This document shows positions 1-43,904 of a stretch of 43,904 nucleotides of DNA, in pieces. The notes beneath the pieces were generated by a model, which did no database searches, was not told the DNA's origin, and worked only from the letters and a program-made list of their open reading frames with translations. The DNA is from Rhodobacteraceae bacterium HTCC2083 (GTDB taxonomy: Bacteria; Pseudomonadota; Alphaproteobacteria; Rhodobacterales; Rhodobacteraceae). The first letter of the stretch is position 1; the number at the start of each line of letters is the position of its first letter. The DNA lies in NCBI GenBank assembly GCA_000156115.1, contig DS995277.1, forward strand, positions 1 through 43,904. Reading direction: 5' to 3'. The position numbers and the translations under genes are program-made.

Positions 1-1
1 C

Positions 2-745
2 CTCTCGCAGTTGTGCCGCATCGCAAAACGAGACAAGGCAACGACCTATCGTCATCTTCAGGCGCTTGAAGTCACAGGCTTTATTGAGCAAAATTCAGCT
101 ACCAAACACTATCGGCTTGGCCCTGCGGTGTTACAGCTTGCCGAGATCCGCGAAGCAACTGTACCGCGCAAATCCAGCGCTGAAGACCCCTTGTTTGACC
201 TCGCAAGTGCCACGGGTGAGACGGCGCATGTTACCGTGCTTTCTGGAACAAAGGTCTACGGTCTGGCGTCCTGCGAATCTCCCCGTCATGGCACACGTGC
301 GATCATCGACATTGACGTGTTTCCGCTACATGCCACTGCGTCCGGCCTGTGCGCTCTCGCTTTTGGTCCTAAATATCTGATGGAGGCTGGGCTTGCTGAC
401 CTTACCTCTTTTACGCAAAAGACAGCGACAACACCGCAGATGTTGAGAGAGACAATCCAAGCCATCCGACAAACTGGCTTCGGGGGCGCAAGGCACACTT
501 ATGAGGCCGAGGTTGTGGGTCTCTCCACACCCCTATTCGACCAAACAGGACAATTTGCAGGTGCGGTTTCAGTTGCAAGCGTCGCGACGCGGTTCACACC
601 CGCTCTGGAGCACTGAATCAAAGAACATCTAATGATTGCAAGTCGCGATATCACTCGCAATTGGGGCGGCTTCATCCCTTCTGACATCGAAGGCCTTTGG
701 GTCAAAACATTCACCTCGCCGCGTGCATTGGAATCCACATCATGA
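2..745 (+). pseudogene. IclR-family regulator, 5' end off window, in-frame TGA
   Basis: An IclR-type transcriptional regulator whose start lies left of the window. The visible part opens inside the DNA-binding helix-turn-helix (KATTYRHLQALEVTGFIEQ) and continues through the effector-binding domain (GETAHVTVLSG, HATASGLCALAF). The frame meets TGA at 614-616, after the residues TPALEH. The same frame then reads on without a break for 42 codons with a typical IclR tail (ASRDITRNWGG, IPSDIEGLW) and stops with TGA at 743-745, which overlaps the next start as ATGA. So the gene probably ended at 745 and TGA 614 replaces a sense codon, perhaps CGA (Arg). A 204-codon truncated product could still be made, but loss of the last helices makes function doubtful. 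A sequencing error is the alternative. It probably controlled the operon downstream. Confidence 0.8.
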
Positions 746-2121
746 AAGATTCAAACTTCCTTAAAGAAAACAACGGTCGCCTGATGTGGCACCCTATGAC
801 GTCGCCCAAAGACAGCATTGATAATCCTCCGAAAATCATCACAGGCTCAGGCGGTGTGACAATCACTGATATCGACGGGCATTCTGTTGTCGATGGCGTT
901 GGTGGTCTGTGGAACGTCAACCTTGGGTATTCATGCCAACCTGTAAAAGACGCGATGGCGGCGCAGCTTGATAAGTTACCCTATTATTCCACCTTCCGCG
1001 GCACATCCAACGATGTTGCGATTGAGCTGTCTTTTAAATTGTCCGAGTTCTTTGAACCCGATGGCATGTCGCGCGCGTTCTTCACGTCTGGTGGATCGGA
1101 TTCGGTAGAGAGCGCCCTGCGCCTTGCCCGTCAGTATCATAAATTGCGCGGCGAAGAGGGTCGCACGAAGTTTCTGAGCCTCAAGAAAGGTTACCACGGC
1201 ACGCATATCGGTGGCGCATCCGTAAATGGTAACGCGAACTTCCGCACCGCCTACGAGCCGCTTTTGCCCGGCTGTTTCCACATTCCCGCACCTTACACGT
1301 ACCGCAATCCGTTCAATGAGACCGATCCCGAAAAGCTCGCGCAGTTTTGCGTGCAAGCGTTGGAAGATGAAATCGCATTCCAAGGAGCGGGTACGATTGC
1401 TGCGATGATCATGGAGCCTATTCTCGGCGCGGGCGGTGTTATCCCACCGCATAAATCTTTCGCACCGATGGTGCAGGAGATTTGTAATCGGAATGGCATT
1501 TTGTTGATTACTGACGAAGTCATCACGGCCTACGGGCGCACGGGAGCGTGGTCTGGTGCTCGCCTTTGGGGCATCCAACCTGACATGATGTGCACTGCCA
1601 AAGCGATCACCAACGGATATTTCCCGTTTGGTGCCTTGATGCTTGGTCACCGCGTTGTGGAGGTGTTTGAAAACAACCCTGCCGCAAAGATCGGCCATGG
1701 CTACACTTACTCGGGTCACCCGGTTGGGGCTGCTGCTGCTCTAGCCTGTCTAAAAGAAACCAAACGTTTGAACGTGATTGAAAATGCTGCTGCACGCGGA
1801 ACGCAACTGTTTGAAGGTGCACAGGCGCTGATGGGGAAATATGAGATCATTGGGGATGTGCGGGGCGGCCACGGTCTTATGACCGCGCTGGAAATGGTCA
1901 GTGATCGCGCCACCAAAAAGCCGATTGATGCGGGTACGGCACAGACCGTCCAAGACGTCACTTACGACAATGGCGCGATGGTGCGCATCTCCGGACCGAA
2001 CCTGATCTTGTCGCCCCCTCTCGTGCTGACTGAAGACGACGTTACCATCATGTTGAACGCCATCGACGCGGGCTTTGCGGCGGCCACGAAAAGCCAAGCT
2101 AAATCACAAACACTGGAATAG
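742..2121 (+). CDS. Class III (omega-amino acid) aminotransferase, PLP-dependent
   Basis: A 459-residue fold-type I aminotransferase of class III, expected in the cytoplasm, moving an amino group from an omega-amino acid or amine to pyruvate or a 2-oxo acid. Visible motifs are the cofactor phosphate loop SGGSDSVESA (about 116-125), YHGTHIGG (151-158), the Asp that holds the pyridine nitrogen in ITDEV (Asp258), and the Schiff-base Lys in TAKAITNG (Lys287). ATG 742 was chosen because it gives the usual MWHPMTSP-type N-terminus and overlaps the reconstructed IclR stop (ATGA). An upstream in-frame start at 697 would add residues unlike the family. It leads a same-strand run of four metabolic genes. 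The exact substrate cannot be read from the sequence; beta-alanine, taurine or putrescine-type amines are all possible. Confidence 0.87.
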   Translation: MKDSNFLKENNGRLMWHPMTSPKDSIDNPPKIITGSGGVTITDIDGHSVVDGVGGLWNVNLGYSCQPVKDAMAAQLDKLPYYSTFRGTSNDVAIELSFKLSEFFEPDGMSRAFFTSGGSDSVESALRLARQYHKLRGEEGRTKFLSLKKGYHGTHIGGASVNGNANFRTAYEPLLPGCFHIPAPYTYRNPFNETDPEKLAQFCVQALEDEIAFQGAGTIAAMIMEPILGAGGVIPPHKSFAPMVQEICNRNGILLITDEVITAYGRTGAWSGARLWGIQPDMMCTAKAITNGYFPFGALMLGHRVVEVFENNPAAKIGHGYTYSGHPVGAAAALACLKETKRLNVIENAAARGTQLFEGAQALMGKYEIIGDVRGGHGLMTALEMVSDRATKKPIDAGTAQTVQDVTYDNGAMVRISGPNLILSPPLVLTEDDVTIMLNAIDAGFAAATKSQAKSQTLE

Positions 2122-2160
2122 GTAATTGATCGTCGCTCACGATGATTTCTGGAGTGTACT

Positions 2161-3444
2161 ATGACCCGCACAACCCAACAGCTCCTTGCTGATCGCGCTC
2201 GTTTGATGGGACCCAATGTGTCGACGTTTTATGAGGAACCCGTACATTTTGTACGCGGCGAAGGTGTGTGGTTGTGGGATTCCGAGGGGCGCAAATATCT
2301 CGATTGCTACAATAATGTTCCGCATGTGGGCCATTGTAATCCACGCGTGGTTGAAGCGATTTGTCGCCAAGCGAGCACGCTCAATACGCATACGCGCTAT
2401 CTGCATGATGGCATTCTGGATTATATCGAAAGGCTGACGGCGACGATGGATCCATCGCTGGACACTGCGATTTTGACCTGTACCGGATCAGAAGCTAACG
2501 ACATTGCCTTGCGGATGGCCGAAGCAGTAACGGGCAAGCGCGGCATTATTGCGACGGATGCCACGTATCACGGCAACACATCGCTGGTCAGCCAATTGTC
2601 CAAGTCAAATATCCCAACCGTCGGCTTCGGTCTTGGGCAATATTTCCGCTTTGTGGATGCCCCCGACAGCTATCGCCATCCCGACCCTGATGGCACGATT
2701 TTCGCAGCGCACGTCGCGGATCAAATCGAAAGGCTTATTGAGGATGGCACAGGCTTTGCCGCCCTTGTCGTGTGCCCCTATTTCCTGAACGAAGGTTTCC
2801 CCGACATTCCAGATGGCTGGCTGAAACCTATCGCTGACGTTGTCCGTAAAGCCGGTGGAGTGTTGATCTGCGACGAAGTCCAATCGGGCTTTGGGCGGAC
2901 TGGCACACATCTTTGGGCGCATGAGAAAATGGGCGTTGTTCCTGACATCATGGTGCTGGGCAAACCGATGGCCAACGGCCATCCCGTGGGCGGTGTTGTT
3001 GCGAGTCGTGATATCGTTGCGGCCTTCCGTAAAGGGTATCGCTATTTTAATACCTTTGGTGGTAACCCCGTCTCTTGCGCGGCAGCCATGGCGGTGCTTG
3101 AGGAAATCGAGGTGCAAAACCTGCAGGCCAATGCCAAACGTGTTGGCGATCACGCCCGCAAAAGGATGACTGCGCTGGCTGCAAAACATGGCATCATAGG
3201 TGATGTGCGCGGCTCGGGCCTGATCTTTGGGGCTGAACTTGTGAAGGAGCACACGAACAAGACCCCCGCCAGCGATGTGACCGACCGCGTCATCAACACG
3301 ATGCGCGCGCGTGGGATTATCCATTCCAAATTGGGCCGCCACAAAAACACGCTCAAAATTCGCCCACCTATGCCTTTCTCGATTGAGAATGCAGATCTAT
3401 TGTTCGACACGCTTGATGACGTCCTCTCCGAGGCAACGCAATGA
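2161..3444 (+). CDS. Class III aminotransferase-fold enzyme, possible phospho-lyase (AGXT2L-like)
   Basis: A 427-residue class III PLP enzyme, only distantly similar to its upstream neighbour. Motifs are CTGSEANDIALRMA (about 107-120), ATYHGNT (134-140), ICDEVQSGFGRTG (Asp238) and the PLP lysine in VLGKPMANGHP (Lys268). The opening (FYEEPVHFVRGEGVWLWD, then CYNNVPHVGHCNP) recalls the AGXT2-like branch, which includes ethanolamine-phosphate and 5-phosphohydroxy-L-lysine phospho-lyases as well as true aminotransferases. The next gene, an APH-fold kinase, overlaps its stop as ATGA, which suggests the kinase product is its substrate. That would make this a phospho-lyase rather than a transaminase; this is inference. 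A good ribosome site (GGAG at 2151-2154) precedes ATG 2161. Confidence 0.85.
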   Translation: MTRTTQQLLADRARLMGPNVSTFYEEPVHFVRGEGVWLWDSEGRKYLDCYNNVPHVGHCNPRVVEAICRQASTLNTHTRYLHDGILDYIERLTATMDPSLDTAILTCTGSEANDIALRMAEAVTGKRGIIATDATYHGNTSLVSQLSKSNIPTVGFGLGQYFRFVDAPDSYRHPDPDGTIFAAHVADQIERLIEDGTGFAALVVCPYFLNEGFPDIPDGWLKPIADVVRKAGGVLICDEVQSGFGRTGTHLWAHEKMGVVPDIMVLGKPMANGHPVGGVVASRDIVAAFRKGYRYFNTFGGNPVSCAAAMAVLEEIEVQNLQANAKRVGDHARKRMTALAAKHGIIGDVRGSGLIFGAELVKEHTNKTPASDVTDRVINTMRARGIIHSKLGRHKNTLKIRPPMPFSIENADLLFDTLDDVLSEATQ

Positions 3445-4373
3445 GTGCGATTGTCGATAAAGCCTTGCAACTTTGGGGTCTGTCAGACGCGTGCTACACA
3501 CTTGTCGCTGCACGTGAGAACGCGGTGTATAAAGTAACGACGCCTTCAAAGACCTACGCTTTGCGTTTGCATCGGCGAGACTATCGCACCGATGCCGAGC
3601 TGGCATCAGAACTCCAATGGATGAACGCGATCCGCATTGGCGGTTTAAGCGTCCCCTCTCCGATCCACTCTACCTCGGGTGCCGTCATCCAGGTGATTGA
3701 TGGTGTCCAAGTTGATGTACTCGACTGGCTTTCGGGTGAAACGCTTGATGTCGTTTTAGAGCAATCCAAACCCGTAAAACGCGCTGCGTTGTTTCATATG
3801 CTTGGGCAAAACATGGCACGGTTTCATAATATTTGCGATGCTTGGCAGCAACCGGATGGCTTTACCCGCTGCGCTTGGGACAGTGAGGGTTTGTTGGGTG
3901 ATGCGCCACTTTGGGATAGATTTTGGGAAAACTCTGGCCTGTCATTAGAAGATCGCGCGCTGCTCGCTACATTTCGTCAAAAGGCCCGCGAAGAACTGAC
4001 AACGCGTAAAAATGAGCTAGATCACGGCTTGATTCATGCTGATTTTGTGGCGGTGAATGTTATGGTTAGTGAAACAGGACTGCACTTCATCGATTTTGAT
4101 GATGGCGGGTTTGGCTATCGTGTTTTTGAGCTTGCGACGACGCTGCTAAAACACATAGACGCGCCCGATTTTACCGACCTAAAGCAGGCGCTTATCAACG
4201 GATATACGAATATCCGACCTATTGATTTTGGCACTTTTGATTTGTTCATGGCACTACGGGCCACGACATATGTTGGATGGAATATCACGCGAATGGATGA
4301 AGACGGTGGCACCACTCGCAACACGCGGTTCATAAAGACTGCAACAAAACTCGCTGCAAACTACATCGGCTAA
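3441..4373 (+). CDS. APH-fold small-molecule kinase, hydroxylysine/homoserine-kinase-like
   Basis: A 310-residue protein of the aminoglycoside phosphotransferase / homoserine kinase II fold. The catalytic loop is HGLIHADFVAVNV, giving the Brenner pattern H199-x-D201-x4-N206, and the metal-binding motif is HFIDFDDGG (Asp218). The N-lobe carries an invariant-Lys-like stretch (TYALRLHRRD). It starts inside the stop of the aminotransferase-fold gene (ATGA, 3441-3444), so the two are probably co-translated. Hydroxylysine kinase (AGPHD1/HYKK) belongs to this fold and in animals works directly before an AGXT2L phospho-lyase, so the pair may phosphorylate and then eliminate an amino alcohol such as hydroxylysine. 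An antibiotic-resistance role is unlikely in this catabolic operon. Confidence 0.78.
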   Translation: MSAIVDKALQLWGLSDACYTLVAARENAVYKVTTPSKTYALRLHRRDYRTDAELASELQWMNAIRIGGLSVPSPIHSTSGAVIQVIDGVQVDVLDWLSGETLDVVLEQSKPVKRAALFHMLGQNMARFHNICDAWQQPDGFTRCAWDSEGLLGDAPLWDRFWENSGLSLEDRALLATFRQKAREELTTRKNELDHGLIHADFVAVNVMVSETGLHFIDFDDGGFGYRVFELATTLLKHIDAPDFTDLKQALINGYTNIRPIDFGTFDLFMALRATTYVGWNITRMDEDGGTTRNTRFIKTATKLAANYIG

Positions 4374-4401
4374 CAGAACAGTTTTCGAAAAGAGGCTTAC
4401 A

Positions 4402-6336
4402 ATGCAATTTCATCTCAATGGGTTCAAACCGGGTAACTATCAGGTCCCAGATTCGGCGCGCAAAGCCTATCCCATTCCGCCTATCGAAGATTTGCCCACA
4501 GAGGTGGACGTGCTGGTCGTTGGCACTGGTCCTGCAGGCCTGACCATGGCGCGGCAGATGTCAGAGTTCAGCGATGTTAAAACTTGTATCGTGGATATGG
4601 CCGAAGGCCCTTTGCTTTTCGGGCGCGCGGATGGCATTTCCTGTCGTACGATCGAAATCATGGAAGCTTTTAACAGTGCTGAAATGGTTGAAAAAGAAAC
4701 CTACAAGCTGATGCAGAACACGTTCTGGGAGCCGGACACAGCCAATCCGAACAACATCAAACGTAAATACAAGATCGCCGACGCGCGTCTTGGCATGTCG
4801 GAATTCAAGCACGGCATCGTTAATCAGGCGCGTTTGCATGAGCTTCTGCTTAACGGGATGGCGAACACGATGACCAACTTGCGCCCTCATTACAGCCGCG
4901 AATTGCTTGATCTGGAGATTGATGAAACCCTCACGCAAGACCTTGATGCGCATCCTATCACAGCGACGTTCAAGCGGGTTGATGACGCAGGCGACGGCAA
5001 GATCGAAACAGTTAAAGCGCGCTTTGCTGTTGGGGCTGATGGTGGACGCAGTCGCGTGCGCAAAAGTCTCGGTATTGCACTTGAGGGGGACAGCGCCGAC
5101 AAAGCTTGGGGCGTGATGGATATCCTGCTCAACACGGATTTCCCCGACATCCGCGTTAAAAGTTTTATCCAGTCCAAAGACCATGGCGCAGTCATGACGA
5201 TCCCGCGTGAAGGCGGATATCTCATCCGCTTTTATGTTGAGCTTGATCTGATCGACAAAGACAAGCGCGCGACAGATATCAAATTGACTGAGACCGATAT
5301 CATTGCGAAGGCGCAAAAGATTTTTCATCCCTACACTTTGGACGTGAAAGAAGTGGCATGGTGGTCGATCTATTCTGTGGGTCAACGTCTTGCGGATCGG
5401 TTTGATAACCGCGCCGCAGAGAGTGGAGATGACATCATCCCGCGTGCTTTCGTCGCCGGTGATGCCTGCCATACACACAGTCCCAAAGGTGGTTGGGGTT
5501 TGAACACGTCCCTACCAGATACCTTCAACCTCGGCTGGAAAATGGCCGCCGTTCTGCAAGGCAAAAGCAAACCTGCGTTGCTGGCGACTTACGCGACAGA
5601 GCGACGCAAAGTCGCAAACCAACTGATCAACGCAGATAAGGAACTGTCACGCATCGTTGCGACGCGACCCACCGCAGGTGATGGATCTGCAAAGGCAGAG
5701 GTCGACACAGCCAAGATAGAAGCCTTCATGAAACGCCAAAGTGGCTTTGTCAGCGGAACCTCTATCGAATATTTCCCCTCCTACATTTGCACCGCACAAG
5801 AAAACCAAGACCTCGCAGCGGGTTACAAAATAGGTCAACGCTTCCACTCCGCAGAGGCCAACCGCATCGCTGATGGCGGAATCCAGCACCTGGGCCATCT
5901 CGTCAAAGCAGACGGACGCTGGCGCATTTTCGTGTTCGGCGGGGCGCAAGATCCAACACAGACTTCTTCCAACGCCTATCAACTCGCCGAGTTTCTGGCG
6001 AAAGACCCTGCATCGCCAGTGCAAAAATATACGCCAAAAGGCGCAGATATAGATGCGGTTATCGACACCTATGCCGTCTTCCAGCAACACGACTTATCCA
6101 TGCACGATCTGCACGGCTACCTATGGCCCGCAAAGGGCAAATATGGCTTGCATGACTATGAAAAAGTGTTCCAGCCACAAGAAGACAACAACATCTATGT
6201 TCTTCGCGGTATTGATCGACACTCAGGGTGTATTGTGATCGTCAGACCGGATCAACATATAGCCTCGATCTTGCCGATCACGGCACATGCAGAGCTCTCA
6301 AAGTTCTTTGATGTCTTCATGATTGAGCAGACCTAA
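4402..6336 (+). CDS. FAD-dependent aromatic monooxygenase (phenol / 3-hydroxybenzoate hydroxylase type)
   Basis: A 644-residue class A flavoprotein monooxygenase, similar in length and layout to phenol 2-monooxygenase and 3-hydroxybenzoate 4-monooxygenase (MobA). The N-terminal dinucleotide fold shows VVGTGPAGL (Gly41-x-Gly43-x2-Gly46), the NAD(P)H/FAD motif GADGGRSRVR lies at 211-220, and the FAD ribityl motif GDACHTHSP at 353-361. A thioredoxin-like C-terminal domain (about 490-644) completes the family shape. It would hydroxylate a phenolic ring using NAD(P)H and oxygen. AGAGG at 4391-4395 precedes ATG 4402. The region after the ribityl motif reads KGGWGLNTS where relatives usually have KAGQGMN, so the substrate or product may differ. 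Its 3' end overlaps that of the convergent tetR gene by three bases. Confidence 0.85.
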   Translation: MQFHLNGFKPGNYQVPDSARKAYPIPPIEDLPTEVDVLVVGTGPAGLTMARQMSEFSDVKTCIVDMAEGPLLFGRADGISCRTIEIMEAFNSAEMVEKETYKLMQNTFWEPDTANPNNIKRKYKIADARLGMSEFKHGIVNQARLHELLLNGMANTMTNLRPHYSRELLDLEIDETLTQDLDAHPITATFKRVDDAGDGKIETVKARFAVGADGGRSRVRKSLGIALEGDSADKAWGVMDILLNTDFPDIRVKSFIQSKDHGAVMTIPREGGYLIRFYVELDLIDKDKRATDIKLTETDIIAKAQKIFHPYTLDVKEVAWWSIYSVGQRLADRFDNRAAESGDDIIPRAFVAGDACHTHSPKGGWGLNTSLPDTFNLGWKMAAVLQGKSKPALLATYATERRKVANQLINADKELSRIVATRPTAGDGSAKAEVDTAKIEAFMKRQSGFVSGTSIEYFPSYICTAQENQDLAAGYKIGQRFHSAEANRIADGGIQHLGHLVKADGRWRIFVFGGAQDPTQTSSNAYQLAEFLAKDPASPVQKYTPKGADIDAVIDTYAVFQQHDLSMHDLHGYLWPAKGKYGLHDYEKVFQPQEDNNIYVLRGIDRHSGCIVIVRPDQHIASILPITAHAELSKFFDVFMIEQT

Positions 6337-6926
6337 GCCGAAGTGCGCCCCAACACGAGTGCGGTCACATGCTCTGCGTATCGCGTGCGATCCACCTGCG
6401 TTGCGTTGCGGTTCCACATGTAAAACCAGTTCAGCATGCCAAAGACAGACATTGTTGTCGCTTTCAATCCGGCTTTGGTGCCGACCAAATTCGGGGGAGC
6501 GCAAAACCTTAGAATGTCCCCCAATTGCACGACCATATCGCGTTGATAGGACTTTAAGATCTCTTGCTCTTTACAGCCCAGACTGGCGATACCGTCAGTC
6601 TGGATCTGATGTTCTGCGTCCATCCCCTCATAGGCCAACAAGGTTTCATTAACAAAACGCAACAGTTGCGACGCTGGGTTCTCACCCTGCCTATCAAGCT
6701 GCGCCAAACGATCCCGCAAGGTGCGCAGATAACTATCGAGGATATCAAACACCAACGCGTCTTTGCTGTCATAATAGTGATAAATATTCGCCTTGGAGAT
6801 GCCGCAGGCCTCCGCCACTTGCGCCATAGACGCGCGCGCAATACCGCCATCGGCGAACACGCGCGCGGCAATGCGCAGAATATGCGCGCGCTTCTCACTG
6901 TGATCTTTAGCTATAGGGCGGGCCAT
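6333..6926 (-). CDS. TetR/AcrR-family transcriptional regulator of the paa genes
   Basis: A 197-residue TetR-family repressor. The N-terminal helix-turn-helix is plain: ILRIAARVFADGGIARASM, then VAEACGISKANIYHYYDSK (about 35-53). The C-terminal part is helical and probably binds an effector. It lies three bases after paaK on the same strand, in the order paaI-paaK-tetR, so it most likely controls the phenylacetate genes and responds to an aryl-CoA such as phenylacetyl-CoA. That role is inferred from position only. Its target may be the divergent region 8666-8757. Its stop codon overlaps the stop of the convergent monooxygenase gene. Confidence 0.88.
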   Translation of the reverse strand: MARPIAKDHSEKRAHILRIAARVFADGGIARASMAQVAEACGISKANIYHYYDSKDALVFDILDSYLRTLRDRLAQLDRQGENPASQLLRFVNETLLAYEGMDAEHQIQTDGIASLGCKEQEILKSYQRDMVVQLGDILRFCAPPNLVGTKAGLKATTMSVFGMLNWFYMWNRNATQVDRTRYAEHVTALVLGRTSA

Positions 6927-6929
6927 GAT

Positions 6930-8234
6930 TTAAACGCGTTTGTCCACAACGCGCACAGCCTTGCCTTGCGAGCGCGCGACAGTGCCCGCATCGCCCACAT
7001 GCACCTCGGTGGAAACACCAACCATGTCTTTGATCCGCTTGGTGAGCACCCGCGCAGCTGCATCTTTGCTAGCCTCTGAATTTGCATCAGGCAGCATTTC
7101 AACATGCACACGCATCGCGTCCATGCGGCCGGATTTATACAGCTCGACCTGGAAATATGGACCAAGCCCGCCCGTCGCCATCACCTGTTCCTCAATCTGT
7201 GTCGGAAACACGTTCACGCCGCGCAGAATGATCATATCATCCGAGCGCCCAGTGATCTTGGAAATCCTGCGCATAGACCGCGCAGTGCCCGGCAAAAGCC
7301 GCGTCAGATCGCGGGTGCGGTAGCGGATAATCGGCATGCCTTCTTTTGTCAGCGTAGTGAAGACCAGCTCCCCCTCTTGCCCGTCGGGCAGCACCTCGCC
7401 CGTCACAGGATCAATGATCTCGGGGTAGAAATGATCCTCCCAAATGACAGGTCCGTCTTTGGTTTCGACACACTCATTTGCGACGCCTGGCCCCATCACT
7501 TCGGACAATCCATAGATGTCGACGGCATTGAGATCGAACGCCTCCTCAATTTCTGTGCGCATGGCTTCCGTCCAGGGTTCAGCGCCAAAGACCGCAATCT
7601 CCAAGGAGCTTTTGCGCGGATCGAGACCCGCCTTGTGAAACGCTTCTAAAATGTTGAGCATATAGGACGGCGTCACTAAAATCCCACGTGGCTTGAAATC
7701 ATTGATCAAGCCAACCTGCTTGTCCGTTTGACCGCCCCCCATAGGGATCACAGTCGCGCCCAAACGTTCGATCCCATAGTGCGCACCAAGGCCACCTGTG
7801 AACAAGCCATAGCCATAGGCGTTGTGGATTAGATCACCCTCGCGCAGCCCCGCCGCCCTTAAAGAGCGCGCAACAAGATCGGCCCAATTCGAAATATCAT
7901 TTGCGGTATAGCCGACAACGGTGGCCTTTCCCGTGGTGCCAGAAGATGCATGAATGCGCATGATATCCGTCCGCGGAACGGCGAACATCCCAAACGGATA
8001 ATTGTCGCGCAAATCGTCCTTCACAGTGAAGGGAAACTTCGCCAAATCACTCAGAGATTTCAAATCATCGGGATGCACACCCGCCGCGTCAAAGCGCTCC
8101 TTATACATCGCGACATTGTCATAGGCATGGCGCAAAGACCAACGCATCCGCTCCAGCTGGAGCACGCCAATCTCATTGCGGCTTGCAATCTCGATAGGGT
8201 CTAAAATAGCGGGGTCTGGAGTGAGTGTACTCAT
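6930..8234 (-). CDS. paaK: Phenylacetate-CoA ligase
   Basis: A 434-residue AMP-forming acyl-CoA ligase that makes phenylacetyl-CoA from phenylacetate, ATP and CoA, the entry step of the aerobic phenylacetate route. The ATP-binding P-loop SSGTTGKAT sits at about 97-105, followed by YGLFTGGLGAHYG and GATVIPMGGGQ typical of PaaK. The central YGLSEVMGPGVA and the C-terminal MIILRGVNVFPTQIEEQV give the substrate loop and the hinge to the mobile domain. The length equals that of known PaaK proteins (about 430-440). The start ATG overlaps the paaI stop (ATGA), so the two are translationally coupled. The ring-epoxidase genes paaABCDE and the beta-oxidation genes are not in this window. Confidence 0.94.
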   Translation of the reverse strand: MSTLTPDPAILDPIEIASRNEIGVLQLERMRWSLRHAYDNVAMYKERFDAAGVHPDDLKSLSDLAKFPFTVKDDLRDNYPFGMFAVPRTDIMRIHASSGTTGKATVVGYTANDISNWADLVARSLRAAGLREGDLIHNAYGYGLFTGGLGAHYGIERLGATVIPMGGGQTDKQVGLINDFKPRGILVTPSYMLNILEAFHKAGLDPRKSSLEIAVFGAEPWTEAMRTEIEEAFDLNAVDIYGLSEVMGPGVANECVETKDGPVIWEDHFYPEIIDPVTGEVLPDGQEGELVFTTLTKEGMPIIRYRTRDLTRLLPGTARSMRRISKITGRSDDMIILRGVNVFPTQIEEQVMATGGLGPYFQVELYKSGRMDAMRVHVEMLPDANSEASKDAAARVLTKRIKDMVGVSTEVHVGDAGTVARSQGKAVRVVDKRV

Positions 8235-8665
8235 GATGCTTCCTCGTCAAATAATTGGCCTTTTATCGCGCGCGACAAACCGCGCATCTCCGCGATCAAT
8301 GTCCCATCTTGGTTAACAACGCGCACATCATAAATGCCACTCCGCCCAGTTAGAGACACTTCGCGCGCGCTTGCGGTTAACACATCCCCAATCTGGCCTG
8401 GGGCGATAAACGTAATCATATTATTCTGCGCAACCGTATTTTGGTTGCGCGAATTGCAGGCGAACGCGAATGCCGTATCAGCAAGCGTGAAGATAACACC
8501 CCCATGGCAAATGTTATGCCCATTGCAATGATGCTCTTGCACACGCAACGACATGTACGCGCCGCTTTCAATGACCTCGCCGCGCTCAATACCCATCCAA
8601 TGAGACGCGTGATCATTGACCCATAGCGCATCACTCGATTTTTTGGCTCTGTCCTGTGGTTTCAT
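8231..8665 (-). CDS. paaI: Hydroxyphenylacetyl-CoA thioesterase PaaI
   Basis: A 144-residue hotdog-fold thioesterase that releases CoA from dead-end ring-hydroxylated phenylacetyl-CoA products, rescuing the CoA pool. The signature NGHNICHGGVIFTLADTAFA (about 48-67) holds the expected Asn48, His54 and Asp63; the Asp corresponds to the catalytic Asp61 of the E. coli enzyme. An in-frame start at 8713 would give 160 residues. ATG 8665 is preferred because a GGGG-type ribosome site lies just before it and the length then matches the family. The gene overlaps paaK by four bases and is read away from paaZ. Confidence 0.91.
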   Translation of the reverse strand: MKPQDRAKKSSDALWVNDHASHWMGIERGEVIESGAYMSLRVQEHHCNGHNICHGGVIFTLADTAFAFACNSRNQNTVAQNNMITFIAPGQIGDVLTASAREVSLTGRSGIYDVRVVNQDGTLIAEMRGLSRAIKGQLFDEEAS

Positions 8666-8757
8666 CGTCGTCCCCTGTTGCGCATTTAGATATGTCTTGC
8701 ATAAGCCGTCCAAGCGGTCAATTAATAACGCAAGTGTGTTTTCAAAGGAGCAAAGCT
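8666..8757. promoter_or_regulatory. Divergent paaI / paaZ promoter region
   Basis: The 92-bp gap between the divergent paaI and paaZ starts must hold both promoters. On the minus strand TTGACC (8715-8720) is a near-consensus -35 box, but I see no good -10 at 17 bp. On the plus strand a TTGCAT lies near 8696 with an AT-rich TTAATAA about 19 bp downstream. The ribosome site AAAGGAG ends eight bases before the paaZ ATG. This is the most likely target of the TetR regulator, but no clean operator palindrome stands out. Confidence 0.5.
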
Positions 8758-10776
8758 ATGGGCTTGTTACAGATAAATTCCTTCGCTGCGGGCACATGGA
8801 TCGCACCAGATTCAAGTGCTCGCCCAATCGAGAACGCGGCCACAGGCGAGGTGATGGGGCAAGCCGGAAACGCATCCCTTGATGTTGCAAGAATGCTAGA
8901 TCACGCGCGCACCATTGGTGGACCGAACCTGCGCAAGATGACGTTTCATGATCGCGCTCGGATGCTCAAGGCAGTAGCCGCACATCTCAACACACACAAA
9001 CAAGCACTTTATGATCTGTCTTTCGCGACAGGCGCAACGCAATCGGATCACCTTATTGATGTCGATGGCGGCATTGGCACGATGTTTGTCTTCGCCTCAA
9101 AGGGCCGTCGCGAAATGCCAGATGGGCATGTCTATATTGACGGTGAAATCGAACAACTCTCGCGCAATGGCTCGTTTCTGGGTCAACACATATGCACGTC
9201 GATGCAGGGCGTCGCGGTCCATATCAATGCGTTCAACTTCCCTGTGTGGGGCATGTTGGAAAAGCTCGCACCGACGCTACTCGCGGGGGTTCCTGCGATC
9301 GTGAAACCCGCGACGGCTACCTGCTATGTCACAGAACTTGCCGTGCGCTTGATGTTGGAGAGCGGGCTGTTACCAGACGGTGCTTTGCAGCTGGTCAGCG
9401 GTGGTTTGGGAACTATGCTTGATCAACTCACCTTGCAAGATGTGGTCAGTTTCACAGGCTCCGCGCAGACAGCGTTAAAGCTGCGCTCTGCCCCACATAT
9501 CCTTGAAAACTCCATCCGTTTCGTCGCAGAGCAAGACAGCCTCAACGCATCTATTCTCGGCCCAGACGCGGCGCCCGGAACGCCTGAATTTGATCTCTTC
9601 ATCAAAGAGGCACAGAGCGAAATGACCACCAAAGCGGGCCAAAAATGTACCGCGATCCGCCGCATCATTGCACCTGAAAACCACGTGAGCGCGGTGATTG
9701 ACGCGCTCTCTGATCGGCTCTCTAAAACCGTAATAGGAGACCCTAACAAGGCCGAAACGCGCATGGGTGCATTGGTGTCGAACGCACAAAAGCGCGATGT
9801 ATTAGCCAAAGCTGCTATCATTGGCGCAGAAGCGGAACAGGTTTACGGCAACAAAGACTTCCACGAACACAAAGGTGCGTTTCTCACGCCGATGCTGTTT
9901 CACTGCGCCACTCCCGATACGGCAAACCGCGTGCATGACACAGAAGCATTTGGCCCCGTCTCCACCGTGATGGGCTACCGTGATATCGATCATGCAATCG
10001 CGCTGGTGAACAGAGGCCAAGGCTCTCTCGTGGCATCAGTGATCACACATGACCCTGTGGTCGCGCGCAACGTTGCGCTTGGGGCGAGTGCCTTTCATGG
10101 GCGGCTCTATTTTAACAATCGCGACTCTATGAAAGAAAGCACCGGCCATGGCTCTCCCCTGCCCCACATGGTGCATGGCGGTCCGGGTCGTGCAGGCGGC
10201 GGCGAAGAATTGGGCGGCGTGCGCGGCGTGATGCATTACATGCAGCGCACTGCAATCCAAGGTAGCCCCGATATCCTGACCGCGATTGGCGGCACATGGG
10301 TCGATGGCGCGAAAGAAAAACCCGCACCCGCCCATCCGTTCACGCGCACCTTCCACGAGGTCGAGATTGGCGAAACGATCCACACCGATCCCCGCTCTGT
10401 CAATATGGACGACATCGAACATTTCGCACATTTCACGGGTGACACATTTTACGCGCATATGGATGACGCTGCGGCCAAACGTAACCCGTTTTTCCCCGGT
10501 CGTGTGGCGCATGGATATCTATTGCTGAGCTTCGCGGCCGGCATGTTCGTAGAACCGAATGAAGGCCCCGTTCTAGCCAACACAGGCCTCGACAATCTGC
10601 GCTTTATGAAGCCTGTCGAGGCGGGAGACAGCATTAAGGTGCGTCTTACCGTGAAAAAAAAGACCCCTCGCAACGAAGAGTATGGCGAGGTGCGTTGGAA
10701 CGTGACGCTGACCAATCAAAACGCCGAAAAAGTAGCGGAATACGAGCTGCTGACCATGAACGCATATACAAGGTAG
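8758..10776 (+). CDS. paaZ: Bifunctional oxepin-CoA hydrolase / semialdehyde dehydrogenase PaaZ
   Basis: A 672-residue fusion close to the length of E. coli PaaZ (681). It opens the oxepin-CoA ring of the phenylacetate pathway with its C-terminal hydratase domain and oxidises the resulting semialdehyde with its N-terminal aldehyde dehydrogenase domain. Dehydrogenase residues are Glu258 (FVAEQDSLN) and the nucleophile Cys297 ([11 protein letters not shown]). The MaoC-like domain (about 530-672) has Asp562 and His567 in FTGDTFYAH, followed by [18 protein letters not shown] 8758 is chosen over upstream in-frame codons because AAAGGAG lies at the right distance. An amidase follows after nine bases. 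Confidence 0.94.
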
Positions 10777-10785
10777 GCGCGCGCA

Positions 10786-12189
10786 ATGTCCGATATCCTC
10801 CGCTGGTCCGCTGTTGAAACAGCCGCGCATATTCGTGGCAAAGACGTCTCTATTACTGAGGTCACACAAGCGCACCTGACTCGAATGGAACGGGCGAACC
10901 CTGCTTTAAACGCAATCACCCACGTGATTGACGGCGCGCTTGAATTGGCAAAATCTATGGATGCCGGCCGCGTGCCTGATGATGCCAGCCCGCTCTTTGG
11001 TGTTCCAGTAACCGTGAAAGTGAACATCGATATGGCAGGCTATCCCAACACCAATGGTGTGCCCGCTTTCAAGGAAATGACAGGCCCAAGCGATTCGCCT
11101 GTAACGGCCAATCTCAAATCCTCTGGAGCGGTGATCATTGCGCGCACGAACACACCTGAATTTTCAATGCGCTGGTCAACAAGCAATCCGTTGCATGGCG
11201 TCTCTCTTAATCCTTGGAACACTGCCCTCACGCCTGGTGGGTCCAGTGGTGCCGCCGCTGCTGCAGTCGCCTCTGGAATCGGCGCGATCGCACATGGCAA
11301 TGATCTTGGTGGCTCTCTTAGATATCCAGCCTATTGCTGCGGTGTGGCGACGATCCGCCCCTCTTTGGGCCGCATTGCATCGATGAACCCAAATGCACCG
11401 GCTGAACGCCCTCCAATCACGCAAATGATGTCCGTCCAAGGTCCAATCGCTCGCAATGTTGCCGATGTGCGCGCGGGCCTTACGGTTATGTCAAAACGCG
11501 ACCTGCGCGATCCAATGCAAATGAACACCGCAACGAGCGGGCGAGCGCGCAATGATAAAATCACGCTCGGGATCGCGGCCAACCCGTTCGCGACAGATGT
11601 GGACAACGCAGTTGCCAACGCAGTTCAACATGCGATCAATGCGGCCAAGTCCGCAGGAATTGAGGTGAAACACATCACCCCGCCCCACATCGATGAATGC
11701 GCTGAACTTTGGGGTGAACTGCTGTTCACAGAAACGCACCATATGACACGCGCAGTTGTTACGCAGCATGGCTCGTCTGAAATGAAGCGTACAGTTGACG
11801 CCTATCAAGAGCGATTTCGGCTCTTGGACATGCCTAATTTTCTGGCTGGATTGACCCGTCGGGTACAGCTACAACGCGTGTGGTCAATGATGTTTGAAGA
11901 GGTAGACGCGCTCTTGATGCCGACATCCTTGATCGCGCCGTTCGAGAATGATCTCGACTTTAAAGACCCCACCAAGATCCCTGATCTCATAGCCGCACAA
12001 GCACCCTCGTTTGTGGTCGCCCTTCTTGGTTTGCCTTCGGTTGCGATCCCAACCCATCTTGAAGATGGCGTGCCCAATGGGGTGCAAATAGTCGCGCCCA
12101 TGCACGATGATGAATTCGCGCTAGACCTTGCGGAGCGGTTGGAGGCAGAGCTTGGAACGCTCTGGCAAAATCTGCCAATTTGGGCCTGA
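10786..12189 (+). CDS. Amidase-signature hydrolase (aryl-acetamide type)
   Basis: A 467-residue amidase-signature enzyme hydrolysing C-N amide bonds in the cytoplasm. The Ser-cisSer-Lys triad is visible: Lys78 in FGVPVTVKVN, the cis-Ser region TPGGSSGAAA (about 150-158) and the nucleophile Ser177 in NDLGGSLRYPA. It starts nine bases after paaZ, so both are probably on one transcript. In that setting it may hydrolyse phenylacetamide or a related arylacetamide to feed phenylacetate to PaaK; the substrate is inferred from context. The related GatA subunit of the tRNA amidotransferase is unlikely because no gatB or gatC lies nearby. Confidence 0.86.
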   Translation: MSDILRWSAVETAAHIRGKDVSITEVTQAHLTRMERANPALNAITHVIDGALELAKSMDAGRVPDDASPLFGVPVTVKVNIDMAGYPNTNGVPAFKEMTGPSDSPVTANLKSSGAVIIARTNTPEFSMRWSTSNPLHGVSLNPWNTALTPGGSSGAAAAAVASGIGAIAHGNDLGGSLRYPAYCCGVATIRPSLGRIASMNPNAPAERPPITQMMSVQGPIARNVADVRAGLTVMSKRDLRDPMQMNTATSGRARNDKITLGIAANPFATDVDNAVANAVQHAINAAKSAGIEVKHITPPHIDECAELWGELLFTETHHMTRAVVTQHGSSEMKRTVDAYQERFRLLDMPNFLAGLTRRVQLQRVWSMMFEEVDALLMPTSLIAPFENDLDFKDPTKIPDLIAAQAPSFVVALLGLPSVAIPTHLEDGVPNGVQIVAPMHDDEFALDLAERLEAELGTLWQNLPIWA

Positions 12190-12206
12190 CCCGAACCGCG
12201 TAAATC

Positions 12207-12905
12207 CTAGTCGGGGGCGCTCAGTCTCAACTCAATGGGTGCAAGACCCTCAACACCACCGCGCAAAATATCACCGGCTACGACAGCGCCCACGCCAGCA
12301 GGTGTCCCAGTCATAATCACGTCGCCCGCGTTTAAGTGATAGTACTTCGAGAGATCCGCAATCACCGCAGGCACCGAATGAATTAGCTCAGCAAAGCTCG
12401 CATCCTGCCGCATCTCTCCATTCACTTCGAGATATATACGCTGATCCACCACGGTGCCAAAGGCCTCCGCTTTACGCGCCTGTGCGAAAATTGCAGAGGC
12501 TTCGAAATCTTTGCCTGTGTCCCAAGGGCGGCGCTTGTCCTTTGACGCACCTTGCAAATCGCGCCGCGTCATATCGAGCGCGCAGCAATACCCATAAACC
12601 ACGCTCAACGCCTCTTCCTGAGCAATCCGAAAGGCAGGGGCGCCGATTAAAATCGCCAGCTCCATCTCGTGATGATAGTTGCTGGTCTCCAGCGGATAAG
12701 GAATGTTCGCACCGCTGCCGATCGCATGCGCAGGCGACTTAGTGAAATAGAACGGTGCTTCGTAATCAGGAGTATTGCCCATTTCGGCAGCGTGGGCGGC
12801 ATAATTGCGCCCCACGCAAAAAATCCGGTGAATCGGGAAAGCCGCGCTTTCGCCTTCAACAGGGATTGTGTGAACAGGTGGCGCGGGAAACAGCAGATCG
12901 GTCAT
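12207..12905 (-). CDS. Fumarylacetoacetate-hydrolase-family protein (fumarylpyruvate hydrolase-like)
   Basis: A 232-residue member of the FAH family, the short single-domain form that cleaves or isomerises dicarbonyl ring-fission products such as fumarylpyruvate. Metal ligands appear as Glu80 and Glu82 in YHHEMELAILIG and Asp111 in CALDMTRRDLQ. The opening CVGRNYAAHAAEM and the later MTGTPAGVGAV are standard. GGAG precedes ATG 12905. The length matches fumarylpyruvate hydrolase of the gentisate route, which would suit the aromatic hydroxylase at 4402, but no gentisate dioxygenase is in view, so the exact reaction is open. It ends 17 bases after the convergent amidase and starts 68 bp from a divergent MaoC gene. 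Confidence 0.87.
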   Translation of the reverse strand: MTDLLFPAPPVHTIPVEGESAAFPIHRIFCVGRNYAAHAAEMGNTPDYEAPFYFTKSPAHAIGSGANIPYPLETSNYHHEMELAILIGAPAFRIAQEEALSVVYGYCCALDMTRRDLQGASKDKRRPWDTGKDFEASAIFAQARKAEAFGTVVDQRIYLEVNGEMRQDASFAELIHSVPAVIADLSKYYHLNAGDVIMTGTPAGVGAVVAGDILRGGVEGLAPIELRLSAPD

Positions 12906-12973
12906 GGAAATCTCCTTTTCGTCAAATGGCTCCCTTTGCTTGAATCTGTCAAGCAGATCGCAAGGCTGTTGGT

Positions 12974-13438
12974 ATGAATAGAGCGAACAACATCTGTGAA
13001 AAACTAGCCCCTCGCATAGGCAAGCTTTTGCCGTCCTCTCGCTGGATGATGATAGATCACAAACGCATCACCGCCTTCGCTGATGTGACGGAGGATCATC
13101 AATTCATTCACCTCGATTCGGACCGCGCAGTGGCGGAAACGTCCTTTGATGGCACGATTGCACATGGTTATTTAACCCTCTCGATGGCGAGCGCATTTGC
13201 CTATGAGGTGATGCAGGAAATTGAAGGCCAAACCGCCTCTGTTAATTACGGGTTTGAAAAGATCCGCTTCCTCGCGCCGGTTCCGGCAGGCAGTCGTATT
13301 CGGGGAAATTTTGTGCTATAATCTGCGGTGCCTAAAGGCGTCTCTGCGGTCCTACAGATGCATGGGCTCAGCGTCGAAATCGAAAGTACCGATACCCCTG
13401 CCCTCGTGGCGGATTGGCTGACTTTGCATCAGCTTTAA
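12974..13438 (+). pseudogene. MaoC-family (R)-hydratase, interrupted by in-frame TAA
   Basis: A single-domain hotdog hydratase of the MaoC family (R-specific enoyl-CoA hydratase type). The catalytic stretch is present: FADVTEDHQFIHLD (Asp, His) followed by GTIAHGYLTLSMAS, then VNYGFEKIRFLAPVPAGSRI. The frame stops at TAA 13319-13321 after 115 residues, in the middle of a beta strand (RGNFVL-stop). The same frame continues without gaps for 38 more codons with a normal family tail (LSVEIESTDTPALVADWLTL) and stops at TAA 13436-13438. Full length would be about 154 residues, the usual size. So this looks like a point nonsense mutation, or a sequencing error. The true stop overlaps the stop of the convergent glycosyltransferase gene. 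Confidence 0.82.
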
Positions 13439-15678
13439 TGCGCCGTTTCACCCTCTAGCTCAACGGTAAAAAACCACTCGTCCTCGATTTCTTTCGCGAC
13501 GATTTCGTCGGGTACTACCGTTGGCCCTGACAGGAAAACGTTTGATCCGAAATGCAGATGCAAGCGCGCCAGTTTTTCCTGACGTTCGCTTGTGAGTTCT
13601 TCGAAGAACTTTGAGTAGTTCTCCGTCGCTTTCAACTCATCAATCTTAGCGCGGTGACAGGCAACTGAATGTTCATGCGCGGCGGCAATCTCTGGATCGC
13701 TCATCAACTTCGCCAGCTCTTCTTTCATCATTGGAAGGCGCGACAGTATCGAATTCTCTTCCTCATAATTATTGTTCATGCGAAACCAATAGGCGAGGCC
13801 CTGATCACGATCCACGTGGTTCACACGACCACGATCCCGCTTAACCAGAAAGCTCTCAGCAGAGCGCACAGCGTAGTGGTTGAGCTGCACCAAGTCATAG
13901 CCATAGGTTTCAATCGTCGAACGCCAGCCATTGCGAAACATCTCGCGTGGCAAAGGGTTACCAGAGCCATTGACCCAATTGATATCTTCCCAAAGCTGCG
14001 GGTTCAGACCCTTGGGACGATGCACGCCCAGTTTCTTGAACAGCCCAATATTCTGGAACAGCGTCTTAAAACCCCACGCCTGATGCGGCTTGCGCGCAAA
14101 CTCGGGGGCGCAGCGCAGGAACTGTTCTGTGATCGGCCCGTCCACGTAATCATGCACATCGTCATTGCCGAACAAACGCCATGTCATCGCGATCATATTG
14201 GCGTCCGGCACAGCAGCGAAAAGCGCGTCCAAAGTCCCATCGCCAACCTTAATGTTTACGAACTCATCCACGTCAATACAGGTCGCCCACTTGGCATTCT
14301 TGATGACTTCTTCTTCCTCTGCCGATTGAAGCGCTGCATGTTGCGGCTTCAAATCCATCTCGCGAAACCGGTTCTCGCGCCATTGGCAGATGCCTTTACG
14401 TTCCAGCATTTGCAGCATCGTGTCGGTGCCATCGGTACAATCGTTGGTGTAAACAATGATGTCGTCAAACCCAATCGCACGATGATAAGCGAGCCACTCC
14501 AAAATGAACGGACCCTCGTTCTTCATCGTGGTCACAATCGCGCAACGCCCCCTGCCCTTTGGCACGCGATCCTGCTCAATCTCGGGCATCCGTACGGGGT
14601 TATGTTTCCAGAATTTTCTTGCCTGTTTCAACAACGGCGGATGTTCAATCAGCGAGGTCTTGGGAACGATCTTAGAAATCGCTTCGCTCGGATGACGCAA
14701 AGCCATATAGCGATAAAAACCCTTTGTTAGACTCTGATCCGGCGTGGCATTTCCCATGCGCACAAGCCGCCATACCGCGTCAATCGGCGCTTTCGACGGG
14801 GCGATACACCAGCGTTGACGTCCCCCGCCTGCATCGAATTGCACGCAGATATGATCCGCATAAAGCGTGGGATGATTATTGCGCACGCGCCAAGGATAGC
14901 AGTGCTGACCCAAGAGCGCGATCAAGCCACCTTCGGCCCCGACAGCAGTATCAAAAACCGAGGTCTCGCTAGGTGTCAACAAGTCATGCACATCAATGTT
15001 TGCGACCGCACGCGCACCTGCAAGAAAGCGTAATTTTGCCATTTCATAAAAACACAAAGCTCCAAGCGGCGCGTCCCATGGCGACGGGTGCGGTACGACC
15101 ATTCGGTCTTTGCGAGGGGCTTCTGGAACACAGAAAGGATGCGCTTCAGCGGGGAAATCCGGCTTGCCAAAAGGTACATCACTGCTCAGCAGAATGACTT
15201 TACAGGCGAGCTTCACAGCCCCCTTTTTAAGCTGTTTGGCAAAGGCCTTGTCAGACCCTGGCTTCGCACGATCAAGGATCACAGCCCCCGTCATTCCGTG
15301 CTGCTCAATATGATAAGAGAGCCACGTCAGAACCGTCTCTGCATCCTCGCCATTGCGCACGGCAGTCAAAACATTGGCGCCCTCTAGCAGTTCAAGCTCC
15401 GCTTCGGCCGGGGTAATTTCAATCGGCTTGCCCGCGAACTCAAAAGCTAAACTGCCCTTGTTAGAGACTTCATAGGTCACATAAGGTGCGCCACCAACAG
15501 AGCGTTTAGAAACCACTTTCGCCTTTCTCGGGCCTTTGATCTGCGCAAGATCAACACCGGTGTCAAAGAACAAGGTCACATGTCGCGCGCGCTCAATCGT
15601 GGTTTCAACCGCATCCAGCAAGGTCACATCACCAAACGTTTGGCTTGCAAATAGCCGTTCAATCACACCCGTGCTCAT
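13435..15678 (-). CDS. Two-domain glycosyltransferase (Glyco_tranf_2_4), N-terminal copy degenerate
   Basis: A 747-residue glycosyltransferase of the GT2/GT92-like Glyco_tranf_2_4 group, probably building a surface or extracellular polysaccharide. The C-terminal half (from about 415) is intact: IVTTMKNEGPFILEWLAYHR, IVYTNDCTDGTD and the metal motif CIDVDEF. The N-terminal half carries a faded copy of the same plan: VLTAVRNGEDAETVLTWLSYH, then VANIDVHDLL where DVDEF would be. So the protein appears to be an internal duplication with one catalytically doubtful domain. No signal peptide or membrane segment is seen. ATG 15678 is chosen because it overlaps the upstream gene's TGA (ATGA); an open frame continues further upstream into that gene but has no family resemblance. 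Confidence 0.84.
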   Translation of the reverse strand: MSTGVIERLFASQTFGDVTLLDAVETTIERARHVTLFFDTGVDLAQIKGPRKAKVVSKRSVGGAPYVTYEVSNKGSLAFEFAGKPIEITPAEAELELLEGANVLTAVRNGEDAETVLTWLSYHIEQHGMTGAVILDRAKPGSDKAFAKQLKKGAVKLACKVILLSSDVPFGKPDFPAEAHPFCVPEAPRKDRMVVPHPSPWDAPLGALCFYEMAKLRFLAGARAVANIDVHDLLTPSETSVFDTAVGAEGGLIALLGQHCYPWRVRNNHPTLYADHICVQFDAGGGRQRWCIAPSKAPIDAVWRLVRMGNATPDQSLTKGFYRYMALRHPSEAISKIVPKTSLIEHPPLLKQARKFWKHNPVRMPEIEQDRVPKGRGRCAIVTTMKNEGPFILEWLAYHRAIGFDDIIVYTNDCTDGTDTMLQMLERKGICQWRENRFREMDLKPQHAALQSAEEEEVIKNAKWATCIDVDEFVNIKVGDGTLDALFAAVPDANMIAMTWRLFGNDDVHDYVDGPITEQFLRCAPEFARKPHQAWGFKTLFQNIGLFKKLGVHRPKGLNPQLWEDINWVNGSGNPLPREMFRNGWRSTIETYGYDLVQLNHYAVRSAESFLVKRDRGRVNHVDRDQGLAYWFRMNNNYEEENSILSRLPMMKEELAKLMSDPEIAAAHEHSVACHRAKIDELKATENYSKFFEELTSERQEKLARLHLHFGSNVFLSGPTVVPDEIVAKEIEDEWFFTVELEGETAH

Positions 15679-16712
15679 GTGTTGTCTTTCCGCAAAATAT
15701 CCAACTGCGCACGCAAGAACGCTTGCCCCTCTTGCGCTGTGGGCGGTGTACTTCCGGTTAACAAGCCAAGGCGGAACCGCAAACGCAGCGTTGCCAAATC
15801 TTCCATCGCATCGGCACACCCTTGATCCTGCACAGCCAAACACGCGGCAACCTCAGCGCTCACATCAGGAAGATCCGCTAACATCATTCGGGTCGCCTCC
15901 AACAATGGCAAAATCTCGCCGGCCTCTTCGGTGTTCCAATTCCGCTCTGCCCAATAAGTCAGACCAATCTCACGGTCCATGTGATTGGGCAATCCGCGCG
16001 CACGCTTTGCGATGAATTCATCGAGTGAGCGCAACGAATAATGATTCAGCCAAGCACGCCGCGCACCCTGCTCTACCCCATACAAAGAAATAGCGCCGTC
16101 ATTACTCGCAAACTGCTCTGGCAAAGGATTCCCATCCGCACCCAGCCAACGCGCTGGTTTGGATTTCTTCGCCCGTGGACGATGCACACCTAACGCGCGA
16201 AACGCATCAGGGCGATGCAAGGTCTTGAACAAATGCCCAAGCGGAAAATGCAAATCCATCGGGGCCGCTTTGGTAAAGCGTTCAGGCGTTAATCCATCGC
16301 TGCGCGCGACCTGTCCACCCGATCCATAAAGCCGCCAAGGCAAAGCCAACGCATCAAATCGCCCCTGAGCGCCTTCAAGCTTTGAGATCAGATTCGCAAT
16401 TGATCCACCTTCGGGAAGGCACAAAAACTCATCACAATCAAAGAACATCGCCCAATTCGCGTCCGCCAATAGCGGATGATCTTGCGCAAGTTTTAGTGCC
16501 TGCCATTGAACCGATTTCTTACCCTTGGGAACGAAGGAAATATTATCAACACGTGCATCCGTCGCGAGCTTTGCAAGCACAGCGTCAGTTCCGTCCGTGT
16601 TGTCATGCGACAGCACCAAAATCCGATCAAAGCCGGCCGCAAGATGATGCGCAATCCACTCTGCCGCATAAGCGCCGTCGTTGCGCATGCAAGTGATGCC
16701 CAGAATACTCAA
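15675..16712 (-). CDS. Glycosyltransferase family 2 protein (Glyco_tranf_2_4), TTG start
   Basis: A 345-residue single-domain glycosyltransferase related to its downstream partner. Motifs are GITCMRNDGAYAAEWIAHH, VLSHDNTDGTDAVL and the DXD-type metal site MFFDCDEFL (Asp92, Asp94). The C-terminal region shows GVHRPRAKKS and WLNHYSLRS, common in this group, where the late His may act in catalysis. The only upstream in-frame start before Met9 is TTG 16712, with a GAGAG sequence about seven bases before it and an in-frame TAA further up, so TTG is the likely start. It overlaps the next gene by four bases. Donor and acceptor sugars cannot be predicted. Confidence 0.85.
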   Translation of the reverse strand: MSILGITCMRNDGAYAAEWIAHHLAAGFDRILVLSHDNTDGTDAVLAKLATDARVDNISFVPKGKKSVQWQALKLAQDHPLLADANWAMFFDCDEFLCLPEGGSIANLISKLEGAQGRFDALALPWRLYGSGGQVARSDGLTPERFTKAAPMDLHFPLGHLFKTLHRPDAFRALGVHRPRAKKSKPARWLGADGNPLPEQFASNDGAISLYGVEQGARRAWLNHYSLRSLDEFIAKRARGLPNHMDREIGLTYWAERNWNTEEAGEILPLLEATRMMLADLPDVSAEVAACLAVQDQGCADAMEDLATLRLRFRLGLLTGSTPPTAQEGQAFLRAQLDILRKDNT

Positions 16713-17006
16713 ATTAACTCTCTGCTCTCGCGGTTACCGCGCTTTTTTGCTTATTATACGTCTTTTTCGTGAACAAAGTCACCCAAACGACACTGATTGT
16801 TCATTAATTGTTGGCAATGAGACACAAAATGCTAAAGCGCACTCGAAAAACCGCTGACTAAGACTCAAACCATGACTTGATTGTTTAGGATACGTAAACA
16901 GTATAGCTGGACAAGAAACCAAACACGGTAAAATAAAGCGGTCAAAGATCCGCGCGTCAAGCAGCCGAGCAGTCGGCGACATCGTCAGTACACAAGGATT
17001 TTCGAT
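16713..17006. other. Intergenic region between glycosyltransferases and methyltransferase stub
   Basis: About 290 bp, AT-rich, without a convincing gene. It must hold the minus-strand promoter of the two glycosyltransferases and the plus-strand promoter of the truncated gene at 17007. A small inverted repeat CGCGGTTACCGCG lies at 16729-16741 and is followed by six T on the plus strand, but no plus-strand gene ends here, so it may be an operator rather than a terminator. Confidence 0.4.
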
Positions 17007-17141
17007 ATGGACCGAACAGTAGAAAACGGTTGCTTTCTTGCAGAAGGGCTTCACTACCTTTCCTTTTTTGCGTCACTCCACACGACGCTTAAACCCAATT
17101 GGTATATGGAAATTGGCACCCAAACCGCGCTGTGCGTCTAG
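17007..17141 (+). pseudogene. 5' stub of a SAM-methyltransferase-like gene
   Basis: A 44-codon frame that reads like the start of a class I methyltransferase of the kind found in glycan clusters. After a short leader it gives FLAEGLHYLSFFASLH and then LKPNWYMEIGTQT, where EIGTQTG would be the glycine-rich SAM-binding loop. The resemblance ends there: the frame reads ALCV and stops at TAG 17139-17141, inside the 3' end of the convergent galM gene. The simplest reading is that the rest of the gene was lost when the rep-par-galM block was joined to the glycosyltransferase block, with the breakpoint at about 17125-17138. Similarity is by eye only. Confidence 0.5.
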
Positions 17142-18088
17142 GTATGCGCGCGTTGTGATAGTTTGAATTCGGTTACAGCTTTGTAAGTATCTTCTGGCTT
17201 CAAAACCATACTAGGAAAGCCCGTATGATTGATCGCATCCGGCCAAACCTGTGGTTCAATCGCGAGGCCGGATCGATCTATGTGGCGCCCATCATAGACC
17301 TGCACGCCGCTTTCCGTGCTCGCGACCTCCAATGAAATCCCGCTGTGTTCAGAACCTAAGTGTAGCACCGGCCGCAACGTTTCGCGCTCACGCGAAACAC
17401 AAAAATTATGATCCAGTGCAGTCGCACCCAAAGCGCGGGTCTCTCTGAAATCAAACTGCGTTCCAGACATGGGTGCGATTTGACCCGTAGGCACATTGTT
17501 TTCATCAGTTGGAAGATAGTGCTCCGCATCAACCTGCATCACATGCGCGTTGATTGTGTTTTCCCCTGAAAGGTTCCAATAGATGTGCGGCGCGAATGCG
17601 CACAAAGTCTCACGATCTGTTGTTGCCGTAAATTCCACACGCAGTGATGATTCCAAAAGCTGATAGCGCACTTGCACCTTCAAATGACCCGGAAAGCCCA
17701 TGTGCCCATCTGCCATCTCAAGTGTCAGAACCCCATATTGCGGCCCATGTTCCAGCACGCTCCAAACCTGCTGGCTAGATCCCTCACCCCCACCATGAAG
17801 GCAATTGCCATTGGTTTCGTTTTCGTCGAGCGAATGTTCAATACCATTGACCGTCGCCCGCGCGTGAGCAATACGATTGGCAACCCGCCCGACAATGGCA
17901 CCGCAGTAGATGTAACGGTCTAAGTAGTCGGTAAGATTGTCGCTGCTCAAGACGACAGGTTGACCCCTGAACATTAGACTTTGAACACTCGCCCCATAAG
18001 TCAAAATCCCAACTGTAAGGTTGTCATTTTCCAATGTAAGATTAGAAACTCCCTGCTCGCTTGGGAGGAAACCAAAATGGGTAATCAT
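17138..18088 (-). CDS. galM: Aldose 1-epimerase (mutarotase)
   Basis: A 316-residue galactose mutarotase-type enzyme that interconverts alpha and beta anomers of free sugars. Catalytic residues are visible: the acid His168 in CAFAPHIYWNLSG, the base Glu278 in GLAIEPQVWPDAIN, and the substrate-binding Arg72 in GRVANRI. NCLHGGGEG (about 95-103) is also typical. ATG 18088 overlaps the parB stop (ATGA), so a sugar enzyme is translationally coupled to a partition operon, which is unusual. A galE gene for the same sugar path lies inside the mobile island at 34900. The galM 3' end coincides with the stub of a methyltransferase gene, marking a rearrangement. Confidence 0.9.
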   Translation of the reverse strand: MITHFGFLPSEQGVSNLTLENDNLTVGILTYGASVQSLMFRGQPVVLSSDNLTDYLDRYIYCGAIVGRVANRIAHARATVNGIEHSLDENETNGNCLHGGGEGSSQQVWSVLEHGPQYGVLTLEMADGHMGFPGHLKVQVRYQLLESSLRVEFTATTDRETLCAFAPHIYWNLSGENTINAHVMQVDAEHYLPTDENNVPTGQIAPMSGTQFDFRETRALGATALDHNFCVSRERETLRPVLHLGSEHSGISLEVASTESGVQVYDGRHIDRSGLAIEPQVWPDAINHTGFPSMVLKPEDTYKAVTEFKLSQRAHT

Positions 18089-19017
18089 CGGTTCTCTGAC
18101 ACACGCGAAGCAAGGTAGGTTGAAACGTCCTCGGCAACTTTTTGCAGCTCAAGTTTCGACAGACCTTTGCCCTTCGCGTTTATCGTGACGCCGGCTTTAC
18201 CTGCAATTATATCCACGGATATACCGTCGCGTTTAGATTTTATTGTCAGTGACTTAGGTGGGTGTTTCTTATTTGATTTTGACCCACGCTTTAGCTTTGG
18301 GACAATCGTGCGATACGCTCGTTTTGGGGCGGTTTCAACATCAATCTCAACCATGATTTTTTCGCGCAATGACACACAGGCAAGACCCAAAGACACGTCA
18401 CCCTGTGGTACTGACAGCCGCCCTGCGACCTCTTCTTGGGTCAGGTCTGATAGGCTTTCAGCAAGCAATCCGATGGATAGCAATTCTTCAAACCCGTTCA
18501 GGTCTTTTCGCATCGTGTTTTCGTGAAAGCGCTCTTCCAGATCCGCGAGCGCGGCATCGCCTTGATCCGTTGAAAGAATCGCTAAAACAGGAAGACCAAG
18601 TTGACGGCAGGCCTCAATTCGACGGCGTCCAGATTGCACGACAAACGCGCTATCAGTTTGAAGTGGGCTTTCTTCATTGGGCCGCCAATCAGGATCGACG
18701 GGCCGCACACGAATGGGCTGGGTCTGACCACGGCGCGCAATATTGGCTTTTAATGCTTCAAACGCCTCATCAGACAACCAATCTCCAACGCGATCACTGC
18801 CCGCAGGATCATTGATCTGCGTCACATCGAGCGGCAACGCGACAGTGCCATTCAGGATACCGGACACAAGCGAGCCATGCGTTTCTTCGATACGTTGCTT
18901 TAGCAAGTTCATTGCAGAGCCGGCCCACATGCCCCCCATCGCAGGCTTGGGAACGTCCTGAAGTACCGCATCATCAAGAGGGGGCAAGCCTGCGTCGAGT
19001 TTCCGTTTCTTAGCCAT
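18085..19017 (-). CDS. parB: Plasmid partition protein ParB/RepB
   Basis: A 310-residue ParB-family CTPase-fold partition protein that binds centromere sites and loads the ParA ATPase. The N-terminal domain has GQTQPIRVRP (about 97-106), VVQSGRRRIEACRQLG (126-141) and the box HENTMRKDLNGFEEL (165-179). A helix-turn-helix follows: LTQEEVAGRLSVPQGDVSLG (192-211). It begins three bases after parA on the same strand. A near-copy of the palindrome found before parA lies inside its 3' part (18208-18223, coding GISVDII). The C-terminal part is lysine-rich and probably dimerises. It could equally be named RepB; the replicon type is not clear. Confidence 0.9.
   Translation of the reverse strand: MAKKRKLDAGLPPLDDAVLQDVPKPAMGGMWAGSAMNLLKQRIEETHGSLVSGILNGTVALPLDVTQINDPAGSDRVGDWLSDEAFEALKANIARRGQTQPIRVRPVDPDWRPNEESPLQTDSAFVVQSGRRRIEACRQLGLPVLAILSTDQGDAALADLEERFHENTMRKDLNGFEELLSIGLLAESLSDLTQEEVAGRLSVPQGDVSLGLACVSLREKIMVEIDVETAPKRAYRTIVPKLKRGSKSNKKHPPKSLTIKSKRDGISVDIIAGKAGVTINAKGKGLSKLELQKVAEDVSTYLASRVSENR
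18208..18223. promoter_or_regulatory. Second copy of parS-like palindrome, inside parB
   Basis: TATATCCACGGATATA differs by one central base from the perfect palindrome before parA, and the match extends to AAT on the left side. Two copies flanking parA and most of parB suggest ParB-binding centromere sites. It lies in coding sequence, so codon constraint alone would not explain the match. Confidence 0.55.
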
Positions 19018-19020
19018 AAT

Positions 19021-20352
19021 TTAACTCCAACGATCTTTAATAAAGGCATCTGCGAAACCGCGTGTTGGCAGCTCTGGCCAAACACGTTGAACCAACGCAT
19101 CATTTACCGCATTTGCATTTGCCATGAAGGCCCGCGCAGAGGTTCGGCGCGACTTCGGGGGGAGGTATTCGTAGATGCTTTTGTATTCTTCTGAGGCATT
19201 TGCAATCGCGTCTGAGCGGTTGTACCAAACCTGCAATATTTCGCGCGGAGCGCGGCGATAGAGATCAAGAATTTGATCCGTGTCTTGATTGTTTTGTTCC
19301 TGCACAATCGTTGGCAGGACAACGTGCTCGCCGCTACCGATCTCGATATCTGCCTCGAACCCCATGATGAACTCAAGGTATTCGCCGATGTTAGAGACGT
19401 AAGTCGAGAGCGTCGCCAAGTCAAAACCCTTCATGGTTTGCGGAATAACCACCGTATCCGCAGCGATGAGGCCATTCAGCTGCATTAGAGTTAACGAAGG
19501 CTGTTGGTCGATGACGATAACGTCCACGGTTTCTTTCAAGGCTTGCGTGTAAGCGTTAACATTAAATGAACCGTCCGCACGACGCAGGTCAGCAGCGCTG
19601 GTCTTGGCTCCGTACCCCTCGTCCCAGCGCTTAATTGCCTCTTTGAGGATACGATACACAGGAATCTGGGATTGCCGCGACAGAAAGAACAGACTGATGT
19701 CCCCGTTTTGAATATTAGCGCCACCTGGAATGAGTTTGATTCCCGGCCACGGGGTCTTTTGCCAGATTGCGTTAAGCGCATCAGGCGTAGGGGTGTTTAG
19801 GGCTTCCGCACCCGGATCATCGACACCCATAAAATCCGCTAGGGTAGGGGTGTCTGGCTGAAACAAGGGCAGGGATTCATCAGCAAAGTATAGGCTAACG
19901 GTGGCCTGAGGATCCGCGTCGATGATACCAACGCGCAGGCCATAAAACAAGTTCACATATTGCGCGAAATGCGCAGCAGATAGGCTTTTTCCAGTGCCGC
20001 CTTTTTGCGCACCAAAGGTTACGATCTTGACCGGTTCACCCGGTTTTCGCCAATGCAAATGCTGGCGACGCGCGGCTTTGTTAGATCCCATAATTGATCT
20101 GATGAGCATAATCTCGGAAGGGGAAAACGTGCGCTCTCGACCAATTTTTGCACCTTCGGGGAATTCTGGTTCTTCATTGGAAACGCGCGCAAGGTAAGTC
20201 ACATCGACTGCCATAAGCTCTGCAACTTCAGTCATAGAAAAGCGACGCGCCACCCGCGTTCTCAGGGTTAAATCCCTTTGGAGCTTAGTATTCACGCTAC
20301 CCATGACACGGGTCATGTTGCGGATAAATTGTTCGAAATTGCCGTAGGCCAT
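19021..20352 (-). CDS. parA: Plasmid partition ATPase ParA/RepA
   Basis: A 443-residue Walker-type partition ATPase of the large, plasmid form. The N-terminal region has a MerR-like helix-turn-helix (FSMTEVAELMAVDVTYLARV, about 38-57), expected to repress its own operon. The deviant Walker A is TFGAQKGGTGKSLSAAH (117-123 core), switch I is IDADPQATVSLYF, and Walker B is VDVIVIDQQPSLT. Together with ParB it segregates the replicon. Its start lies only five bases after a perfect 16-bp palindrome (20358-20373), a good candidate for a self-operator or centromere. The order rep-parA-parB-galM on one strand with tiny gaps suggests one operon. Confidence 0.92.
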   Translation of the reverse strand: MAYGNFEQFIRNMTRVMGSVNTKLQRDLTLRTRVARRFSMTEVAELMAVDVTYLARVSNEEPEFPEGAKIGRERTFSPSEIMLIRSIMGSNKAARRQHLHWRKPGEPVKIVTFGAQKGGTGKSLSAAHFAQYVNLFYGLRVGIIDADPQATVSLYFADESLPLFQPDTPTLADFMGVDDPGAEALNTPTPDALNAIWQKTPWPGIKLIPGGANIQNGDISLFFLSRQSQIPVYRILKEAIKRWDEGYGAKTSAADLRRADGSFNVNAYTQALKETVDVIVIDQQPSLTLMQLNGLIAADTVVIPQTMKGFDLATLSTYVSNIGEYLEFIMGFEADIEIGSGEHVVLPTIVQEQNNQDTDQILDLYRRAPREILQVWYNRSDAIANASEEYKSIYEYLPPKSRRTSARAFMANANAVNDALVQRVWPELPTRGFADAFIKDRWS

Positions 20353-20357
20353 ATAAT

Positions 20358-20373
20358 TATATCCGCGGATATA
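20358..20373. promoter_or_regulatory. Perfect palindrome before parA, candidate parS / operator
   Basis: TATATCCGCGGATATA is a perfect 16-bp inverted repeat. It sits between the rep stop and the parA ATG, five bases from the start, where it would overlap the ribosome site and could block translation or transcription when bound. A one-mismatch copy is at 18208-18223. Binding by ParB (centromere) or ParA (operator) is inferred from position and repetition. Confidence 0.65.
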
Positions 20374-20400
20374 GTGTTGAAAGATAGCTTGGAAAACGCA

Positions 20401-21327
20401 TCATGCCGCCAAATTGAGCGAAGGCGTTCTATGTTGCAACTTTTTTTGCACCATATTCCAACGTTTTAAGAATTGTTCCAACATTCTCAGCATCCCTTCT
20501 TCTTGATTGTAAGCTTGAGATTGAACGAACAACTGCATGAATTGCTCCTCGTTTGGTGGTTTACGCCAGTGATTTTGCCATGTTGTTTGCACAGCTTTCG
20601 TAAAAGCAATCAATCCAGCTGTTGAAATTCTTTTGTTGAAAAGGTTTGTGGTTTGCAACGTTAACTCATTTGGAGTGATCGCAACATTCAGAGCGAGCCA
20701 GAGCTTCCCAAGATGATTTTCAATCTGTCTTTTCGTAGAAATGTCTGTGGCATATTGTTCGAGTAATTCTTGCGTTTCAGAGGCTAGTGTATTGTTCACA
20801 GGCCTGTTGAAGTTCGGGAATACTGCACCTTTGGAAAGTGCTGACCAATTTAAAAAAACAGATACTAACTTGGCTGAAGGTTGTTTCTTCTCAGCATTGC
20901 AAGCAGGTGTATGGTTTTTATGGCTATGATTTTTAGAGTTTACTCTGCGTTCAATTGGCTGAACGCTGCATTTACTTTTTGGTGTGGCTTTGGACTGTCG
21001 CATATTAGAAAGTTGTGCTCGCCAGTTTTGCCAAAAGGTCACGCAATATTTTAGGCGATAGTTATAACCGTTGGCCATTTTCTGGGAGGTCGTGTTTAGA
21101 AGATCAAGGTTTCGAAGCTCGCTGATGTAGCCTGAAATAGAGGCTTTGGAACGGCCTATACGATCGCTTAACTGGGCGAGGGAGGGCCAACATTCACCGG
21201 TGGTATTTGCCATACGACATAGCTCTACAAGGAGGCGAAACGCGCCGGGGGTCATATCGATATCCATGACATCAGAGGGCAATGCTACAAATCCTTTTGC
21301 GGGATCAAATTCATGCGAAATAGCCAT
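20401..21327 (-). CDS. Winged-helix replication initiator candidate
   Basis: A 308-residue protein with an N-terminal winged helix: TPGAFRLLVELCRMANTTGE, then WPSLAQLSDRIGRSKASISG and YISELRNLDLL. Such HTH_36-type modules occur in replication initiators of small replicons. The middle is lysine-rich and probably flexible; the C-terminal 150 residues are helical without a motif I recognise. It lies directly upstream of parA with 48 bp between, the normal place for a replicase gene in rep-par cassettes. ATG 21327 (preceded by AGGAA) is preferred over an in-frame start at 21351. It has no clear resemblance to RepC, Rep_3 or the RPA-type initiators that I can see, so the replicon type is unassigned. 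A plain regulator is the alternative. Confidence 0.68.
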   Translation of the reverse strand: MAISHEFDPAKGFVALPSDVMDIDMTPGAFRLLVELCRMANTTGECWPSLAQLSDRIGRSKASISGYISELRNLDLLNTTSQKMANGYNYRLKYCVTFWQNWRAQLSNMRQSKATPKSKCSVQPIERRVNSKNHSHKNHTPACNAEKKQPSAKLVSVFLNWSALSKGAVFPNFNRPVNNTLASETQELLEQYATDISTKRQIENHLGKLWLALNVAITPNELTLQTTNLFNKRISTAGLIAFTKAVQTTWQNHWRKPPNEEQFMQLFVQSQAYNQEEGMLRMLEQFLKRWNMVQKKLQHRTPSLNLAA

Positions 21328-21355
21328 ATTTTTCCTGTTCCCCGCAGCCAAATGC

Positions 21356-21464
21356 TTGCGGTGATTCTGGCATTCTGCTATCTTCCTTGTAGGAAAGCGC
21401 GATAGCTGATGCTGTTCGTTTTACGGGCTTTGGAAGGTTGCCGCCTTTCAGAGCCCATTCTTTT
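21356..21464 (+). ncRNA. Candidate antisense control RNA opposite the rep leader
   Basis: On the plus strand TTGCGG (21356-21361) and TATCTT (21379-21384) are spaced by 17 bp and would start an RNA near 21391. A 13-bp stem follows (21425-21437 with 21444-21456, six-base loop) and then a T-rich ATTCTTTTT. The two non-Watson-Crick pairs in the stem are G-U pairs on this strand but A-C mismatches on the other, so the structure fits a plus-strand RNA. The resulting RNA of about 70 bases would be complementary to the leader of the minus-strand rep mRNA, as ctRNAs are in other plasmids. Not proven. Confidence 0.45.
21425..21464 (+). terminator. Rho-independent terminator-like hairpin
   Basis: A 13-bp stem from GGGCTTTGGAAGG paired with CCTTTCAGAGCCC, loop TTGCCG, followed by ATTCTTTTT. 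It includes two G-U pairs on the plus-strand RNA. No protein gene on the plus strand ends before it, which supports a short non-coding transcript. Confidence 0.6.
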
Positions 21465-21930
21465 TGGGACTATCTGTTCCTGTTAGGTCATCTGGTCTGT
21501 CCTTGCTGCACGCGCAGATTCAGCTGCGCTTTCCACCGTAGTGGTTCATTTCGAGTGTGTGCGGGCGTTGACCCTGCTACGGTGCAAGCGACCCAGTAGG
21601 GACGCTGCGGTGTCTTTTGTGTCTGCCTCTGGGACCGATTCTGATCCCTTATACGTTGTATTATGACAGGATATGGCGCGAAAACCATGTTTAAGGCAAG
21701 AGATACTATGTTTTAGAACGGGTGGCGCTTGGATGAGTTTGGTGCGTTTTCATTGAAAAAACATAGAACCAATTGAAATTAAATAAAAAATTAGAAATAC
21801 TGACCGTTAAGAGTTTTAGATTGAAATCTGCCAGTGCATTGCTCTTTCGCCGAATCAACTTCGCCACTGTGACTTGTGCTTGTTCAGATCGCGTGATGCA
21901 GTGGGGGAAATTGATCGAGAAGATGCGGAA

Positions 21931-22659
21931 ATGATAGAGCAAACCCAAGAGCGATTCCCCGAACTGACGTTTGTCGGTGTGGATGGTGTGCTTCTACGTT
22001 TCGGGGCGGATGTGACAGAGCAGGCGAATGTTGCGGCCTTCTCGTTTCATCAACATATTGACTCGCTGGGACTGCAAAGCATTCTTGAAAGTGCACCGTC
22101 TCTGAGCGCCGTTTTTTTGCGACTTGATCTTGCAGGCGATCTTGATGCCACCGTGCAACTCATTGAGGCGGAGATGCGAGCCAAGGACTGGCTTGGCCTA
22201 GCGTTTAGGCCAGACAGGCAATGGACCATTCCGTGTAGCTTTGATGGCCCACAGCTTAGCGAAGCGGTGGGTTTGGCTGGTGTAAGCGAAGCCGACGCGA
22301 TTGCGCAAATTACGGATGTACGGCTACGTGTTCTTACACTTGGGTTTGCGCCGGGGCAGCCGTATTTGGGCAGTTTAGAGCCACATTGGAACATTCCGCG
22401 CATGGATGGGATTGCGCCGAAAGTGCCTGCCGGTGCTTTAGTTGTCGCCGTGCGTCAGCTTATTATTTTTAGTTTCGAGGCCCCCACAGGTTGGCGCCAT
22501 ATCGGCCAAACTGCATTTCGATGCTTTGATAAGGATCGCACAACGCCGTTTGCGTTTGAGGCTGGGGATGTGGTCCGGTTCGCGCGAGCGAGCACAGGTG
22601 AGATCGAGGATCTACGCCAAGATACTTTTGGCGGGGCGCGATTGGAGACATTGACATGA
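21931..22659 (+). CDS. pxpB: 5-oxoprolinase subunit PxpB (KipI-like)
   Basis: A 242-residue subunit of the ATP-dependent prokaryotic 5-oxoprolinase PxpABC, which opens 5-oxoproline to glutamate. The C-terminal AHS1 domain is clear: VLTLGFAPGQPYLGSLEPHW, then IPRMDGIAPKVPAGALVVAV and the tail GWRHIGQTAFRCFD and FEAGDVVRFA. An open frame extends upstream to 21874, but ATG 21931 gives the usual length. The start lacks a strong ribosome site, so GTG 21901 remains possible. Its stop overlaps the pxpC start (ATGA). It is the first gene of a four-gene overlapping operon. Confidence 0.88.
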   Translation: MIEQTQERFPELTFVGVDGVLLRFGADVTEQANVAAFSFHQHIDSLGLQSILESAPSLSAVFLRLDLAGDLDATVQLIEAEMRAKDWLGLAFRPDRQWTIPCSFDGPQLSEAVGLAGVSEADAIAQITDVRLRVLTLGFAPGQPYLGSLEPHWNIPRMDGIAPKVPAGALVVAVRQLIIFSFEAPTGWRHIGQTAFRCFDKDRTTPFAFEAGDVVRFARASTGEIEDLRQDTFGGARLETLT

Positions 22660-23660
22660 CCTCCTCGTTTTTTGTCGAGCACTGCGGCCCTGCGGTGACT
22701 GTTCAAGACGCAGGCTGGCGCGGAACATTGGCGAGCGGTTTGTCGCGGGGCGGGGCGGCAGACACATTGGCTTTGGCACAGGTTTGGGCTCTGCTTGGGC
22801 AAGAGGGCACAGCCGTTCTGGAGCTGGCGGGTTTTGGAGGACGGTTCAAAGCTCTCGCACTTACGCGCATCGCTTTCGCGGGTGCGAATATGGATCTGAG
22901 GTTGGATGGCGAAGCGTTGCTGGGCCATGCTGTGCACCGCGTTGAGGCGGGGCAGGTTCTTGACATTGGTGCAGCGCGCGCTGGAACCTATGGATATCTT
23001 GGAGTTGGCGGCGGACTTGAAACACCGCGCTTCTTGGGCTCTGCGAGCACGCATCGTGGGGCGGGGCTGGGGCAAGTGATCGAGGCCGGACAAACGCTTG
23101 TCTGTGGGGAAGATGCTACGCCGGATCGTGTTGGGCTTAAGCTGCCGCAGATGAATGCCAAGAGTGGTGCCATTCGCGTGGTGCCAACAGCCCATACCTC
23201 GCTTTTTTCAAAGGATCAGCGCGAGGCGTTTGAGAGAACGGTTTTCACACGTGGTGCGCGTGGCAATCGGCAAGGAATCGCGCTGGAGACGGATGTGAGT
23301 TTTGCGCTAAAGGGCGGTCAATCTATACCGTCTGAAACTGTGATTCCCGGTGATATTCAAGTTCCGGGGCAGGGGGCGCCGTTTGCGCTTTTGGCGGATA
23401 GTCAAACGACAGGGGGTTACCCCAGGATTGCTGCGATCTTGCCGTGTGATTTACCGAGGGTGGCGCAGGCAGATGTGGGCGAGACTTTGCGTTTCTCATT
23501 CGTGAGCCGCGAAGAGGGTATCGCGTTCGAACGCTCGGATCGCAAAGCAAGTGCAGCATTAGCGAAAGCCTGCACGCCAATTTTACGCAACCCAGCAGAC
23601 ATGAATGACCTGTTGTCCTATCAGTTGATCAGCGGCGCAATATCAGGAGAAAATGAATGA
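22656..23660 (+). CDS. pxpC: 5-oxoprolinase subunit PxpC (biotin-dependent carboxyltransferase-like)
   Basis: A 334-residue AHS2-domain protein, the PxpC (KipA-like) subunit of 5-oxoprolinase. The signature opening VQDAGWRGTLASGLSRGGAA (about 16-35) is characteristic, where PxpC normally has QD.GR.G....G...GGA.D. Further on are YLGVGGGLETPRFLGSAST and IPSETVIPGDIQVPGQGAP. It overlaps pxpB by four bases and pxpA by four bases, so the three subunits are made together. The homologous urea amidolyase domain is excluded by the neighbours. Confidence 0.9.
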   Translation: MTSSFFVEHCGPAVTVQDAGWRGTLASGLSRGGAADTLALAQVWALLGQEGTAVLELAGFGGRFKALALTRIAFAGANMDLRLDGEALLGHAVHRVEAGQVLDIGAARAGTYGYLGVGGGLETPRFLGSASTHRGAGLGQVIEAGQTLVCGEDATPDRVGLKLPQMNAKSGAIRVVPTAHTSLFSKDQREAFERTVFTRGARGNRQGIALETDVSFALKGGQSIPSETVIPGDIQVPGQGAPFALLADSQTTGGYPRIAAILPCDLPRVAQADVGETLRFSFVSREEGIAFERSDRKASAALAKACTPILRNPADMNDLLSYQLISGAISGENE

Positions 23661-24424
23661 CACAGACTGTCGATTTGAATGCAGATATGGGCGAGAGCTT
23701 CGGGGTTTGGACACTTGGCAACGATAGCGCGCTTTTGGATATCGTGACCTCTGCTAATATTGCCTGTGGCTTTCATGCGGGGGACCCTGATGTGATGGCG
23801 CAGACGATGAAATTGGCCGTCGAAATGGGCGTCGGTATTGGCGCGCATCCTGGCTTTCCAGACTTGAGAGGGTTTGGGCGTTATCGTATGCATTTGCCTT
23901 TGCCGCAATTGGCAAATGCGGTGCGCTATCAATTGGGCGCGGCGCAAGCTATGGCCAAGGTCGCAGGCGGGCACGTGCGTCATTTGAAGCTGCATGGGGC
24001 TTTGGCGAATATGTGTTCCGAGAACTACGAAATGGCAGAAGCCTGTTATCGCGCGGCTTTGGAAGTTGATTCAGAGATCATCATCATGGTCTTGGCTGGC
24101 ACGCAGCAGCAGAAGGTGGTTGAGGCACTTGGCTGTGCCTATGCGGCCGAAATTTTTGCGGATCGCGCCTATAATGATGATGCTACTTTGGTGGATCGCG
24201 CTTTGCCGGGGGCTGTTATTCATGATGCGGACCTTGCGGCTGCGCGCATGGTTGAGATGGTGCAAGCGGGTGCGATAATTGCGGAAAGTGGCAAGCGTAT
24301 TCCAACGCGGATCGATACGATTTGCATGCATGGAGACACGCCCGAAGCGGCTGAGATCGCGCGTGGAGTGAAAGCCGCGTTAGAGGCGGCAGGCATCACC
24401 GCGAAAGCTTTTCCGCATGAGTGA
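23657..24424 (+). CDS. pxpA: 5-oxoprolinase subunit PxpA (LamB/YcsF family)
   Basis: A 255-residue LamB/YcsF-family protein, the PxpA subunit thought to bind the lactam substrate. Motifs are VDLNADMGESFGVWTLG (about 5-21), SANIACGFHAGDPDVM (32-47), GIGAHPGFPDLRGFGR (60-75) and VKPHGAL-like LKLHGALANM; the C-terminal CMHGDTPEAAEIA closes the barrel. The length matches the family (about 250). It overlaps pxpC by four bases, and the next frame, a CoA-transferase, begins eight bases before its stop. Reported neighbours of pxpA are usually transporters; a CoA-transferase here is less common. Confidence 0.92.
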   Translation: MTQTVDLNADMGESFGVWTLGNDSALLDIVTSANIACGFHAGDPDVMAQTMKLAVEMGVGIGAHPGFPDLRGFGRYRMHLPLPQLANAVRYQLGAAQAMAKVAGGHVRHLKLHGALANMCSENYEMAEACYRAALEVDSEIIIMVLAGTQQQKVVEALGCAYAAEIFADRAYNDDATLVDRALPGAVIHDADLAAARMVEMVQAGAIIAESGKRIPTRIDTICMHGDTPEAAEIARGVKAALEAAGITAKAFPHE

Positions 24425-25122
24425 GCAGAACCCGTTTTGGCAAGACTTGAACGGTGCCGTGTTTGGCGAACAGATCGCGCCATATCAGATGAGGGGGCAG
24501 GGGCATCTATCTTCGTTCTATTGCACCTCTGATTTGGCGGAAGCCTCTATCGGTTTGGCAGGGACTGCTTTGGCGCGATATTGTGGTGTGGCGAGCGATA
24601 CGGTCACCGTGGATCGCCGTCTTGCGTCGCTCTGGTTTGATATGACGTTGCGCCCTGACGGATGGGAGCTGCCCTCGCTTTGGGATGAGGTCGCGGGTGA
24701 TTATCAATGTGCCGACGGATGGATCCGGCTGCACACGAACGCGCGACATCACCGTGATGCTGCTTTGCGTGTTTTGAACGTCGCTGTTGACCGCGATGCT
24801 GTGAGAGAGGCGGTTTTAGCGTGGAGAGGGATAGAGCTAGAAACTGCGATTGTTACTGCTGGTGGGTGCGCGTCGTTTATGCGCACCGCAGAGGAGTGGG
24901 CGCAGCATCCGCAGGGCAGGGTGGTCGCGTCTAATCCTCTGGTGCATTGGGAGACCCATGGATCGTGCGCACCTCGTTCGCGTCCTGAAAAGATTAGTCT
25001 CGCTGGTTTAAAAGTCCTTGATCTAACCCGCGTCCTTGCAGGGCCAGTGGCAACGCGGTTTTTTGGCGGGCTTTGGTGCAGAGATCTTGCGCATTGACCC
25101 GCCATTCTGGAACGAGCCGAGT
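24417..25122 (+). pseudogene. CaiB/BaiF CoA-transferase, front half (split by 13-kb insertion)
   Basis: The front half of a family III CoA-transferase. The first 225 residues form the divergent N-terminal repeat (SSFYCTSDLAEASIGLAGTA, ADGWIRLHTNARHHRDAALR), and the second repeat starts with LKVLDLTRVLAGPVATRF. A run of six T at 25059-25064 shifts the frame, giving a stop at 25097. With five T the family sequence continues as FLAGFGAEILRIDPPFWNEPS and ends abruptly near 25122. The rest of the protein (EVTLGKRCA onward) is found at 38265-38905. So the gene was cut by the insertion described below, and each half has since gained a frameshift. ATG 24417 overlaps pxpA by eight bases. Confidence 0.88.
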
Positions 25123-25131
25123 ACCGGAATC
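25118..25131 (+). repeat. Left core direct repeat of the insertion (attL-like)
   Basis: CGAGTACCGGAATC at the left junction matches CGAGTGTCGAAATC at 38260-38273 at 11 of 14 positions, in direct orientation. CoA-transferase similarity stops within the left copy and resumes within the right copy, so these are probably the crossover sites of a tyrosine recombinase. Confidence 0.6.
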
Positions 25132-25479
25132 TTTTATCATTCAAATACATTGATTTATCTGAGTTTTCTTGTGTTTTACCAACAGTATTACCAACTAAAA
25201 GAAATAGTGAGGCTGGCACTCGGTTACTAACAAAATGATTGGTAGACGAACCTTTGATGGGGCTCTTGTCGCTCAAGTGTAGCCAGGCTATTGCCGGCAG
25301 GCGTACTTTTGCAACCTTAGCGATGAGGGCAGGGGCACGTGAAGAAATTATGGGCCGAGTTTAAATCATTCGCCGGTATAGATTACACGACAGCGATATG
25401 TGCTTCCGTCCGTAGATGCACTGAGGCCAGCAATGTTGTTGACCTGCAATGAACTCGGACGATGCCTGGGGAAATTGGA
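25132..25479. other. Left end of the element, non-coding
   Basis: About 350 bp without a convincing gene. It begins at the left core repeat, holds the paired TACCAAC motifs (25177-25196) and leads into the unknown gene at 25480. No promoter is clear. Confidence 0.4.
25177..25196 (+). repeat. Paired TACCAAC arm-site motifs, left end
   Basis: TACCAACA at 25177-25184 and TACCAACT at 25189-25196 are direct repeats with 12-bp spacing. The same motif pair with the same spacing and orientation occurs at 38113-38132 near the other end. Paired short repeats at both ends are typical arm-binding sites of a tyrosine integrase. Confidence 0.55.
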
Positions 25480-26157
25480 ATGACAATCCGATCAGATGAA
25501 ATTGCGGAAAAGAAAAGAAAGAGTGCTGAAGAGGCGGATCAAGATAAAGAAGATACCATAGAAGCTATTGGGGAGATAAATGGCTTTATCAAAAACGGTT
25601 TCCTTAACCACGGAGCAACTTGGACAAGGACTTGGTTCGAACTCGACTTGAAATGGTTTAATGGCGAGAATTCGTATGTAACGCTTCCAGCCGCTGAACT
25701 GGAAGAATTCATCAAACGCGCCACGACGATTGCGGAAGCGTTTGAACTAGCAAAATTCGTTACGGCATCGCGGTTAGAACATGGAATTTCAATCCCCGCG
25801 GGCCTTAGGGAGCTAATGGCATGTTACTTGAGAGGGGAATTCACACCTGTATCAAAGGGTCCAGGTCGCAAGGTCGATACGTGGGGGAGAGATTTCATTA
25901 TCGCAAGAACCATGCAGATACTGGAAGGCAGATGGGAACACCGATGCCCGACCAAGCGCAAAGGTTCTAGTAGCGGGATGAAAAGCGTCAGCCAGATCGT
26001 CCATGAAGCAATGCGGAGCATAGAAATCGACAACGTTGATGTCGAGCGCATACAGAAAATATATACGACAGCTCGAAAGAAGAAGGAATGCGATGAGCTG
26101 CAAGCTATGTGGGTGAAATGGATGTTCGACGACGATCCGGATTTAATCCGCATTTGA
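25480..26157 (+). CDS. Uncharacterised element protein
   Basis: A 225-residue protein I do not recognise. It opens with a charged helix (EIAEKKRKSAEEADQDKED), then has an acidic-aromatic region (WTRTWFELDLKWFNGENSYV), and a Lys/Arg-rich middle (GPGRKVDTWGRDFIIART). The C-terminal half is helical and ends in an acidic tail (MFDDDPDLIRI). It has no signal peptide or membrane segment. It stands first in the left arm, before the AlpA-like and primase-helicase genes, so it may serve replication or excision of the element. An in-frame ATG at 25462 is also possible; 25480 is favoured by a GGGGA sequence before it. Confidence 0.6.
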   Translation: MTIRSDEIAEKKRKSAEEADQDKEDTIEAIGEINGFIKNGFLNHGATWTRTWFELDLKWFNGENSYVTLPAAELEEFIKRATTIAEAFELAKFVTASRLEHGISIPAGLRELMACYLRGEFTPVSKGPGRKVDTWGRDFIIARTMQILEGRWEHRCPTKRKGSSSGMKSVSQIVHEAMRSIEIDNVDVERIQKIYTTARKKKECDELQAMWVKWMFDDDPDLIRI

Positions 26158-26251
26158 ATGTTGGCAATATTTCATTGAATTATAACCAACCATTAGGGCC
26201 GAACGAAATGACAGCATGATGAAATACACGGAATCATCATGAGGTTAAAAA

Positions 26252-26497
26252 ATGAACTTGAAGCTCGAAGAATTCACAACGTCGTTGAAGGAGGCACGTC
26301 CTTCGTGGGCTGAAAACATGCGTCCTGCCGTGGCAGCTCTTTACACTGGTTTGTCCGAGAGCACGCTAGCCAAATTGCGCATGTTCCACAATCGGCCAAG
26401 TGGCCCAAATTTTCTAAAGATCTCGGGCTGTGTGGTTTATCGCCGCCGCGATCTCGACAAGTGGATGGACAGTCATTCTGTCGATCCTAGCGCTTGA
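26252..26497 (+). CDS. AlpA/excisionase-like small DNA-binding protein
   Basis: An 81-residue protein with a winged-helix of the MerR/excisionase kind: VAALYTGLSESTLAKLRMFH (about 27-46), then a beta wing GPNFLKISGCVVYRRRDLDKWMDS, in which the recurrent YRR.DLD.W ending is typical for AlpA and Xis-like proteins. GAGGTT lies before the ATG. It lies 21 bases upstream of the primase-helicase gene, the usual position of AlpA-type activators in P4-like and satellite islands. It may direct excision or switch on replication genes. Confidence 0.78.
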   Translation: MNLKLEEFTTSLKEARPSWAENMRPAVAALYTGLSESTLAKLRMFHNRPSGPNFLKISGCVVYRRRDLDKWMDSHSVDPSA

Positions 26498-26518
26498 ATT
26501 AGAGCTAGGAACATTATC

Positions 26519-28897
26519 ATGAAGGATTTTTTGCCAAGCCCAATAGAGCGCTACATCGTCAAGTATTGCGTAAACGTGGGCAATGGTCACGGTCGCGTGA
26601 AGAACGAAGAGTCCACTTTGAAGGGGCTCAAAGCCCTACTTTCCGAGCCAATGGTGGACATGTCTGTCTCGTTTGCCCAGTACATGTCGCTCGACCAGGA
26701 CGCCAAGTTCGTCAAGAAGTCTGCGCCGGGCTATTGGTTGGCCGCGCAGTTTCGTGGTGGCGTCCGACGGCGAGATCACCAGTTGTTCCGATCGATGATT
26801 GTTCTTGACCTCGACTATGTGAAGGTCGCGCAACTGGATTACATTCGGATGGGTTTTGCGGAGATCAACCAATACTACTGGATCATGCACACCACCCGGG
26901 CGCACTGTCCTAAAAAGCCGCGCGTCCGGGTTATCATCCCCTGCGACCGGCAGATCGACGCGACCGAGACCAACGCGATCACTCGTTTGATTTCGATGCA
27001 GCTGGCCGAGGACCCGGATGAAGCCATCGAGCTTCCCGATCTGGTTTCCTTCCGCTTCAACCAGGCGATGTTTAAACCGTCGGTCTCGCGCGGCCAAGAA
27101 TACTGGATCGAAGACAACGCGGACGGCTCCGTCCTCGACGTTGACGCCTTCCTCGCCGAAAACGATGGCTGGGACGATTACACGCTTCTGCCGTACCAAG
27201 AGGCGGAAAAGCAGCGAGGGGTTGTTGACCCTAACCGGAAGATGGAGCACCCCCACGAGAAGCCGGGACTCCTCGGAGCCTGGTGCCGGACTTACGACAT
27301 CGAAGAGACGATCTCGGAGTTCCTATCGGACGTGTACGTCCCTGGCACGAGCGAAACAGAGGTCCGCTACACCTACGCGGCGGGTTCCGGCTCGAACGGT
27401 TCCGTGGTCTACGACGACGGTTTGTTCTTGCAATCGAAACACGGCACAGACCCGGCGGAAGGCTTGCACAACTCGTTCGATCTGGTCCGGCTCCACATGT
27501 TCGGCCACCTGGACGACAAAGTCCGCTCTGATACCTCGCCCGGCAACCTGCCCAGCTTCAAAGCAATGACCGATTTCGCACGCAAAGACGAAAACGTCAT
27601 GCTTGACCTGCAAGCGAGTGCGGCCCCGGACGACGACTGGGACGACGACGTTGACGACGGCCTGGACGAGCCGCGTGCCGCGCGCAAAACGGCAGCGACC
27701 GCCCCTGCGACTAAGTCCGGCGACCTCTCCGTCGACGACTTGCTGGGTGATCCTCCCGGCGATGACGACGCGCCGCGAAACATCGACGACGAGTTCGACG
27801 ACGAACCGGAGGACCCCGATCAAGACGAGGAGTCCGAACCCGAGGTCAAGTGGCAATCCCTGCTCGTCTTGGATAAGCAACTCCTGTTCGAGAAAAGCCT
27901 GCACAACTGCGCGACCATCGTGAAGAACAGCAAACGCGTCGCGCCGCATATCGCGTTGAACGATCTCGACGTCGGTCCGTACCTCCGGGGCAAATTTCGT
28001 TTCCCGAAAGCCAACATCTCGCAGGCCGCGGTTTTGAACAAGACCGACGGTCGCCGGATGACCGACAACGACACGGCGGCGCTCATGTGCGCGCTGGCAG
28101 CCCCGAAGAAGATGGGCGGCTATGCCACGCAGTTTACCCGGCAGGACATCGAACTTTCCCTTCTGCAAGCTGCCGAGCAGAACCGCTACAATCCGTTTCT
28201 GGACAAGGTCAACTCCGTAGAGTGGGACGGCGTCCTGCGCTTGGCGACTTTCTTCCACGACTGGTTCGGCGCAGCAGACAACCCGTACCACGCTGAATTG
28301 GGGACGATCTGGTTCGTCGCAGGGATTGCCCGGCAACATGAGCCGGGCCACCGCTTCGACCTCGTGCCGATCCTCGGCGGGAAACAGGGTGGCGGTAAAT
28401 CGGGCGCTATCGAAGAACTCGGCCTCGGATACGGGGGCGCGTTGTCCGGTGACTACGGCGACACCCAGAAGATGACAGAATCCACCAAGGGCAAAACCGT
28501 TCTGGAGGTTCCAGAACTCAAGGGTATGTCGAAAGGCGAGATCGAAGACGTTAAGGCCTACTTCACGTCGCCCAAAGACACGATCCGGCTGGCGTACCGC
28601 CGTAACGAAGAGGACTTTTTCCGTCGCTGCGTTTACATGGGTACGACCAACCAGGCCCACTATCTCAAGGATGAAGAGAACCGGCGCTTCTGCCCCGTTC
28701 TCACGGACACGTCCCGGGACAACAAGATCGACTTCCCGAACTTCATCCCGGCGATCCTCCAGTTCTGGGCAGAGGCACAACACATCTACTTTGAGATGCG
28801 GGAGGCCCAGCCCCACGGCGTCCTGCCGCTGGAGTTCATCTCGAAAGAAAAACAGGCTCAGGGTTTATGCCCTTTAGTTCAACGTATTCTTGTGTGA
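26519..28897 (+). CDS. Primase-helicase of VapE type, 3' end truncated
   Basis: A 792-residue replication protein. The N-terminal region (about 80-160) has LFRSMIVLDLDYV and HTTRAHCPKKPRVRVIIP, resembling an archaeo-eukaryotic type primase core. A long acidic linker (about 370-450) follows. The C-terminal VapE-type helicase has Walker A at about 620 (GGKQGGGKS), Walker B-like VLEVPELKGMSKGEIED and YMGTTNQAHYLKDEENRRF. Similarity ends near residue 780 (SKEKQAQ), and the last dozen residues (GLCPLVQRILV) are the reverse complement of another gene's start, so the true C-terminus was lost at a recombination joint near 28855-28866. The gene is visibly more GC-rich than the DNA after it. Confidence 0.8.
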   Translation: MKDFLPSPIERYIVKYCVNVGNGHGRVKNEESTLKGLKALLSEPMVDMSVSFAQYMSLDQDAKFVKKSAPGYWLAAQFRGGVRRRDHQLFRSMIVLDLDYVKVAQLDYIRMGFAEINQYYWIMHTTRAHCPKKPRVRVIIPCDRQIDATETNAITRLISMQLAEDPDEAIELPDLVSFRFNQAMFKPSVSRGQEYWIEDNADGSVLDVDAFLAENDGWDDYTLLPYQEAEKQRGVVDPNRKMEHPHEKPGLLGAWCRTYDIEETISEFLSDVYVPGTSETEVRYTYAAGSGSNGSVVYDDGLFLQSKHGTDPAEGLHNSFDLVRLHMFGHLDDKVRSDTSPGNLPSFKAMTDFARKDENVMLDLQASAAPDDDWDDDVDDGLDEPRAARKTAATAPATKSGDLSVDDLLGDPPGDDDAPRNIDDEFDDEPEDPDQDEESEPEVKWQSLLVLDKQLLFEKSLHNCATIVKNSKRVAPHIALNDLDVGPYLRGKFRFPKANISQAAVLNKTDGRRMTDNDTAALMCALAAPKKMGGYATQFTRQDIELSLLQAAEQNRYNPFLDKVNSVEWDGVLRLATFFHDWFGAADNPYHAELGTIWFVAGIARQHEPGHRFDLVPILGGKQGGGKSGAIEELGLGYGGALSGDYGDTQKMTESTKGKTVLEVPELKGMSKGEIEDVKAYFTSPKDTIRLAYRRNEEDFFRRCVYMGTTNQAHYLKDEENRRFCPVLTDTSRDNKIDFPNFIPAILQFWAEAQHIYFEMREAQPHGVLPLEFISKEKQAQGLCPLVQRILV

Positions 28898-28916
28898 TTT
28901 CGACTAAATTAGTCAT
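28836..28916 (-). pseudogene. 5' stub of an unknown gene, cut at the vapE joint
   Basis: On the minus strand ATG 28916 is preceded by AAGGAT at a normal distance and opens MTNLVEITQEYVELKG, then NPEPVF before running into reversed vapE sequence and stopping at 28836. The good ribosome site and the coding-like opening suggest the first 20 codons of a real gene whose remainder was replaced by the vapE arm. The family is unknown. Confidence 0.4.
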
Positions 28917-29104
28917 TTTGTTATCCTTATGTTTTCCCAAGAGGAATCGACATAAGTATGGTGCCCCCACACAGAACCAAACTATTCTGTAAGTATTTAT
29001 TTTTAAACGAAAATCTGGGACGTAAAATCTAAAAACAACCTCGCAAGGAACCCCGCAACACTCCTAAAAAGAGGTCGCAGGGTCAGGTTCTTGTGAAGTC
29101 TCGC
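28917..29104. other. Short non-coding region
   Basis: About 190 bp, AT-rich. It contains the promoter region of the minus-strand stub. GCAAGGAACCCCGC and GAGGTCGCAGGG near 29043-29085 form no clear hairpin. Nothing else is seen. Confidence 0.3.
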
Positions 29105-29257
29105 TTACCGATTTGAGCCATTCTTACCAATATTGACTTCTTTACCCCTCGCAGGGTTGCCCTTCTGAGCACCTTGATGCTTCTGATAGTAGGTTTCCTG
29201 TTGCCTCTCTTGCTTCTGTTTTAGCAAGTCAGACATCGAGGGCTTCTTGTCAGGCAT
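29105..29257 (-). CDS. Small basic protein, unrecognised
   Basis: A 50-residue very basic, Gln- and Lys-rich protein (SMSDLLKQKQERQQETYYQK, then GNPARGKEV). It begins eight bases before the stop of the 280-residue gene upstream (ATGCCTGA), so it is probably translated by coupling. The overlap and the short helical N-terminus suggest a partner protein or a nucleic-acid-binding peptide, but no family is recognised. An in-frame start at 29290 lies inside the upstream gene and is less likely. Confidence 0.5.
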   Translation of the reverse strand: MPDKKPSMSDLLKQKQERQQETYYQKHQGAQKGNPARGKEVNIGKNGSNR

Positions 29258-30092
29258 TCTCTTTACCTGCTTTGATAAGGTCTTCCACACTCATAGAACT
29301 GACATAGTCCTCGGTAAGCTCCCGATACAAGCTCGCAGCCCTTTTCACATCACCATCAAACCCAGCAGAAATAGCTTCGGCTTCTTCTTGTGAAAACTGA
29401 CGCTCAAAAGCTTCAACAAGGTTTGATACAGGCTCTTCATCAATTTTAAACAAAACTTCATCAGGATGTTCGTTCTTGTCAGTGGTGTAAGGGATACCCA
29501 ACGCTATTTCGCCACCGAGTTGTGTCAGGTCATCCATCGCCATCCCGGTAGCGCAGCCGTCAGTGAAGTCGCGATAGACAGCTTTTGCTTTGTCTAAGTC
29601 GCCATCAAATGCTTCATAAATCTCTTCAATCTGTTCTGGTACGAACTCACCGTCCACCCAGATAACATTCCGAACAGTGGAACTAGCGTGAAAAGAAGTC
29701 TCAGGGGCATCTTCGCCTTTGATGCTGACCTTGTCGGTCCACTTGTCCATATAAAAACTCAAAGCAGACCATGAGCCTTCCCTGTCGTAAGCAACAGGCC
29801 AAGATACGAGAGCCATAAACGCAATCTTTTCGTTCATTTCTCTAAGACAGAAGCCAATAAACGACAGTTCACCATTATAGGTTTCTAGGCAATCTGCGTA
29901 CAACTCAGGGGTAAAGAGACACAGTAGGTTATCTGTGTTCTTGATATGAATACCGCGCATTTCCTCGGCGAGTTTCTCTGGCAACCCTGCTCGGATGCGG
30001 TCTTCAAATTCCGCCAAGTTCGGCAAAATCGCTTCTTCAAGTTGTGCTCTGACAGCCTGATAGTCTGTTGTCATAGGGAGTTGCGCATTCAT
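29250..30092 (-). CDS. Uncharacterised protein with a duplicated FDGD...YR...T motif
   Basis: A 280-residue soluble protein I cannot assign. The N-terminal 150 residues look globular (LLCLFTPELYADCLETYNGE, FMALVSWPVAYDREGSWSAL). The C-terminal half contains two copies of a roughly 41-residue unit: residues 153-193 (EAFDGDLDKAKAVYRDFT) and 236-276 (AGFDGDVKRAASLYRELT), about 15 of 41 positions identical, each ending M-x-hydrophobic-acidic-DL-x-x-x-G. The units resemble helix pairs for binding a partner. It overlaps the small basic gene downstream by eight bases. ATG 30092 is preferred; the frame is open to 30140 but without a good start. Composition is more acidic and AT-rich than that of the left arm. 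Confidence 0.6.
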   Translation of the reverse strand: MNAQLPMTTDYQAVRAQLEEAILPNLAEFEDRIRAGLPEKLAEEMRGIHIKNTDNLLCLFTPELYADCLETYNGELSFIGFCLREMNEKIAFMALVSWPVAYDREGSWSALSFYMDKWTDKVSIKGEDAPETSFHASSTVRNVIWVDGEFVPEQIEEIYEAFDGDLDKAKAVYRDFTDGCATGMAMDDLTQLGGEIALGIPYTTDKNEHPDEVLFKIDEEPVSNLVEAFERQFSQEEAEAISAGFDGDVKRAASLYRELTEDYVSSMSVEDLIKAGKENA

Positions 30093-30226
30093 AAGATAGC
30101 CTACTTTATATCCTAAGATACTTTTTGATTGAAAGGTCAAAAAATGACAAGAGGCGTCACAAACAGGCGCACCTAATCGTGAAGAACTTGAAATACTTCG
30201 TTAAGTGAACAAACGGAGACAGCTCG

Positions 30227-30280
30227 ATGACGCATAATTTCAAACAAGGTGACAGAGTACAAATAGCAGAGTTTTGCTGA
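30227..30280 (+). pseudogene. Gene stub truncated by the IS3 element
   Basis: CGGAGAC precedes ATG 30227, which opens MTHNFKQGDRVQIAEFC and stops at TGA 30278-30280. That TGA is the first triplet of the IS3 terminal repeat. The GDRVQIA pattern is typical for the first strand of a small SH3-like/KOW beta-barrel protein. So an IS insertion cut off a small gene divergent from the 280-residue gene. The remainder is not found beyond the IS. Confidence 0.5.
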
Positions 30281-30311
30281 GCAGCCCCACTTGAGTGGTC
30301 CAATTTGAAAG

Positions 30312-31196
30312 TTAGTGCATGATTGGCCTTTGGTCCATCGGGATGATGGCCTCTGGCGCGGGCGGGCGGTAGCCCAATGCACTGTGTGGTCGCTTGGTGT
30401 TGTAATGGTTCCTCCATCTTTCAATGATGATTTGGGCTTCTCGGAGCGAGTAGAAGATTTCACCGTTCAGCAACTCGTCTCGCATTCTCCCGTTGAAGCT
30501 TTCGCAGTATCCGTTCTCCCAGGGTGATCCAGGTTCTATATAAGCCGTCTTGGCTCCCACGGCTTTGATCCAATCTCTGACGGCCTCAGCAATGAACTCA
30601 GGGCCGTTGTCTGAACGGATGTAGGCAGGGAAACCTCGCAAGATGAACAGGTCCGTAAGAGCGTCGATGACCTCCGTCGAGTTCAGCTTTCGTTTCACTC
30701 GGATCGCCAGACATTCTCGGCTATGCTCGTCCAAGATGTTAAGCGTCCGAAACGCCCTGCCATCATCTGTCCGGTGATGCACGAAGTCATACGACCAGAC
30801 GTGATTACGATACTCGGGACGTAAACGGACACATGATCCGTCATTCAGCCAGAGCCGTCCTTTCTTTGGTTGCTTCATTGGCACTTTAAGCCCCTCACGT
30901 CGCCATAGGCGTTCGACACGCTTGTCATTAACCTGCCAACCCGCGTCTCTCAGCAGGGCTGCAACCCGACGATAGCCATATCGGCCGTACTGGCGTGTGA
31001 ACTCGATCATGTCCGCAACCAAGCGTTCTTCGTCAGCACGCCCTTGTGGCAACCGCCGCTGCGTGGATCGGTGTTGGCCTAATACACGGCAGACACGACG
31101 CTCAGAAACTTTGAACTGACTACGAACGTGATTGATGCAGGCACGCCTGCGCGAGGGGCTTAGAAGTTTCCCGATGCGGCCTCCCTTAAGATCAAC
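30312..31196 (-). pseudogene. IS3-family transposase OrfB (DDE integrase core)
   Basis: The OrfB frame opens after TAA 31197-31199 and reads [31 protein letters not shown] and [18 protein letters not shown], then the rve core. The DDE residues are visible: Asp in [12 protein letters not shown], Asp in [10 protein letters not shown] and Glu in [12 protein letters not shown]; the tail [16 protein letters not shown] is standard. OrfB itself looks intact over the catalytic region, but in this family it is normally made as a frameshift fusion with OrfA. The orfA front is lost, so a working transposase is unlikely. Confidence 0.82.
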
Positions 31197-31285
31197 TTAT
31201 CCAGCGTCAGGTCGGAAACTGCACGCCGAAGACGTTCGTTCTCTTTCTGAAGGCGCTTTAATTCCTTGAGTTGTTCCGTGCCCAT
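31160..31285 (-). pseudogene. IS3 OrfA, C-terminal remnant
   Basis: The last 41 codons of OrfA, a leucine-zipper-like coil (EQLKELKRLQKENERLRRAV, then [13 protein letters not shown]) ending GNF-stop. It overlaps the orfB frame, with the CTTAAGG region as the likely frameshift place. The helix-turn-helix front half is absent; an in-frame TGA lies three codons before ATG 31285. Confidence 0.7.
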
Positions 31286-31303
31286 TGATCAAGCCGCCGA
31301 ATG

Positions 31304-31399
31304 ATGGCAAACTTCAACGAGAACAAGATCTACTTACGAGCGGCACTCAAAAAGGGGGCAGGTTACTATCATGACGGCTTCTACAGCATGCGGCTTTAG
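31304..31399 (+). other. Short coding-like remnant between IS3 and the glycan cargo
   Basis: A 31-codon frame beginning MANFNENKIYLRAALKKG and ending HDGFYSMRL-stop. It starts right at the broken end of the IS3 element. It could be the tail of a gene whose front was lost, but no family is recognised. From 31400 to 31527 I see only the leader of the next gene. Confidence 0.25.
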
Positions 31400-31527
31400 C
31401 CTGATCGCAATTTTTGTCCTTGATGGTCCTGTTCTTCGTTGAGGTATGCGTCCAACAACCACAAATATTTGCCCGACAAAGACCAGTGCCAGCTTATGGC
31501 AACATCTTAATAATTCAGGAAAAATAC

Positions 31528-33141
31528 ATGTCTCTTAAAAAGCGGATTCTGCTGTTGTCGACGATGCGGGATGAAGGCCCCTATATTTTGGAGTGGTTGG
31601 CGTATCACCGCAGTTTGGGTTTCACAGATTTTTTGATTTATACAAATGATTGCCGCGACGGGACCGATCTGATGTTGGATCGGTTGGAGGCTAATGGCGT
31701 GCTAACACATGTGCGCAACAAGGTATTGAAGCGAGGCCCTCAGAAATCAGCCTATAAGGCCGCTATGGCTCATCCGCTTTTTGCAGAGGCCGATTGGGTG
31801 ATGGCTAGTGACGTTGACGAGTTTCTTGTCGTGAACACCGGTGCTGGCAGGCTCGAAGATTTATTGCAACTTCACCCAAGTGTAGATGCAATTCCCGTTT
31901 GCTGGCGGATGTTCTCTCATAACGGTAAAGAAGGTTTTATCGACGGATTAACAACCGAAGTTCTCGTTGATGCTGAATCGCCAGAACCACGCCCAAATGA
32001 TGTGGGGCATTTCGTAAAAAGCCTGTTCAAACCGCATCCTGAACTAAAACGTATCGGGACGCATGCGCCAGTTTACAGTGACGAGTACGCGCCTAAGGCT
32101 TCTTATGGTGCGTCTTGGTACGGGGCTGGAAAGTCAGACAAGCCTGATCGACCCAAAACAGACTACGGGTATCACGTTGCTCAAATTAACCATTATGCGG
32201 TTCGTTCTGTTGACCCGTTTCTTGTCAAATGTGACCGGGGTGATGGCAATTATATGGAAAACCGTTTGCACGCCGATTACTGGAAGAGGTGGTGCCGAGG
32301 CGGCACGACGGACACATCTATCCAGCGGATAGTGCCGGAAATGAAAAAGGAAATGTATGCTTTGATGGAAGATCCGATTGTGCGGCATTTGCACGAAGGG
32401 TCAATTGAGTACCACAAAACCAAGATCGCTGATTTATTGCAGCTTCCCGAGTATCGACAGCTCAAAGCTGAGATCATGGGCATTTCACCTGCTTCGGTTT
32501 CTGTACCTGCTGCGGAAACGCCCGCGGCTCAACAGGTTGCGGCTCCGACAACGATGAATTCAGCGGCTGCTGAATTGCCGATCAAAGCCCCTAAGCGTCA
32601 TCAAAACCGTTTGCTTCTACTTGAAGCGTTGCCAAAGAACGGCAAGGGCGCAGAAATTGGCGTTTGGAACGGCGGATTTTCAGGATACATTCTAGAAGTC
32701 ACTCAACCGACGGAATTGGTACTGATTGACCCATGGGATTTGCTTGCCGGGCAGGACCCAGGTGATTGGACTCATAAAAAGCATAGCGAAGCAGAAGAAA
32801 TGCGCACGATGCGCCACAACGTTGAATCGATGTATGGTGATCTTCCAAATGTGAACATTAAGCAGGGTTTCTCTGCCGAAGTATTGGCTATGTATCCCGA
32901 TAATTACTTTGATTGGGTCTACATTGATGGAAACCATCTTTATGACTTCGTGAAGAAAGATCTGGAATTGTCGTTTAAGAAAGTCCGCCCAGGTGGGATC
33001 GTGGCCGGGGACGACTTCTTTTGGAAACGCAATGATCGCATGCATGTCAAAGAGGCCGTGTTGGATACGATGCGTAGCTTAGGAATGCAAAACCGTCCAA
33101 CGCGGCATGGTCAACAGTTTATGATAACCGTTCCGGAATAA
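31528..33141 (+). CDS. Glycosyltransferase-methyltransferase fusion
   Basis: A 537-residue two-domain enzyme. Residues 1-310 are a Glyco_tranf_2_4 glycosyltransferase: LLSTMRDEGPYILEWLAYHR, IYTNDCRDGTDLML and the metal motif ASDVDEFLVV (Asp95, Asp97), with QINHYAVRS later. A Pro/Ala-rich linker covers about 320-355. Residues 360-537 are a class I SAM methyltransferase (Methyltransf_24 type): KGAEIGVWNGGFSGYI (374-389), WVYIDGNHLYDFVKKDLEL and RPGGIVAGDDFFW. It may add and then methylate a sugar in a surface glycan. AGGA lies seven bases before ATG 31528; the frame is open upstream to 31414. Its first domain resembles the C-terminal half of the gene at 13435, outside the element. Confidence 0.86.
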   Translation: MSLKKRILLLSTMRDEGPYILEWLAYHRSLGFTDFLIYTNDCRDGTDLMLDRLEANGVLTHVRNKVLKRGPQKSAYKAAMAHPLFAEADWVMASDVDEFLVVNTGAGRLEDLLQLHPSVDAIPVCWRMFSHNGKEGFIDGLTTEVLVDAESPEPRPNDVGHFVKSLFKPHPELKRIGTHAPVYSDEYAPKASYGASWYGAGKSDKPDRPKTDYGYHVAQINHYAVRSVDPFLVKCDRGDGNYMENRLHADYWKRWCRGGTTDTSIQRIVPEMKKEMYALMEDPIVRHLHEGSIEYHKTKIADLLQLPEYRQLKAEIMGISPASVSVPAAETPAAQQVAAPTTMNSAAAELPIKAPKRHQNRLLLLEALPKNGKGAEIGVWNGGFSGYILEVTQPTELVLIDPWDLLAGQDPGDWTHKKHSEAEEMRTMRHNVESMYGDLPNVNIKQGFSAEVLAMYPDNYFDWVYIDGNHLYDFVKKDLELSFKKVRPGGIVAGDDFFWKRNDRMHVKEAVLDTMRSLGMQNRPTRHGQQFMITVPE

Positions 33142-33212
33142 GCTACTATGACCCAACGCATAGTATCACTGATATCATCTCAACCTTCATTTCTTGAAAG
33201 GGCCTGTTCTTC

Positions 33213-34058
33213 ATGTCTTTGCCTGTAATTGCCGCTCTTTGGATGGAAGGGCCGCTGAGCTTCCTCGAGCAACTATGTTTGAAATCCTATGTCGATGTCG
33301 GACATCACGTCATTCTTTATCAATACGGAGAAGTGACCCATGTGCCCGATGGTATTGAGATCGCAGATGCAAATGACATCCTACCGCGGACCGGTTTTCT
33401 AAAGCATAATCGTACGGGAAGTCCGGCGCTGCACTCGGATTTGTTCCGTTATAAGTTGCTTGAAAACGCAGAGAACGTCATTTGGGCTGATACAGACGCG
33501 TACTGTTTGAAACCTTTTGAAATGGTCGATGGCCACTATCATGGCTGGGGATCTGACGTGGAAATTTTTGGTGGCGTTTTAGCCTTGCCCAAAAAAAGTG
33601 AAACGCTTCAAGCTTTGTTAGAATTCACATCTGACGAATTTGCCATTCCGATGTGGTACAATGAAAAAACCACAAATCGGATGATCAAGGCTAAAGAAGA
33701 AGGTAATCCTATTCATGCCAGCGAACAGCCTTGGGGTGTTTGGGGGCCGCAAGCATTGACCTATTTTCTTCAGAAAACTGGTGAAGATAAGTATTCCTTA
33801 CCAACATCGGTGCTATATCCTTTCCCATTCAACCGCCGAAATCGGATGCTTTTGCCGAATTTCCGCGTAGGGAAATTCTTGAAAGATGATACAACATCAA
33901 TTCACTTTTACGGTCGTCGCATGCGTGAGCGGATCGTGTTGACTGAAGGCGGTGTGCCTCATCCTGACAGTTTGCTTGGACAACTGATGGAAAAACATGG
34001 GATTAAAGCAGCAGACGCGCCACTACCTCCGGCTCGTAAAGATCAGAAAAACGACTAA
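33213..34058 (+). CDS. GT32-like glycosyltransferase (DXD sugar-binding type)
   Basis: A 281-residue glycosyltransferase of the family with the DXD sugar-binding region shared by Och1-like, capsule and alpha-1,4-galactosyl transferases. The core is ALHSDLFRYKLLENAENVIW (about 70-89) followed by ADTDAYCLKPF, in which Asp-Thr-Asp is the metal and nucleotide-sugar site. Later blocks are GGVLALPKKSETLQALL and WGVWGPQALTYFLQK. It follows the fusion gene after 71 bases and precedes the sulfotransferase-like gene, on one strand. The donor may be a UDP-hexose, in line with galE downstream, but this is a guess. Confidence 0.78.
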   Translation: MSLPVIAALWMEGPLSFLEQLCLKSYVDVGHHVILYQYGEVTHVPDGIEIADANDILPRTGFLKHNRTGSPALHSDLFRYKLLENAENVIWADTDAYCLKPFEMVDGHYHGWGSDVEIFGGVLALPKKSETLQALLEFTSDEFAIPMWYNEKTTNRMIKAKEEGNPIHASEQPWGVWGPQALTYFLQKTGEDKYSLPTSVLYPFPFNRRNRMLLPNFRVGKFLKDDTTSIHFYGRRMRERIVLTEGGVPHPDSLLGQLMEKHGIKAADAPLPPARKDQKND

Positions 34059-34095
34059 ACGCGATCGCGTTAACTCAATAGTACAAAGTGAAAAA

Positions 34096-34878
34096 ATGTC
34101 CGTGAAGCCAAAGACAAGACCGAAGTCCGGCGCAAAGCGCTTTTTAACAAAGGAATGCCATGCTGTTGGACCGGTCGGAACGGATGTTCAGGAGTTCACC
34201 ATCTACGGTGAACGCAGCACGGGCACCAATTTCACGCAAGCGCTTTTGGAACGTAACTTCCCGGATCTCAATCGGATCAGCACTTTCCCATGGGAAAAGC
34301 ATTCTTATGTGGCGACGCCGATCGCGAAGCCAAGCACTCTCGCGATTGTTGTCGTCCGCGAGCCTATCCGTTGGATGCAAAGCCTATTTCGCAATCCGCA
34401 CCAAGTCGGCTCATGGAGCGCTGGCCTAAGTTTTAGTGATTTTATCCGTCACGAATGGTCTTCTGTGTTTGATGGCTGGCTCTTTCCGCGCCAAAGGTCA
34501 TTTGGTGCGAGCGGGAAAGAGTTGATGTTAGATCGCCATCCATTAACCGGTGCGCGTCCCAAAAACATCATTGAGTTGCGTAACTGGAAGGGGCAAAGCT
34601 ATGGCCGTATTCCAGCATTTTACCAAAATTGGGTTTTTTTAAGATATGAGGATTTGAATGAAGACCCGGAAGGGTTTTTAGCCGAGTTAAGCGAAACATA
34701 TCGGTTAAAATCCAACAGCGATATTGTCAGCAAAATTGAGGATGTGTCGAATGTCGCGTCAAATTCGACACGAACTAATGCGCCTTATCCCGAGGTTACA
34801 CCTGATGATCACAAATTCATCTTGAAAGAAATTGACGACGAACAAGAACGTCGATTTGGGTATCTTACAAACAAGTAA
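34096..34878 (+). CDS. Sulfotransferase-like protein
   Basis: A 260-residue protein with a P-loop resembling that of PAPS-dependent sulfotransferases: FTIYGERSTGTNFTQALLER (about 35-54; the loop GERSTGTNF replaces PKSGTTWL). The second cofactor element is LAIVVVREPIRWMQSLFRNP (the 3'-phosphate site with Arg and Ser), and WVFLRYEDLNEDPEGFLAEL is typical of the third block. Lys at the N-terminal basic tail (KPKTRPKSGAKR) is unusual. It would put a sulfate on the sugar built by the preceding enzymes. ATG 34096 is chosen; an open frame upstream overlaps the GT32-like gene in a different frame. The function is family-level. Confidence 0.72.
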   Translation: MSVKPKTRPKSGAKRFLTKECHAVGPVGTDVQEFTIYGERSTGTNFTQALLERNFPDLNRISTFPWEKHSYVATPIAKPSTLAIVVVREPIRWMQSLFRNPHQVGSWSAGLSFSDFIRHEWSSVFDGWLFPRQRSFGASGKELMLDRHPLTGARPKNIIELRNWKGQSYGRIPAFYQNWVFLRYEDLNEDPEGFLAELSETYRLKSNSDIVSKIEDVSNVASNSTRTNAPYPEVTPDDHKFILKEIDDEQERRFGYLTNK

Positions 34879-34899
34879 TCGCGTTCTAGGGAGAGAGTT

Positions 34900-35898
34900 A
34901 TGCGTATCGCGGTGACCGGTGGTGCTGGATATATCGGGAGCCACACCTGCACGCTGTTGTTGGCAGCAGGGCACGACGTTCTCATTATCGACAATTTTAA
35001 TAATTCGAAATCAGACGTGCTGGACCGGATCGAGAAAGTCGCCGGTGTTCGCCCTCGGATCAACCAAACCGACATAACGCAAGCCGATGCGCTTTCGGCG
35101 GTTTTTTCAGACTATAGACCTGACGCAGTCTTGCACTTTGCTGGCCTGAAGGCGGTGGGCGAAGCGGTCGAGAATCCGCTAGAGTACTACCGAGTAAATG
35201 TTGGTGGTTCTGTGTCGCTGTTCCAAGCTATGGAAAATGTGGGCTGTAACAAGATCGTATTTTCTTCATCTGCAACAGTGTATGGTGATCCGGATCAGGT
35301 GCCGATTGTAGAAAACCACCCATTGCGCCCGACAAATCCGTATGGGCAATCCAAAAGATATGTAGAAAAGATACTTGAGGATTGGGGACAGGCCAATTCA
35401 AACTTGGCTGCTGTAAATTTGCGGTACTTCAATCCATTTGGTGCGCACCCAACCGCCCTGTTGGGTGAGAATCCACAAGGTATCCCTAACAACTTAATGC
35501 CGTATGTCGCTCAGGTTGCGACGGGCCAAGCCGCTGAACTTCTCGTCTTTGGAGATGATTATGATACGCCTGATGGTACCGGTGTACGTGACTACATACA
35601 CGTAATGGACCTGGCCGCGGCGCATTTAAAGGCGCTTGATTTGACGGTCCGAAAAGCCGGAGTTAAGGCGATCAATGTAGGGACAGGCAATGGTTATTCC
35701 GTTATGCAGATGATCAACGCCTTCAAAAGAGCATCTAATCGTGAGATCCCGTATCGTGTTGTAGATCGTCGCCCCGGCGATATAGCTGAATGCGTTGCCG
35801 ACCCTTCGTTTGCATTCGAGCTACTCGGCTGGAAGTCGGAGTTGGGCCTTGAAAGAATGTGCGCCGATGCATGGTCGTATCAAAATTCTCTCAAGTGA
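34900..35898 (+). CDS. galE: UDP-glucose 4-epimerase
   Basis: A 332-residue short-chain dehydrogenase-type epimerase converting UDP-glucose to UDP-galactose (or the GlcNAc/GalNAc pair). The NAD site is VTGGAGYIGSH (5-15), and the catalytic triad is Ser124 (FSSSATVYG), Tyr148 and Lys152 (NPYGQSKRYVE). The rest is standard: LRYFNPFGAHP, MPYVAQVATG, DYDTPDGTGVRDYIHVMDLA. AGGGAGA precedes ATG 34900. It ends the glycan cargo and supplies a nucleotide sugar. A further small frame starts at its stop (GTGA overlap) and is cut after 39 codons. Confidence 0.93.
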   Translation: MRIAVTGGAGYIGSHTCTLLLAAGHDVLIIDNFNNSKSDVLDRIEKVAGVRPRINQTDITQADALSAVFSDYRPDAVLHFAGLKAVGEAVENPLEYYRVNVGGSVSLFQAMENVGCNKIVFSSSATVYGDPDQVPIVENHPLRPTNPYGQSKRYVEKILEDWGQANSNLAAVNLRYFNPFGAHPTALLGENPQGIPNNLMPYVAQVATGQAAELLVFGDDYDTPDGTGVRDYIHVMDLAAAHLKALDLTVRKAGVKAINVGTGNGYSVMQMINAFKRASNREIPYRVVDRRPGDIAECVADPSFAFELLGWKSELGLERMCADAWSYQNSLK

Positions 35899-36014
35899 AA
35901 CATTGCTTGCGTATCGAGACGGTACCATCCGGTATCCCCAAGTCAGTGATTCTGGTCGAAGAAAACCCGTATTTTGAAAAATATACAGAATTCATGAAGT
36001 TGGTGACGGCGTGA
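35895..36014 (+). pseudogene. Stub of a gene coupled to galE
   Basis: GTG 35895 overlaps the galE stop (GTGA) and opens a 39-codon frame: HCLRIETVPSGIPKSVIL, then VEENPYFEKYTEFMKLVTA and TGA 36012-36014. The composition looks coding, and the overlap suggests it was the fifth gene of the glycan operon. It ends where a small inverted repeat (GTGATCA at 36011-36017 and TGATCAC at 36038-36044) begins, so it may have been cut by an insertion or deletion. The family is not recognised. Confidence 0.42.
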
Positions 36015-36080
36015 TCAGGCGGCATTTTGCAGTTGCTTGATCACGTCCTGGAACTCAATGCCTTCGATGATCTCGGGCAT
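36015..36080 (-). other. Very small minus-strand frame with strong ribosome site
   Basis: GAGGAGC lies at a good distance before ATG 36080, which opens MPEIIEGIEFQDVIKQ and stops at TGA 36015-36017 after 21 codons. Such a site rarely occurs by chance, so this may be the first part of a transposase or other gene cut at the joint with the galE-coupled stub. From 36081 to 36262 I see no further gene. Confidence 0.3.
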
Positions 36081-36262
36081 ACGGTCAGCTCCTCTCGGTT
36101 CGCTTCAACAGCTTACCTCAAAGGCTTTCTCATACAGGAACCAAAATGATTGCACCGACGACTCTCTACAATGAAATATCACTCACATCCTTTTCTCGAC
36201 ATTAACTTGATCTGAGCCATGTATTATTTTTGTAAATCCTGGATCCGTGCTGAGTAATTTTT

Positions 36263-37228
36263 CTAAGACAGCGCTGAAGCACCTCTCCGTGCCATAAACC
36301 AATCCACATACCCATTCAGGTATTTTGTTGCGGGACCACGGAACGGTCGAATGAACTCTTTGTATTGAGCATGAAACGCATTGATGTTTTGAATGTGAAA
36401 GGTCTGTTTAATACTTCGTGTGCCTGGTTTCGAACCGAGTACAAAGTGAGAAATGCCTTTGGTGTTTGTATACCTCTGATAGCCCTTCAGCCCATCGCTG
36501 CATAGAGCTGCATCGCGTGAGATGATGGGCATTAGGCTTTTGACGATTGTTTTTACACGGCGGTTAGAAATGCGCTTTGCAAAACGCTGACCTGACCTAT
36601 CCATTGCGGTTAAAATTGGCAGTTGCCACCTGCTAAGGCCCCGCTCTTTCTTAAGTCCAGTCTTAGTGTATTCGTGCCAGCGAATGCGCGGTGGTTTAGG
36701 ATGCAGCGTCGGATACCGCTCGTTGTTCACCCACTCTCTGCTCCCCTTACGAGACTCCCTCTGAAAAGTCTCATCAACCTCGACAATGCCGCTCAGTTTC
36801 TGGTCAGGCTGCGACAGAGATTGGAAAATAAGCAGACGCCATCGCCAGATGGTATCCTTGTTGACATCCAGTTGGCGCGCAAGACGACGGATAGAGCGAG
36901 GAGGGCCATCAGAAAACATATCTTTCAAGACTTGGTAAAACTGATCCAGCTTCTGAAGTTGCGCGATGGAACTTCCAGTTCGCCCATTGAAGGTCTTTAA
37001 GCAGCCTTGGCAGCGATATCGCTGAGAGCCCGCCCGTGTCCTTCCCCACCGTTGTCTATCTACTGCGCCACAGTGTGGGCAGGTTGCTTCCCGTGCGTTG
37101 CGGTCAATTGCCCCCACTGCCGCTTTCTGGGACGCGATATCACATGCGGTTGCGATTAGGGATTCTACCTGATCAGGAGTCAGGCCTATTAGCCGGTTGA
37201 GCATGGTTTCGAAAGATTTCTGTTTCAT
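36263..37228 (-). CDS. IS1595-family (ISXO2-like) transposase
   Basis: A 321-residue transposase. The N-terminal zinc ribbon has Cys50, Cys53, Cys73 and Cys76 (ATCPHCGAVD and YRCQGCLKTF). A helix-turn-helix follows (SIRRLARQLDVNKDTIWRWR). The ISXO2-type DDE core shows Asp in IVEVDETFQRES, Asp in ALCSDGLKGYQR and the late NAFHAQYKEFIRPFRG that replaces the classic third residue. The length matches intact family members. GGAGA precedes ATG 37228, which is better than the in-frame start at 37261. Terminal repeats and the target duplication could not be fixed by eye, so it may or may not be active. Confidence 0.85.
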   Translation of the reverse strand: MKQKSFETMLNRLIGLTPDQVESLIATACDIASQKAAVGAIDRNAREATCPHCGAVDRQRWGRTRAGSQRYRCQGCLKTFNGRTGSSIAQLQKLDQFYQVLKDMFSDGPPRSIRRLARQLDVNKDTIWRWRLLIFQSLSQPDQKLSGIVEVDETFQRESRKGSREWVNNERYPTLHPKPPRIRWHEYTKTGLKKERGLSRWQLPILTAMDRSGQRFAKRISNRRVKTIVKSLMPIISRDAALCSDGLKGYQRYTNTKGISHFVLGSKPGTRSIKQTFHIQNINAFHAQYKEFIRPFRGPATKYLNGYVDWFMARRGASALS

Positions 37229-37728
37229 GTGTTCTCCGCACGAAGATTGCAGAGAGTACATTGGCTTAATTGGTCAAAACAGAAATCAACCAACACGCAT
37301 TACAGACATTTCCAAAATAAAAATGCCCCTCGCGCGCTGAAAGCCCTTGACAGATTCGGTGAAAAAGGTCGGCCCGCTCGATCCTGGGGGCCGAAAACAC
37401 CGTATATGCGCAGATGCACGTTTTTGCGCGGATTTGCACACTCTTTCATTAATTTAATTCATAATTAAGGCCTTTAATATCCAATTATTCTCATAAACAG
37501 GGCGGATGTGCCATGGGTTCTGTGCAAAACTGTCTAATAACGCGCTCTGCGCCCCCCGTGTCTGGTCCAATCCTGGCAATGGGACCCAATCTAGCTACGA
37601 AGCCATGATGCATTGAACACCAGAATATCGAAGGCATTGTTGCAATCCAATTGCCAAGATTCTGAGGTAACTCGTTCTAGAGTGTGGTGACGCGTCGCTT
37701 GTCGGGTAACGCGGTCTTTTGTTAGAAG
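37229..37728. other. Non-coding stretch between transposase and integrase remnant
   Basis: About 500 bp. No convincing gene. It should contain the outer terminal repeat of the IS1595-type element and the joint that cut off the integrase. No part of the missing integrase catalytic domain is recognisable here. Confidence 0.35.
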
Positions 37729-38070
37729 TTAATCAGCGTTAAGCTCCTCGAGGTGTACGTCGGCCCGCACTTTGGCAATCTCTGCTTCACGAGCGGCCAG
37801 ATTAGAATTTTTCCGTTCAGCCGAAGGATCAATTTTCTGAGCGAGAAACTCACGGGCTTCGGTTCTTTGATCCCTTGCGGACTTCAGAGATGTTTCTGGG
37901 TAAGTTCCGAAAGAAATCGTTCGCTGTTTGCCGTACCAACGATAGTTGAAGTGCCAATATCGACTCCCATTGGGTTTTAGAACGAACGTCAAACCTAAGC
38001 CGTCGCCGATTTTCTGGGTTTTCTCAGTGGGCTTGAGCTTTCGAAGCTGTGAATCGTTTAGTTTGGTCAT
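37729..38070 (-). pseudogene. P4-type tyrosine integrase, N-terminal fragment only
   Basis: A 113-residue fragment of a phage P4-type site-specific integrase. It has the DUF4102 arm-binding domain: LNDSQLRKLKPTEKTQKIGD, GLGLTFVLKPNGSRYWHFNY and YGKQRTISFGTYPETSLKSA, then ARDQRTEAREFLAQKIDP. It stops at TAA 37729-37731, before the core-binding and catalytic domains (the Arg, His and Tyr of the active site are absent), whereas the family is about 400 residues. It starts about 190 bp inside the right end of the element and reads inward, the usual place for the integrase. It is probably the remains of the gene that integrated the element. Confidence 0.82.
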
Positions 38071-38112
38071 TGTTTGTATATTTTGTTGATGGGTTCCCGC
38101 GATGGGCTAAAA

Positions 38113-38132
38113 TACCAACAAAGATACCAACA
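38113..38132 (+). repeat. Paired TACCAAC arm-site motifs, right end
   Basis: TACCAACA at 38113-38120 and 38125-38132, direct repeats spaced by 12 bp, the same arrangement as at 25177-25196. They lie about 130 bp from the right core repeat, just before the integrase gene. Confidence 0.55.
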
Positions 38133-38159
38133 AAATTGCTTCATCTCTTGGTACCTCCT

Positions 38160-38245
38160 TGCGTCTTAATGCGCACATGATGGCAGAAATATCAACGATT
38201 TATGAGGTTGGGGATTTGTAATACGTCTCACTGCGTCTTAATGCG
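38160..38245 (+). repeat. Direct repeat TGCGTCTTAATGCG, two copies
   Basis: Exact 14-bp copies at 38160-38173 and 38232-38245, 72 bp apart. The second ends 15 bases before the right core repeat. They may be further integrase or excisionase sites; no copy was found at the left end. Confidence 0.55.
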
Positions 38246-38259
38246 TGAAACACTGGAGG

Positions 38260-38273
38260 CGAGTGTCGAAATC
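38260..38273 (+). repeat. Right core direct repeat of the insertion (attR-like)
   Basis: CGAGTGTCGAAATC matches the left core at 25118-25131 at 11 of 14 positions. CoA-transferase coding resumes here: joining the left half to this point gives NEPS-VEIEVTLGKRCA in one frame. Confidence 0.6.
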
Positions 38274-38905
38274 GAAGTCACGCTTGGCAAACGCTGTGCG
38301 TTCTTGATCTGCGCGTGGACACGGACGTGCAACGCTTGAAAGACCTGATGAAAGAGGCGGATGTTTTCGTGCACGGGTACCGTGCGGATGCATTCGAAAA
38401 TCTGGGGCTGGGTCGGGATATGCGTCGGTCGTTGAACCCACATATGATTGATGTGTCGCTGAACGCCTATGGCTGGAGCGGTCCTTGGGTTGCGCGGCGT
38501 GGTTTTGACAGTTTGGTGCAGATGAGTTGTGGCATTGCGGCGCTCGGGATGCAGGAAGCTGGTGAAGCGCGCCCCGTGCCTTTACCTGTTCAGGCGTTGG
38601 ATCATGCGACGGGATATCTGGTTGCTGCGTGTGTTTTGGAAGCTTTGTCAAAGCGCGCGACCGGTCAGATCACTTCGGCGCGTTTGTCATTGGCAGGCAC
38701 TGCACATCTTTTGGCGCAACATCGATGCGCGCGCGTGTCGGAGGGCGCGATTGTGCAATCATCTGAAGACTTTGATCCGAAGCGTGAGACAACAGGATGG
38801 GGTCCCGCACTTCGTGTGAAAGCCCCGATGGATGTTTCGGGACAGGCGATGGAGTGGGCGCTCGGAGTGGGGCCACTTCGTCGGCATGATCCACACTGGT
38901 CGTGA
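38265..38905 (+). pseudogene. CaiB/BaiF CoA-transferase, rear half
   Basis: The remainder of the family III CoA-transferase begun at 24417. It opens with VEIEVTLGKRCAF, then a missing base near 38304-38308 shifts the frame. After that it reads LDLRVDTDVQRLKDLMKEAD and VFVHGYRADAFENLGLG (the typical VHGYRP block), YGWSGPWVARRGFDSLVQM and GIAALGM, and ends at TGA 38903-38905. The first internal start codon is GTG 38315, which could allow a fragment to be made, but it would lack the catalytic half. Front and rear together give about 450 residues, the usual size. Confidence 0.85.
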
Positions 38906-38974
38906 TTTAGTGAGCAGCGCAGATTTGATGAGAGCCGAAAATCCGATAATCAGTCTTATGTTAAATTTATAAAT

Positions 38975-40207
38975 CTAACTCACGACTGTGCCATCCGCAC
39001 ACCAGCCATCAAATATCTCAAGCGCTTTGTCTGCAAATTCAGCGTCGTTGATGTGGCAGGCGAGGCGGTGCGCTTGGATATTATCGGGCAAACTCGCCTC
39101 TAGCTCTGCCAAGAACGCGGCAAGACCGTCTGGGTTATGCAGATCCGCACCTTCCCGATCCCATTCACCAAGCCCATGGGTGGGTAAGATTATTTCCACA
39201 GGGCCTTTGGCATGCGCAAGCCTGTACACATGGGCCTGTGCAACAAGTTTGGTCTCCGCAGCTTCCAGCACGATCGAGGTTAGCAAGCGGTTGTGCGCGT
39301 GTTTGAGATGTTTATCCCATTTGTCTGCGATAGGCTGCCAGCCTACGACATCCACCAGATCATAGCAGCCGGGTGCCACGATTTGCGGTGTCCCGTTGGC
39401 ACCCGCGTTGGTCAATCGATCTGCGCCCGCAGAAATGTTTGAACCGTTCACGTGATTGCCCAACTCTTGCGTGCAAAAATCGAAAACGCAGGCAAAAGCA
39501 CCCTGGGCTGCAAGGCTCTCAAAGGAGCGCCCGCCCATGCCTGTCGCGTGAAAGACGGCGACTTCAAAGCCGCGCTCTTCCAGTGCAGGTTTCAATGGGA
39601 TCACGTATTTCAATGCGGATGTGCCCAGTGACATCATCCCAATCAAAGGCTTGTTCGGGTCTGGCAATTGCACCGCACGCGCTGCGCCCAAGACCGCGCC
39701 TGCCGCTTGGGACAACGACGCTTTGCAAACGGAGTTTAAGCCATAAAGCCCCCCTGCCCAGAGGATCATCTGTGTGTCTGCCGCCAAGCGCTCCGCAGGG
39801 ATAAGCGGCGAGAATGAAACAGTGGAGACGATATATTTCGGCACGCCCAAAGGCAGGGCAGAGGCGACATCAAGTGCGAGGTCCGTTCCCATCGTTCCGC
39901 CGAGCACGATCATACCGTCGAACCTGCCCTCGCGGTGCAAACGCGCGGCAAGCAGGCTCGCGCCTTTCGCCATGATTTGCATGGCTTTGTTTTCATCACC
40001 GCTGTCAATTGCGGCTTGGATTGAACTGCCACCCTCGCTCGCGACATCGTGCTTGGCAAAATTGCACGGCTTTGAAGGATCGCCCAGAACGGAGACATCC
40101 ATTGTCACGACTTGCCCGCCTTGCTCGCGGATCATATTAGCAAGGAAGCCGAGTTCGTCGTCTTTGGTGTCGTAGGTGCCAATCACCAGAATGGTTTTAT
40201 CGCTCAT
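38975..40207 (-). CDS. Tm-1-like ATP-binding (UPF0261) protein
   Basis: A 410-residue UPF0261 / Tm-1-like protein. The N-terminal domain opens ILVIGTYDTKDDELGFLANM and includes VLGGTMGTDLALDVASALPL; the C-terminal domain has GGRSFESLAAQGAFACVFD, IVAPGCYDLVDVVGW and EIILPTHGLGEWDREGADLH. This fold binds ATP, and the enzyme role is not established; the family is often found next to a TIM-barrel PEP-hydrolase-like protein, which is absent here. ATG 40207 overlaps the aldehyde dehydrogenase stop (ATGA); an open frame continues upstream but lacks family sequence. It is the last gene of the transport-oxidation operon. Confidence 0.87.
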   Translation of the reverse strand: MSDKTILVIGTYDTKDDELGFLANMIREQGGQVVTMDVSVLGDPSKPCNFAKHDVASEGGSSIQAAIDSGDENKAMQIMAKGASLLAARLHREGRFDGMIVLGGTMGTDLALDVASALPLGVPKYIVSTVSFSPLIPAERLAADTQMILWAGGLYGLNSVCKASLSQAAGAVLGAARAVQLPDPNKPLIGMMSLGTSALKYVIPLKPALEERGFEVAVFHATGMGGRSFESLAAQGAFACVFDFCTQELGNHVNGSNISAGADRLTNAGANGTPQIVAPGCYDLVDVVGWQPIADKWDKHLKHAHNRLLTSIVLEAAETKLVAQAHVYRLAHAKGPVEIILPTHGLGEWDREGADLHNPDGLAAFLAELEASLPDNIQAHRLACHINDAEFADKALEIFDGWCADGTVVS

Positions 40208-41688
40208 AGCTTGATCCACGCAGTTTTGAGGCTCACATATTTCTCTATCGCGTGCAGTGACTTGTCTGATCCGTTGCCAGATTGACCGACGCCCCCCAAG
40301 GGCACGGTGCCGTCTGCGCCGCCATATGTGTTGATATGCATAACACCCGTACGCACGCCACGGATCATGCGATGCGCGCGGCCAAGGTTCGACGTCCACG
40401 CCGCACCCGCCAACCCGTAGACAGTGGCGTTGGCGAGTGCGATAGCCTTCGCTTCGGTCTCAAACGGGGTGACGCCAAGGACTGGACCGAAGACCTCTTT
40501 TTGGGTCAATGTCGCATCACGGGTCACGCCTGTCACGATCGTTGGCTCCATGTAATAGCCGCCAGTTTCTTGCAAAATCTGTGTGCCGCCTAAAGCGATT
40601 TTGCCGCCCTCGGAGGTCGCCGTTTTGACGAACCTGAGATTCGCTTTCAATTGCACCTCTGAGTTTACCGCGCCGATATGGGTCTCCATGCTAAGGGGAT
40701 CTCCAACGCGCATCTGGGCCGCGGCTTTGGCAACAGCAGCGACGAAATCATCGTGGATCGACGCCTCCACCAATAGCCGCGAGCCTGCGACACAGACTTG
40801 GCCTGAATTGCGAAAAATTCCGCCAGCTGCGACCTGAGCTGCCTCGTCAAGATTGGGGGCGTCGGCGAAGACGATGTTGGGCGATTTGCCCCCTAGTTCC
40901 AAATAGACGCGTTTCATGTTGGAGCGCGCCGCGTATTCCATCAAGCGTCGACCCGTGCCACCTGAGCCTGTAAAAACTATCACATCGACATCCATCGAAA
41001 GCCCCATCGCTTCGCCAACGACTTTGCCTTCCCCTGTCACAGCGTTCAAAACGCCGGACGGCAAACCTGCCTCAAGCGCAAGTTCGCACATGCGCATCAG
41101 GGAAAGTGACGCCGTCTCGGAGGGTTTCAACACCACTGAATTACCCATCGCCAAGGCTGGACCAAGTTTCCAAGCGCCAATCATCATGGGGAAATTCCAC
41201 GGGATGATTGCGCCAACGACACCAACGGGTTCCTTGTGGATCATACCAAGGATATCAGATGAGGTTGGTGCAATCTCTCCATAAATCTTGTCGAGCGCTT
41301 CTGCGTAATAACGGATAGTGCCTGCGGCTGAGCCTGGCTCTGCCTTAATGGCCATGCCGATCTCTGTGCCATTGTCCCGTACGCCGAGGACCGCGAGTTC
41401 CAACGCATTGGCCTCGATTAAGTCGGCCCATTTCAGTAGCACCTTTTTGCGCGCCGCAGGAGGTTGTCCGGCCCAACGCCCATCCTCGAACGCGGCACGC
41501 GCAGAGGCAATCGCGGCCTCCATATCAGCGGTGGTGCCTTTGGCGGTGGTTGTCAAAATCTGCCCGTTGATGGGCGAGATGATATCCATCGTTCCACCAT
41601 CAGACGCGGGGACATGTTTGCCATCAATCAAGTGCGAAAATGCCGAAACGGGCTGCGCTCGAAAAGTGTCGATCTGTTGCTGGTCCAT
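40204..41688 (-). CDS. NAD(P)+-dependent aldehyde dehydrogenase
   Basis: A 494-residue aldehyde dehydrogenase oxidising an aldehyde to its acid. The catalytic set is complete: Asn165 (IIPWNFPMM), Glu264 (VYLELGGKSP) and the nucleophile Cys299 (RNSGQVCVAGSR), plus the NAD loop FTGSGGTGRRLM (about 239-250). It resembles the betaine-aldehyde / gamma-aminobutyraldehyde group in length and motifs, but the substrate cannot be read. It lies five bases after tctA and overlaps the UPF0261 gene by four, so the imported compound is probably converted to an aldehyde that this enzyme oxidises. Confidence 0.92.
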   Translation of the reverse strand: MDQQQIDTFRAQPVSAFSHLIDGKHVPASDGGTMDIISPINGQILTTTAKGTTADMEAAIASARAAFEDGRWAGQPPAARKKVLLKWADLIEANALELAVLGVRDNGTEIGMAIKAEPGSAAGTIRYYAEALDKIYGEIAPTSSDILGMIHKEPVGVVGAIIPWNFPMMIGAWKLGPALAMGNSVVLKPSETASLSLMRMCELALEAGLPSGVLNAVTGEGKVVGEAMGLSMDVDVIVFTGSGGTGRRLMEYAARSNMKRVYLELGGKSPNIVFADAPNLDEAAQVAAGGIFRNSGQVCVAGSRLLVEASIHDDFVAAVAKAAAQMRVGDPLSMETHIGAVNSEVQLKANLRFVKTATSEGGKIALGGTQILQETGGYYMEPTIVTGVTRDATLTQKEVFGPVLGVTPFETEAKAIALANATVYGLAGAAWTSNLGRAHRMIRGVRTGVMHINTYGGADGTVPLGGVGQSGNGSDKSLHAIEKYVSLKTAWIKL

Positions 41689-41693
41689 AGGTC

Positions 41694-43211
41694 CTACCGT
41701 TGTTGGCTGTCGTGAAAGTCGTGATCTTCTTGCGGCTGATGTGCGCGGTATTCTTTGAACAGGGTTCGCAAATGCAAGGCCAAACCCAGCAAGATGATCA
41801 CGAACAGAATAAACGTAATGGGTCGATCAATCATATCGAGCGGTGATTTGAGGCGGGGCATCGCAGAACGGAGTTTGACCTCCATAATGCCACCCAGAAC
41901 CATGCCTAGAATGATGGGCACGATCGGCAGATTCAAGCGTTTTAGAACAAGGCCCAAGATACCGAAGGTTGCCGCAATCATGCAATCTGTCAGCGAATTG
42001 CGCAGGCTATAGACCCCAACAAAGGACAGGATCAAAATCATCATGCCAAGAAAACGGGTCGGAACACGCATGACTTTCGTCAGCAGGTTGGTTGAGAACA
42101 GCAAGAACACCATAACAATGACATTCAACGCAATCAGTGCGAAATATAGGCCATACACCAGATCGATATTATTCTGGAAAAGTTGCGGTCCTGGAATGAC
42201 ATTGTGCACATAAAATACTGACAACATCATTGCTGTTAGGGCTTCCCCCGGAATGCCAAGGGCAAGCAAAGGAATCATCGCCGCGGCGGGCACCGCATTG
42301 TTTGCTGCTTCAGATGCGATCAATCCCTCGGGAGCGCCTTTGCCAAATGTCTCGGGAGATTTGGAAGTTTTTTGTGCGTATGTGTAGCTCATGAATTGGG
42401 CGGTGAATTCGCCTGTTCCGGGGATCATCCCAAGGATCACACCAAAGCTGGAGGCGACCGTTGCGACACGTTTGTGCTTCATCAATTCGCGTATACCCAC
42501 AGACATGCGCCCTTTTACAGGTTTGGCATCAGGGCTGCTATCTGGATTGCCGAGCAAGAAAAACGCCTGAGACAGCGCGAACAATCCCAGCACGACAACG
42601 ATCAGGTTCACGCCAGAACTGAGAAAGGAATAATCGAACGTATAGCGCTGCGTGTAGGTCACTGCGTCCAGCCCGATGGTTTGCAAGAAAATACCAAACA
42701 TTGCCAACATTCCCGCCGCAAAAATTTGACCGCGATGGGCAAGGATCACAAGAATGACGCCCAGCAATGCCGCAAGAAAGATTTCGCGACTGCCAAACAT
42801 CGGGGCGACTAAAGCCAATACAGGAGACAGCAGGATCAGGCAAAGGATACCAAAAATGCCGCCCCAGAAGGACGCGGAATAGGCCAGTGACAGAGCACGA
42901 TGCCCCTCGCCCTTCTCGGTCATGGGATAGCCGTCATAAGACGTTAGTGCATTCACCGCAGTGCCCGGCGTGTTGATCAAGATCGCCGGAATCGCGCCGC
43001 CATACATTGACGATCCATAAATTCCGAGCAGCATCGTCAGGCCAACAATCGGATCAAGAGAGAAGGTTGCAGGCAGCAAGATCGCAATGGCGACCGCAGG
43101 GCCAACACCCGGGATCGCGCCGATGATGACACCACCGATGGACCCGATAAAGAGTGCGAGGATCACATCCCAGCGGGCCAGCATCTCTAGGCCAAGAAGT
43201 ATGTTTTCCAT
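41694..43211 (-). CDS. tctA: Tripartite tricarboxylate transporter permease, large subunit
   Basis: A 505-residue membrane protein, the TctA subunit of a TTT-family carboxylate transporter. It shows about a dozen hydrophobic segments and the two family signatures: GGVIIGAIPGVGPAVAIAIL (about 24-43) and its repeat GVILGMIPGTGEFTAQF, then the long motif with GAPEGLIASEAANNAVPAAA and IPLLALGIPG. The C-terminus is polar and cytoplasmic (RAHQPQEDHDFHDS). It lies 14 bases after tctB. With TctB it forms the ion-coupled permease that accepts the solute from the periplasmic TctC. Confidence 0.94.
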   Translation of the reverse strand: MENILLGLEMLARWDVILALFIGSIGGVIIGAIPGVGPAVAIAILLPATFSLDPIVGLTMLLGIYGSSMYGGAIPAILINTPGTAVNALTSYDGYPMTEKGEGHRALSLAYSASFWGGIFGILCLILLSPVLALVAPMFGSREIFLAALLGVILVILAHRGQIFAAGMLAMFGIFLQTIGLDAVTYTQRYTFDYSFLSSGVNLIVVVLGLFALSQAFFLLGNPDSSPDAKPVKGRMSVGIRELMKHKRVATVASSFGVILGMIPGTGEFTAQFMSYTYAQKTSKSPETFGKGAPEGLIASEAANNAVPAAAMIPLLALGIPGEALTAMMLSVFYVHNVIPGPQLFQNNIDLVYGLYFALIALNVIVMVFLLFSTNLLTKVMRVPTRFLGMMILILSFVGVYSLRNSLTDCMIAATFGILGLVLKRLNLPIVPIILGMVLGGIMEVKLRSAMPRLKSPLDMIDRPITFILFVIILLGLALHLRTLFKEYRAHQPQEDHDFHDSQQR

Positions 43212-43225
43212 TGCTTAGGATCCGA

Positions 43226-43765
43226 TCAGAAATAGGTCAACATGATTTGGCGCAGGCCGTCTGGCAGCACCTCATAGATCCGACCCGCGGGAAGATTAAC
43301 CTTCAGCAAGGTCTTGAACACAACAACAACGATAAATGAGGAGACGATAGCAGCACTGATCATTTTAGCATTGTGGTATCCTGATCGCAGGGTCAGCAAA
43401 ATCGCGAAAATGATCGTTGTGGGCAGGTAGCCTGCGTAGGGAACCGATGCGGCATAGGCTATAAACCAGCCGGCGTATTCGACGGATTTGATCCAATGCC
43501 AAACCTCGCGCCAGCGTCCTTCTATGCGTTCAGAAAAAGCAGAGCCCAGAAGGTGAAAAGCTGCAAAAACCGACATTGTACCTAGCGAAATGGCGGGCCA
43601 AAAGCGTGGTTGTGCGACAAGCTTGCCACGTGATTGATAGGCGGTTTGTTCAAATATTTGCGACAAAAGGAAGACCGAGAAGATAAGAACAATCCAGGCA
43701 AACACAATGTCTCCGGGGCGGCGATAGCGTTTGAAAAAGGATTGAAGCGTTTTAACGCGCGACAT
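43226..43765 (-). CDS. tctB: Tripartite tricarboxylate transporter, small subunit TctB
   Basis: A 179-residue membrane protein with four hydrophobic segments: IVFAWIVLIFSVFLLSQI, FWPAISLGTMSVFAAFHLLG, YAGWFIAYAASVPYAGYLP and MISAAIVSSFIVVVVFKTLL. This layout and the PRFWPAISLG block are typical of TctB. ATG 43765 is preceded by GGAAGG; an open frame upstream to 43885 is not supported. The gene lies between tctC and tctA, the standard order. Confidence 0.9.
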   Translation of the reverse strand: MSRVKTLQSFFKRYRRPGDIVFAWIVLIFSVFLLSQIFEQTAYQSRGKLVAQPRFWPAISLGTMSVFAAFHLLGSAFSERIEGRWREVWHWIKSVEYAGWFIAYAASVPYAGYLPTTIIFAILLTLRSGYHNAKMISAAIVSSFIVVVVFKTLLKVNLPAGRIYEVLPDGLRQIMLTYF

Positions 43766-43823
43766 GGTCAACCTTCCAGAAAGAGTGATCGGGCAACACA
43801 CACGCAGCCCGACCAAATTGAGA

Positions 43824-43904
43824 TTACTCAGCAAGCATCGCTTCGATACCGGCCATTGTCTCCATGTCTTTCTTGATCTGCTCAACCACTTCGCCAGCAG
43901 GTGC
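43824..43904 (-). CDS. tctC: Tripartite tricarboxylate transporter substrate-binding protein TctC, C-terminal end
   Basis: The last 26 codons of a TctC-type periplasmic binding protein, running off the right edge. It reads APAGEVVEQIKKDMETMAG and then IEAMLAE-stop, the usual closing helix of the family. It is identified mainly from the tctB and tctA genes that follow on the same strand. The bulk of the protein, including the ligand site, is outside the window. Confidence 0.75.
   Translation of the reverse strand, partial: APAGEVVEQIKKDMETMAGIEAMLAE

What the first reader, a model, noticed from the sequence alone, without database searches (positions are those of the whole stretch)
24417..38905. 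CoA-transferase gene split by a 13-kb element whose ends can be reconstructed
The front half (LKVLDLTRVLAGPVATRF ... FWNEPS) ends near 25122 and the rear half (EVTLGKRCA ... VHGYRADA) starts near 38265. An imperfect 14-bp direct repeat sits at both junctions (11 of 14 identical), and joining the copies restores one frame. Integration of a P4-type element into a protein-coding metabolic gene, rather than a tRNA gene, is unusual and would inactivate the last gene of the pxp operon.
Basis: partly seen in the sequence, partly recalled or inferred. Interest (0 to 1): 0.75.

Follow-up and report, generated by a model that had tools for sequence, protein, structure and literature searches.

The report
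tRNA-cysteine element stranded in metabolic gene
A 13-kb mobile DNA element whose attachment sequence copies the end of a transfer-RNA gene has landed in a look-alike site inside a metabolic gene on a bacterial plasmid, splitting that gene, and has since lost most of the enzyme it would need to leave.

Summary
The split is real. A same-genus relative (G003) carries the CoA-transferase gene uninterrupted, and both window flanks align to it, overlapping by 17 bp at the empty site. The element is about 13.1 kb (25123-38264). Two details change. Joining the halves does not give one open frame, because each half also differs from G003 by a 1-bp indel near the junction. The integrase is only a 113-aa arm-domain remnant.

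The main new result is the element's proper target. The element sides of the two junctions, put together, read GATTCCGGTACTCGCCTCCA, a 20/20 match to the 3' end of the strain's own tRNA-Cys gene. The interrupted gene site matches that sequence at only 14 of 20 positions, yet ties for best on the plasmid. All 13 family relatives of the integrase domain found at E<=1e-20 sit beside tRNA genes, and paired arm-type repeats lie at both element ends.

Best explanation: off-target ("secondary attachment site") integration of a tRNA-Cys element into a plasmid-borne gene, followed by decay. The phenomenon is known (ICEBs1, lambda, SGI1); this is a clear natural fossil of it. No intact sister at tRNA-Cys was found.

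The parts
21874..24424 (+). pxpB (21874-22659), pxpC (22656-23660), pxpA (23657-24424): 5-oxoprolinase-type genes directly upstream of, and overlapping, the split gene
   Evidence: Pfam CT_C_D, CT_A_B, LamB_YcsF over their cut-offs; NCBIfam PxpA subfamily over, PxpB and PxpC equivalogs under, their cut-offs
24417..25122 (+). Left half of the CoA-transferase gene; frame lost at about 25.06 kb (ORF stops at 25097)
25112..25131 (-). Left junction (attL). Minus strand GATTCCGGT-ACTCG-GCTCGT: the first 14 bases equal the tRNA-Cys 3' end (element side plus shared core), the rest is the gene
   Evidence: 17/20 to the tRNA-Cys tail; aligned
25177..25195 (+). Left arm-type sites (inferred): TACCAAC at 25177 and 25189, 12 bp apart
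   Evidence: a 7-mer present twice in each end arose in 0 of 3000 shuffles of the two ends
25462..26157 (+). 231-aa protein of unknown family, syntenic in the same-family genome G262
   Evidence: no Pfam or PHROG match; 25.5% identity over 192 aa to the G262 counterpart
26252..26497 (+). Small excisionase/AlpA-like protein, 81 aa (the AlpA label is mine)
   Evidence: phrog_66 excisionase, E 3.5e-4 only; no Pfam match; G262 counterpart 55% over 58 aa
26519..28897 (+). 792-aa primase/helicase (VapE-like domain), 64% identical over 89% to the helicase of Ruegeria phages DSS3-P1 / vB_RpoS-V7, V11, V18
   Evidence: PF05272 E 2.8e-50; phrog_256 E 2e-166
29250..30140 (-). 296-aa ORF without a family match
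30276..31286 (-). Insertion sequence (IS3-type by recall), transposase ORF 30312-31052; 18 further copies of this stretch at 97-100% in the chromosome
   Evidence: rve, rve_3, HTH_21
31414..35898 (+). Cargo: glycosyltransferase/methyltransferase fusion (31414-33141), 281-aa and 293-aa proteins without a Pfam or NCBIfam match, GalE (34900-35898)
   Evidence: no second DNA copy of this cargo in the genome
36263..37261 (-). IS1595-type transposase
   Evidence: DDE_Tnp_IS1595 E 3.1e-8
37729..38070 (-). Integrase remnant: arm DNA-binding domain only (113 aa), catalytic domain missing
   Evidence: PF13356 E 2.3e-23; none of 26 PF00589 matches of the genome lies on C4
38113..38131 (+). Right arm-type sites (inferred): TACCAAC at 38113 and 38125, 12 bp apart (GTTGGTA on the integrase strand)
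   Evidence: paired repeats at the same place in 12 of 13 integrase relatives
38254..38273 (-). Right junction (attR). Minus strand GATTTCGAC-ACTCG-CCTCCA: the last 11 bases equal the tRNA-Cys 3' end including CCA (shared core plus element side), the rest is the gene
   Evidence: 17/20 to the tRNA-Cys tail; aligned
38260..38905 (+). Right half of the CoA-transferase gene; a second 1-bp indel near 38.30 kb; ORF 38315-38905

Best explanation
A circular, phage-like integrative element (integrase, excisionase-like protein, VapE-type helicase) whose attachment core is a 20-bp copy of the tRNA-Cys 3' end recombined, through its own tyrosine integrase, with an imperfect look-alike site inside the plasmid-borne CoA-transferase gene instead of with tRNA-Cys. 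The strands were exchanged in or next to the shared 5 bp ACTCG. Because the two partners differ on both sides of that core, the junctions are mismatched hybrids of tRNA tail and gene. SHOWN from sequence: the empty site, the split, the 20/20 tRNA-Cys core, paired repeats at both ends, an integrase remnant beside one junction in the orientation seen at tRNA genes, and the 1-bp indels. INFERRED: that the repeats are arm sites, integrase catalysis of the event, poor or no excision from the mismatched site, and later loss of the catalytic domain by IS-linked rearrangement while the cargo was gained or kept. The gene is inactivated; the genome search found no second close homologue, though more distant CoA-transferases of the family exist in the genome.
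For: Empty site in G003 with 17-bp overlap; 4 of 5 same-genus relatives have the gene open across the site (the contig of the fifth, G004, ends before it). The 20-mer made from the element sides of the two junctions matches exactly one place in the 4.0-Mb genome, the 3' end of tRNA-Cys(gca) at C5:2466424; within 3 mismatches there are only three further places, the two junctions and one non-tRNA copy; the pattern read backwards gives none. The same 20-mer marks tRNA-Cys islands in the family: in 12 of 15 stretches chosen for two same-strand copies, tRNA-Cys ends exactly in the first copy. The arm domain's 13 family relatives (E<=1e-20, 394 genomes searched) all sit at tRNA genes (Phe 6, Thr 5, Met 1, Leu 1), in the same orientation as here. 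Paired direct repeats about 12 bp apart upstream of the integrase in 12 of 13 relatives and in the window, with the same heptamer pair at the far end. The gene site is 14/20 to the tRNA tail, tied for best of 61,486 plasmid positions; the other 14/20 position lacks the ACTCG core.
Against: No intact copy of this element was found at a tRNA-Cys gene: the 13 family relatives of the arm domain are at Phe, Thr, Met and Leu, and no ORF (80 aa or more) in the 15 fetched stretches matched the arm domain; 8 of 8 ORFs picked there as integrases have PF00589 without PF13356. The gap from the CCA-equivalent to the integrase start (183 bp) lies outside the 160-164 bp of the 13 relatives. One of 13 relatives lacks the paired repeat (L022). 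dN/dS of the split gene against G003 (0.31) is close to pxpA (0.26) and pxpC (0.22), so there is little sign of long decay. Five of the 14 matching positions of the gene site are the shared core itself. Catalysis and excision were not observable. Assembly was not checked against reads. Another full-length CoA_transf_3 gene exists in the chromosome, so a functional loss is not certain.
Confidence: 0.87

Rival explanations
1. The CoA-transferase gene is the element's regular, evolved target, like elements specialised for dusA or thdF.
For: The element does sit there, with paired repeats and an integrase remnant in plausible geometry, and no sister was found at tRNA-Cys.
Against: The element's core equals tRNA-Cys at 20/20 but the gene site at only 14/20. 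The homologous site was uninterrupted in 10 of 10 relatives' genes that I put to (10 of the 19 loci from other genomes fetched). Integrase relatives sit at tRNAs in 13 of 13 family genomes.
Confidence: 0.06
2. IS-driven or illegitimate transposition, or a composite transposon, inserted the 13 kb; the short repeat at the junctions is chance or a target duplication.
For: Two transposase genes lie inside; only 5 bp are strictly shared at the junctions.
Against: The transposase genes are internal, not at the ends. The two junctions carry complementary parts of one tRNA 3' end, which a transposon does not explain, and the same repeat pair sits at both ends. Of 78 inverted-repeat pairs the 25 longest were listed; none joins the two ends, the nearest (17 nt, 82%) lying about 390 and 810 bp inside.
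Confidence: 0.04
3. Mis-assembly or sequencing error created the split and/or the indels.
For: One of the two indels lies in a run of identical bases, a typical error place; reads were not available.
Against: The junctions have a biological structure (tRNA tail, paired repeats) that assembly error would hardly create. An ORF of IclR type runs across the contig ends, as in a complete circle. The indels alone could still be errors.
Confidence: 0.03

Closest known systems
Secondary-site integration of ICEBs1 (PMC3715440, passages seen)
   Same: A tRNA-targeting element uses other genomic sites with mismatches to the proper core; the two junctions can then differ in sequence, and excision from all secondary sites analysed was reduced or eliminated.
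   Different: Those ICEBs1 events were obtained in the laboratory in a strain lacking the tRNA site. Here it is a natural event, on a plasmid, in an element with a phage-like helicase that has lost most of its integrase.
Salmonella genomic island 1 second attB (PMC2297512, abstract and outline seen); off-site lambda integration (PMC5605937, search listing only)
   Same: Off-target integration of a site-specific element.
   Different: SGI1's first site is the 3' end of a protein gene (thdF) and its second site is intergenic; the SGI1 and lambda events are experimental.
Islands at tRNA genes with arm-domain (PF13356) integrases in the same family (L022-L034)
   Same: Arm domain, paired repeats 11-13 bp apart (12 of 13), integrase next to the tRNA end and reading away from it.
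   Different: They sit at Phe, Thr, Met or Leu tRNA genes. The window's element is in a protein gene and has a tRNA-Cys core.
Ruegeria phage DSS3-P1 and relatives
   Same: Helicase 64% identical over 89% of the query.
   Different: No other part of the element was shown to come from these phages; no capsid or tail family was recognised among the element proteins scanned.
Element in G262 (L160-L161)
   Same: The 231-aa-type protein, excisionase-like protein and helicase in the same order, next to an arm-domain integrase.
   Different: There the integrase is complete and directly upstream of the 231-aa gene; it is only distantly related (34% over 68 aa). No tRNA was found in the 39.8 kb fetched; its site is unknown.

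Membership tests
tRNA-targeting integrative element / genomic island with arm-domain tyrosine integrase | Integrase with Arm-DNA-bind_3 domain next to one attachment site, reading into the element | tested here: met
   PF13356 E 2.3e-23; 183 bp from the core, against 160-164 bp in 13 of 13 relatives
tRNA-targeting integrative element / genomic island with arm-domain tyrosine integrase | Complete integrase with catalytic domain | tested here: not met
   113-aa remnant; none of the 26 PF00589 matches lies on C4: a decayed element, no longer autonomous
tRNA-targeting integrative element / genomic island with arm-domain tyrosine integrase | Attachment core is a copy of a tRNA 3' end | tested here: met
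   20/20 to tRNA-Cys of the same genome
tRNA-targeting integrative element / genomic island with arm-domain tyrosine integrase | Lies in or next to the tRNA gene | tested here: not met
   No tRNA in the window or in the 3 kb around either junction; lies in the CoA-transferase gene
Secondary-attachment-site integration (as ICEBs1) | Empty site known; the site resembles the primary core imperfectly | tested here: met
   14/20, tied best of 61,486 plasmid positions
Secondary-attachment-site integration (as ICEBs1) | Left and right junctions differ around the crossover | tested here: met
   4 differences in 18 bp, only 5 bp contiguous identity (counted)
Secondary-attachment-site integration (as ICEBs1) | Excision reduced compared with the primary site | not testable with these tools
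   needs an experiment; loss of the catalytic domain fits but does not show it
P4-like phage satellite | Integrase, excisionase/AlpA-like protein and helicase/primase together | tested here: inconclusive
   helicase and integrase remnant clear; excisionase-like match weak (E 3.5e-4); similar set in G262
P4-like phage satellite | Packaging by or interference with a helper phage | not testable with these tools
   no such gene recognised in the proteins scanned
Composite transposon | IS copies or inverted repeats at both outer ends | tested here: not met
   transposase genes are internal; none of the 25 inverted pairs listed of 78 joins the ends

The most novel reading that the evidence does not exclude
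Off-target landing is a recurrent evolutionary trap for tRNA-Cys elements in this lineage. Here a plasmid-borne mimic stranded an element, which then lost most of its integrase and carries sugar-modification genes on a plasmid. The chromosome holds a second, non-tRNA copy of the tRNA-Cys tail (19/20 at C5:2959176), with an integrase fragment 4.6 kb away, that could be another such fossil. Stranded elements with tRNA tails inside ordinary genes may be a widespread class that tRNA-centred island finders miss.
Probability: 0.2. Interest if true: 0.6.

Novelty: new member of a known kind. Interest (0 to 1): 0.42.

Why it matters
Off-target integration by site-specific integrases is, in the papers seen here, described from laboratory transfers. 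This locus gives a natural case in which the proper target, the actual target, the empty site in a relative and the later decay of the integrase can all be read from sequence. It also suggests a cheap survey: search genomes for tRNA 3'-end copies split across the two junctions of an insertion in a protein gene. That would measure how often mobile elements land off target and become stranded in nature.

Tried and rejected
Regular target in the gene, transposition and assembly error were weighed and ranked low (see rivals). I looked for an intact sister element at tRNA-Cys. I fetched the 15 stretches (14 genomes) that, in the listed part, have two same-strand copies of the 20-mer within 20 kb; no ORF there matched the arm domain at E<=1e-3, and the 8 ORFs that I picked as integrases have PF00589 without PF13356. 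Exact 20-mer matches in IMG/VR gave 43 stretches; no ORF of 60 aa or more in them matched the arm domain at E<=1e-4, and one (L157) matched the helicase, E 2e-29. The G262 element has the same gene order behind a complete but only distantly related arm-domain integrase, and no tRNA was found in the 39.8 kb fetched.

I tried to learn whether the strain's own tRNA-Cys site is already occupied, which would help explain an off-target landing. Against G003 the similarity ends within 10 bp of the tRNA-Cys 3' end, and G001 and G005 match only the tRNA and its upstream side. The stretch beyond G005's second core copy has no match in G000. One search was dominated by an IS. Occupancy stays open. The 231-aa protein found no phage match.

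Literature (listings; passages of PMC3715440 and PMC8224337; abstract and outline of PMC2297512) showed no report of this locus or of a tRNA-Cys element in a CoA-transferase gene; the library is open-access only. PMC8224337 lists tRNA types used by roseobacter prophages; Cys is not among those named in the passage.

Slips: the join used doubled one base at the junction (the indel listed at L003 2204 is that artefact, not counted; the last two gap columns are the alignment's end), and the provisional join was off by a base, so its rank counts are not used.


Full report
WHAT WAS CHECKED. The finding says that a CoA-transferase gene is split by about 13 kb with an imperfect repeat at both junctions. 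The two halves match parts of the CoA_transf_3 profile in order (positions 1-23 in the left ORF, just under the cut-off, and 74-209 in the right ORF). Searching 101 genomes (own and 100 relatives) with the left half gave matches at E<=0.001 in 26 of 101, the weakest being short matches to other family members, and one match in the own genome. Of five same-genus relatives, four have one open frame across the site (open frames of 459, 442, 447 and 506 codons in G003, G001, G002 and G005) and match the window on both sides of it; the contig of the fifth (G004) ends before it. The nearest, G003, aligns to both flanks (96.8% and 95.2%) with a 17-bp overlap at the empty site. So the insertion is real and the flanks are still near-identical.

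CORRECTIONS. The joined gene is not one open frame: the left ORF ends at 25097, and alignment with G003 shows one 1-bp indel in each half, both within about 60 bp of the junction. The compared parts of pxpA and pxpC have no indel; the DNA downstream of the gene has one. dN/dS against G003 is 0.31 for the split gene, 0.26 for pxpA and 0.22 for pxpC, so the decay is young or the indels are errors. The integrase is the arm DNA-binding domain only.

THE TARGET OF THE ELEMENT. On the minus strand the left junction reads GATTCCGGT-ACTCG-GCTCGT and the right junction GATTTCGAC-ACTCG-CCTCCA. The G003 empty site reads ATTTCGAC-ACTCG-GCTCG at the same place. Taking the gene parts away leaves the element's own core, GATTCCGGT-ACTCG-CCTCCA. 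A search of the 4.0-Mb genome with up to 3 mismatches gave four places. One is exact: the 3' end, including CCA, of tRNA-Cys(gca) at C5:2466424-2466443. One has a single mismatch (C5:2959176, no tRNA found). The other two are the junctions, with 3 mismatches each. The reversed control pattern gave none. The identity starts in the T loop and ends exactly at CCA, as expected for an element that re-supplies a tRNA end (general knowledge). In the family the exact 20-mer occurs in 146 of 248 genomes. Among the 15 stretches that I fetched because they hold two same-strand copies within 20 kb, 12 have tRNA-Cys ending exactly in the first copy, so this 20-mer looks like a used attachment core there.

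INTEGRASE AND ARM SITES. In 394 family genomes the arm domain has matches at E<=1e-20 in 14, the own genome included. All 13 others lie beside a tRNA gene (Phe 6, Thr 5, Met 1, Leu 1), with 160-164 bp between tRNA end and integrase start; in the window the corresponding distance is 183 bp in the same orientation. Of 17 loci from a broader collection, 15 were scanned for tRNAs and 8 have one directly upstream. Upstream of the integrase, 12 of 13 relatives carry a 6-mer direct repeat 11-13 bp apart at positions 129-145 of the interval (L022 does not); the window carries GTTGGTA twice, 12 bp apart, at 143 and 155, nearly the same letters as L032. The same heptamer pair with the same spacing is at the left end (25177, 25189); the heptamer occurs 8 times in the whole window on both strands, 4 of them in these two pairs. 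When the two ends were shuffled, a 7-mer present twice in each end arose in 0 of 3000 trials (single-base shuffles). I read these as arm-type integrase sites, an inference from position, pairing and conservation.

WHY THIS GENE. On the plasmid with the element left out, the insertion site matches the tRNA-Cys tail at 14 of 20 positions, tied for best of 61,486 positions on both strands; the other 14/20 position lacks the ACTCG core. Five of the 14 matches are the shared core itself, which any breakpoint definition would favour; the remaining 9 of 15 are the independent part.

HOW IT MOST LIKELY HAPPENED. A circular element, made by excision or newly arrived, recombined at ACTCG with the look-alike site. 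Work on ICEBs1 reports 15 different secondary sites in a strain without the tRNA site, none in tRNA genes, some with 2-3 and some with 10-12 mismatches of 17, junctions that can differ, and excision reduced or eliminated at all secondary sites analysed (PMC3715440, passages). The same logic would strand this element. Its integrase has since lost the catalytic domain, and the region between helicase and integrase holds an insertion sequence (18 further copies at 97-100%), sugar-modification genes and an IS1595-type transposase. The order of these events is inference.

WHAT SPEAKS AGAINST. No intact sister of this integrase was found at tRNA-Cys, and the tRNA-Cys stretches examined have other integrases. 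The 183-bp spacing is outside the 160-164 range. Whether the strain's own tRNA-Cys was occupied when the event happened is open: similarity to G003 ends within 10 bp of the tRNA end, and G001 and G005 share only the tRNA and its upstream side, which fits a busy integration spot, but none of the 26 integrase matches lies within 50 kb and no second close core copy lies downstream. The gene's loss need not be a loss of function: another CoA_transf_3 gene is present in the chromosome (L069 10981-12270), though it is not a close homologue.

RELATIVES OF THE ELEMENT. The helicase is 64% identical to that of Ruegeria phages DSS3-P1, V7, V11 and V18. G262 carries the 231-aa-type protein, excisionase-like protein and helicase in the same order behind a complete arm-domain integrase that is distantly related (34% over 68 aa). 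Pfam and PHROG scans recognise no capsid or tail protein among the element proteins submitted.

VERDICT. A real and well-resolved case of off-target integration of a tRNA-Cys element into a plasmid-borne metabolic gene, followed by decay. The kind of event is known; this natural example with most of the pieces visible is new to me, and the literature listings seen do not show it.

Noticed in passing
G000:C5:2959176-2959195 (L069 9676-9695): A 19/20 copy of the tRNA-Cys 3' end where no tRNA gene was found, with a 143-aa integrase fragment (PF00589, under its cut-off) about 4.6 kb away and a full CoA_transf_3 gene 1.3 kb away; possibly a second stranded or decayed element.
   Followed up: partly
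G000:C5 downstream of tRNA-Cys (L068), and L163-L167: DNA beyond the tRNA-Cys 3' end of G000 is not shared with G003, G001 or G005, while the upstream side is; in G005 a second same-strand core copy lies 68.7 kb away. tRNA-Cys looks like a busy integration spot in the genus.
   Followed up: partly
window 30276-31286: Insertion sequence with 18 further copies in the chromosome at 97-100% identity; the window copy seems to lack an end into which the chromosomal copies extend.
   Followed up: partly
window 26519-28897: Helicase 64% identical to Ruegeria phage DSS3-P1-group helicases, a phage link of the element.
   Followed up: partly
window 13435-15843 and 31414-33141: The glycosyltransferase on the plasmid backbone and the one inside the element are homologous (34% over 334 aa, E 2e-57); possible common origin of the sugar cargo.
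   Followed up: partly
L022-L034, interval between tRNA and integrase: Conserved pairs of direct repeats about 12 bp apart (TTGGGGGT-like in most, GTTGGTA in L032 and the window): arm-site variants that could be used to type these integrases.
   Followed up: partly
window 1-616 and 43821-43904: An IclR-type regulator ORF (IclR_C) continues across the contig ends, so the window is probably a complete circular plasmid of 43,904 bp.
   Followed up: partly
L160-L161 (G262:C2): A compact element with a complete arm-domain integrase, 231-aa-type protein, excisionase-like protein and helicase in a row, with no tRNA found in the fetched DNA; its attachment site was not determined.
   Followed up: no
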